Positions 1 to 64,000 of a stretch of DNA of 64,000 nt are shown here, piece by piece (within the stretch, counting starts at the first letter, position 1; the number at the start of each line of letters is the position of its first letter). The notes beneath the pieces are model-generated. The model made no database searches. It saw nothing but the letters and a program-made list of their open reading frames with translations, and had not been told where the DNA came from. This stretch comes from Gordius sp. MW1 (taxonomy: Eukaryota; Nematomorpha; Gordioida; Gordea; Gordiidae). Made by a program: the position numbers and the translations under genes. Where the stretch lies: NCBI GenBank assembly GCA_964036665.1, contig OZ038530.1, forward strand, positions 1,550,001 to 1,614,000. Reading direction: 5' to 3'.

Positions 1-782
1 AAAATGCCTTAGTTATAAGAAGCTATTACAATTTCTAAATGTTTTATAGTACACAATCTACACTTGTTTATATCGTGGTTTTAAATTAAACATGGCCTGA
101 TTAGTCTAAATTGATTTAAAATTTTACTTTGTAATTTTTTATGACAAAATTTATTTGGAATAATATGAATTAATTGCGACTCTCCTTGTTTAAAAAATGT
201 TGCTAAATTCAAGTTACAAAATCTTTGCTGACTTATAATTGAATTACATACCCTCGTAGATTATATTTCATTCTTGTGGTTGTGACACCCTAGGTAAACA
301 CGGCTCAATAAACCTTAATACCATATCATGTTTAGTTAAATAATAAATTTTTTATTAAATTTACAATCTTAAATATTAACCAATCGAAACACATTAAAAC
401 TTTAATGTAAGGAGATTTATAGGAGAATATATAAATGGAAAATTTCTATAAACTAAACTACTTTTACAGGCACGTAGCAAGGATTTTCTTAAATGGGGTG
501 GGAAAAAATTTTCAAATTTATTTTTATAATTTTAATTTATAATATGATACATGATGCTAAACGTCATAAAAGAATTAATAAATCATTTTGAATGCTTTAA
601 AACTGTCTTTTAATTATTAATTTCATATAAGTTATTCAAGGATAACCATAATGGGTATCAAAAATGCTTTCAGAATCAATTATTATCATTATGTGATAAC
701 ATAAAATAATAAGTTGGCTTTAAATGCTATTAAAATTTAGTTAAAGGCTTTTTACTGATTTAGATCTCTGGTCAAAATATTC
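1..782. other. AT-rich intergenic DNA, no gene seen
   Basis: This stretch is strongly AT-rich. All frames are short and no exon-like segment with flanking splice sites stands out. I see no RNA gene or repeat structure beyond simple A/T runs. Confidence 0.6.
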
Positions 783-790
783 CACTAATT

Positions 791-936
791 CATGGGCGTA
801 ACCAGTATTGGAATTAGAGAGGGGCAAAATTTATTTAGGGAGAGGCAAAATGATCATTTTTAGAAATTTTAATAAATTTTTGGATTTAGAGGGGGGCAGC
901 CGCCCCTTCCTGCCACCCTTCTCGGCTACGCCCATG
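791..936. mobile_element. 146-bp MITE with terminal inverted repeats and 8-bp target duplication
   Basis: The element begins CATGGGCGTAACCAG and ends CTCGGCTACGCCCATG. The outer 10 bases are a perfect inverted repeat (CATGGGCGTA / TACGCCCATG) and the match continues with two mismatches. It is flanked by an exact 8-bp direct repeat, CACTAATT, at 783-790 and 937-944. The interior has no coding capacity and contains G-rich and C-rich stretches near the right end. An 8-bp duplication with short inverted ends is typical of non-autonomous hAT elements. The family name is inference; the ends and the target duplication are directly visible. Confidence 0.85.
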
Positions 937-944
937 CACTAATT

Positions 945-1871
945 TAGAAAAATATTATGGTAAATGATTCATTTTTACAGGCCAGAGTTATAAAACCATA
1001 TTAAAAAAGCCAGTTGCCCATTCTAATAAATCATTTCTATTTTTTACTTAATACAATTAAATTTTATTTTAAGGTGTAACTTTTAGCTTTTTTTGATTGG
1101 ACAAAGTTATTACCGTCATTTTTAGACCCTTTATAGATTTTGTAAGGTTAAATACTGCCATTTTAAAACGTGTCGCATTGCATAATGTTCACACAAATAG
1201 AGGTTTCTATTTGTCCATCCTTGCAATTATAAGGCAATAACTTAATCGGTGTCTGGCGCCACGCTCTACCTTTGCCCCATTGTGTATTGCATTGCTGCAG
1301 CGAACACGTTTAAAACAACCGCAATTACACAAAAAAGACGATTTAATTTACAAAGGGCTGCGACTCTTTTAATTTTTTTACCATCATAAATAACAATCAT
1401 TTGTCAAGCACAAGGTATACATATTTATTATAAATAAGTAACGGAAGTCGTCCAAGTTATTATATCACTTTAGAAAAATGCGTATAAGTTTTATATTTAC
1501 AGCAAAGTCCTTCAATAATGAGAGGAAGTTATTTTTTAAAGTGGCTTAGAGACTTTTAATAAGAATGTTATGAATGAGTGTCATAGTATTGAGAGCTTCT
1601 TGATTATAAAGAATGAATTTAAGCGGGAAAACGCGTTTGAAACCTTTTTGTACATAATTGCAGCGGATATTATTGCTGTCGGTGTGTCTTCTTTCTTAAG
1701 ACCACAACTTTTACCCCCCTCCCCTCATACCCATATAAAAGACCAACGTTAAAAGAAGCGTTCTCATTTTATTTTTTACACCTTGGTGATAATGTTTTCC
1801 ACCCTTTGAATTTTGTTCCAGTAAAATTTGTCGCTCAAAATTTAAATTTTCGCTACACCACATACTCAAGC
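945..1871. other. Upstream region of the fibronectin-type gene, nothing else recognised
   Basis: This is AT-rich DNA between the MITE and the first exon. Short frames on both strands show no domain or convincing exon. An upstream in-frame ATG-like start at 1806 would add 22 residues before the signal peptide, but it lacks signal-peptide character. I could not identify a core promoter with confidence. Confidence 0.45.
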
Positions 1872-3861
1872 ATGAATAATAATTTAATGTTTTCCTTAAC
1901 GATTGGCTTCTCGATGCTTCTTCTTTTTGTGCTTGTAACCGAGACTGATTCATATATATCGAGGAGTTATGACAGTGAAATTCCTTATCATCTCACGGCC
2001 CGCTGTCGAGCCAACTGCTTAAATCAGGTAATTTTTTTTACAAATATGTAACATTTTTCAGTGCTCTAGAATATTTTATATTCGATCGATGGTGTTTTTA
2101 TAGATATTTTAATGTTTTCATATTTTTACGTTACAGCTGGGAACCGTAAAATACGATCAGGAATGTAAAATTATATCCAATTGCTACATCGTATATTATA
2201 ATTATGTATTTAAAATCATTACTTTGTCATATTTTATAGAGACGCATGCTTATTATATCTATTGAGTATGTATTGACTTTAGTGTTGGGACAACTGCGAA
2301 ATGTTTTACTTCCAATTTCACATATGGGGAATCCTTTGCACCGTTAAAACCTTATGCGTAAGCTTTTTTAAATCCACCAAATTAATAAAATAGTTTATAA
2401 TTTTGAAAAATAATAATAATGTTTTACGAATAGTTTCCGGGATGCAAAGTGGCCTGTGCTTATCACGACCAAAACCCACTGACGACCGTTCCACAAATTG
2501 GTAGGGATGACAAGGAAGTCCTAGGCAACGATTTTAATTACCTCACGTCTCAAGGAAATGGTAAAATGGTCACCAAAAATCCCATTCAAAAAATAAGGCC
2601 CATTAAAATAGAGGATCAAGGACCCAATGTTTACGTGTACTGGAAACCAATATCTCTACAGTCAAACCCGATACCCCAGATCCCGCTATAGTTTACACGC
2701 TTTGGATTAAGCACAATTCATCTTACGATCAAATTGCTCAAGTAAATTCAAGTTTTTTATTGTCAATATTATCCCCCCCCCCCCATTATTATTTTTAAAT
2801 ACAATTGTATGTAATAATATTGTTTCTTCTTTCTCAAGTCGGTAGAAACGTCTATGCTCCTTAGCAAAGAAAATCTTGAGATGCCCTGGATCGTACACGT
2901 CAACGCGTTTTCGGCCGACGGTTTAATTGGATACGGTGTCACTTATTACCCAGATCGGGCCTCCGTTCTCGAGGAATCGATACTGTCCTCCTTCACCCGC
3001 GGAATTTTGGCTAATAAAACGAAACAACAATCCGAGCCTGGAAATCACTTTAACATCATCATCAACAAGGATTCAAATCCCACGTCGAATTCCAGTCCTC
3101 AAGGCATATCCTTGTAACGCCAGCAACAATGCCTTTTTGCTGTGCATCCTTGCGCTTTGTATTTTTACACTCGCCCCGTCGCTGGTTCTATTCGTGAAGA
3201 GGCGCAAGTATTTATATTTTTGGTTTAAAGACATGACTACGACCAACGAGCTGGGGCATCACGATAATTATTACGGACCTAAGATAATCATACAATCACC
3301 AGGACCCATCCATTTTTTCCCCGAAGGCGCAAATCGTCTAAAGCCAACAAAGCATTAGAAGCTTACCTCACCAACGATAGTCTCTTTGAAAGTTCCAACG
3401 TCCGGCTCGTTAAACGAATGGATTTTGCTAGCAGGGGATTGCCAACAACTCGATCATTTTCTGTCGGTCAATTTTATAACGAGGGTCTACAGCACCGAAG
3501 CCATGGCATGAGACGTATAGCTAAGAGCGTAAGCAGTAGCAACTGTGAAAAATATTACTTAGTGGGTGAGCCTTTACAAACTCGAAAATCGTAATCCACT
3601 GAAAGGATTTGCGAGCCTTGCTTGTCCTACTACGAAGCGATTAACCAGCCCACGACCTTGCTGGTAGAAGATGACGACACCTTTTACCAAGAGCCATTAG
3701 CACGAGATAAGGCCATGTCATCTGCCAAAAGCTAGGAGTCTGCTATGAAGAAGTCGGGAAACGTGTTCACGTTTGAACAACCCTCACCTAGCAACTTATT
3801 CAAAACTCCTAATGAATCCCTTCATTGCAGGCGCTTAACTTCTATAGCCGAACGCGAATAA
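1872..3861 (+). pseudogene. Broken five-exon gene for a single-pass membrane protein with a Cys-rich N-terminus and a fibronectin type III domain
   Basis: Exons I can place, all with GT-AG borders in phase 0: 1872-2027, 2137-2190, 2283-2357, 2434-2741 and 2839-3861. Exon 1 starts MNNNLMFSLTIGFSMLLLFV, a good signal peptide, then RCRANCLNQ. Exons 2-4 add a cysteine-rich stretch (ECKIISNC, CWDNCEM, LCFPGCKVAC). Exons 4-5 carry one fibronectin type III domain (VYVYWKP, IVYTLWIKHNSSYDQIAQ, IVHVNAFSADGLIGYG). A membrane span follows (NNAFLLCILALCIFTLAPSL) with KRRK after it, then a cytoplasmic tail of about 170 residues. The frame changes three times: by one missing base near the AAACCC run at 2664-2669, by one extra (or two missing) bases somewhere in 3000-3115, and by one missing base at the T6C4 run at 3313-3322. 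In-frame stops follow at 3592-3594 and 3733-3735, with coding-like residues beyond each, and the last stop is at 3859-3861. I do not recognise the family. Homopolymer assembly errors could explain two frame changes but not the stops, so decay is more likely. Confidence 0.7.
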
Positions 3862-3997
3862 AATTACCACCAAAATTGAAACGTGCAATTAGAGATCCAA
3901 CTATCAGACAAATGCTCAAACATACACTACCTAGTTCTCGCTCAATTCATTAAGATTTATATATTCGAAGATGTGATATTTTATAACAGAAATATTT

Positions 3998-4031
3998 AAT
4001 AAAATGTTTAAGTCAAATGTATGAAAATAAA
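3998..4031 (+). terminator. Two AATAAA polyadenylation signals downstream of the fibronectin-type gene
   Basis: AATAAA occurs at 3998-4003 and 4026-4031, about 140 and 165 bases after the last stop of the upstream locus and on the same strand. The placement suits a 3' end there. In AT-rich DNA such hexamers also arise by chance. Confidence 0.45.
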
Positions 4032-4131
4032 ACGTTCTTAAAAATCTTATGTTTAGACGGAGGAAATTTTCTAATGGTCCATAGTTACAATAATATGATT
4101 AAACTAATTCGACAAATGATTGCAGTGCAAT

Positions 4132-5633
4132 CATTGGCGTAGGGAAGAGGGGTTTCGGGTTAAAACCCCCCCTTGGACAGAAAAATTTAATTTTTTTCAA
4201 ATTATACGGAAAAATTCAATGATATAAATAGAGGTATTAGTGTAGGCATATAAAAAATAATTAATAAAATCGTAATTAATTTGATATTTAATTTTAGATG
4301 AAATCTCTACTAATTCTAACACTATTTATGCAAAAATTTTCTGTCCCGAATGCGTGTTTTCTAATAGGAAGAAGTTAAATTCTTAATATTTCTTTAAAAA
4401 ACTATCGTAACTTCTAACATAAACGAGGAAGATGCTAATACAAGCCAAATTAAGGTAATTAATAATTTTATTTTTCTTAATATTTAACAAGGGCATTTAC
4501 ATTAGTTCCTTGTTTTTAGAGATTGCGGATATACTACTAGACAAGAGTACAATAATAAAATACAATTAATTAATACTAAATTTTAATGATAATTTTATAA
4601 AGCGTTTGGAACATTTCATCCATGCATGCTTCATTTTTAAACATACTTCAAAATCTAATTTCTTAGAAATTGTTCGTGCTAATTTTATAGTAGAAATTGA
4701 TGTGAAAATTCAACTAAAAATTAATATTTTTCATGGTTCAGTAAAATCATTTTTTAAGGTTTACTTTTTAAAGATTATGATTTAGCCAACTTTATTAAAG
4801 CAAATACAGCTGGCACCGCAGCCGGGCATGGATGAGCTTTTTGTTAAAAATTGCGGGCCGGGCTTGGACGAGCTTTATGGTAATAAAACGATGGGACGGG
4901 TCTAGCTATTGATAGGGGCAAAATCTTTTTATCTTAATATATAAAAAATGGTGGTTATTTATGATGTTTATCAAATTTTATTATTATTAAAATTTTCAAT
5001 ATAATTAAATCCATATTAATATTTGTTCGTTAATTATTCATAGAACTTGTGATATAAGCAGATTCCTGGATTTTTTATAATTTAATAAGGGGATCGTAAA
5101 AAATTAACAAAAATAGGTATATTGATTTAGTATTGACATAAAATGTTAAAGAAGTCACAGAATATTTTTGAATTTTTTTGGGAAGTGTTTAGGCTGGGCC
5201 GCTTTGCAAACTATCAGAGGGGCTAACTCGGGCTTATAATTTCATTTTAACGGTCCAGAGGCGGGACAATTTTTGGTACTAATGGGCAAATTATGCCTAA
5301 AAGACCCATTGTTTAGTTTAAACATTGGCCATAGTTAGCACAAACAGTAAAATTGGAAGGAGCTTTTTGCAATTTGCGTCGCTGAAGATATTATTAATGC
5401 GTTTTTTACCAAAAACCAATCATATATACTGACAAAATAGCCCCCAGACCCCCGTTAAGAGCTTCGCTTCGCCCCCAGTCCCCTTTGGGGGCTCCGTCCG
5501 CAAACCCCCATCTCCTGGGGGCTTCGTCCCAGACTCCCATCTCCTAGGCCCGTTAAATTTTTGTTTAATAGTATTATCAAATAAATTTTTTTGAACCCCC
5601 CCCCCCCCCTTGAGGCAATCCTGGCTACGCCTG
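4132..5633. mobile_element. Possible degenerate 1.5-kb non-autonomous element related to the MITE at 791
   Basis: The left end reads CATTGGCGTAGGGAAG and the right end, on the other strand, reads CAGGCGTAGCCAGG. Both resemble the CATGGGCGTA end of the MITE at 791-936. The flanks AGTGCAAT (4124-4131) and ATTGCAAT (5634-5641) match at 7 of 8 bases, as expected for an old 8-bp target duplication. Inside are a two-copy repeat 36 bases apart (GCCGGGC at 4821 and 4857), C-rich tandem units around 5450-5550 and a C run near 5597-5609. There is no coding sequence. It could instead be two unrelated element ends that happen to face each other. Confidence 0.35.
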
Positions 5634-5641
5634 ATTGCAAT

Positions 5642-6000
5642 AACTACTCTGAATAGTAAATCATCAATAAAGAATTGTTAAAAAAAAACGTTAGACCCAA
5701 AATAAAAGGAAAACTTTGTATTCATTCATCATAAGGCACGCAAATGATTAAATAATTATGTTAAATAACATATTATATAAGCGAAGCTGTAAAGTACACG
5801 TTATAATTTTGGAGTAACGGTAGCTAGCGCGCAAAATTTTAAAAATGGCTGGCTATTGCCATTTTTTTCTAAACTAGCGACAAAGTGGCCCGCTTTATGC
5901 AATTTATGGGCTCATTTTCCATTTTCCGAAGTCTCTCACCGAACGTGTCGCGCATGTAACGCACCGAACGTGTAACGCGTAACGCACCGTATCTACACGA
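5642..6000. other. Intergenic DNA holding a copy of the satellite linker core and a short CpG-rich duplication
   Basis: Positions 5897-5912 read ATGCAATTTATGGGCT, the exact reverse complement of 16 bases of the satellite linker. At about 5937-5985 the phrase CACCGAACGTGT occurs twice with TAACGC around it, forming a small direct repeat. There is no gene. Confidence 0.5.
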
Positions 6001-6786
6001 TTAACGCTTATGCCTCTCTAGATATGCCCCCATGAAATCCTATGTCTCTACTGATGTAGGTTCGAATCCCGAAGAGGCCAAAATTTTTTTATTTTTTTTT
6101 TAATTTAATAATATATTGATCTTACTACCATTGATAATATGACTTTTTGGCCGTCCGCTGGCTGCTGACCAATAAAAAAAATGACCATTGGCCAAAGTGT
6201 GAATCGAATTTTTTGTTGTTGTTTTTTTGGCTAACATTGACATTTACCATATGCCCTCCCTAGAAGGGCCTATGCCTCTAATGATATGAGTCCCTGTGCC
6301 CCCCCCCATAAAATCCTATGTCTCTACTGATGTGAGTTCGAATCCCGGAGAGGGTAAAAAAAATTTTTTTTTTTAATTAATATATTGTTCTTGTTAATAC
6401 CATTAATAATATGACTTTTTGGCCGTCCGCTGGCTGCTGCCCAATCGAAAAAAATGACCATTGGCCAAAGTGTAAATCGAAAATTTTTTTTTCGTTTTTT
6501 TTGACTCGTATGTATTTATAGACCGTCTATTGGTACTGACCAATGGAAAAAAATGACCATTAGCCAAATTGTGATTTGAAATTTTTTTTTCGTTTTTTTT
6601 TCGGCTCTTATGTATTTATAGACCGTCTCTTGGTACTGACCAATAAAAAAAATGACCATTGGCCAAATTGTTTTTAAGTAAAGGCTAAAATTTCGAAATG
6701 CTCCTCTCAAAATCATTATAAAATACTGAACCAAATTCTTGAATATTTGATGATCAAAAAACGCCTATTGCTGAAGTGTTTTAAAT

Positions 6787-6870
6787 CAGTGGTTCTTAAC
6801 CTTTTTATACACGGCCCCCCCCTCAAATATTTTATAATTTTTTTGCGGCCCCCCATTTTTTCATAATAAT
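6787..6870 (+). mobile_element. Left end of a truncated hAT-type element
   Basis: The sequence CAGTGGTTCTTAACC at 6787, followed by a T-rich then C-rich stretch (ACGGCCCCCCCC, GCGGCCCCCC), closely matches the widespread hAT terminus CAGTGGTTCTCAACC. I found no matching right end nearby, so the copy appears truncated or overwritten by the repeat that starts near 6890. Confidence 0.45.
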
Positions 6871-6889
6871 TTATATTTGTTAGATTATC

Positions 6890-7605
6890 TATAATATATT
6901 GATTTTCTATGATTGTTTCATTTTATTATATAATAAACATAAAACACAACTTTATTATTTCATTATCTATATATATAACATAAAAACTTCTACCATTCAA
7001 AAAATTATTTTCATTATAAATAAAAATTACACAGCTTTTTTTAATACCAGCAGGGTGTGAGTGGTTATAGCGAACAGCTTGTAAACAGGAAGCAACGAGT
7101 TCGAATCCCGAAGAGAACAAAATTTTTTTTTTTAAATTAAATATATATTTTGTTCTTGTTCATAACATTGATAATATGACTTTTTGGCCGTCCGCTGGCT
7201 ACTGACCAATGAAAAAATGACCATTGGCCAAATTATGAATCGTTTTTTTTTGTTTTTAAATAGGTTAACATTGATAATTACCCTAAGCCCTCCCCACAAG
7301 GGCGTATGCCTCTACTGATATAGGTCCCTGTGCCCCTACAAAGGCTTATGCCTCTACTGATGTGCGTTCGAATCCCGGAGAGGGCAATTTTTTTTTAATT
7401 AAATGGAAAATTTGTATAAATAATTAACTAATCATTTTGCATTTAATACCCCCTATAGGCATTCTTTTCCCTTCCCACCTTTCTCGCCCATAAATTGCAT
7501 AGCAAATATGCTACGTTTATACGGAGTATAGATGAGTTTCGTTCCCCCTTCCCTTCCCCCCTTCTCTTCCCCTCCCCCTTCCCATGAGGGCCAAAGGCCC
7601 AAGTT
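6890..7605 (+). repeat. Left arm of a 0.6-0.7 kb inverted repeat flanking the first array segment
   Basis: The same series of blocks appears in reverse complement at 21520-22075. In order these are: AT-rich DNA with AAACATAAAACACAACTTTA; the tRNA-like head; the CCAATG/CATTGG hairpin; TTAACATTGATAATTACCCT; ACCCCCTATAGGCATTC; TTCTCGCCCATAAATTGCAT; TATACGGAGTATAGA; then a long C/T-rich tract ending in GGGCC. This left arm has about 110-125 extra bases near 7300-7420 containing another B-box piece, absent from the right arm. The 20-mer GCCCATAAATTGCATAGCAA at 7486-7505 is also in the satellite linker. Confidence 0.8.
7047..7119 (+). repeat. tRNA-derived SINE head (73 bases)
   Basis: This stretch starts CCAGCAGGGTG, has an A-box-like GTGAGTGGTTATAGC and a B-box GAGTTCGAATCC at tRNA spacing, and is followed by a T-rich run. 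It aligns along its whole length with the minus-strand copy at 21914-21986. The acceptor arms do not pair, so it is not a functional tRNA. Confidence 0.55.
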
Positions 7606-8046
7606 TTATTTACCTTTTTAAGATTATTTAATTTACAAAAATTACTAATATCCAAATAATCACTACTTTACCATGTTATCATTAAAATGGTGGAGAAAAG
7701 GGTACATATTTTGTGCGTTGATGAGCAGTCTATCTAGTCTATGGGGATAATATACATAAGAATAAATTATGCTTTGATGAAAATAACTCGTGAAAACGAT
7801 TAAATAGGAAAAAAAAACATTACTATCCGATACAAAATTTGTAACGCCTAGCTAGATGCCCATGAAAAAACGTTGCAGAAGAGTTTTATGTTTCATGAAA
7901 ATAATAGTTTACAACTGCTTTAAAACTTAGTTTGGATAAATGTCATCATAAAAGCGCAAAACGTCGAGCTTCTCGTCCATAATTCATGCGTATTCTAAAA
8001 CATTGTAGCTAACAATAATAAATATTCAAACAATGCCTTTTTCCAA
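7606..8046. other. AT-rich DNA, nothing recognised
   Basis: Between the repeat cluster and the minus-strand ORF I see no further gene, RNA or repeat. It could hold the 3' untranslated region of the minus-strand ORF, but no TTTATT (AATAAA on the minus strand) sits close to the stop. Confidence 0.4.
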
Positions 8047-8469
8047 TTAATCAGGGGGTAGGTCTTTAGATAATTTAGCTTTTTTTGCACTTTTAGCAAT
8101 ACTTAAAACATTATCACTGGCCCAATCTTCCTTGTCTAATAAGGATCGCTCACCTAAGCTAGAGGAGTTGTAATCCCACTCAAAGTTGTCGCCACTTGAT
8201 GTCGCACATTTTTCTGTTAATTTGTCCAAACCCCTACTTTTCAATCCTTGGTTGTGGGCCCTCACAGATGATCTCTTGTAAGCATGTGGTAGTTTAATAC
8301 AAAGGGATATAGGTGCGCTGTCTGTAGGGGAGGAAGCAATTTTACCATTTTTAGATTTTTTAATTTTCTTCTCGCTCTCAAGTTTGTATTTGTACCAGCA
8401 AGCTAAGAACGTGGTCGATAAGCACCAAATTGTTAATGGCAATAATAACGCTATGCATTTAACTAGCAT
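8047..8469 (-). CDS. Hypothetical protein with one membrane span, or terminal exon of a membrane protein
   Basis: From the ATG at 8467-8469 the frame encodes 140 residues. It begins MLVKCIALLLPLTIWCLSTT, a hydrophobic span of about 24 residues, and continues with a very basic stretch (KYKLESEKKIKKSKNGK). A Ser-rich tail follows with an acidic patch (FEWDYNSSS) and ends KDLPPD. The frame stays open 20 codons upstream of the ATG without a good start. The segment could therefore be the last exon of a larger type I membrane protein, with AG acceptors available just upstream (for example ...GGTATAG before the ATG). Composition looks coding against the AT-rich surroundings. I recognise no family. 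Confidence 0.45.
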   Translation of the reverse strand: MLVKCIALLLPLTIWCLSTTFLACWYKYKLESEKKIKKSKNGKIASSPTDSAPISLCIKLPHAYKRSSVRAHNQGLKSRGLDKLTEKCATSSGDNFEWDYNSSSLGERSLLDKEDWASDNVLSIAKSAKKAKLSKDLPPD

Positions 8470-8529
8470 CCTATACCTAGTTACGTATAATGATTTATCT
8501 CCTAGATGGTAAGCCTTTTTAACGGGCAA

Positions 8530-9445
8530 ACATTAATGCAAAATATTTATAAAAAAAAGTAAATATTTACCAATTAAATGCTAAAACTTTGAATCGTATA
8601 CGATGTTCAAGAATCAAATTATTATTTGCATCACATTGATGATATTGTTGTTAAATACTTGTGGAAATAGGCAATGTTTTTTATTCAAGTTGACTAACTT
8701 TAATTTATACGTTTTCAGTTGCATGCAGGATCGCTAAAAGAGGGGGGGATTTAAATTTTTTGAAATATAAGGCCATTAAATAAAAATTAAAATTTATTAA
8801 GATTATATAGATGAGTGGCTTAGGGAGGATTGTCTAAAGGGGGAGGGTTAGGGAGGTTAATATTGTAGCAAAAAATTTCGATAAATCTTTTTTTATAAGA
8901 CAGAAAATCGGCATTACAATTTGTAAATATAATTTAATATCAATATCGGAATGTTTTCCAAATATTTATAATACTTAACTTTTATTTATTTCATTCATTT
9001 CTGTTGCTGACATTGCTTTAATGATGAACGAGAGACAGGCCCTGAATGAACATGCCAGAAACTGGCATAGGACATTTTTTATAGCATCGTCAACCAAGAT
9101 TGGAATTAGGTGGTCGCTTTTGCGTCCAGAATTATACGATCGAATTGAAATCGTTGTCGGTGCTGTTCGCTTTTAAAAGTTTATTATACGTTTAAGAACA
9201 TAGCATAACTATATGAATAGACCACAAGCCTATATACTTGTTAAAGCAAAAGCGAAAAAGACCAACAATCACCCGAGTTAACTAATTGAGCCATACTGTG
9301 CCAAGTTACATGACAATATTTGTGCATGACGAAGGTTTAAGACAACCAAAGGAAGCAATGGTGACTCTTAGAGCAACAATATTAAAAATTTCTGACCAGG
9401 TAGCATGATTTAAGATTCAATCCATTTTAAGCGGAAAGGGGTTGA
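8530..9445. other. AT-rich DNA up to the array edge; no gene identified
   Basis: It holds only short frames. G-rich patches near 8740 and 8840 resemble the interiors of the MITE-like elements to the left, but I could not find paired ends. A more balanced stretch around 9020-9180 could be old element sequence. Confidence 0.4.
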
Positions 9446-9564
9446 ATCTAAGCATTATTTACGTTGGAAGGACGGACGGTCACGGACGGTCACGGCTGGT
9501 CACGGACGGTCACGGATGGTCACGGATGGTCACGGATGGTCACGGATAGTCACGGATGGTCACC

Positions 9565-9725
9565 GACGGTAACGGACGGTCACGGAACGACACGGACGGA
9601 CACTGACGGACAGGGACGGACACAAGCGAGCCAATATATTGCAGAGCAATTAAAAAATAAATCATTTTGGCTTTAATTTGATATGTATCTAAGAATTATT
9701 TACGTTGGGCAGGACGGACGGACAC
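9565..9725 (+). repeat. Type-E monomer (ATATATTGCAGAGC linker, GGGCAGGACGG exit)
   Basis: A distinctive unit: GGTAACGGACGGTCACGGAA, then AGGGACGGACACAAGCGAG, a linker with ATATATTGCAGAGCAATT and AAATCATTTTGG, then TTGATATGTATCTAAG and GTTGGGCAGGACGG. It recurs near 13885, 16865, 18635, 20150, 27195, 30295, 33085, 36165, 38630, 40535, 44195, 46290, 48360, 50430 and 61035. This makes it a good landmark for the higher-order order of monomers. Confidence 0.85.
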
Positions 9726-9978
9726 GGACGGACAACGTACGGACAACAAAAAGCGAGCCCATAAATTGCATAGCAATTAAAAAATAAATAATTTGGCTTT
9801 AATTTGCTATCTAAGCATTATTTAGGTTGGAAGGACGGACGGTCACGGATCGTCACGGATCGTCATGGACGGACAACGGACGGACAACAAAAAGCGAGCC
9901 CATCATAGCAATTAAAAAATAAATAATTTGGCTTTAATTTGCTATCTAAGCATTATTTACGTTGGAAGGACGGACGGT

Positions 9979-10206
9979 CACGGATGGTCACGGATTGTCA
10001 CGGACGGTCACGTATGGTCACGGACGGTCACGGATGGTCACGGACGGTCACGGATGTTCACGGACGGTCACGGATGGTCACGGACGGTCACGGATGGTCA
10101 CGGACGGTCACGGATGGTCACGGACGGTCACGGATGGTCACGGATGGTCACGGACGGTCACGGAGGGTCACGGACAGTCACGGATGGTCACGGATGGTCA
10201 CGGACG
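9979..10206 (+). repeat. Representative decamer block with strict C/T alternation
   Basis: About 23 consecutive decamers of the form GGTCACGGAY. From about 10007 to 10130 the last base alternates C,T,C,T, so the working unit there is a 20-bp dimer. Single-base variants (for example GTTCACGG near 10054 and a CGTATGG near 10012) mark individual units and recur in homologous blocks elsewhere in the window. Confidence 0.9.
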
Positions 10207-10207
10207 G

Positions 10208-10305
10208 ACAACAAAAAGCGAGCCCATAAATTGCATAGCAATTAAAAAATAAATAATTTGGCTTTAATTTGCTATCTAAGCATTATTTACGTTGGAAGGA
10301 CGGAC
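10208..10305 (+). repeat. Representative linker with a perfect 15-bp palindrome
   Basis: The linker runs from ACAACAAAAAGCGAGCCCAT to TTACGTTGGAAGGACGGAC. At 10229-10243 is AATTGCATAGCAATT, a 6-bp inverted repeat around ATA. An A-rich run, ATTTGGCTTTAATTTGC, TATCTAAGCATTATTTACG and GTTGGAAGGACGG follow. Across the array the outer arms AATTGC and GCAATT are usually kept while the middle three bases vary (ATA, AGA, TAA). Confidence 0.9.
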
Positions 10306-11109
10306 GAATACGGACGGACACGGATGGTCACGGACGGTCACGGACGGTCACGGACTATCACGGACGGTCACGGACGGTCACGGATGGTCACGGACGGTCA
10401 CGGATGGTCACGGATGGTCACGGACTATCACGGATGGTCACGGACGGTCACGGATGGTCACGGACGGTCACGGACGGACACAGACGGACAATGGACGGAC
10501 AACAAAAAGCGAGACCCAAAAATTGCATAGCAATTAAAAAATAAATAATGTGGCTTTAATTTGCTATCTAAGCATTATTTACGTTGGAAGGACGGACGGA
10601 CAACGGACGGTCACGGATGTACACGGACGGACACGGACGGTCACGGACGGTTACGGATGGTCACGGACGGACAACGGACGGACAACAAAAAGCGAGACAC
10701 ATAAATTGCATAGCAATTAAAAAATAAATAATGTGGCTTTAATTTGCTATCTAAGCATTATTTACGTTGGAAGAACGGACGGACAACGAACGGTCACGGA
10801 CAGACACGGACGAACAACTGACGGACACGGACGCACAACGGACGGACAACAAAAAGCGAGCCCATAAATTGCATAGCAATTAAAAAAATAAATAATTTGG
10901 CTTTAATTTGATATCTATCTAAGCATTATTTACGTTGGAAGGACGGACGGACGGACAACCGACGGACACGGACTGTCACGGATGGTCACGGATCGTCACG
11001 GACGGTCACGGATGGTCACGGATGGTCACGGACGGTCACGGACGGACACGGACGGACACAGACGGTCACGGACGGACACGGACGGTCACGGACGGACACG
11101 GACGGACAC

Positions 11110-12376
11110 GGACGGACAACGGACGGACAACAAAAAGCGAGACCCAAAAATTGCATAGCAATTAAAAAATAAATAATTTGGCTTTAATTTGCTATCTAAG
11201 CATTATTTAGGTTGGAAGGACGGACGGACAACGGACGGTCACGGATGGACACGGACGGACACGGACGGACACGGACAGTCACGGACGGTCACGGACGGAC
11301 AACGGACGGACAATAAAAAGCGAGACACATAAATTGCATAGCAATTAAAAAATAAATAATTTGGCTTTAATTTGATATCTATCTAAGCATTATTTACGTT
11401 GGAAGGACGGACGGTCACGGATGGTCACGGATAGTCACGGACGGTCACGGACGGTCATCGATGGTCACGGATGGTCACGGACGGTCACGGCTGGTCACGG
11501 ACGGTCACGGATGGTCACGGACGGTCACGAATCGTCACGGACGGTTACGGATCGTCACGGACGGTCACGGATCATCACGGACGGTCATGGACTATCACGG
11601 ACTATCACGGATGGTCACGGACGGTCACGGATAGTCACGGATGGAACGGACGGTCACGGATGGTCACGGATGGTCACGGATGGTCACGGACGGACAACGG
11701 ACGGACAACAAAAAGCGAGCCCATAAATTGCATAGCAATTAAAAAATAAATAATTTGGCTTTAATTTGCTATCTAAGCATTATTTAGGTTGGAAGGACGG
11801 ACGGTCACGGATCGTCACGGACGGACAACGGACGGACAACAAAAAGCGAGCCCATAAATTGCATAGCAATTAAAAAATAAATAATTTGGCTTTAATTTGC
11901 TATCTAAGCATTATTTACGTTGGAAGGACGGACGGTCACGGATGGTCACGGATGGTCACGGATGGTCACGGATGGTCACGGATGGTCACGGATGGTCACG
12001 AACGGTCACGGACGGTCACGGACGGTCACGGATGGTCACGGACGGTCACGGATGGTCACGGACGGTCACGGATGGTCACGGATGGACAACAAAAAGCGAG
12101 CCCATAAATTGCATAGCAATTAAAAAATAAATAATTTGTCTTTAATTTGATATCCATCTAAGCATTATTTACGTTGGAAGGACGGACGGACAACGGACGG
12201 ACACGGACGGTCACGGATAGTCACGGACGGTCACGGATGGTCACGGATAGTCACGGATGGTCACGGAGGGTCACGGACGGTCACGGATAGTCACGGATGG
12301 TCACGTACGGTCACGGACGGTCACGGATGGTCACGGATGGACACGGATGGTCACGGACGGTCACGGATGGTCACGG
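11110..12376 (+). repeat. 1.43-kb duplication, copy 1
   Basis: The order and private variants of several monomers here recur 1434 bases downstream (for example the frames at 11421 and 11886 match 12855 and 13320). In the right part the offset becomes 1424 (12257 matches 13681), a one-decamer change. Borders are estimates from where the variants stop matching. Confidence 0.75.
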
Positions 12377-12543
12377 ACGGTCACGAATCGTCACGGACGG
12401 TTACGGATCGTCACGGACGGTCACGGATCGTCACGGACGGTCATGGACTATCACGGACTATCACGGATGGTCACGGACGGTCACGGATAGTCACGGATGG
12501 AACGGACGGTCACGGATGGTCACGGATGGTCACGGATGGTCAC

Positions 12544-13800
12544 GGACGGACAACGGACGGACAACAAAAAGCGAGACCCAAAAATTGCATAGCAATTAAA
12601 AAATAAATAATTTGGCTTTAATTTGCTATCTAAGCATTATTTAGGTTGGAAGGACGGACGGACAACGGACGGTCACGGATGGACACGGACGGACACGGAC
12701 GGACACGGACAGTCACGGACGGTCACGGACGGACAACGGACGGACAATAAAAAGCGAGACACATAAATTGCATAGCAATTAAAAAATAAATAATTTGGCT
12801 TTAATTTGATATCTATCTAAGCATTATTTACGTTGGAAGGACGGACGGTCACGGATGGTCACGGATAGTCACGGACGGTCACGGACGGTCATCGATGGTC
12901 ACGGATGGTCACGGACGGTCACGGCTGGTCACGGACGGTCACGGATCGTCACGGACGGTCACGAATCGTCACGGACGGTTACGGATCGTCACGGACGGTC
13001 ACGGATCGTCACGGACGGTCATGGACTATCACGGACTATCACGGATGGTCACGGACGGTCACGGATAGTCACGGATGGAACGGACGGTCACGGATGGTCA
13101 CGGATGGTCACGGATGGTCACGGACGGACAACGGACGGACAACAAAAAGCGAGCCCATAAATTGCATAGCAATTAAAAAATAAATAATTTGGCTTTAATT
13201 TGCTATCTAAGCATTATTTAGGTTGGAAGGACGGACGGTCACGGATCGTCACGGACGGACAACGGACGGACAACAAAAAGCGAGCCCATAAATTGCATAG
13301 CAATTAAAAAATAAATAATTTGGCTTTAATTTGCTATCTAAGCATTATTTACGTTGGAAGGACGGACGGTCACGGATGGTCACGGATGGTCACGGATGGT
13401 CACGGATGGTCACGGACGGTCACGGACGGTCACGGACGGTCACGGACGGTCACGGATGGTCACGGACGGTCACGGATGGTCACGGACGGTCACGGATGGT
13501 CACGGACGGACAACAAAAAGCGAGCCCATAAATTGCATAGCAATTAAAAAATAAATAATTTGTCTTTAATTTGATATCCATCTAAGCATTATTTACGTTG
13601 GAAGGACGGACGGACAACGGACGGACACGGACGGTCACGGATAGTCACGGACGGTCACGGATGGTCACGGATAGTCACGGATGGTCACGGAGGGTCACGG
13701 ACGGTCACGGATAGTCACGGATGGTCACGTACGGTCACGGACGGTCACGGATGGTCACGGATGGACACGGATGGTCACGGACGGTCACGGATGGTCACGG
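12544..13800 (+). repeat. 1.43-kb duplication, copy 2
   Basis: Matches 11110-12376. Small differences include base changes in single decamers (for example a GGATGGTC versus GGATCGTC unit near 11510/12945) and one decamer fewer by the right half. Confidence 0.75.
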
Positions 13801-15120
13801 ACAGTCACGGACGGTCACGGATGGTCACGGATGGTCACGGATGGTCACGGATGGTCACGGATGGTCACGGATAGTCACGGATGGTCACGGACGGTAACGG
13901 ACGGTCACGGAACGACATGGACGGACACGGACGGACAGGGACGGACACAAGCGAGCCCATATATTGCAGAGCAATTAAAAAATAAATCATTTTGGCTTTA
14001 ATTTGATATGTATCTAAGCATTTTTTACGTTGGGCAGGACGGACGGACACGGACGGACAACGTACGGACAACAAAAAGCGAGCCCATAAATTGCATAGCA
14101 ATTAAAAAATAAATAATTTGGCTTTAATTTGCTATCTAAGCATTATTTAGGTTGGAAGGACGGACGGTCACGGATCGTCACGGACGGACAACGGACGGAC
14201 AACAAAAAGCGAGCCCATAAATTGCATAGCAATTAAAAAATAAATAATTTGGCTTTAATTTGCTATCTAAGCATTATTTACGTTGGAAGGACGGACGGTC
14301 ACGGATGGTCACGGATTGTCACGGACGGTCACGGATGGTCACGGACGGTTACGGACGGTCACGGACGGTCACGGATGGTCATGGACGGTCACGGATGGTC
14401 ACGGACGGTCACGGATGGTCACGGATGGTCACGGACGGACAACAAAAAGCGAGCCCATAAATTGCATAGCAATTAAAAAATAAATGATTTATCTTTAATT
14501 TGCTATCTAAGCATTATTTACGTTGGAAGGACGGACGGACACGGACGGACACGGGACACGGACGGTCACGAATGGTCACGGATGGTCACGGACGGTCACG
14601 GATGGTCACGGATGGTCACGGACGGTCACGGACGGTCACGGATGGTCACGGACGGTCACGGACGGTCACGGATGGTCACGGATGGTCACGGACTCACAAC
14701 GGACGGACAACAAAAAGCAAGACCCAAAAATTGCATAGCAATTAAAAAATAAATAATTTGGCTTTAATTTGATATCTATCTAAGCATTATTTACGTTGGG
14801 CAGGACGGACGGACACGGACAAACAACGGACGGTCACGGATGGACACGGACGGACACGGACGGTCACGGAGGGTTACGGATGGTCACGGACGGACAACGG
14901 ACGGACAACAAAAAGCGAGACACATAAATTGCATAGCAATTAAAAAATAAATAATGTGGCTTTAATTTGCTATCTAAGCATTATTTACGTTGGAAGGACG
15001 GACGGACAACGGACGGTCACGGACAGACACGGACGGACAACTGACGGACACGGACGCACAACGGACGGACAACAAAAATCGAGCCCATAAATTGCAGAGC
15101 AATTAAAAAAATAAATAATT

Positions 15121-15215
15121 TGGCTTTAATTTGATATCTATCTAAGCATTATTTAACGGACAACAAAAAGCGAGACACATAAATTGCATAGCAATTAAAA
15201 AATAAATAGTGTGGC
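15121..15215 (+). repeat. Monomer with no decamer block ('null' monomer)
   Basis: Here the linker ...TAAGCATTATTTA runs directly into ACGGACAACAAAAAGCG of the next linker, with no decamers between. The following linker carries AAATAGTGTGG. The same junction recurs near 25379, 28541, 34427, 39765, 47535, 51675, 54347, 56854, 59367 and 62275. A shared deletion of this sort marks homologous positions in the higher-order repeats. Confidence 0.85.
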
Positions 15216-18200
15216 TTTAATTTGCTATCTAAGCATTATTTACGTTAGAAGGACGGACGGACAACGGACGGTCACGGATGGACACAGACGGTCACGGATA
15301 GTCACGGATTACCACGGACGGTCACGGATGCTCACGGACGGTCACGGACGGTCACGGACGGTCACGGACGGTCACGGATGGTCACGGACGGACAACGGAT
15401 GGACAACAAAAAGCTAGCCCATAAATTGCATAGCAATTAAAAAATAAATAATGTGGCTTTAATTTGCTATCTAAGCATTATTTACGTTGGAAGGACGGAC
15501 GGACAACGGACGGTCACGGATGTACACGGACGGACACGGACGGTCACGGAGGGTTACGGATGGTCACGGACGGACAACGGACGGACAACAAAAAGCGAGA
15601 CACATAAATTGCATAGCAATTAAAAAATAAATAATGTGGCTTTAATTTGCTATCTAAGCATTATTTACGTTGGAAGGACGGACGGACAACGGATGGTCAT
15701 GGACAGACACGGACGGACAACTGACGGACACGGACGCACAACGGACGGACAACAAAAAGCGAGCCCATAAATTGAGTAGTAATAAAAAAAATAAAAAATT
15801 TGGCTTTAATTTGATATCTATCTAAGCATTATTTACGTTGGAAGGACGGACGGACAACGGACGGACTCGGACCGTCACGGATCGTCACGGACGGTCACGG
15901 ATGGTCACGGATGGTCACGGACGGACACGGACGGACACGAACGGTCACGGACGGTCACGGACGGACACGGACGGACATGGACGGTCACGGACGGTCACGG
16001 ACGGACAACGGACGGACAACGGACGGACAACAAAAAGCGAGACCCAAAAATTGCATAGCAATTAAAAAATAAATAATTTGGCTTTAATTTGCTATCTAAG
16101 CATTATTCAGTTGGAAGGACGGACGGACAACGGACAGTCACGGATGGACACGGACGGACACGGACGGACTCGGATGGTCACGGACGGACAACGGACGGAC
16201 AATAAAAAACGAGACACATAAATTGCATAGCAATTAAAAAATAAATAATTTGGCTTATTTGATATCTATCTAAGCATTATTTACGTTGGAAGGACGGACG
16301 GTCACGGACGGTCACGGATGGTCACGGACGGACAACGGACGGACAACAAAAAGCGAGCCCATAAATTGCATAGCAATTAAAAAATAAATAATTTGGCTTT
16401 AATTTAATATCTATCTAAGCATTATTTACGTTGGAAGGACGGACGGACAACGGACGGACACGGATAGTCACGGACGATCACGGATGGTCACGGACGGTCA
16501 CGGACGGACAACGGACGGACAACAAAAAGCGAGACACACAAATTGCATAGCAATTAAAAAATAAATAGTGTGGCTTTAATTTGCTATCTAAGCATTATTT
16601 ACGTTGGAAGGACGGACGGACAACGGACGGACACGGACCGTCACGAATGGTCACGGATCGTCACGGACGGTTAGGATGGTCACGGATGGTCACGGACGGT
16701 CACGGCTGGTCACGGACGGTCACGGATGGTCACGGATGGTCACGGACGGTCAAGGATGGTCACGGATGGTCACGGATAGTCACGGATGGTCACGGATGGT
16801 CACGGATGGTCACGGATGGTCACGGATGGTCACGGATGGTCACGGATAGTCACGGATGGTCACGGACGGTAACGGACAATCACGGAACGACACGGACGGA
16901 CACTGACGGACAGGGACGGACACAAGCGAGCCCATATATTGCAGAGCAATTAAAAAATAAATCGTTTTGGCTTTAATTTGATATGTATCTAAGCATTATT
17001 TACGTTGGGCAGGACGGACGGACACGGACGGCAACGTACGGACAACAAAAAGCGAGCCCATAAATTGCATAGCAATTAAAAAATAAATAATTTGGCTTTA
17101 ATTTGCTATCTAAGCATTATTTACGTTGGAAGGACGGACGGTCACGGATGGTCACGGATTGTCACGGACGGTCACGTATGACGGTCACGGATGGTCACGG
17201 ACGGTCACGGATGGTCACGGACGGTCACGGATGGTCACGGACGGTAACGGACGGTCACGGACAGTCACGGATGGTCACGGATGGTCACGGACGGTCACGG
17301 ATAGCCACGGACGGTCACGGATGGTCACAGACGGACAACAAAAAGCGAGCCCATAAATTGCATAGCAATTAAAAAATAAATAATTCGGCTTTAATTTGCT
17401 AACTAAGCATTATTTACGTTGGAAGGACGGACGAACACGGACGGACACGGATGGTCACGGACGGTCACGGATGGTCACGGACGGTCACGGATGGTCACGG
17501 ACGGTCACGGATGGTCACGGATGGTCACGGACTATCACGGACGGTCACGGACGGTCACGGACGGTCACGGATGGTCACGGACGGTCACGGATGGTCACGG
17601 ATGGTCACGGACTATCACGGATGGTCACGGACGGTCACGGACGGTCACGGACGGTCACTGATGGTCACGGACGGTCACGGATGGTCACAGACGGTCACGG
17701 ACGGACACGGACGGACACGGACGGTCACGGACGGTCACGGATGGACACGGACGGACACGGACGGACAACGGACGGACAATAAAAAGCGAGACCCAAAAAT
17801 TGCATAGCAATTAAAAAATAAATAATTTGGCTTTAATTTGCTATCTAAGCATTATTTACGTTGGAAGGACGGACGGACAACGGACGGTCACGGATGGACA
17901 CGGACGGACACGGACGGACACGGACGGTCACCGATGGTCACGGACGGACAACGGACGGACAATAAAAAGCGAGACACATAAATTGCATAGCAATTAAAAA
18001 ATAAATAATTTGGCTTTAATTTGATATCTATCTAAGCATTATTTACGTTGGAAGGACGGACGGACAACGGACGGTCACGGATGTTCACGGATAGTCACGG
18101 ATGGTCACGGACGGTCACGGATGGTCACGGACGGTCACGGACGGTCACGGACGGTCACGGAGGGTCACGGACGGACAACGGATGGACAACAAAAAACGAG

Positions 18201-21200
18201 CCCATAAATTGCATAGCAATTAAAAAATAAATAATGTGGCTTTAATTTGCTATCTAAGCATTATTTACGTTGGAAGAAAGGACGGACAACGAACGGTCAC
18301 GGACAGACACGGACGAACAACTGACGGACACGGACGCACAACGGACGGACAACAAAAAGCGAGCCCATAAATTGCATAGCAATTAAAAAAATAAATAATT
18401 TGGCTTTAATTTGATATCTATCTAAGCATTATTTACGTTGGAAGGACGGACGGACAACGGACGGACACGGACCGTCACGGATGGTCACGGATCGTCACGG
18501 ACGGTTACGGATGGTCACGGATGGTCACGGACGGACACGGACAGACACGGACGGTCACGGATGATCACGGACGGTCACGGATGGTCACGGATGGTCACGG
18601 ATGGTCACGGATAGTCACGGATGGTCACGGACGGTAACGGACGGTCACGGAACGACACGGACGGACACTGACGGACAGGGACGGACACAAGCGAGCCCAT
18701 ATATTGCAGAGCAATTAAAAAATAAATCATTTTGGCTTTAATTTGATATGTATCTAAGCAATATTTACGTTGGGCAGGACGGACGGACACGGACGGACAA
18801 CGTACGGACAACAAAAAGCGAGTCCATAAATTGCATAGCAATTAAAAAATAAATAATTTGGCTTTAATTTGCTATCTAAGCATTATTTTGGTTGGAAGGA
18901 CGGACGGTCACGGATCGTCACGGATCGTCACGGACGGACAACGGACGGACAACAAAAAGCGAGCCCATAAATTGCATAGCAATTAAAAAATAAATAATTT
19001 GGTTTTAATTTGCTATCTAAGCATTATTTACGTTAGAAGGACGGACGGTCACGGATGGTCACGGATTATCACGGACGGTCACGTATGATCACGGACGGTC
19101 ACGGATGGTCACGGACGGTCACGGATGGTCACGGATGGTCACGGACGGTCACGGATGGTCACGGACGGTCACGGATGGTCACGGACGGTCACGGAGGGTC
19201 ACGGATGGTCACGGACGGACAACGGACGGACAACAAACACGGACGGTCACGGACGGACACGGACGGACAACGGACGGACAACAAAAAGCGAGACCCAAAA
19301 ATTGCATAGCAATTAAAAAATAAAGAATTTGGCTTTAATTTGATATCTATCTAAGCATTATTTACGTTGGAAGGACGGACGGACAACGGACGGTCACGGA
19401 TGTTCACGGATAGTCACGGATGGTCACGGACGGTCACGGATGGTCACGGACGGACAACGGATGGACAACAAAAAGAGAGCCCATAAATTGCATAGCAATT
19501 AAAAAATAAATAATGTGGCTTTAATTTGCTATCTAAGCATTATTTACGTTGGAAGGACGGACGGACAACGGATGGTCACGGATGTACACGGACGGACACG
19601 GACGGTCACGGACGGTTACGGATGGTCACGGACGGACAACGGACGGACAACAAAAAGCGAGACACATAAATTGCATAGCAATTAAAAAATAAATAATGTG
19701 GCTTTAATTTGCTATCTAAGCATTATTTACGTTGGAAGAACGGACGGACAACGAACGGTCACGGACAGACACGGACGAACAACTGACGGACACGGACGCT
19801 CAACGGACGGACAACAAAAAGCGAGACCCAAAAATAGCATAGCAATTAAAAAATAAATAATTTGGCTTTAATTTGCTATCTAAGCATTATTTACGTTGGA
19901 AGGACGGACGGACAACGGACGGACACGGATAGTCACGGATGGTCACGGATGGTCACGGACGGTCACGGATGGTCACGGACTGTCACGGAAGGTCACGGAT
20001 GGACACGGACGGTCACGGATGGTCACGGAAGGTCACGGATGGTCACGGATGGTCACGGACGGTCACGGATGGTCACGGACGGTCACGGATGGTCACGGAC
20101 GGTCACGGATGGTCACGGATGGTCACGGATAGTCACGGATGGTCACGGACGGTAACGGAACGACACGGACGGACAGGGACGGACACAAGCGAGCCCATAT
20201 ATTGCAGAGCAATTAAAAAAAAAATCATTTTGGCTTTAATTTGATATGTATCTAAGCATTATTTACGTTAGGCAGAACGGACGGAGACGGACGGACAACG
20301 TACGGACAACATAAAGCGAGCCCATAAATTGCATAGCAATTAAAAAATAAATAATTTGGCTTTAATTTGCTATCTAAGCATTATTTACGTTGGAAGGACG
20401 GACGGTCACGGATGGTCACGGATTGTCACGGACGGTCACGGATGGTCACGGACGGTCACGGACGATCACGGACGGTCACGGATGGTCACGGACGGTCACG
20501 GATGGTCACGGATGGTCACGGTAGGACAACAAAAAGCGAGCCCATAAATTGAAAAGCAATTAAAAAATAAATAATTTGGCTTTAATTTGCTATCTAAGCA
20601 TTATTTACGTTGGAAGGACGGACGGACACGGGACACGGACGGTCACGAATGGTCACGGACGGTCACGGATGGTCACGGATGGTCACGGATGGTCACGGAC
20701 TATCACGGATGGTCACGGATGGTCACGGACGGTCACGGACGGTCACGGATGGTCACGGACGGTCACGGATGGTCACGGATGGTCACGGACGGACAACGGA
20801 CGGACAACAAAAAGCAAGACCCAAAAATTGCATAGCAATTAAAAAATAAATAATTTGGCTTTAATTTGATATCTATCTAAGCATTATTTACGTTGGGCAG
20901 GACTGACGGACACGGACAAACAACGGACGGTCACGGATGGACACGGACGGACACGGACGGTCACGGAGGGTTACGGATGGTCACGGACGGACAGCGGACG
21001 GATAACAAAAAGCGAGACACATAAATTGCTAAGCAATTAAAAAATAAATAATTTGGCTTTAATTTGCTATCTAAGCATTATTTACGTTGGAAGGACGGAC
21101 GGACAACGGACGGACACGGATAGTCACGGATGGTCACGGACGGTCACGGATAGTCACGGATGGTCACGGATGGTCACGGATGGACACGGACGGTCACGGA

Positions 21201-21534
21201 CGGTCACGGACGGTCACGGATGGTCACGGACGGTCACGGATGGTCACGGATGGTCACGGACGGACAACGGACGGACAACAAAAAGCAAGACCCAAAAATT
21301 GCATAGCAATTAAAAAATAAATAATGTGGCTTTAATTTGATATCTATCTAAGCATTATTTACGTTGGGCAGGACTGACGGACACGGACAAACAACGGACG
21401 GTCACGGATGGACACGGATAGAAACGGACGGTCACGGAGGGTTACGGATGGTCACGGACGGACAGCGGACGGATAACAAAAAGCGAGACACATAAATTGC
21501 TAAGCAATTAAATACTCGGGCCTTCGGCCCTCGT

Positions 21535-21602
21535 GGGAAGGGGGAGAAGGGAAGGGGAGTAGGGGAAGGGAAGAGGGGAAGGGAAGAGGGGAAGGGGGAA
21601 CT
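21535..21602 (+). repeat. Long G/A-only tract
   Basis: An almost pure purine run made of GGGAAGGG and GGGGAAGG phrases, with one or two T interruptions. Its complement is the C/T-rich tract at about 7540-7590 in the left arm. Such tracts can adopt triplex structures and are prone to length change; that property is known generally and is not shown here. Confidence 0.7.
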
Positions 21603-21913
21603 CTTCTATACTCCGTATAAACGTAGCATATTTGCTATGCAATTTATGGGCGAGAAAGGTGGGAAGGGGCGAGAATGCCTATAGGGGGTATTAGATGCAA
21701 AATAATTAGTTAATTAGTTATAGGCCCTTGTAGGGGAGGACATAGGGTAATTATCAATGTTAACCAATTCAAAAACGAAAAAAAATTTCGATTTATTTGG
21801 CCAATGGTCATTTTTTTATTGGTCAGTAGCCAGCGGGCGGTCAAAAATTCATATTATCATTGGTATTAACATGAACAAATATTAATTTAATTTAAAAAAA
21901 TTAAAAAAAAAAT

Positions 21914-21986
21914 TTGTCCCCTCACTGACTTGAACCCCACACCTCCAGTTCACAAGCCGGCGCTATAACCACTATACCATGCTGGC
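21914..21986 (-). repeat. tRNA-derived SINE head (73 bases, His-like anticodon loop)
   Basis: On the minus strand it reads GCCAGCATGGTATAGTGG, TTATAGCGCCGGC, TTGTGAA, CTGGAGG and GGGGTTCAAGTC. The A-box TGGTATAGTGG and B-box GGGTTCAAGTC have tRNA spacing, and the anticodon loop would show GTG. The acceptor ends (GCCAGCA and GGGACAA) do not pair and the T-stem is poor, so I read it as a SINE head or relic, not a working tRNA. Confidence 0.6.
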
Positions 21987-22075
21987 TTTAAAATAGTAGA
22001 AGTTATTATGTTATTTATATAGATGATGAAATAATAAAGTTGTGTTTTATGTTTAGAAAATCAATATATATCGTC

Positions 22076-22690
22076 GGTCAGTAGCCAGCGGACGGTCAAA
22101 AAGTCATATTATCAATGGTATTAACAAAAACAAAAAATTAATTTAATGTAAAAAAAAAATTAAAAAAAAGTTTTTTTTTAGTTTTAAAAAAGGGCTAAAT
22201 TCTTAAACTACCAGCCCGATTCGCTCGAAACTTTACCCGTAGGTGCCCAGGGCGGCCGGGGGTAAAATAACCTTTTCAGATTCCTAAAATACCTTTTCAT
22301 TTTAAAAATATCGGACATTTCCCTGCCACACGTGCGGTGTAATATCTATGACACGTAGAAAAATTTTACTAATTATATAAACTTACGCGCGCCATCTAAT
22401 AAAGTACAATTCGTGTCTGAGTTTAATAGTAGATTCAATTTAATTAGAAATAACGGGCTATGCTTATACCTTTGAAGGAGGTTTCGAATTTTGTGTTAGT
22501 TTCTATCGATATATTTTATCGTAAATTAGAATCTAATACCTATATTATTTTTTTAAATATTACTTTTTAGGTTTTCTATGAAATCACAATCTAATTAAAT
22601 GAAATATATTAACCCAATAAAAAAATATATATGCATTTATAAGGTTAAAAATATATATTACATAGTTGGCTGTCTGTTAGACCATCTATA
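22076..22690. other. Unique AT-rich stretch inside the interruption
   Basis: It contains one CCAGCGGACGG-type fragment at its left edge, then sequence I cannot match to any other part of the window, including a CG-rich patch near 22220-22260 (GGTGCCCAGGGCGGCCGGGG). No coding frame or RNA is evident. Confidence 0.5.
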
Positions 22691-22699
22691 ATAAATTTT

Positions 22700-23780
22700 T
22701 AGGTTATATATAAAATTTGGCCAATGGTCATTTTTTTCATTGGTAAGCAGCCAGGACACGGTAAAAGTGGATATAAATTCATAAGTCAAAAAAAACGAGA
22801 AAAAAAAAATTTCGAATCACATTTTGGCCAATGGTCATTTTTTCCATCGGTCAGGAGCCAGCGGACGGCCAAAAAGTCATAATAGCAATGGTAGTAACAG
22901 GAACAATCATAATAGTCAAAAAAAAACGAAAAAATAAACTCGGATTCACATTTTGGCCAATGGTCATTTTTTTCCATTGGTCAGCAGCCAGCACACGGTA
23001 AAAGTGGATATAAATTCACAAGAGTAAAAAAAACGAAAAAAAAATTTTCGAATCACATTTTGGCCAATGGTCATTTTTTTCCATTGGTCAGCAGCCAGGA
23101 CACAATAAAAGTGGATATAAATTCATAATAGTCAAAAAAAACGAAATAAAAGTTTTCGAATCACATTTTGGCCAATGGTCATTTTATTTCATTGGTCAGC
23201 AGCCAGCGGACGGCCAAAAAGTCATAATAGCAATGGTAGGAACAGGAACAATCATAATAGTCAAAAAAAACGAAAAAAATAATTTCGATTCACATTTTGG
23301 CCAATGGTCATTTTTTCCATCGGTCAGGAGCCAGCGGACGGCCAAAAAGTCATAATAGCAATGGTAGTAACAGGAACAATCATAATAGTCAAAAAAAACG
23401 AAAAAATAAACTCGGATGCACATTTTGGCCAATGGTCATTTTTTTCATTGGTCAGCAGCCAACGGACGGCCAAAAAGTCTTATTATCAATGATAGTAACA
23501 AGAACAATCATAAAAGTCAAAAAAAACTCGGGATTCTAACCCAAAAACTAGTTAAATTGCATAGCAATTAAAAGTAAACAACTTTTATTTATGTTTATTA
23601 TATAACATTGGTCAGCAGCCAGCGGACGGCCAAAAAGTCATAATAGCAATGGTAGAAACAGGAACAATTATAGTAGTCAAAAAAAACGAAAAAAATAATT
23701 TCGATTCACATTTTGGCCAATGGTCATTTTTTTCATTGGTCAGCAGCCAGCGGACGGCCAAAAATTCTTATTATCAATGA
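22700..23780. repeat. Tandem hairpin-forming repeats (TTGGCCAATGGTCATTTTTT units)
   Basis: The phrase TTGGCCAATGGTCATTTTTT, followed by CATTGGTCAGCAGCCAGCG, recurs at about 22719, 22822, 22952, 23056, 23166, 23297, 23426 and 23716. Spacing is about 104-110 or 130 bases. CCAATG and CATTGG are an inverted pair around GTCATTTTTTT. The longer units include AAAGTCATAATAGCAATGG and GGAACAATCATAATAGTC. The same motif is in the cluster at 6.1-7.2 kb and at 21799. Frames on either strand are repeat by-products. Confidence 0.85.
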
Positions 23781-23835
23781 TAGTAACAAGAACAATCATA
23801 AGAGTCAAAAAAAACTCCGGGATTCCAACCCCAAA

Positions 23836-24060
23836 ACTAGTTAAATTGCATAGCAATTAAAAAGTAAACAACTTTTATTTATGTTTATTTATAACTAGTT
23901 AAATTGCATAGCATTAAAAGTAAACAACTTTTATATTTATTATATAACCAAAACTAGTTAAATTGCATAGCAATTAAAAGTAAACAACTTTTATTTATGT
24001 TAATTATATAACTAGTTAAATTGCATAGCACAACTTTTATCTATGTTTATTATATAATAG
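23836..24060 (+). repeat. 58-bp tandem repeat carrying the satellite palindrome
   Basis: Units begin ACTAGTTAAATTGCATAGCA, run through AAAAGTAAACAACTTTTATT and end TTATTATATA. Copies start at about 23836, 23894, 23953 and 24011, with a further copy at about 23549. The last is shortened. The AATTGCATAGCAATT palindrome of the satellite linker is intact at about 23555, 23842 and 23959 but its right half is damaged in the others. Confidence 0.8.
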
Positions 24061-24096
24061 ATAATTTAACAAATCTTATATATAACCATTATATAG

Positions 24097-24200
24097 CACA
24101 CCGAGGGAGATAGAGATGAGGGGTGGGGCACCTCTTATGCATAGCAATTAAAAATAACACAGCGAGGGAGATAGAGATGAGGGGTGGGGCACCTCTTTCT
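24097..24200 (+). repeat. Two-copy 61-bp direct repeat
   Basis: GAGGGAGATAGAGATGAGGG followed by GTGGGGCACCTCT occurs at 24103-24135 and again at 24164-24196. Between them lies ATGCATAGCAATTAAAAATA, again sharing the right half of the satellite palindrome. Confidence 0.8.
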
Positions 24201-26109
24201 CATCCATTAATTTAAAAAAGCGATAACCTAATATACCCAATGCAAATAGATAGGGTAACGGACGACGGACGACGGACGACGGACGGACACCAAAAAACGA
24301 TCCCATAAATTGCATAGCAATTAAAAATAAATAATTTGGCTTTAATTTGCTATCTAAGCATTATTTACGTTGGAAGGACGGACGGACAACGGACGGACAC
24401 GGATAGTCACGGATGGTCACGGACGGTCACGGATAGTCACGGATGGTCACGGATGGTCACGGATGGACACGGACGGTCACGGACGGTCACGGACGGTCAC
24501 GGACGGTCACGGATGGTCACGGACGGTCACGGATGGTCACGGATGGTCACGGACGGACAACGGACGGACAACAAAAAGCAAGACCCAAAAATTGCATAGC
24601 AATTAAAAAATAAATAATGTGGCTTTAATTTGATATGTATCTAAGCATTATTTACGTTAGGCAGAACGGACGGACACGGACGGACAACGTACGGACAACA
24701 TAAAGCGAGCCCATAAATTGCATAGCAATTAAAAAATAAATAATTTGGCTTTAATTTGCTATCTAAGCATTATTTACGTTGGAAGGACGGACGGACACGG
24801 GACACGGACGGTCACGAATGGTCACGGATGGTCACGGACTATCACGGATGGTCACGGACGGTCACGGACGGTCACGGATGGTCACGGACGGTCACGGATG
24901 GTCACGGATGGTCACGGACGGACAACGGACGGACAACAAAAAGCAAGACCCAAAAATTGCATAGCAATTAAAAAATAAATAATGTGGCTTTAATTTGATA
25001 TCTATCTAAGCATTATTTACGTTGGGCAGGACGGACGGACACGGACAAACAACGGACGGTCACGGATGGACACGGACGGACACGGACGGTCACGGAGGGT
25101 TACGGATGGTCACGGACGGACAACGGACGGACAACAAAAAGCGAGACACATAAATTGCATAGCAATTAAAAAATAAATAATGTGGCTTTAATTTGCTATC
25201 TAAGCATTATTTACGTTGGAAGGACGGACGGACAACGGACGGTCACGGACAGACACGGACGGACAACTGACGGACACGGACGCAAAACGGACCGACAACA
25301 AAAAGCGAGACCCAAAAATTGCAGAGCAATTAAAAAAATAAATAATTTGGCTTTAATTTGATATATATCTAAGCATTATTTAACGGACAACAAAAAGCGA
25401 GACACATAAATTGCATAGCAATTAAAAAATAAATAGTGTGGCTTTAATTTGCTATCTAAGCATTATTTACGTTGGAAAGACGGACGGTCACGGACGGTCA
25501 CGGATGGTCACGGATTGTCACGGACGGTCACGGATTGTCACGGACGGTCACGTATGGTCACGGATGGTCACGGACGGTCACGGATGGTCACGGACGGTCA
25601 CGGATGGTCACAGACGGTCACGGACGGTCACGGATGGTCACGGACTATCACGGATGGTCACGGACGGTCACGGATGGTCACGGACGGTCACGGACGGACA
25701 CGGACGGACACGGTCGGTCACGGACGGACACGGACGGTCACGGACGGTCACGGACGTACACGGACGGACACGGACGGACAACGGACGGACAACAAAAAGC
25801 GCGACCCAAAAATTGCATAGCAATTAAAAAATAAATAATGTGGCTTTAATTTGCTATCTAAGCATTATTTACGTTGGAAGGACGGACGGACAACGGACGG
25901 TCACGGATGGACACGGACGGACACAAACGGTCACGGAAGGTTACGGATGGTCACGGACGGACAACGGACGGACAACAAAAAGCGAGACACATAAATTGCA
26001 TAGCAATTAAAAAATAAATAATGTGGCTTTAATTTGCTATCTAAGCATTATTTACGTTGGAAGGACGGACGGTCACGGACGGTCACGGATGGTCACGGAC
26101 GGTCACGGA

Positions 26110-29100
26110 TGGACACGGACGGACACGGACGGACACGGACGGACAACGGACGGACAACAAAAAGCGAGACCCAAAAATTGCATAGCAATTAAAAAATAAA
26201 TAATGTGGCTTTAATTTGCTATCTAAGCATTATTTACGTTGGAAGGACGGACGGACAACGGACGGTCACGGATGGACACGGACGGACACGGACGGTCACG
26301 GAAGGTTACGGATGGTCACGGACGGACAACGGACGGACAACAAAAAGCGAGACACATAAATTGCATAGCAATTAAAAAATAAATAATGTGGCTTTAATTT
26401 GTTATCTAAGCATTATTTACGTTGGAAGAACGGACGGACAACAAACGGTCACGGACAGACACGGACGAACAACTGACGGACACGGACGCACAACGGACGG
26501 ACAACAAAAAGCGAGCCCATAAATTGCATAGCAATTAAAAAAATAAATAATTTGGCTTTAATTTGATATCTATCTAAGCATTATTTACGTTGGAAGGACG
26601 GACGGACAACGGACGGACACGGACCGTCACGGATGGTCACGGATCGTCACGGACGGACAACGGACGGACAACATAAAGCGAGACACATAAATTGCATAGC
26701 AATTAAAAAATAAATAATGTGGCTTTAATTTGCTATCTAAGCATTATTTACGTTGGAAGAACGGACGGACAACGAACGGTCACGGACAGACACGGACGAA
26801 CAACTGACGGACACGGACGCACAACGGACGGACAACAAAAAGCGAGACCCAAAAATTGCATAGCAATTAAAAAATAAATAATTTGGCTATAATTTGCTAT
26901 CTAAGCATTATTTACGTTGGAAGGACGGACGGACAACGGACGGACACGGATAGTCACGGATAGTCACGGACGGTCACGGATAGTCACGGATGGTCACGGA
27001 CTGTCACGGATGGTCACGGAAGGTCACGGATGGTCACGGATGGACACGGACGGTCACGGATGGTCACGGAAGGTCACGGATGGTCACGGATAGTCACGGA
27101 CGGTCACGGATGGTCACGGACGGTCACGGATGGTCACGGACGGTCACGGATGGTCACGGATGGTCACGGATAGTCACGGATGGTCACGGACGGTAACGGA
27201 CGGTCACGGAACGACACGGACGGACACGGACGGACAGGGACGGACACAAGCGAGCCCAAATATTGCAGAGCAATTAAAAAATAAATCATTTTGGCTTTAA
27301 TTTGATATGTATCTAAGCATTATTTACGTTGGGCAGGACCGACGGACACGGACGGACAACGTACGGACAGCATAAAGCGAGCCCATAAATTGCATAGCAA
27401 TTAAAAAATAAATAATTTGGCTTTAATTTGCTATCTAAGCATTATTTACGTTGGAAGGACGGACGGTCACGGATGGTCACGGACGGTCACGGATGGTCAC
27501 GGACGGTCACGGATGGTCACGGATGGTCACGGTAGGACAACAAAAAGCGAGCCCATAAATTGCATAGCAATTAAAAAATAAATAATTTGGCTTTAATTTG
27601 CTATCTAAGCATTATTTACGTTGGAAGGACGGACGGTCACGGATGGTCACGGATTGTCACGGAGGGTCCCGGATGGTCACGGACGGTCACGGACGGTCAC
27701 GGACGGTCACGGATGGTCACGGACGGTCACGGATGGTCACGGACGGTCACGGATGGTCACGGACGGTCACGGATGGTCACGGATGGTCACGGTAGGACAA
27801 CAAAAAGCGAGCCCATAAATTGCATAGCAATTAAAAAATAAATAATTTGGCTTTAATTTGCTATCTAAGCATTATTTACGTTGGAAGGACGGACGGACAC
27901 GGGACACGGACGGTCACGAATAGTCACGGACGGTCACGGATGGTCACGGATGGTCACGGATGGTCACGGACTATCACGGATGGTCACGGACGGTCACGGA
28001 TGGTCACGGACGGTCACGGATGGTCACGGACGGTCACGGATGATCACGGACGGTCACGGATGGTCACGGATGGTCACGGACGGACAACGGACGGACAACA
28101 AAAAGCAAGACCCAAAAATTGCATAGCAATTAAAAAATAAATAATTTGGCTTGAATTTGATATCTATCTAAGCATTATTTACGTTGGGCAGGACGGACGG
28201 ACACGGACAAACAACGGACGGTCACGGATGAACACGGACGGACACGGACGTTCACGGAGGGTTACGGATGGTCACGGACGGACAACGGACGGACAACAAA
28301 AAGCGAGACACATAAATTGCATAGCAATTAAAAAATAAATAATGTGGCTTTAATTTGCTATCTAAGCATTATTTACGTTGGAAGGACGGACGGACAACGG
28401 ACGGTCACGGACAGACACGGACGGACAACTGACGGACACGGACGCACAACGGACGGACAACAAAAAGCGAGCCCATAAATTGCAGAGCAATTAAAAAAAT
28501 AAATAATTTGGCTTTAATTTGATATCTATCTAAGCATTATTTAACGGACAACAAAAAGCGAGACACATAAATTGCATAGCAATTAAAAAATAAATAGTGT
28601 GGCTTTAATTTGCTATCTAAGCATTATTTACGTTGGAAGGACGGACGGTCACGGACGGTCACGGATGGTCACGGACGGTCACGGATGGACACGGACGGAC
28701 ACGGACGGACACGGACGGGCAACGGACGGACAACAAAAAGCGAGACCCAAAAATTGCATAGCAATTAAAAAATAAATAATGTGGCTTTAATTTGCTATCT
28801 AAGCATTATTTACGTTGGAAGGACGGACGGACAACGGACGGTAACGGATGTACACGGACGGACACGGACGGTCACGGACGGTTACGGATGGTCACGGACG
28901 GACAACGGACGGACAACAAAAAGCGAGACACATAAATTGCATAGCAATTAAAAAATAAATAATGTGGCTTTAATTTGCTATCTAAGCATTATTTACGTTG
29001 GAAGAACGGACGGACAACGAACGGTCACGGACAGACACGGACGAACAACTGACGGACACGGACGCACAACGGACGGACACGGACGCACAACGGACGGACA

Positions 29101-31995
29101 ACAAAAAGCGAGCCCATAAATTGCATAGCAATTAAAAAAATAAATAATTTGGCTTTAATTTGATATCTATCTAAGCATTATTTACGTTGGAAGGAAGGAC
29201 GGACAACGGACGGACACGGACCGTCACGGATGGTCACGGATCGTCACGGACGGTTACGGATGGTCACGGATGGTCACGGACAGTCACGGACGGACACGGA
29301 CATACACGGACATACACGGACGGTCACGGACGGACACGGACGGACACGGACGGTCACGGACGGACAACGGATGGACAAAAAAAAGCGAGACCCAAAAATT
29401 GCATAGCAATTAAAAAATAAATAATTTGGCTTTAATTTGATATCTAATAATTATTTACGTTGGAAGGACGGACGGACAACGGACGGTCACGGATGGACAC
29501 GGACGGACACGGACGGACACGGACGGTCACGGATGGTCACGGACGGACAACGGACGGACAATAAAAAGCGAGACACATAAATTGCATAGCAATTAAAAAA
29601 TAAATAATTTGGCTTTAATTTGATATCTATCTAAGCATTATTTACGGTGGAAGGACGGACGGACAACGGACGGACACGGACCGTTACGGATGGTCACGGA
29701 TCGTCACGGACGGTTACGGATGCTCACGGATGGTTACGGACGGTCACGGACGGACACGGACATACACGGACGGTCACGGACGGTCACGGATGGTCACGGA
29801 CGGACAACGGATGGACAACAAAAAACGAGCCCATAAATTGCATAGCAATTAAAAAATAAATAATGTGGCTTTAATTTGCTATCTAAGCATTATTTACGTT
29901 GGAAGAACGGACGGACAACGAACGGTCACGGACAGACAATGACGAACAACTGACGGACACGGACGCACAACGGACGGACAACAAAAAGCGAGCCCATAAA
30001 TTGCATAGCAATTAAAAAAATAAATAATTTGGCTTTAATTTGATATCTATCTAAGCATTATTTACGTTGGAAGGACGGACGGACAACGAACAGACACGGA
30101 CCGTCTCGGATAGTCACGGATCGTCACGGACGGTTACGGATGGTCACGGATGGTCACGGACGGACACGGACAGACACGGACGGTCACGGATGGTCACGGA
30201 CGGTCACGGATGGTCACGGATGGTCACGGATGGTCACGGATGGTCACGGATGGTCACGGATGGTCACGGATAGTCACGGATGGTCACGGACGGTAACGGA
30301 CGGTCACGGAACGACACGGACGGACACTGACGGACAGGGACGGACACAAGCGGGCCCATATATTGCAGAGCAATTAAAAAATAAATCATTTTGGCTTTAA
30401 TTTGATATGTATCTAAGCAATATTTACGTTGGGCAGGACGGACACGGACGGACAACGTACGGACAACAAAAAGCGAGCCCATAAATTGCATAGTAATTAA
30501 AAAATAAATAATTTGGCTTTAATTTGCTATCTAAGCATTATTTACGTTGGAAGGACGGACGAACACGGACGGTCACGGATGGTCACGGACGGTCACGGAC
30601 GGTCACGGATGGTCACGGACGGTCACGGATGGTCACGGACGGACAACGGACGGACAATAAAGAGCGAGACACATAAATTGCATAGCAATTAAAAAATAAA
30701 TAATTTGGCTTTAATTTGATATCTATCTAAGCATTATTTACGGTGTAAGGTCGGACGGTCACGGATGGTCACGGACGGTCACGGATGGTCACGGATGGTC
30801 ACGGACGGTCACGGACGGTCACGGACGGTCACGGACGGTCACGGACGGACACGGACGGTCACGGACGGTCACGGACGGTCACGGACGGACAACAAAAAGC
30901 GAGCCCATAAATTGAGTAGTAATTAAAAAAATAAAAAATTTGGCTTTAATTTGATATCTATCTAAGCATTATTTACGTTGGAAGGACGGACAGACAACGG
31001 ACGGACACGGACCGTCACGGATGGTCACGGATCGTCACGGATGGTCACGGATGGTCACGGACGGACACGGACGGACACGAACGGTCACGGACGGTCACGG
31101 ACGGACACGGACGGACACGGACGGTCACGGACGGTCACGGACGGACAACGGACGGACAACGGACGGACAACGGACGGACAACAAAAAGCGAGACCCAAAA
31201 ATTGCATAGCAATTAAAAAATAAATAATTTGGCTTTAATTTGCTATCTAAGCATTATTTACGTTGGAAGGACGGACGGACAACGGACAGTCACGGATGGA
31301 CACGGACGGACACGGACGGACACGGACGGACACGGACGGTCACGGATGGTCACGGACGGACAACGGACGGACAATAAAAAACGAGACACATAAATTGCAT
31401 AGCAATTAAAAAATAAATAATTCGGCTTTAATTTGCTATCTAAGCATTATTTACGTTGGAAGAACGGACGGACAACGAACGGTCACGGACAGACACGGAC
31501 GAACAACTGACGGACACGGACGCACAACGGACGGACAACAAAAAGCGAGACCCAAAAATTGCATAGCAATTAAAAAATAAATAATTTGGCTTTAATTTGC
31601 TATCTAAGCATTATTTACGTTGGAAGGACGGACGGACAACGGACGGACACGGATGGTCACGGACGGTCACGGATGGTCACGGATGGTCACGGACTATCAC
31701 GGATGGTCACGGACGGTCACGGACGGTCACGGATGGTCACGGACGGTCAGGGATGGTCACGGACGGTCACGGACGGACACGGACGGACACGGACGGTCAC
31801 GGACGGTCACGGATGGACACGGACGGACACGGACGGACAACGGACGGACAATAAAAAGCGAGACCCAAAAATTGCATAGCAATTAAAAAATAAATAATTT
31901 GGCTTTAATTTGCTATCTAAGTATTATTTACGTTGGAAGGACGGACGGACAACGGACGGTCACGGATGGACACGGACGGACACGGACGGTCACGG
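26110..31995 (+). repeat. 5.88-kb tandem duplication, copy 1
   Basis: Positions match copy 2 at an offset of 5887 on the left (26990 to 32877, 27587 to 33474) and 5867 on the right (29187 to 35054, 31586 to 37453). The change of 20 occurs near 28650, where this copy has two more decamers. Rare variants are shared, such as TAAGTATTATTT (31920/37787) and a GTCAGGGATGG unit (31748/37615). Left border estimated from loss of match. Confidence 0.9.
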
Positions 31996-34900
31996 AAGGT
32001 TACGGATGGTCACGGACGGACACGGACGGACAACGGACGGACAATAAAAAGCGAGACCCAAAAATTGCATAGCAATTAAAAAATAAATAATGTGGCTTTA
32101 ATTTGCTATCTAAGCATTATTTACGTTGGAAGGACGGACGGACAACGGACGGTCACGGATGGACACGGACGGACACGGACGGTCACGGAAGGTTACGGAT
32201 GGTCACGGACGGACAACGGACGGACAACAAAAAGCGAGACACATAAATTGCATAGCAATTAAAAAATAAATAATGTGGCTTTAATTTGTTATCTAAGCAT
32301 TATTTACGTTGGAAGAACGGACGGACAACAAACGGTCACGGACAGACACGGACGAACAACTGACGGACACGGACGCACAACGGACGGACAACAAAAAGCG
32401 AGCCCATAAATTGCATAGCAATTAAAAAAATAAATAATTTGGCTTTAATTTGATATCTATCTAAGCATTATTTACGTTGGAAGGACGGACGGACAACGGA
32501 CGGACACGGACCGTCACGGATGGTCACGGATCGTCACGGACGGACAACGGACGGACAACATAAAGCGAGACACATAAATTGCATAGCAATTAAAAAATAA
32601 ATAATGTGGCTTTAATTTGCTATCTAAGCATTATTTACGTTGGAAGAACGGACGGACAACGAACGGTCACGGACAGACACGGACGAACAACTGACGGACA
32701 CGGACGCACAACGGACGGACAACAAAAAGCGAGACCCAAAAATTGCATAGCAATTAAAAAATAAATAATTTGGCTATAATTTGCTATCTAAGCATTATTT
32801 ACGTTGGAAGGACGGACGGACAACGGACGGACACGGATAGTCACGGATAGTCACGGACGGTCACGGATAGTCACGGATGGTCACGGACTGTCACGGATGG
32901 TCACGGAAGGTCACGGATGGTCACGGATGGACACGGACGGTCACGGATGGTCACGGAAGGTCACGGATGGTCACGGATAGTCACGGACGGTCACGGATGG
33001 TCACGGACGGTCACGGATGGTCACGGACGGTCACGGATGGTCACGGATGGTCACGGATAGTCACGGATGGTCACGGACGGTAACGGACGGTCACGGAACG
33101 ACACGGACGGACACGGACGGACAGGGACGGACACAAGCGAGCCCAAATATTGCAGAGCAATTAAAAAATAAATCATTTTGGCTTTAATTTGATATGTATC
33201 TAAGCATTATTTACGTTGGGCAGGACCGACGGACACGGACGGACAACGTACGGACAGCATAAAGCGAGCCCATAAATTGCATAGCAATTAAAAAATAAAT
33301 AATTTGGCTTTAATTTGCTATCTAAGCATTATTTACGTTGGAAGGACGGACGGTCACGGATGGTCACGGACGGTCACGGATGGTCACGGACGGTCACGGA
33401 TGGTCACGGATGGTCACGGTAGGACAACAAAAAGCGAGCCCATAAATTGCATAGCAATTAAAAAATAAATAATTTGGCTTTAATTTGCTATCTAAGCATT
33501 ATTTACGTTGGAAGGACGGACGGTCACGGATGGTCACGGATTGTCACGGAGGGTCCCGGATGGTCACGGACGGTCACGGACGGTCACGGACGGTCACGGA
33601 TGGTCACGGACGGTCACGGATGGTCACGGACGGTCACGGATGGTCACGGACGGTCACGGATGGTCACGGATGGTCACGGTAGGACAACAAAAAGCGAGCC
33701 CATAAATTGCATAGCAATTAAAAAATAAATAATTTGGCTTTAATTTGCTATCTAAGCATTATTTACGTTGGAAGGACGGACGGACACGGGACACGGACGG
33801 TCACGAATAGTCACGGACGGTCACGGATGGTCACGGATGGTCACGGATGGTCACGGACTATCACGGATGGTCACGGACGGTCACGGATGGTCACGGACGG
33901 TCACGGATGGTCACGGACGGTCACGGATGATCACGGACGGTCACGGATGGTCACGGATGGTCACGGACGGACAACGGACGGACAACAAAAAGCAAGACCC
34001 AAAAATTGCATAGCAATTAAAAAATAAATAATTTGGCTTGAATTTGATATCTATCTAAGCATTATTTACGTTGGGCAGGACGGACGGACACGGACAAACA
34101 ACGGACGGTCACGGATGAACACGGACGGACACGGACGTTCACGGAGGGTTACGGATGGTCACGGACGGACAACGGACGGACAACAAAAAGCGAGACACAT
34201 AAATTGCATAGCAATTAAAAAATAAATAATGTGGCTTTAATTTGCTATCTAAGCATTATTTACGTTGGAAGGACGGACGGACAACGGACGGTCACGGACA
34301 GACACGGACGGACAACTGACGGACACGGACGCACAACGGACGGACAACAAAAAGCGAGCCCATAAATTGCAGAGCAATTAAAAAAATAAATAATTTGGCT
34401 TTAATTTGATATCTATCTAAGCATTATTTAACGGACAACAAAAAGCGAGACACATAAATTGCATAGCAATTAAAAAATAAATAGTGTGGCTTTAATTTGC
34501 TATCTAAGCATTATTTACGTTGGAAGGACGGACGGTCACGGACGGTCACGGATGGACACGGACGGACACGGACGGACACGGACGGGCAACGGACGGACAA
34601 CAAAAAGCGAGACCCAAAAATTGCATAGCAATTAAAAAATAAATAATGTGGCTTTAATTTGCTATCTAAGCATTATTTACGTTGGAAGGACGGACGGACA
34701 ACGGACGGTAACGGATGTACACGGACGGACACGGACGGTCACGGACGGTTACGGATGGTCACGGACGGACAACGGACGGACAACAAAAAGCGAGACACAT
34801 AAATTGCATAGCAATTAAAAAATAAATAATGTGGCTTTAATTTGCTATCTAAGCATTATTTACGTTGGAAGAACGGACGGACAACGAACGGTCACGGACA

Positions 34901-37860
34901 GACACGGACGAACAACTGACGGACACGGACGCACAACGGACGGACACGGACGCACAACGGACGGACAACAAAAAGCGAGCCCATAAATTGCATAGCAATT
35001 AAAAAAATAAATAATTTGGCTTTAATTTGATATCTATCTAAGCATTATTTACGTTGGAAGGAAGGACGGACAACGGACGGACACGGACCGTCACGGATGG
35101 TCACGGATCGTCACGGACGGTTACGGATGGTCACGGATGGTCACGGACAGTCACGGACGGACACGGACATACACGGACATACACGGACGGTCACGGACGG
35201 ACACGGACGGACACGGACGGTCACGGACGGACAACGGATGGACAAAAAAAAGCGAGACCCAAAAATTGCATAGCAATTAAAAAATAAATAATTTGGCTTT
35301 AATTTGATATCTAATAATTATTTACGTTGGAAGGACGGACGGACAACGGACGGTCACGGATGGACACGGACGGACACGGACGGACACGGACGGTCACGGA
35401 TGGTCACGGACGGACAACGGACGGACAATAAAAAGCGAGACACATAAATTGCATAGCAATTAAAAAATAAATAATTTGGCTTTAATTTGATATCTATCTA
35501 AGCATTATTTACGGTGGAAGGACGGACGGACAACGGACGGACACGGACCGTTACGGATGGTCACGGATCGTCACGGACGGTTACGGATGCTCACGGATGG
35601 TTACGGACGGTCACGGACGGACACGGACATACACGGACGGTCACGGACGGTCACGGATGGTCACGGACGGACAACGGATGGACAACAAAAAACGAGCCCA
35701 TAAATTGCATAGCAATTAAAAAATAAATAATGTGGCTTTAATTTGCTATCTAAGCATTATTTACGTTGGAAGAACGGACGGACAACGAACGGTCACGGAC
35801 AGACAATGACGAACAACTGACGGACACGGACGCACAACGGACGGACAACAAAAAGCGAGCCCATAAATTGCATAGCAATTAAAAAAATAAATAATTTGGC
35901 TTTAATTTGATATCTATCTAAGCATTATTTACGTTGGAAGGACGGACGGACAACGAACAGACACGGACCGTCTCGGATAGTCACGGATCGTCACGGACGG
36001 TTACGGATGGTCACGGATGGTCACGGACGGACACGGACAGACACGGACGGTCACGGATGGTCACGGACGGTCACGGATGGTCACGGATGGTCACGGATGG
36101 TCACGGATGGTCACGGATGGTCACGGATGGTCACGGATAGTCACGGATGGTCACGGACGGTAACGGACGGTCACGGAACGACACGGACGGACACTGACGG
36201 ACAGGGACGGACACAAGCGGGCCCATATATTGCAGAGCAATTAAAAAATAAATCATTTTGGCTTTAATTTGATATGTATCTAAGCAATATTTACGTTGGG
36301 CAGGACGGACACGGACGGACAACGTACGGACAACAAAAAGCGAGCCCATAAATTGCATAGTAATTAAAAAATAAATAATTTGGCTTTAATTTGCTATCTA
36401 AGCATTATTTACGTTGGAAGGACGGACGAACACGGACGGTCACGGATGGTCACGGACGGTCACGGACGGTCACGGATGGTCACGGACGGTCACGGATGGT
36501 CACGGACGGACAACGGACGGACAATAAAGAGCGAGACACATAAATTGCATAGCAATTAAAAAATAAATAATTTGGCTTTAATTTGATATCTATCTAAGCA
36601 TTATTTACGGTGTAAGGTCGGACGGTCACGGATGGTCACGGACGGTCACGGATGGTCACGGATGGTCACGGACGGTCACGGACGGTCACGGACGGTCACG
36701 GACGGTCACGGACGGACACGGACGGTCACGGACGGTCACGGACGGTCACGGACGGACAACAAAAAGCGAGCCCATAAATTGAGTAGTAATTAAAAAAATA
36801 AAAAATTTGGCTTTAATTTGATATCTATCTAAGCATTATTTACGTTGGAAGGACGGACAGACAACGGACGGACACGGACCGTCACGGATGGTCACGGATC
36901 GTCACGGATGGTCACGGATGGTCACGGACGGACACGGACGGACACGAACGGTCACGGACGGTCACGGACGGACACGGACGGACACGGACGGTCACGGACG
37001 GTCACGGACGGACAACGGACGGACAACGGACGGACAACGGACGGACAACAAAAAGCGAGACCCAAAAATTGCATAGCAATTAAAAAATAAATAATTTGGC
37101 TTTAATTTGCTATCTAAGCATTATTTACGTTGGAAGGACGGACGGACAACGGACAGTCACGGATGGACACGGACGGACACGGACGGACACGGACGGACAC
37201 GGACGGTCACGGATGGTCACGGACGGACAACGGACGGACAATAAAAAACGAGACACATAAATTGCATAGCAATTAAAAAATAAATAATTCGGCTTTAATT
37301 TGCTATCTAAGCATTATTTACGTTGGAAGAACGGACGGACAACGAACGGTCACGGACAGACACGGACGAACAACTGACGGACACGGACGCACAACGGACG
37401 GACAACAAAAAGCGAGACCCAAAAATTGCATAGCAATTAAAAAATAAATAATTTGGCTTTAATTTGCTATCTAAGCATTATTTACGTTGGAAGGACGGAC
37501 GGACAACGGACGGACACGGATGGTCACGGACGGTCACGGATGGTCACGGATGGTCACGGACTATCACGGATGGTCACGGACGGTCACGGACGGTCACGGA
37601 TGGTCACGGACGGTCAGGGATGGTCACGGACGGTCACGGACGGACACGGACGGACACGGACGGTCACGGACGGTCACGGATGGACACGGACGGACACGGA
37701 CGGACAACGGACGGACAATAAAAAGCGAGACCCAAAAATTGCATAGCAATTAAAAAATAAATAATTTGGCTTTAATTTGCTATCTAAGTATTATTTACGT
37801 TGGAAGGACGGACGGACAACGGACGGTCACGGATGGACACGGACGGACACGGACGGACAC
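31996..37860 (+). repeat. 5.88-kb tandem duplication, copy 2
   Basis: Abuts copy 1 directly. It has lost 20 bases (two decamers) near 34540 relative to copy 1; elsewhere the two are nearly identical by eye, including irregular monomers such as the GAAGGAAGGACGG exit (29190/35057). Confidence 0.9.
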
Positions 37861-40800
37861 GGACGGTCACGGATGGTCACGGACGGACAACGGACGGACA
37901 ATAAAAAGCGAGACACATAAATTGCATAGCAATTAAAAAATAAATAATTTGGCTTTAATTTGATATCTATCTAAGCATTATTTACGTTGGAAGGACGGAC
38001 GGACAACGGACGGTCTCGGATGTTCACGGATAGTCACGGATGGTCACGGACGGTCACGGATGGTCACGGACGGTCACGGACAGACACGGACGAAAAACTG
38101 ACGGACACGGACGCACAACGGACGGACAACAAAAAGCGAGACACATAAATTGCATAGCAATTAAAAAATAAATAATGTGGCTTTAATTTGCTATCTAAGC
38201 ATTATTTACGTTGGAAGAACGGACGGACAACGAACGGTCACGGACAGACACGGACGAACAACTGACGGACACGGACGCACAACGGACGGACAACAAAAAG
38301 CGAGACCCAAAAATTGCATAGCAATTAAAAAATAAATAATTTGGCTTTAATTTGCTATCTAAGCATTATTTACGTTGGAAGGACGGACGGACAACGGACG
38401 GACACGGATAGTCACGGATGGTCACGGATGGTCACGGACGGTCACGGACGGTCACGGATAGTCACGGAAGGTCACGGATGGTCACGGATGGACACGGACG
38501 GTCACGGATGGTCACGGAAGGTCACGGATGGTCACGGATGGTCACGGACGGTCACGGATGGTCACGGACGGTCACGGATGGTCACGGACGGTCACGGATG
38601 GTCACGGATAGTCACGGATGGTCACGGACGGTAACGGACGGTCACGGAACGACACGGACGGACACGGACGGACAGGGACGGACACAAGCGAGCCCATATA
38701 TTGCAGAGCAATTAAAAAATAAATCATTTTGGCTTTAATTTGATATGTATCTAAGCATTATTTACGTTGGGCAGGACGGACGGACACGGACGGACAACGT
38801 ACGGACAACATAAAGCGAGCCCATAAATTGCATAGCAATTAAAAAATAAATAATTTGGCTTTAATTTGCTATCTAAGCATTATTTAGGTTGGAAGGACGG
38901 ACGGTCACGGATCGTCACGGAAGGACAACGGACGGACAACAAAAAGCGAGGCCATAAATTGCATAGCAATTAAAAAATAAATAATTTGGCTTTAATTTGC
39001 TATCTAAGCATTATTTACGTTGGAAGGACGGACGGTCACGGATGGTCACGGATAGTCACGGACGGTCACGGATGGTCACGGACGGTCACGGATGGTCACG
39101 GACGGTCACGGATGGTCATGGATTGTCACGGACTATCACGGATGGTCACGGACGCTCACGGACGCTCACGGATGGTCACGGACGGTCACGGACGGTCACG
39201 GATGGTCACGGACGGTCACGGATGGTCACGGATGGTCACGGACGGACAACGGACGGACAACAAAAAGCAAGACCCAAAAATTGAATAGCAATTAAAAAAT
39301 AAATAATTTGGCTTTAATTTGCTATCTATCTAAGCATTATTTACGTTGGGCAGGACGGACGGACACGGACAAACAACGGACGGTCACGGATGGACACGGA
39401 CGGACACGGACGGTCACGGAGGGTTACGGATGGTCACGGACGGACAACGGACGGACAACAAAAAGCGAGACACATAAATTGCATAGCAATTAAAAAATAA
39501 ATAGTGTGGCTTTAATTTGCTATCTAAGCATTATTTACGTTGGAAGGACGGACGGACAACGGACGGTCACGGACAGACACGGACGGACAACTGACGGACA
39601 CGGACGCACAACGGACGGACAACGGACGGTCACGGACAGACACGGACGGACAACTGACGGACACGGACGCACAACGGACGGACAACAAAAAGCGAGCCCA
39701 TAAATTGCAGAGCAATTAAAAAAATAAATAATTTGGCTTTAATTTGATATCTATCTAAGCATTATTTAACGGACAACAAAAAGCGAGACACATAAATTGC
39801 ATAGCAATTAAAAAATAAATAGTGTGGCTTTAATTTGCTATCTAAGCATTATTTACGTTATAAGGACGGACGGACAACGGACGGTCACGGACGGACACGG
39901 ACGGTCACGGACGGACAACAAAAAGCGAGCCCATAAATTGAGTAGCAATTAAAAAAATTAAAAATTTGGCTTTAATTTGATATCTATCTAAGCATTATTT
40001 ACGTTAAAAGGACGGACGGACAACGGACGGACACGGACCGTCACGGATGGTCACGGATCGTCACGGACGGTCACGGATGGTCACGGATGGTCACGGACGG
40101 TCACGGACGGTCACGGACGGACACGGACGGACACGAACGGTCACGGACGGTCACGGACGGACACGGACGGACACGGACGGACACGGACGGTCACGGACGG
40201 TCACGGACGGTCACGGACGGTCACGGACGGACAACGGACGGACAACAAAAAGCGAGCCCATAAATTGCATAGCAATTAAAAAATAAATAATTCGGCTTTA
40301 ATTTGCTATCTAAGCATTATTTACGTTGGAAGGACGGACGAACACGGACGGACACGGATGGTCACGGACGGTCACGGATGGTCACGGACTATCACGGATG
40401 GTCACGGACGGTCACGGACGGTCACGGATGGTCACGGACGGTCACGGATGGTCACGGATGGTCACGGACTATCACGGATGGTCACGGACGGTCACGGACG
40501 GTCACGGACGGTCACGGATGGTCACGGACGGTAACGGACGGTCACGGAACGACACGGACGGACACGGACGGACAGGGACGGACACAAGCGAGCCCATATA
40601 TTGCAGAGCAATTAAAAAATAAATCATTTTGGCTCTAATTTGATATGTATCTAAGCATTATTTACGTTGGGCAGGACGGACGGACACGGACGGACAACGT
40701 ACGGACAACAAAAAGCGAGCCCATAAATTGCATAGCAATTAAAAAATAAATAATTTGGCTTTAATTTGCTATCTAAGCATTATTTAGGTTGGAAGGACGG

Positions 40801-43689
40801 ACGGTCACGGATCGTCACTGATCGTCACGGACGGACAACGGACGGACAACAAAAAGCGAGCCCATAAATTGCATAGCAATTAAAAAATAAATAATTTGGC
40901 TTTAATTTGCTATCTAAGCATTATTTACGTTGGAAGGACGGACGGTCACGGATGGTCACGGATTGTCACGGACGGTCACGTATGGTCACGGATGGTCACG
41001 GACGGTCACGGATGGTCACGGACGGTCACGGATAGTCACGGACGGTCACGGATGGTCACGGACGGTCACGGACGGTCACGGATGGTCACGGACGGTCACG
41101 GATGGTCACGGATGGTCACGGACGGTCACGGATGGTCACGGACGGTCACGGATGGTCACGGATGGTCGTGGACGGACAACAAAAAGCGAGCCCATAAATT
41201 GCATAGCAATTAAAAAATAAATAATTTGGCTTTAATTTGATATCTATCTAAGCATTATTTACGTTGGAAGGACGGACGGACAACGGACGGACACGGACCG
41301 TCACGGATGGTCACGGATCGTCACGGACGGTCACGGATGGTCACGGATGGTCACGGACGGTCACGAACGGACACGGACGGACACAGACGGTCACGGACGG
41401 ACACGGACAGACACGGACGGTCACGGACGGTCACGGACGGACACGGACGGTCACGGACGGACACGGACGGACAACGGACGGACAACAAAAAGCGAGACCC
41501 AAAAAATAAATAATTTGGCTTTAATTTGCTATCTAAGCATTATTTACGTTGGAAGGACGGACGGAGAACGGACGGTCACGGATGGACACGGATGGACACG
41601 GACGGACACGGACGGTCACGGATGGTCACAGACGGACAACGGACGGACAATAAAAAGCGAGACACATAAATTGCATAGCAATTAAAAAATAAATAATTTG
41701 GCTTTAATTTGATATCTATCTAAGCATTATTTACGTTGGAAGGACGGACGGACAACGGACGGTCACGGATGTTCACGGATAGTCACGGATGGTCACGGAC
41801 GGTCACGGATGGTCACGGACGTTCACGGACGGTCACGGACGGCCACGGATGGTCACGGACGGACAACGGATGGACAACAAAAAGCGAGCCCATAAATTGC
41901 ATAACAATTAAAAAATAAATAATGTGGCTTTAATTTGCTGTCTAAGCATTATTTACGTTGGAAGGACGGACGGACAACGGACGGTCACGGATGGACACGG
42001 ACGGACACGGACGGTCACGGAAGGTTACGGATGGTCACGGACGGACAACGGACGGACAACAAAAAGCGAGACACATAAATTGCATAGCAATTAAAAAATA
42101 AATAATGTGGCTTTAATTTGCTATCTAAGCATTATTTACGTTGGAAGAACGGACGGACAACGAACGGTCACGGACAGACACGGACGAACAACTGACGGAC
42201 ACGGACGCACAACGGACGGACAACAAAAAGCGAGACCCAAAAATTGCATAGCAATTAAAAAATAAATAATTTGGCTTTAATTTGCTATCTAAGCATTATT
42301 TACGTTGGAAGGACGGACGGACAACGGACGGACACGGATAGTCACGGATGGTCACGGATGGTCACGGACGGTCACGGACGGTCACGGATAGTCACGGATG
42401 GTCACGGACTGTCACGGAAGGTCACGGATGGTCACGGATGGACACGGACGGTCACGGATGGTCACGGAAGGTCACGGATGGTCACGGATGGTCACGGACG
42501 GTCACGGATGGTCACGGATGGTCACGGACGGTCACGGATGGTCACGGATGGTCACGGACGGACAACAAAAAGCGAGCCCATAAATTGCATAGCAATTAAA
42601 AAATAAATAATTCGGCTTTAATTTGCTATCTAAGCATTATTTACGTTGGAAGGACGGACGAACACGGACGGACACGGATGGTCAGGGACGGTCACGGATG
42701 GTCACGGACGGTCACAGATGGTCACGGACGGTCACAGATGGTCACGGACGGTCACGGACTATCACGGATGGTCACGGACGGTCACGGATGGTCACGGACG
42801 GTCACGGATGGTCACGGATGGTCACGGACTATCACGGATGGTCACGGACGGTCACGGACGGTCACGGATGGTCACGGACGGTCACGGACGGACACGGACG
42901 GTCACGGACGGACACGGACGGACAACGGACGGACAACAAAAAGCGAGACCCAAAAAATAAATAATTTGGCTTTAATTTGCTATCTAAGCATTATTTACGT
43001 TGGAAGGACAGACGGACAACGGACGGTCACGGATGGACACGGATGGACACGGACGGACACGGACGGTCACGGATGGTCACGGACGGACAACGGACGGACA
43101 ATAAAAAGCGAGACACATAAATTGCATAGCAATTAAAAAATAAATAATTTGGCTTTAATTTGATATCTATCTAAGCATTATTTACGTTGGAAGGACGGAC
43201 GGACAACGGACGGTCACGGATGTTCACGGATAGTCACGGATGGTCACGGACGGTCACGGATGGTCACGGACGGTCACGGACGGTCACGGACGGTCACGGA
43301 TGGTCACGGACGGACAACGGATGGACAACAAAAAGCGAGCCCATACATTGCATAACAATTAAAAAATAAATAATGTGGCTTTAATTTGCTATCTAAGCAT
43401 TATTTACGTTGGAAGGACGGACGGACAACGGACGGTCACGGATGGACACGGACGGACACGGACGGTCACGGAAGGTTACGGATGGTCACGGACGGACAAC
43501 GGACGGACAACAAAAAGCGAGACACATAAATTGCATAGCAATTAAAAAATAAATAATGTGGCTTTAATTTGATATCTATCTAAGCATTATTTACGTTGGA
43601 AGGACGGACGGACAACGGACGGACACGGACGGTCACGGATGGTCACGGATGGTCGCGGATGGTCACGGACGGTCACGGATGGTCACGGA

Positions 43690-46600
43690 CGGTCACGGAT
43701 GGTCACGGACGGACAACGGATGGACAACAAAAAGCGAGCCCATAAATTGCATAGCAATTAAAAAATAAATAATGTGGCTTTAATTTGCTATCTAAGCATT
43801 ATTTACGTTGAAAGAACGGACGGACAACGAACGGTCACGGACAGACACGGACGAACAACTGACGGACACGGACGCACAACGGACGGACAACAAAAAGCGA
43901 GCCCATAAATTGCATAGCAATTAAAAAAATAAATAATTTGGCTTTAATTTGATATCTATCTAAGCATTATTTACGTTGGAAGGACGGACGGACAACGGAC
44001 GGACACGGACCGTCACGGATGGTCACGGATCGTCACGGACGGTTACGGATGGTCACGGATCGTCACGGACGGACACGGACAGACACGGACGGTCACGGAT
44101 GGTCACGGACGGTCACGGCTGGTCACGGATGGTCACGGATGGTCACGGATGGTCACGGATAGTCACGGATGGTCACGGACGGTAACGGACGGTCACGGAA
44201 CGACACGGACGGACACGGACGGACAGGGACGAACACAAGCGAGCCCATATATTGCAGAGCAATTAAAAAATAAATCATTTTGGCTCTAATTTGATATGTA
44301 TCTAAGCATTATTTACGTTGGGCAGGACGGACGGACACGGACGGACAACGTACGGACAACAAAAAGCGAGCCCATAAATTGCATAGCAATTAAAAAATGA
44401 ATAATTTGGCTTTAATTTGCTATCTAAGCATTATTTAGGTTGGAAGGACGGACGGTCACGGATCGTCACTGATCGTCACGGACGGACAACGAACGGACAA
44501 CAAAAAGCGAGCCCATAAATTGCATAGCAATTAAAAAATAAATAATTTGGCTTTAATTTATCTAAGCATTATTTACGTTGGAAGGACGGACGGTCACGGA
44601 TGGTCACGGATTGTCACGGACGGTCACGTATGGTCACGGACGGTCACGGATGGTCACGGACGGTCACGGATAGTCACGGACGGTCACGGATAGTCACGGG
44701 CGGTCACGGACGGTCACGGATGGTCACGGACGGTCACGGATGGTCACGGATGGTCACGGACGGTCACGGATGGCACGGACGGTCACGGATGGTCACGGAT
44801 GGTCACGGACGGACAACAAAAAGCGAGCCCATAAATTGCATAGCAATTAAAAAATAAATAATTCGGCTTTAATTTGCTATCTAAGCATTATTTACGTTGG
44901 AAGGACGGACGAACACGGACGGACACGGATGGTCAGGGACGGTCACGGATGGTCACGGACGGTCACAGATGGTCACGGACGGTCACAGATGGTCACGGAC
45001 GGTCACAGATGGTCACGGACGGTCACGGACTATCACGGATGGTCACGGACGGTCACGGATGGTCACGGACGGTCACGGATGGTCACGGATGGTCACGGAC
45101 TATCACGGATGGTCACGGACGGTCACGGACGGTCACGGACGGTCACGGATGGTCACGGACGGTCACGGACGGACACGGACGGTCACGGACGGACACGGAC
45201 GGACAACGGACGGACAACAAAAAGCGAGACCCAAAAAATAAATAATTTGGCTTTAATTTGCTATCTAAGCATTATTTACGTTGGAAGGACAGACGGACAA
45301 CGGACGGTCACGGATGGACACGGATGGACACGGACGGACACGGACGGTCACGGATGGTCACGGACGGACAACGGACGGACAATAAAAAGCGAGACACATA
45401 AATTGCATAGCAATTAAAAAATAAATAATTTGGCTTTAATTTGATATCTATCTAAGCATTATTTACGTTGGAAGGACGGACGGACAACGGACGGTCACGG
45501 ATGTTCACGGATAGTCACGGATGGTCACGGACGGTCACGGATGGTCACGGACGGTCACGGACGGTCACGGACGGTCACGGATGGTCACGGACGGACAACG
45601 GATGGACAACAAAAAGCGAGCCCATAAATTGCATAACAATTAAAAAATAAATAATGTGGCTTTAATTTGCTATCTAAGCATTATTTACGTTGGAAGGACG
45701 GACGGACAACGGACGGTCACGGATGGACACGGACGGACACGGACGGTCACGGAAGGTTACGGATGGTCACGGACGGACAACGGACGGACAACAAAAAGCG
45801 AGACACATAAATTGCATAGCAATTAAAAAATAAATAATGTGGCTTTAATTTGCTATCTAAGCATTATTTACGTTGGAAGAACGGACGGACAACGAACGGT
45901 CACGGACAGACACGGACGAACAACTGACGGACACGGACGCACAACGGACGGACAACAAAAAGCGAGACCCAAAAATTGCATAGCAATTAAAAAATAAATA
46001 ATTTGGCTTTAATTTGCTATCTAAGCATTATTTACGTTGGAAGGACGGACGGACAACGGACGGACACGGATAGTCACGGATGGTCACGGACGGTCACGGA
46101 TAGTCACGGATGGTCACGGACTGTCACGGAAGGTCACGGATGGTCACGGATGGACACGGACGGTCACGGATGGTCACGGAAGGTCACGGATGGTCACGGA
46201 TGGTCACGGATGGTCACGGACGGTCACGGATGGTCACGGACGGTCACGGATGGTCACGGATAGTCACGGATGGTCACGGACGGTAACGGACGGTCACGGA
46301 ACGACACGGACGGACACGGACGGACTGGGACGGACACAAGCGAGCCAATATATTGCAGAGCAATTAAAAAATAAATCATTTTATCTTTAATTTGATATGT
46401 ATCTAAGCATTATTTACGTTGGGCAGGACGGACGGACACGGACGGACAACGTACGGACAACATAAAGCGAGCCCATAAATTGCATAGCAATTAAAAAATA
46501 ATTAATTTGGCTTTAATTTGCTATCTAAGCATTATTTAGGTTGGAAGGACGGACGGTCACGGATCGTCACGGACGGACAACGGACGGACAACAAAAAGCG

Positions 46601-47860
46601 AGCCCATAAATTGCATAGCAATTAAAAAATAAATAATTTGGCTTTAATTTGCTATCTAAGCATTATTTACGTTGGAAGGACGGACGGTCACGGATGGTCA
46701 CGGATAGTCACGGACGGTCACGGATGGTCACGGACGGTCATGGACGGTCACGGACGGTCACGGACGGTCACGGATGGTCACGGACGGTCACGGATGGTCA
46801 CGGATGGTCACGGTAGGACAACAAAAAGCGAGCCCATAAATTGCATAGCAATTAAAAAATAAATAATTTGGCTTTAATTTGCTATCTAAGCATTATTTAC
46901 GTTGGAAGGACGGACGGACACGGGACACGGACGGTCACGAATGGTCACGGACGGTCACGGATGGTCACGGATTGTCACGGACTATCACGGATGGTCACGG
47001 ACGGTCACGGACGCTCACGGATGGTCACGGACGGTCACGGACGGTCACGGATGGTCACGGACGGTCACAGATGGTCACGGATGGTCACGGACGGACAACG
47101 GACGGACAACAAAAAGCAAGACCCAAAAATTGCATAGCAATTAAAAAATAAATAATTTGGCTTTAATTTGATATCTATCTAAGCATTATTTACGTTGGGC
47201 AGGACGGACGGACACGGACAAACAACGGACGGTCACGGATGGACACGGACGGACACGGACGGTCACGGAGGGTTACGGATGGTCACGGACGGACAACGGA
47301 CGGACAACAAAAAGCGAGACACATAAATTGCATAGCAATTAAAAAATAAATAATGTGGCTTTAATTTGCTATCTAAGCATTATTTACGTTGGAAGGACGG
47401 ACGGACAACGGACGGTCACGGACAGACACGGACGGACAACTGACGGACACGGACGCACAACGGACGGACAACAAAAAGCGAGCCCATAAATAAAATAAAT
47501 AATTTGGCTTTAATTTGATATCTATCTAAGCATTATTTAACGGACAACAAAAAGCGAGACACATAAATTGCATAGCAATTAAAAAATAAATAGTGTGGCT
47601 TTAATTTGCTATCTAAGCATTATTTACGTTATAAGGACGGACGGACAACGGACGGTCACGGACGGACACGGACGGTCACGGACGGACAACAAAAAGCGAG
47701 CCCATAAATTGAGTAGCAATTAAAAAAATTAAAAATTTGGCTTTAATTTGATATCTATCTAAGCATTATTTACGTTGGAAGGACGGACGGACAACGGACG
47801 GACACGGATGGTCACGGATCGTCACGGACGGTCACGGATGGTCACGGATGGTCACGGACG
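43690..47860 (+). repeat. 4.15-kb tandem duplication, copy 1
   Basis: Matches copy 2 at an offset of 4169 (43976 to 48145, 44600 to 48769, 44874 to 49043), changing to 4139 by 45468/49607. The 30-base difference lies in one block: copy 1 has one extra 20-bp CACAGATGG-containing dimer (around 44960-45020) and one extra decamer (around 45115-45140). Both carry the diagnostic TTGAAAGAACGG exit and a single-base-short GATGGCACGG unit. Confidence 0.9.
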
Positions 47861-50800
47861 GTCACGGATGGTCACGGACGGACAACGGATGGACAACAAA
47901 AAGCGAGCCCATAAATTGCATAGCAATTAAAAAATAAATAATGTGGCTTTAATTTGCTATCTAAGCATTATTTACGTTGAAAGAACGGACGGACAACGAA
48001 CGGTCACGGACAGACACGGACGAACAACTGACGGACACGGACGCACAACGGACGGACAACAAAAAGCGAGCCCATAAATTGCATAGCAATTAAAAAAATA
48101 AATAATTTGGCTTTAATTTGATATCTATCTAAGCATTATTTACGTTGGAAGGACGGACGGACAACGGACGGACACGGACCGTCACGGATGGTCACGGATC
48201 GTCACGGACGGTTACGGATGGTCACGGATCGTCACGGACGGACACGGACAGACACGGACGGTCACGGATGGTCACGGACGGTCACGGCTGGTCACGGATG
48301 GTCACGGATGGTCACGGATGGTCACGGATAGTCACGGATGGTCACGGACGGTAACGGACGGTCACGGAACGACACGGACGGACACGGACGGACAGGGACG
48401 AACACAAGCGAGCCCATATATTGCAGAGCAATTAAAAAATAAATCATTTTGGCTCTAATTTGATATGTATCTAAGCATTATTTACGTTGGGCAGGACGGA
48501 CGGACACGGACGGACAACGTACGGACAACAAAAAGCGAGCCCATAAATTGCATAGCAATTAAAAAATGAATAATTTGGCTTTAATTTGCTATCTAAGCAT
48601 TATTTAGGTTGGAAGGACGGACGGTCACGGATCGTCACTGATCGTCACGGACGGACAACGAACGGACAACAAAAAGCGAGCCCATAAATTGCATAGCAAT
48701 TAAAAAATAAATAATTTGGCTTTAATTTATCTAAGCATTATTTACGTTGGAAGGACGGACGGTCACGGATGGTCACGGATTGTCACGGACGGTCACGTAT
48801 GGTCACGGACGGTCACGGATGGTCACGGACGGTCACGGATAGTCACGGACGGTCACGGATAGTCACGGGCGGTCACGGACGGTCACGGATGGTCACGGAC
48901 GGTCACGGATGGTCACGGATGGTCACGGACGGTCACGGATGGCACGGACGGTCACGGATGGTCACGGATGGTCACGGACGGACAACAAAAAGCGAGCCCA
49001 TAAATTGCATAGCAATTAAAAAATAAATAATTCGGCTTTAATTTGCTATCTAAGCATTATTTACGTTGGAAGGACGGACGAACACGGACGGACACGGATG
49101 GTCAGGGACGGTCACGGATGGTCACGGACGGTCACAGATGGTCACGGACGGTCACAGATGGTCACGGACGGTCACGGACTATCACGGATGGTCACGGACG
49201 GTCACGGATGGTCACGGACGGTCACGGATGGTCACGGATGGTCACGGACTATCACGGATGGTCACGGACGGTCACGGACGGTCACGGATGGTCACGGACG
49301 GTCACGGACGGACACGGACGGTCACGGACGGACACGGACGGACAACGGACGGACAACAAAAAGCGAGACCCAAAAAATAAATAATTTGGCTTTAATTTGC
49401 TATCTAAGCATTATTTACGTTGGAAGGACAGACGGACAACGGACGGTCACGGATGGACACGGATGGACACGGACGGACACGGACGGTCACGGATGGTCAC
49501 GGACGGACAACGGACGGACAATAAAAAGCGAGACACATAAATTGCATAGCAATTAAAAAATAAATAATTTGGCTTTAATTTGATATCTATCTAAGCATTA
49601 TTTACGTTGGAAGGACGGACGGACAACGGACGGTCACGGATGTTCACGGATAGTCACGGATGGTCACGGACGGTCACGGATGGTCACGGACGGTCACGGA
49701 CGGTCACGGACGGTCACGGATGGTCACGGACGGACAACGGATGGACAACAAAAAGCGAGCCCATAAATTGCATAACAATTAAAAAATAAATAATGTGGCT
49801 TTAATTTGCTATCTAAGCATTATTTACGTTGGAAGGACGAACGGACAACGGACGGTCACGGATGGACACGGACGGACACGGACGGTCACGGAAGGTTACG
49901 GATGGTCACGGACGGACAACGGACGGACAACAAAAAGCGAGACACATAAATTGCATAGCAATTAAAAAATAAATAATGTGGCTTTAATTTGCTATCTAAG
50001 CATTATTTACGTTGGAAGAACGGACGGACAACGAACGGTCACGGACAGACACGGACGAACAACTGACGGACACGGACGCACAACGGACGGACAACAAAAA
50101 GCGAGACCCAAAAATTGCATAGCAATTAAAAAATAAATAATTTGGCTTTAATTTGCTATCTAAGCATTATTTACGTTGGAAGGACGGACGGACAACGGAC
50201 GGACACGGATAGTCACGGATGGTCACGGACGGTCACGGATAGTCACGGATGGTCACGGACTGTCACGGAAGGTCACGGATGGTCACGGATGGACACGGAC
50301 GGTCACGGATGGTCACGGAAGGTCACGGATGGTCACGGATGGTCACGGATGGTCACGGACGGTCACGGATGGTCACGGACGGTCACGGATGGTCACGGAT
50401 AGTCACGGATGGTCACGGACGGTAACGGACGGTCACGGAACGACACGGACGGACACGGACGGACTGGGACGGACACAAGCGAGCCAATATATTGCAGAGC
50501 AATTAAAAAATAAATCATTTTATCTTTAATTTGATATGTATCTAAGCATTATTTACGTTGGGCAGGACGGACGGACACGGACGGACAACGTACGGACAAC
50601 ATAAAGCGAGCCCATAAATTGCATAGCAATTAAAAAATAATTAATTTGGCTTTAATTTGCTATCTAAGCATTATTTAGGTTGGAAGGACGGACGGTCACG
50701 GATCGTCACGGACGGACAACGGACGGACAACAAAAAGCGAGCCCATAAATTGCATAGCAATTAAAAAATAAATAATTTGGCTTTAATTTGCTATCTAAGC

Positions 50801-52000
50801 ATTATTTACGTTGGAAGGACGGACGGTCACGGATGGTCACGGATAGTCACGGACGGTCACGGATGGTCACGGACGGTCATGGACGGTCACGGACGGTCAC
50901 GGACGGTCACGGATGGTCACGGACGGTCACGGATGGTCACGGATGGTCACGGTAGGACAACAAAAAGCGAGCCCATAAATTGCATAGCAATTAAAAAATA
51001 AATAATTTGGCTTTAATTTGCTATCTAAGCATTATTTACGTTGGAAGGACGGACGGACACGGGACACGGACGGTCACGAATGGTCACGGACGGTCACGGA
51101 TGGTCACGGATTGTCACGGACTATCACGGATGGTCACGGACGGTCACGGACGCTCACGGATGGTCACGGACGGTCACGGACGGTCACGGATGGTCACGGA
51201 CGGTCACAGATGGTCACGGATGGTCACGGACGGACAACGGACGGACAACAAAAAGCAAGACCCAAAAATTGCATAGCAATTAAAAAATAAATAATTTGGC
51301 TTTAATTTGATATCTATCTAAGCATTATTTACGTTTGGCAGGACGGACGGACACGGACAAACAACGGACGGTCACGGATGGACACGGACGGACACGGACG
51401 GTCACGGAGGGTTACGGATGGTCACGGACGGACAACGGACGGACAACAAAAAGCGAGACACATAAATTGCATAGCAATTAAAAAATAAATAATGTGGCTT
51501 TAATTTGCTATCTAAGCATTATTTACGTTGGAAGGACGGACGGACAACGGACGGTCACGGACAGACACGGACGGACAACTGACGGACACGGACGCACAAC
51601 GGACGGACAACAAAAAGCGAGCCCATAAATAAAATAAATAATTTGGCTTTAATTTGATATCTATCTAAGCATTATTTAACGGACAACAAAAAGCGAGACA
51701 CATAAATTGCATAGCAATTAAAAAATAAATAGTGTGGCTTTAATTTGCTATCTAAGCATTATTTACGTTATAAGGACGGACGGACAACGGACGGTCACGG
51801 ACGGACACGGACGGTCACGGACGGACAACAAAAAGCGAGCCCATAAATTGAGTAGCAATTAAAAAAATTAAAAATTTGGCTTTAATTTGATATCTATCTA
51901 AGCATTATTTACGTTGGAAGGACGGACGGACAACGGACGGACACGGATGGTCACGGATCGTCACGGACGGTCACGGATGGTCACGGATGGTCACGGACGG
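47861..52000 (+). repeat. 4.15-kb tandem duplication, copy 2
   Basis: Directly follows copy 1. Its 49043-49560 part matches 42623-43140 (offset 6420) without the 30-base difference, so the shorter block is found at two places and the longer one in copy 1 is likely the expanded state. Confidence 0.9.
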
Positions 52001-54164
52001 TCACGGACGGACACGGACGGACACGGACGGACACGGACGGTCACGAACGGTCACGAACGGTCACGGACGGTCACGGACGGTCACGGACGGACAACGGACG
52101 GACAACAAAAAGCGAGACACATAAATTGCATAGCAATTAAAAAATAAATAATTTGGCTTTAATTTGATATCTATCTAAGCATTATTTACGTTAGAAGGAC
52201 GGACGGACAACGGACGGACACGGATGGTCACGGACGGTCACGGACGGTCACGGATGGTCACGGATGGTCACGGACGGTCACGGATGGTCACGGACTATCA
52301 CGGATGGTCACGGACGGTCACGGATGGTCACGGACGGTCACGGACGGTCACGGATAGTCACGGACGGTCACGGATGGTCACGGACGGTCACGGATGGTCA
52401 CGGATGGTCACGGACGGACAACGGACCCACATCAAAAAGCGAGCCCATAAATTGCATATCAATTAAAAAATAATTAATTTGGCTTTAATTTGCTATCTAA
52501 GCATTATTTACGTTGGAAGGACCGACGGTCACGGATCGTCACGGACGGACAACGGACGGACAACAAAAAGCGAGCCCATAAATTGCATAGCAATTAAAAA
52601 ATAAATAGTTTGGCTTTAATTTGCTATCTAAGCATTATTTACGGACGGTCACGGAAGGTCCTGGACGGTCACAGATGGTCACGGATGGTCACGGACGGAC
52701 AACGAACGGACAACAAAAAGCGAGACACATAAATTGCATAGCAATTAAAAAATAAATAATTTGGCTTTAATTTGATATCTATCTAAGCATTATTTACGTT
52801 GGAAGGACGGACGGACAACGGACGGACACGGACGGTCACAGATGGTCACGGATGGTCACGGATGGTCACGGATGGTCACGGACGGTGACGGATGGTCACG
52901 GACGGTCACGGATGGTCACGGACGGACAACGGATGGACAACAAAAAGCGAGCCCATAAATTGCATAGCAATTAAAAAATAAATAATGTGGCTTTAATTTG
53001 CTATCTAAGCATTATTTACGTTGAAAGAACGGACGGACAACGAACGGTCACGGACAGACACGGACGAACAACTGACGGACACGGACGCACAACGGACGGA
53101 CAACAAAAAGCGAGCCCATAAATTGCATAGCAATTAAAAAATGAATAATTTGGCTTTAATTAAGCATTATTTAGGTTGGAAGGACGGAATGTCACGGATC
53201 GTCACTGATCGTCACGGACGGACAACGAACGGACAACAAAAAGCGAGCCCATAAATTGCATAGCAATTAAAAAATAAATAATTTGGCTTTAATTTGCTAT
53301 CTAAGCATTATTTACGTTGGAAGGACGGACGGTCACGGATGGTCACGGATTGTCACGGACGGTCACGTATGGTCACGGATGGTCACGGACGGTCACGGAT
53401 GGTCACGGACGGTCACGGATAGTCACGGACGGTCACGGATAGTCACGGGCGGTCACGGACGGTCACGGATGGTCACGGACGGTCACGGATGGTCACGGAT
53501 GGTCACGGACGGTTACGGATGGCACGGTACGGTCACGGATGGTCACGGATGGTCACGGACGGACAACAAAAAGCGAGCCCATAAATTGCATAGCAATTAA
53601 AAAATATTCGGCTTTAATTTGCTATCTAAGCATTATTTACGTTGGAAGGACGGACAAACACGGACGGACACGGATGGTCAGGGACGGTCACGGATGGTCA
53701 CGGACGGTCACAGATGGTCACGGACGGTCACAGATGGTCACGGACGGTCACGGACTATCACGGATGGTCACGGACGGTCACGGACGGTCACGGACGGTCA
53801 CGGATGGTCACGGATGGTCACGGACTATCACGGATGGTCACGGACGGTCACGGACGGTCACGGATGGTCACGGACGGTCACGGACGGACACGGACGGTCA
53901 CGGACGGACACGGACGGACAACGGACGGACAAAAAAAGCGAGACCCAAAAAATAAATAATTTGGCTTTAATTTGCTATCTAAGCATTATTTACGTTGGAA
54001 GGACAGACGGACAACGGACGGTCACGGATGGACACGGATGGACACGGACGGACACGGACGGTCACGGATGGTCACGGACGGACAACGGACGGACAATAAA
54101 AAGCGAGACACATAAATTGCATAGCAATTAAAAAAATAAATAATTTGGCTTTAATTTGATATCT

Positions 54165-56671
54165 ATCTAAGCATTATTTACGTTGGAAGGACGGACGGAC
54201 AACGGACGGTCACGGACAGACACGGACGGACAACTGACGGACACGGACGCACAACGGACGGACAACAAAAAGCGAGCCCATAAATTGCAGAGCAATTAAA
54301 AAAATAAATAATTTGGCTTTAATTTGATATCTATCTAAGCATTATTTAACGGACAACAAAAAGCGAGACACATAAATTGCATAGCAATTAAAAAATAAAT
54401 AGTGTGGCTTTAATTTGCTATCTAAGCATTATTTACGTTGGAAGGACGGACGGACAACGGACGGTGACGGACGGACACGGACGGTCACGGACGGACAACA
54501 AAAAGCGAGCCCATAAATTGAGTAGCAATTAAAAAAATTAAAAATTTGGCTTTAATTTGATATCTATTTAAGTATTATTTACGTTGGAAGGACGGACGGA
54601 CAACGGACGGACACGGACCGTCACGGATGGTCACGGACGGTCACGGATGGTCACGGATGGTCACGGACGGTCACGGACGGACACGGACGGACACGAACGG
54701 TCACGGACGGTCACGGACGGACACGGACGGACACGGACGGTCACGGACGGTCACGGACGGACAACGGACGGACAACGGACGGACAACAAAAAGCGAGATC
54801 CAAAAATTGCATAGCAATTAAAAAATAAATAATTTGGCTTTAATTTGCTATCTAAGCATTATTTACGTTGGAAGGACGGACGGACAACAGACGGTCACGG
54901 ACAGACACGGACGGACAACTGACGGACACGGACGCACAACTGATGGACAACAAAAAGCGAGACCCAAAAATTGCTAAGCAATTAAAAAATAAATAATTTG
55001 GCTTTAATTTGCTATCTAAGCATTATTTACGTTGGAAGGACGGACGGACAACGGACGGACACGGATAGTCACGGATGGTCACGGATGGTCACGGACGGTC
55101 ACGGACGGTCACGGATAGTCACGGATGGTCACGGACGGTCACGGACGGACAACGGACGGACAACAAAAAGCGAGACCCAAAAAATAAATAATTTGGCTTT
55201 AATTTGCTATCTAAGCATTATTTACGTTGGAAGGACAGACGGACAACGGAAGGTCACGGATGGACACGGATGGACACGAACGGACACGGACGGTCACGGA
55301 TGGTCACGGACGGACAACCGACGGACAATAAAAAGCGAGACACATAAATTGCATAGCAATTAAAAAAATAAATAATTTGGCTTTAATTTGATATCTATCT
55401 AAGCATTATTTACGTTGGAAGGACGGACGGACAACGGACGGTCACGGATGTTCACGGATAGTCACGGATGGTCACGGACGGTCACGGATGGTCACGGACG
55501 GTCACGGACGGTCACGGACGGTCACGGATGGTCACGGACGGACAACGGATGGACAACAAAAAGCGAGCCCATAAATTGCATAACAATTAAAAAATAAATA
55601 ATGTGGCTTTAATTTGCTATCTAAGCATTATTTACGTTGGAAGGACGGACGGACAACGGACGGTCACGGATGGACACGGACGGACACGGACGGTCACGGA
55701 AGGTTACGGATGGTCACGGACGGACAACGGACGGACAACAAAAAGCGAGACACATAAATTGCATAGCAATTAAAAAATAAATAATGTGGCTTTAATTTGC
55801 TATCTAAGCATTATTTACGTTGGAAGAACGGACGGACAACGAACGGTCACGGACAGACACGGACGAACAACTGACGGACACGGACGCACAACGGACGGAC
55901 AACAAAAAGCGAGCCCATAAATTGCATAGCAATTAAAAAATAAATAATTTGGCTTTAATTTGCTATCTAAGCATTATTTACGTTGGAAGGACGGACGGTC
56001 ACGGATGGTCACGGATAGTCACGGACGGTCACGGATGGTCACGGACGGTCATGGACGGTCACGGACGGTCACGGACGGTCACGGATGGTCACGGACGGTC
56101 ACGGATGGTCACGGATGGTCACGGTAGGACAACAAAAAGCGAGCCCATAAATTGCATAGCAATTAAAAAATAAGTAATTTGGCTTTAATTTGCTATCTAA
56201 GCATTATTTACGTTGGAAGGACGGACGGACACGGGACACGGACGGTCACGAATGGTCACGGACGGTCACGGATGGTCACGGATTGTCACGGACTATCACG
56301 GATGGTCACGGACGGTCACGGACGCTCACGGATGGTCACGGACGGTCACGGACGGTCACGGATGGTCACGGACGGTCACAGATGGTCACGGATGGTCACG
56401 GACGGACAACGGACGGACAACAAAAAGCAAGACCCAAAAATTGCATAGCAATTAAAAAATAAATAATTTGGCTTTAATTTGATATCTATCTAAGCATTAT
56501 TTACGTTGGGCAGGACGGACGGACACGGACAAACAACGGACGGTCACGGATGGACACGGACGGTCACGGAGCTTTACGGATAGTCACGGACGGACAACGG
56601 ACGGACAACAAAAAGCGAGACACATAAATTGCATAGCAATTAAAAAATAAATAATGTGGCTTTAATTTGCT
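54165..56671 (+). repeat. 2.51-kb tandem repeat, copy 1
   Basis: Landmarks match copy 2 at a constant offset of 2507 (54584 to 57091, 54998 to 57505, 55415 to 57922, 55949 to 58456). Differences seen are single bases, such as GGAAGGTC versus GGACGGTC near 55250/57757. Confidence 0.9.
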
Positions 56672-59180
56672 ATCTAAGCATTATTTACGTTGGAAGGACG
56701 GACGGACAACGGACGGTCACGGACAGACACGGACGGACAACTGACGGACACTGACGCACAACGGACGGACAACAAAAAGCGAGCCCATAAATTGCAGAGC
56801 AATTAAAAAAATAAATAATTTGGCTTTAATTTGATATCTATCTAAGCATTATTTAACGGACAACAAAAAGCGAGACACATAAATTGCATAGCAATTAAAA
56901 AATAAATAGTGTGGCTTTAATTTGCTATCTAAGCATTATTTACGTTGGAAGGACGGACGGACAACGGACGGTGACGGACGGACACGGACGGTCACGGACG
57001 GACAACAAAAAGCGAGCCCATAAATTGAGTAGCAATTAAAAAAATTAAAAATTTGGCTTTAATTTGATATCTATTTAAGTATTATTTACGTTGGAAGGAC
57101 GGACGGACAACGGACGGACACGGACCGTCACGGATGGTCACGGACGGTCACGGATGGTCACGGATGGTCACGGACGGTCACGGACGGACACGGACGGACA
57201 CGAACGGTCACGGACGGTCACGGACGGACACGGACGGACACGGACGGTCACGGACGGTCATGGACGGACAACGGACGGACAACGGACGGACAACAAAAAG
57301 CGAGATCCAAAAATTGCATAGCAATTAAAAAATAAATAATTTGGCTTTAATTTGCTATCTAAGCATTATTTACGTTGGAAGGACGGACGGACAACAGACG
57401 GTCACGGACAGACACGGACGGACAACTGACGGACACGGACGCACAACTGATGGACAACAAAAAGCGAGACCCAAAAATTGCTAAGCAATTAAAAAATAAA
57501 TAATTTGGCTTTAATTTGCTATCTAAGCATTATTTACGTTGGAAGGACGGACGGACAACGGACGGACACGGATAGTCACGGATGGTCACGGATGGTCACG
57601 GACGGTCACGGACGGTCACGGATAGTCACGGATGGTCACGGACGGTCACGGACGGACAACGGACGGACAACAAAAAGCGAGACCCAAAAAATAAATAATT
57701 TGGCTTTAATTTGCTATCTAAGCATTATTTACGTTGGAAGGACAGACGGACAACGGACGGTCACGGATGGACACGGATGGACACGAACGGACACGGACGG
57801 TCACGGATGGTCACGGACGGACAACCGACGGACAATAAAAAGCGAGACACATAAATTGCATAGCAATTAAAAAAATAAATAATTTGGCTTTAATTTGATA
57901 TCTATCTAAGCATTATTTACGTTGGAAGGACGGACGGACAACGGACGGTCACGGATGTTCACGGATAGTCACGGATGGTCACGGACGGTCACGGATGGTC
58001 ACGGACGGTCACGGACGGTCACGGACGGTCACGGATGGTCACGGACGGACAACGGATGGACAACAAAAAGCGAGCCCATAAATTGCATAACAATTAAAAA
58101 ATAAATAATGTGGCTTTAATTTGCTATCTAAGCATTATTTACGTTGGAAGGACGGACGGACAACGGACGGTCACGGATGGACACGGACGGACACGGACGG
58201 TCACGGAAGGTTACGGATGGTCACGGACGGACAACGGACGGACAACAAAAAGCGAGACACATAAATTGCATAGCAATTAAAAAATAAATAATGTGGCTTT
58301 AATTTGCTATCTAAGCATTATTTACGTTGGAAGAACGGACGGACAACGAACGGTCACGGACAGACACGGACGAACAACTGACGGACACGGACGCACAACG
58401 GACGGACAACAAAAAGCGAGCCCATAAATTGCATAGCAATTAAAAAATAAATAATTTGGCTTTAATTTGCTATCTAAGCATTATTTACGTTGGAAGGACG
58501 GACGGTCACGGATGGTCACGGATAGTCACGGACGGTCACGGATGGTCACGGACGGTCATGGACGGTCACGGACGGTCACGGACGGTCACGGATGGTCACG
58601 GACGGTCACGGATGGTCACGGATGGTCACGGTAGGACAACAAAAAGCGAGCCCATAAATTGCATAGCAATTAAAAAATAAATAATTTGGCTTTAATTTGC
58701 TATCTAAGCATTATTTACGTTGGAAGGACGGACGGACACGGGACACGGACGGTCACGAATGGTCACGGACGGTCACGGATGGTCACGGATTGTCACGGAC
58801 TATCACGGATGGTCACGGATGGTCACGGACGGTCACGGACGCTCACGGATGGTCACGGACGGTCACGGACGGTCACGGATGGTCACGGACGGTCACAGAT
58901 GGTCACGGATGGTCACGGACGGACAACGGACGGACAACAAAAAGCAAGACCCAAAAATTGCATAGCAATTAAAAAATAAATAATTTGGCTTTAATTTGAT
59001 ATCTATCTAAGCATTATTTACGTTGGGCAGGACGGACGGACACGGACAAACAACGGACGGTCACGGATGGACACGGACGGTCACGGAGCTTTACGGATGG
59101 TCACGGACGGACAACGGACGGACAACAAAAAGCGAGACACATAAATTGCATAGCAATTAAAAAATAAATAATGTGGCTTT
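56672..59180 (+). repeat. 2.51-kb tandem repeat, copy 2
   Basis: Matches copy 1. Near 58812 it has one decamer more than copy 1 (GGATGGTCAC repeated), which shifts the offset to the third copy to 2516. Confidence 0.9.
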
Positions 59181-60740
59181 AATTTGCTATCTAAGCATTA
59201 TTTACGTTGGAAGGACGGACGGACAACGGAGGTCACGGACAGACACGGACGGGCAACTGACGGACACGGACGCACAACGGACGGACAACAAAAAGCGAGC
59301 CCATAAATTGCAGAGCAATTAAAAAAATAAATAATTTGGCTTTAATTTGATATCTATCTAAGCATTATTTAACGGACAACAAAAAGCGAGACACATAAAT
59401 TGCATAGCAATTAAAAAATAAATAGTGTGGCTTTAATTTGCTATCTAAGCATTATTTACGTTGGAAGGACGGACGGACAACGGACGGTGACGGACGGACA
59501 CGGACGGTAACGGACGGACAACAAAAAGCGAGCCCATAAATTGAGTAGCAATTAAAAAAATTAAAAATTTGGCTTTAATTTGATATCTATTTAAGTATTA
59601 TTTACGTTGGAAGGACGGACGGACAACGGACGGACACGGACCGTCACGGATGGTCACGGACGGTCACGGATGGTCACGGATGGTCACGGACGGTCACGGA
59701 CGGGCACGGACGGACACGAACGGTCACGGACGGTCACGGACGGACACGGACGGACACGGACGGACACGGACGGTCACGGACGGTCACGGACGGACAACGG
59801 ACGGACAACGGACGGACAACAAAAAGCGAGATCCAAAAATTGCATATCAATTAAAAAATAAATAATTTGGCTTTAATTTGCTATCTAAGCATTATTTACG
59901 TTGGAAGGACGGACGGACAACGGACGGTCACGGATGGACACGGACGGACACGGACGGTCACGGAAGGTTACGGATGGTCACGGACGGACAACGGACGGAC
60001 AACAAAAAGCGAGACACATAAATTGCATAGCAATTAAAAAATAAATAATGTGGCTTTAATTTGCTATCTAAGCATTATTTACGTTGGAAGAACGGACGGA
60101 CAACGAACGGTCACGGACAGACACGGACGAACAACTGACGGACACGGACGCACAACGGACGGACAACAAAAAGCGAGCCCATAAATTGCATAGCAATTAA
60201 AAAATAAATAATTTGGCTTTAATTTGCTATCTAAGCATTATTTACGTTGGAAGGACGGACGGTCACGGATGGTCACGGATAGTCACGGACGGTCACGGAT
60301 GGTCACGGACGGTCATGGACGGTCACGGACGGTCACGGACGGTCACGGATGGTCACGGACGGTCACGGATGGTCACGGATGGTCACGGTAGGACAACAAA
60401 AAGCGAGCCCATAAATTGCATAGCAATTAAAAAATAAATAATTTGGCTTTAATTTGCTATCTAAGCATTATTTACGTTGGAAGGACGGACGGACACGGGA
60501 CACGGACGGTCACGAATGGTCACGGACGGTCACGGATGGTCACGGATTGTCACGGACTATCACGGATAGTCACGGACGGTCACGGACGCTCACGGATGGT
60601 CACGGACGGTCACGGACGGTCACGGACGGTCACGGATGGTCACGGACGGTCACAGATGGTCACGGATGGTCACGGACGGACAACGGACGGACAACAAAAA
60701 GCAAGACCCAAAAATTGCATAGCAATTAAAAAATAAATAA
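59181..60740 (+). repeat. 2.51-kb tandem repeat, third copy with a 0.76-kb internal deletion
   Basis: The first part matches copy 2 at an offset of about 2516 (57091 to 59607). From about 59900 the offset drops to 1757 (58456 to 60213), so about 759 bases equivalent to roughly 57380-58135 are missing. The break falls in a shared linker/exit phrase, as expected for unequal recombination between linkers. Confidence 0.8.
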
Positions 60741-63700
60741 TTTGGCTTTAATTTGCTATCTAAGCATTATTTACGTTGGAAGGACGGACGGACAACGGAC
60801 GGACACGGATAGTCACGGATGGTCACGGACGGTCACGGATAGTCACGGATGGTCACGGACTGTCACGGAAGGTCACGGATGGTCACGGATGGACACGGAC
60901 GGTCACGGATGGTCACGGAAGGTCACGGATGGTCACGGATGGTCACGGATGGTCACGGACGGTCACGGATGGTCACGGACGGTCACGGATGGTCACGGAT
61001 AGTCACGGATGGTCACGGACGGTAACGGACGGTCACGGAACGACACGGACGGACACGGACGGACTGGGACGGACACAAGCGAGCCAATATATTGCAGAGC
61101 AATTAAAAAATAAATCATTTTATCTTTAATTTGATATGTATCTAAGCATTATTTACGTTGGGCAGGACGGACGGACACGGACGGACAACGTACGGACAAC
61201 ATAAAGCGAGCCCATAAATTGCATAGCAATTAAAAAATAATTAATTTGGCTTTAATTTGCTATCTAAGCATTATTTAGGTTGGAAGGACGGACGGTCACG
61301 GATCGTCACGGACGGACAACGGACGGACAACAAAAAGCGAGCCCATAAATTGCATAGCAATTAAAAAATAAATAATTTGGCTTTAATTTGCTATCTAAGC
61401 ATTATTTACGTTGGAAGGACGGACGGTCACGGATGGTCACGGATAGTCACGGACGGTCACGGATGGTCACGGACGGTCATGGACGGTCACGGACGGTCAC
61501 GGACGGTCACGGATGGTCACGGACGGTCACGGATGGTCACGGATGGTCACGGTAGGACAACAAAAAGCGAGCCCATAAATTGCATAGCAATTAAAAAATA
61601 AATAATTTGGCTTTAATTTGCTATCTAAGCATTATTTACGTTGGAAGGACGGACGGACACGGGACACGGACGGTCACGAATGGTCACGGACGGTCACGGA
61701 TGGTCACGGATTGTCACGGACTATCACGGATGGTCACGGACGGTCACGGACGCTCACGGATGGTCACGGACGGTCACGGACGGTCACGGATGGTCACGGA
61801 CGGTCACAGATGGTCACGGATGGTCACGGACGGACAACGGACGGACAACAAAAAGCAAGACCCAAAAATTGCATAGCAATTAAAAAATAAATAATTTGGC
61901 TTTAATTTGATATCTATCTAAGCATTATTTACGTTTGGCAGGACGGACGGACACGGACAAACAACGGACGGTCACGGATGGACACGGACGGACACGGACG
62001 GTCACGGAGGGTTACGGATGGTCACGGACGGACAACGGACGGACAACAAAAAGCGAGACACATAAATTGCATAGCAATTAAAAAATAAATAATGTGGCTT
62101 TAATTTGCTATCTAAGCATTATTTACGTTGGAAGGACGGACGGACAACGGACGGTCACGGACAGACACGGACGGACAACTGACGGACACGGACGCACAAC
62201 GGACGGACAACAAAAAGCGAGCCCATAAATAAAATAAATAATTTGGCTTTAATTTGATATCTATCTAAGCATTATTTAACGGACAACAAAAAGCGAGACA
62301 CATAAATTGCATAGCAATTAAAAAATAAATAGTGTGGCTTTAATTTGCTATCTAAGCATTATTTACGTTATAAGGACGGACGGACAACGGACGGTCACGG
62401 ACGGACACGGACGGTCACGGACGGACAACAAAAAGCGAGCCCATAAATTGAGTAGCAATTAAAAAAATTAAAAATTTGGCTTTAATTTGATATCTATCTA
62501 AGCATTATTTACGTTGGAAGGACGGACGGACAACGGACGGACACGGATGGTCACGGATCGTCACGGACGGTCACGGATGGTCACGGATGGTCACGGACGG
62601 TCACGGACGGACACGGACGGACACGGACGGACACGGACGGTCACGAACGGTCACGAACGGTCACGGACGGTCACGGACGGTCACGGACGGACAACGGACG
62701 GACAACAAAAAGCGAGACACATAAATTGCATAGCAATTAAAAAATAAATAATTTGGCTTTAATTTGATATCTATCTAAGCATTATTTACGTTAGAAGGAC
62801 GGACGGACAACGGACGGACACGGATGGTCACGGACGGTCACGGACGGTCACGGATGGTCACGGATGGTCACGGACGGTCACGGATGGTCACGGACTATCA
62901 CGGATGGTCACGGACGGTCACGGATGGTCACGGACGGTCACGGACGGTCACGGATAGTCACGGACGGTCACGGATGGTCACGGACGGTCACGGATGGTCA
63001 CGGATGGTCACGGACGGACAACGGACCCACATCAAAAAGCGAGCCCATAAATTGCATATCAATTAAAAAATAATTAATTTGGCTTTAATTTGCTATCTAA
63101 GCATTATTTACGTTGGAAGGACCGACGGTCACGGATCGTCACGGACGGACAACGGACGGACAACAAAAAGCGAGCCCATAAATTGCATAGCAATTAAAAA
63201 ATAAATAGTTTGGCTTTAATTTGCTATCTAAGCATTATTTACGGACGGTCACGGAAGGTCCTGGACGGTCACAGATGGTCACGGATGGTCACGGACGGAC
63301 AACGAACGGACAACAAAAAGCGAGACACATAAATTGCATAGCAATTAAAAAATAAATAATTTGGCTTTAATTTGATATCTATCTAAGCATTATTTACGTT
63401 GGAAGGACGGACGGACAACGGACGGACACGGACGGTCACAGATGGTCACGGATGGTCACGGATGGTCACGGATGGTCACGGACGGTGACGGATGGTCACG
63501 GACGGTCACGGATGGTCACGGACGGACAACGGATGGACAACAAAAAGCGAGCCCATAAATTGCATAGCAATTAAAAAATAAATAATGTGGCTTTAATTTG
63601 CTATCTAAGCATTATTTACGTTGAAAGAACGGACGGACAACGAACGGTCACGGACAGACACGGACGAACAACTGACGGACACGGACGCACAACGGACGGA

Positions 63701-64000
63701 CAACAAAAAGCGAGCCCATAAATTGCATAGCAATTAAAAAATGAATAATTTGGCTTTAATTAAGCATTATTTAGGTTGGAAGGACGGAATGTCACGGATC
63801 GTCACTGATCGTCACGGACGGACAACGAACGGACAACAAAAAGCGAGCCCATAAATTGCATAGCAATTAAAAAATAAATAATTTGGCTTTAATTTGCTAT
63901 CTAAGCATTATTTACGTTGGAAGGACGGACGGTCACGGATGGTCACGGATTGTCACGGACGGTCACGTATGGTCACGGATGGTCACGGACGGTCACGGAT
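60706..64000 (+). repeat. 10.6-kb higher-order repeat, second copy (cut by window end)
   Basis: Equivalent to 50110-53400 at a constant offset of 10600 with no visible insertion or deletion over 3.3 kb, so this is among the most recent events in the window. Confidence 0.9.

Follow-up and report, generated by a model that had tools for sequence, protein, structure and literature searches.

The window analysed here, a 64,000-bp stretch of genomic DNA of Gordius sp. MW1, is occupied from position 9446 to its right edge by a composite satellite, in which GC-rich blocks of 10-bp units alternate with AT-rich linkers of ~95 bp. We consider it probable (at roughly 0.78) that this array is a satellite of the heterochromatin type that arose from the 5' terminal module of a non-autonomous, HINE/DINE-1-like element plus ~50 bp of adjacent AT-rich DNA. 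We observed a dispersed element carrying this module, a match to the module at the linker/block boundary, a copy of the element inserted into a linker, indels in 10-bp steps and duplications of multi-kb segments.

Structure and extent of the array

The linker HMM detected 245 linkers in the window, all of them (245/245) on the + strand; the first coincides with the exact start of the array (9446) and is a partial copy, beginning at model position 65. The only interruption within the window is a 2.8-kb transposon (21513-24324), which separates a left segment of 10-bp CGGAC-type blocks and ~95-bp linkers (9446..21512, + strand; linker HMM, block/linker statistics and TRF, 150 of 441 rows listed) from a right segment (24325..64000, + strand; linker HMM and block/linker statistics) that continues outside the window. 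An earlier note had described the array at 9446..64000; its start and extent were confirmed, with the transposon as a correction. The claim that the array fills at least 51.8 kb and is open-ended agrees with the 51,743 bp obtained after subtraction of the transposon, and the proposed opposite base composition of the two parts was borne out (GC content of 0.63 in blocks vs 0.27 in linkers).

Genome-wide copy numbers were determined by pattern searches with stated mismatch limits, using the reversed pattern as a control. A 39-bp linker core gave 1,829 matches with up to 3 mismatches (914 and 915 per strand) and a 40-bp decamer probe gave 9,473, while both controls gave 0, which excludes chance for the linker as well as for the decamer. 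Exact linker matches numbered 482 and 513 on the two strands. Among the matches listed, all array locations fall within the first ~1.9 Mb of C4, except for one lone unit on C8.

The 264 kb of sequence analysed contain no N and display the same block-linker structure, with 863 linkers on the + strand and 32 on the - strand, i.e. a long head-to-tail satellite whose arrays exceed 50 kb within the window and 100 kb further outside. The monomer is not of the nearly fixed length typical of satellites, since a near-constant linker is combined with a block of 1-386 bp. Changes by whole units, of the minisatellite type, do occur inside the blocks, yet these are split by linkers.

The linker model comprises 95 bp; over its positions 1-85, the linkers have a median length of 86 bp (sd 4.3) and 243/245 are full-length (e.g. 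the HMM hit at 9746..9839, + strand), in line with the near-constant linker length reported before. The left ~35 bp, with the consensus AACAAAAAGCGAGCCCATAAATTGCATAGCAATTAA, correspond to the HINE-like 5' terminal module in reverse complement, as represented by its copies across the genome. For the right ~50 bp, a search of 54,612 non-array bases yielded no source, only a chance-level match. The linker had also been called palindromic. This holds for a 15-bp hyphenated palindrome (AATTGC-ATA-GCAATT) but not for the linker as a whole, whose folding exceeds chance only slightly (DNA z of -1.43; 20/200 shuffles fold at least as well); a strong hairpin of the whole linker was therefore rejected as the driver of the array.

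The lengths of the blocks (n=243; the 2,769-bp gap holding the insert was omitted) have a median of 97 bp and a CV of 0.65; self-match reaches 0.73 and 0.71 at lags of 10 and 20. The suggestion that block length varies freely does not hold: 135/243 blocks sit in repeated runs of five lengths, compared with a mean of 0.1 and a maximum of 12 in 1,000 shuffles. These recurring runs result from the duplication of multi-kb segments.

The dispersed element and its 5' terminal module

The 5' terminal module consists of a palindromic subTIR and a GTCC microsatellite, arranged as the palindrome AATTGC-TAT-GCAATT, GGGCTCG, a T run and (GTCC)n. A 33-bp piece of it, AAAAAACGAGCCCATAAATTGCATAGCAATTAA, has 2,291 exact matches genome-wide (1,130 + 1,161; control 0/0), and the 100 matches listed are spread along C1 from 0.13 to 6.94 Mb. 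The adjacent motif AACCTAATATACCCAATGCAAATAGATAGGG occurs 1,605 + 1,609 times with up to 3 mismatches (control 0/0). In 35 pairs of these two motifs on C1, paired by eye from the match lists, they are separated by a CGGAC-type run of 13-121 bp. Among the seven AACCTAATATACCCAATGCAAATAGATAGGG sites in the sequence examined, the module follows such a run in 5/7 and is absent within 200 bp in 2/7. The flank past the module is unrelated in 4/5 sites; the remaining site belongs to the element inserted in the array, where the sequence continues into linker DNA. As the left ~35 bp of the linker and the CGGAC run match the 5' module of the element, the blocks are most readily interpreted as a Helentron microsatellite that has expanded.

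The complete element is composed of the 5' subTIR, the GTCC run, central repeats, the 3' subTIR, the hairpin GGGCCGAAGGCCC and a terminal GAGTA or GAGTT. The 5' TT-subTIR is TTGCTATGCAATTTATGGGC and the 3' subTIR is its exact reverse complement, although single copies show mismatches. The AATTGC-TAT-GCAATT palindrome was found at the 5' end of all three elements located (in one with a mismatch), and a GTCY-type microsatellite follows the 5' end as GTCC/CGGAC-type runs in the five sequenced copies. Hairpins of the GGGCCGAAGGCCC type, of which the 264 kb contain 7 at a tolerance of 3 mismatches, lie 5 nt from the presumed 3' end. According to the available excerpts of PMC4067079 and PMC7492417, this anatomy is that of HINE/DINE-1 elements, whose hallmarks include GTCY/GTCC microsatellites and TT insertion. 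The 3' subTIR is located ~100-120 bp from the 3' end, i.e. outside the 38-60 bp given for mite HINEs, and the hairpin is likewise outside their 8-35 bp; the 38-60 bp are given for mite families, not as a general rule (PMC4067079, in the part available). Judged by its anatomy, the dispersed element is a putative non-autonomous Helentron-like element of the HINE/DINE-1 type.

The transposon that interrupts the array is itself such a HINE-like element, inserted in a linker (21513..24324, - strand) and recognized by its termini, tandem repeats and sequence. It carries the 3' hairpin end at 21513-21532, the 3' subTIR near 21654, central tandem repeats of ~107 bp and ~58 bp, a GTCC-type run and the 5' end at 24324. 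If the element starts with TT, its flanks rejoin to an uninterrupted linker T-run, which would be compatible with integration at TT without target duplication (a single insertion, judged by eye, with an ambiguous boundary in the T-run).

Turnover of the array

Comparison of 13 recent duplicate pairs (53,214 bp) revealed 40 substitutions and 24 indels; the number of independent events is below 24, because the pairs partly overlap and one 10-bp event was counted in two copies. Exact multiples of 10 bp account for 18/21 indels in blocks, whereas all indels in linkers (3/3) are single bases, none a multiple of 10. This supports slippage inside blocks. The second process had been proposed to be recombination between linkers, which our results do not support in that form: the copied segments are 2.5-10.6 kb long, each with many linkers and blocks, and their junctions lie in both. 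Two processes are supported, at two scales, and the second does not resemble exchange between single linkers.

The duplicated segments, all on the + strand, include one with a period of 5,887 (copy A 26159..31989, copy B 32046..37856), identical except for one 20-bp block indel; one with a period of 4,169 (43671..47868, second copy 47840-52007), with 2 substitutions and block indels of 20 and 10 bp; and one with a period of 10,600 (50104..60755, second copy from 60704 to 71355, past the window), with 1 substitution in 10,652 bp. Of eight junction intervals, one lies wholly (period 10,600) and one mostly (5,102) in a linker, one wholly (4,169) and one almost wholly (5,887) in a block, and four span both. 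The mean distance between linkers is flat (0.097-0.101) in all seven classes of separation, which reach 250 kb, and neighbouring linkers are on average no closer in sequence than distant ones; identical pairs make up a somewhat larger share below 10 kb (1.9-3.3%) than above 30 kb (1.2-1.3%). Given this flat mean distance and the junctions in linkers and blocks alike, single-linker exchange is unsupported.

The left flank of the array (1..9445) is duplicated 137.4 kb downstream, before a second array, with 99.3% identity (24 mismatches and 8 gap openings in an alignment of 9,465 columns). Exact copies of first-array units were found for 242/393 within the same array, but for only 32/393 in the second. 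Likewise, the nearest relative of a linker resides in its own array in 375/852 cases and in the other array in 38/852, with 439/852 tied. Around ~0.93 Mb of C4, the contig that holds the array, landmarks are mirrored in near-identical sequence, with an enclosed interval 16,567 bp (16.6 kb) shorter in one copy; the marker of the 5.9-kb segment occurs twice in one mirror arm and once in the other. Within the array, judged by such markers, the mirrored copies differ as alleles or paralogues would. The mirror may be a real palindrome or two misjoined haplotypes. Copying within the array appears so fast that two near-identical copies of the region already differ in array length and order.

Origin of the array

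We propose that a single insertion of the element, duplicated in tandem, would have founded the array; recombination of its GTCC run with a nearby CCGTCC-like stretch may have produced the duplication. The GTCC run would then have matured to 10-bp units, still changing by replication slippage in 10-bp steps, while segments of 2.5-10.6 kb, copied by unequal exchange or by a replication-based process, may have driven amplification and turnover. Alternatively, the array might be a direct footprint of Helentron rolling-circle replication, in which a circle or over-run replicon (upstream flank plus 5' module) was copied head to tail. Its units would still travel on such elements, as indicated by the lone C8 unit within element-type repeats and the full element in a linker; a terminal microsatellite could then give rise to a satellite of chromosome scale, and on C4 the ~1.87-Mb mirror would be a real palindromic short arm. 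We regard this version as unlikely.

The opposite direction, with the satellite existing first and dispersed elements later capturing its linker and block end, draws on the same lone composite unit among dispersed repeats (C8, 35.298 Mb), which demonstrates that units occur outside the array. It is less likely still: in those elements that were delimited, the module forms one end and the exact inverse subTIR lies at the opposite end, and the module is spread along C1, whereas the array locations listed are confined to the start of C4 and the C8 unit. Inflation of copy number and segmental copies by misassembly or retention of both haplotypes has a somewhat better, though still small, chance: C4 has no telomere at its start, its first 3,000 bases being satellite, landmarks are mirrored, and linker counts are nearly equal on the two strands. 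Such an artefact could account for the mirror and possibly for some of the large duplications, but not for the satellite. Against it, the mirrored copies differ from each other within the array, and the 264 kb without N show the same structure.

Functional roles are more improbable than any of these. The array lies near one end of C4, adjoining other satellites, and the start of C4 lacks TTAGGG, as might be expected of a centromere or a telomere substitute. However, a different AT-rich satellite, present at 8/9 points sampled between 1.94 and 3.0 Mb (2.60 Mb differs), is a better centromere candidate, and TTAGGG-type repeats at 6/9 starts of C1-C9 (absent from C4, C7 and C9) and at 3/4 ends sampled (C4, C7 and C9, absent from C8) indicate a genome with ordinary telomeres. 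An rDNA-bearing acrocentric nucleolus organiser was rejected: an 18S probe (up to 3 mismatches) detected one place in the assembly, which lies on C6; the assembly may have collapsed rDNA arrays. We give next to no credence to the blocks encoding a repetitive protein. The decamer consensus has no stop in the + frames and ORFs of 80-170 aa are numerous across the array, but a 10-bp unit that lacks stops is enough to leave frames open; many of these frames terminate within or close to a linker (some pass through one), and the one array frame tested had zero Pfam matches. Rfam gave 0 matches at the gathering threshold for positions 1-26000. Elsewhere in the assembly, the mitochondrial contig has open frames under the invertebrate code, and ARAGORN, run with the bacterial code, detected no tRNA there. 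Most likely the array does not code and has no role that depends on its sequence, and its derivation from the 5' module of the HINE-like element remains our preferred explanation.

Comparison with known systems

In human alpha satellite higher-order repeats, multi-monomer segments are amplified and arrays differ between haplotypes. The monomer described here differs in not being of fixed length and in an extra layer of slippage inside each unit.

The following comparisons refer to the available portions of the cited papers. Cg_HINE of Crassostrea gigas (PMC7492417) shares with our element a 5' subTIR with inverted repeat, a GTCY/GTCC microsatellite, central tandem repeats, a 3' subTIR with palindrome and tandem repeats linked to satellites; its T-rich/TT target would be compatible with the one insertion seen here. 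Its central repeats form arrays described as short and dispersed, whereas here the 5' end and its microsatellite make the array. DINE-1/HINE elements of Drosophila and mites (PMC4067079) likewise have a subTIR close to the 5' end, which is palindromic in mite HINEs, a 3' stem-loop and a short microsatellite, and they insert at TT, with which our single insertion would be compatible; in our element the 3' subTIR is farther from the end and the hairpin nearer, and those portions describe no satellite arising from the microsatellite module. Lepidopteran MITEs carry and spread hitchhiking (GTCY)n microsatellites (Coates et al. 2011, cited in PMC9659126 and PMC4067079), dispersed as cited there, in contrast to the composite mega-array found here.

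A review of "transposon graveyards" (PMC12628747) covers satellite monomers joining a TE piece with other DNA, as in our array, and expanding internal TE repeats; its accessible text describes no two-part monomer with a minisatellite half of free length. In Tribolium madens (PMC13081366), macro-dyad symmetries place satellite arrays in inverted halves of up to 75 kb, whereas the C4 mirror spans ~1.87 Mb, includes other DNA and is possibly an assembly join. In the literature portions surveyed on composite satellites, Helitron satellites, decamer/palindrome strings, higher-order repeats and GTCY in Helentrons growing into long arrays, nothing fitting was found, which is no proof of absence.

Helentrons are known to spread tandem repeats and Helentron-derived satellites have been described, the examples in PMC7492417 (in the part available) using central repeats; a satellite from the terminal microsatellite module would be a new form of this. 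Since the terminal palindrome and GTCC microsatellite apparently became a satellite here, the mega-array can be set against its source element within a single genome. Moreover, arrays that differ in arrangement between near-identical flanks make it possible to time slippage and segmental copying independently, a distinction seldom easy to draw in satellites.

Structure and extent of the composite satellite

The window (G000:C4:1550001-1614000) belongs to a eukaryotic assembly of 211.8 Mb in 12 contigs. From position 9446 to its right edge, an HMM of 95 positions detected 245 linkers, all on the + strand, alternating with blocks of GC-rich 10-bp units, whose chief forms are ACGGACGGTC, ACGGACGGAC and ACGGATGGTC. 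The GC content is 0.27 in the linkers vs 0.63 in the blocks. This confirms the alternation described in the earlier note, as well as its distinction between a nearly constant linker (sd 4.3 around a median of 86 when trimmed to model positions 1-85) and blocks of variable length (1-386 bp, CV 0.65). Minus its single insert, the array measures 51,743 bp in the window.

For the flanking survey, 20 adjacent 10-kb pieces were added to the window, giving 264 kb of joined sequence (joined coordinates are counted from the window start). Array 1, i.e. the satellite starting in the window, runs on past the window edge, where it had rightly been called open-ended, to a right limit at ~116,400 joined (C4 ~1.666 Mb); it contains an inverted stretch (~1.632-1.642 Mb) and some non-array pieces. 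Beyond this limit, ~30 kb composed largely of other DNA leads up to array 2 (joined 146,850, C4 ~1.697 Mb, to 256,413), with linker-poor block stretches both within and after the latter. The 39-bp linker core (up to 3 mismatches) has 914 + 915 places genome-wide, of which 695/1,829 fall in the window and the added 200 kb; among the places listed, all but one (on C8) are on C4.

Origin of the repeat unit

A dispersed element terminates in the sequence that makes up, in the satellite, the linker's first ~35 bp on the left and the end of the preceding block (CGGACGGACAACAAAAA[A/G]CGAGCCCATAAATTGCATAGCAATTAA). Of this terminal module, one 33-bp piece has 2,291 exact places genome-wide, the 100 listed being scattered along C1, and a neighbouring motif has 3,214 (up to 3 mismatches). 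At five of the seven motif sites in the sequence analysed a short CGGAC-type run connects motif to module, and at the other two the next 200 bp contain no module. The module is followed by unrelated DNA at four of the five joined sites and by linker DNA at the fifth, the element inside the array. The motif-module run measures 13-121 bp in 35 pairs matched by eye from the listed places.

On the opposite strand, the element opens with TT-AATTGC-TAT-GCAATT-TATGGGCTCG, followed by a T-rich stretch, (GTCC)n and CCCTATCTATTTGCATTGGG; its 3' end carries GCCCATAAATTGCATAGCAA, which is exactly inverse to the 5' subTIR, the GGGCCGAAGGCCC hairpin and a final GAGTA or GAGTT. Three such HINE-like elements, with located termini, were delimited at window 21513-24324, joined 117245-119178 and joined 120177-121670. 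In published accounts, HINE/DINE-1-like non-autonomous Helentrons carry a GTCY/GTCC microsatellite following the 5' end and prefer TT (PMC7492417; PMC4067079); the dispersed element shares the structural features given there, including the GTCC run next to its 5' end. Because module and element match this anatomy, the satellite blocks are best read, from sequence, as the microsatellite of the HINE-like element, grown.

The element at 21513-24324 lies inside a linker. On the element strand, ATTTATTTTT lies ahead of AATTGC on the left and TTTAATTGC behind GAGTA on the right; as read off these flanks, subtracting an element that begins with TT restores the six consecutive Ts of the linker consensus. 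An insertion into such a stretch of Ts, with no duplication of the target, would fit this, although where precisely the boundary lies is ambiguous within the stretch.

Elsewhere, a HINE-like element (about 6170-7672) splits a hAT-family transposase gene at L026:5183-8448 (Dimer_Tnp_hAT E 1.1e-22; zf-BED under its cut-off). Within this element, about 6830-6970 encodes APSP.PQVNKEEGASKKYEV, and the same stretch, a shared or captured fragment, occurs in the mitochondrial contig C12, which also has a tandem repeat region preceding cox1 (about 3690-4005; L053). At C8:35297600-35298200 (L072), a lone composite unit lies amid dispersed ~107-bp repeats of element type.

Amplification of the array

Of 16 chains of recent duplicates, 13 served for the analysis of small-scale change, after the exclusion of three as redundant or overlapping. 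Their alignment (53,214 bp, 60% of it block) contained 40 substitutions (27 block, 13 linker) and 24 indels, although independent events are fewer than counted because certain chains duplicate one another. Among the 21 block indels, 18 are of 10, 20 or 30 bp (the others of 1, 2 and 11 bp), and each of the three linker indels is 1 bp, in agreement with the proposed slippage inside blocks; the block indels are what whole-unit slippage is expected to produce.

At a larger scale, near-perfect copied segments of 2.5-10.6 kb were found: 26159-31989 and 32046-37856 differ by a single 20-bp indel, and 50104-60755 and 60704-71355 by a single substitution. Exact repeats that are 100 bp or longer cover 45,666 of the 54,555 bp of 9446-64000, and the order of block lengths recurs: repeated 5-grams take in 135 of the 243 blocks, against at most 12 in shuffles. 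On average, adjacent linkers are no closer to each other than far-apart ones, although identical pairs occur somewhat more often at separations below 10 kb. Of eight junction intervals, four straddle both parts; two fall in linkers, one entirely and one for the most part, and two in blocks, one entirely and one nearly so. The multi-kb copies, the linker distances and the junction positions therefore do not support single-linker exchange as the amplifying step, and the recombination between linkers proposed earlier was not upheld as stated.

Arrays 1 and 2 and the mirror symmetry of C4

The left flank (9,445 bp) recurs before array 2 with 99.3% identity (24 mismatches, 8 gap openings). Despite these near-identical flanks, block order diverges past the first two blocks; of the 393 array-1 units, 242 are matched exactly by another unit inside array 1 but only 32 by one in array 2. 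In this flank, 1873-3358 holds broken exons of one gene, with shifting frames and, by eye, cysteine-rich and transmembrane stretches, which look anosmin-like; the pieces tested gave no Pfam match. The gene has four copies on C4 and one 91% copy on C1.

As judged from landmark places, C4 0-1.87 Mb displays a large mirror symmetry centred at ~0.93 Mb. A 1.5-kb flank probe maps to C4 1551900(+), 299067(-), 1689303(+) and 178248(-), with a further, 91% copy on C1, and L028:1-1500 to 1684001(+), 183533(-), 1546593(+) and 304373(-). The coordinate sums (1,852,466 and 1,869,033) are each identical for both landmarks, which are therefore collinear, with an unequal interval between the sets. Array 1 lies in this interval, whose length differs by 16,567 bp between the arms, a difference that we infer is located in the array. 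The - arm array was sampled by marker places and the 3-kb loci L001-L020 (linker-core matches; linkers counted only). The 5.9-kb segment marker has two places in the + arm and one in the - arm; for its one-mismatch variant the numbers are one and three, respectively; the 10.6-kb segment marker has two exact and two variant places in the + arm and three, variants only, in the - arm.

Another kind of composite array, in which a different linker alternates with 11-bp GTCCGTCCGTT units, was found at C4:1-3000 (L044), where the first 3,000 bases lack a telomere, and at ~1.834 Mb (L055). Its marker has 159 + 81 places; the 100 listed of these 240 lie at C4 0-43 kb, 67.7-70.6 kb and, once, 1.909 Mb. 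By eye, the GAGTTCGAATCCCGGAGAG carried by this second linker resembles a tRNA B box; the linker also includes a piece similar to the central repeats of the element. At C4 0.90-0.95 Mb, 11 points of 60 bp were sampled: nine are 11-bp arrays, one with the second linker, and two are AT-rich; TTAGGG was absent from all 11. These arrays resemble the C8 end and the C9 start. We lean tentatively to two haplotypes misjoined end to end, which would produce such a pattern, as would a true inverted duplication. The C8 end (L073) and C9 start (L049) share the 11-bp array kind, and TTAGGG stands at the end of C9 (L071); C9 might be the piece that C8 lacks at its end. It is worth adding that an 18S probe found a single place (C6:6728025), the rDNA being probably collapsed in the assembly.

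A distinct AT-rich satellite occupies eight of nine points sampled at C4 1.94-3.0 Mb (L058-L066) and is a better candidate centromere than the composite array, for which the features examined gave no sign of a sequence-specific role.

Comparison with known satellites

Satellites from Helentrons (PMC7492417) and composite satellites from TE pieces (PMC12628747) are already described, as are lepidopteran MITEs that carry (GTCY)n microsatellites (PMC9659126). Literature searches on composite and Helitron satellites, higher-order repeats and GTCY microsatellites yielded no satellite of a 5' terminal module plus matured GTCC block. The element itself differs from the mite families, as quoted in PMC4067079, in that its 3' subTIR lies ~100-120 bp, and its hairpin 5 nt, from the end.
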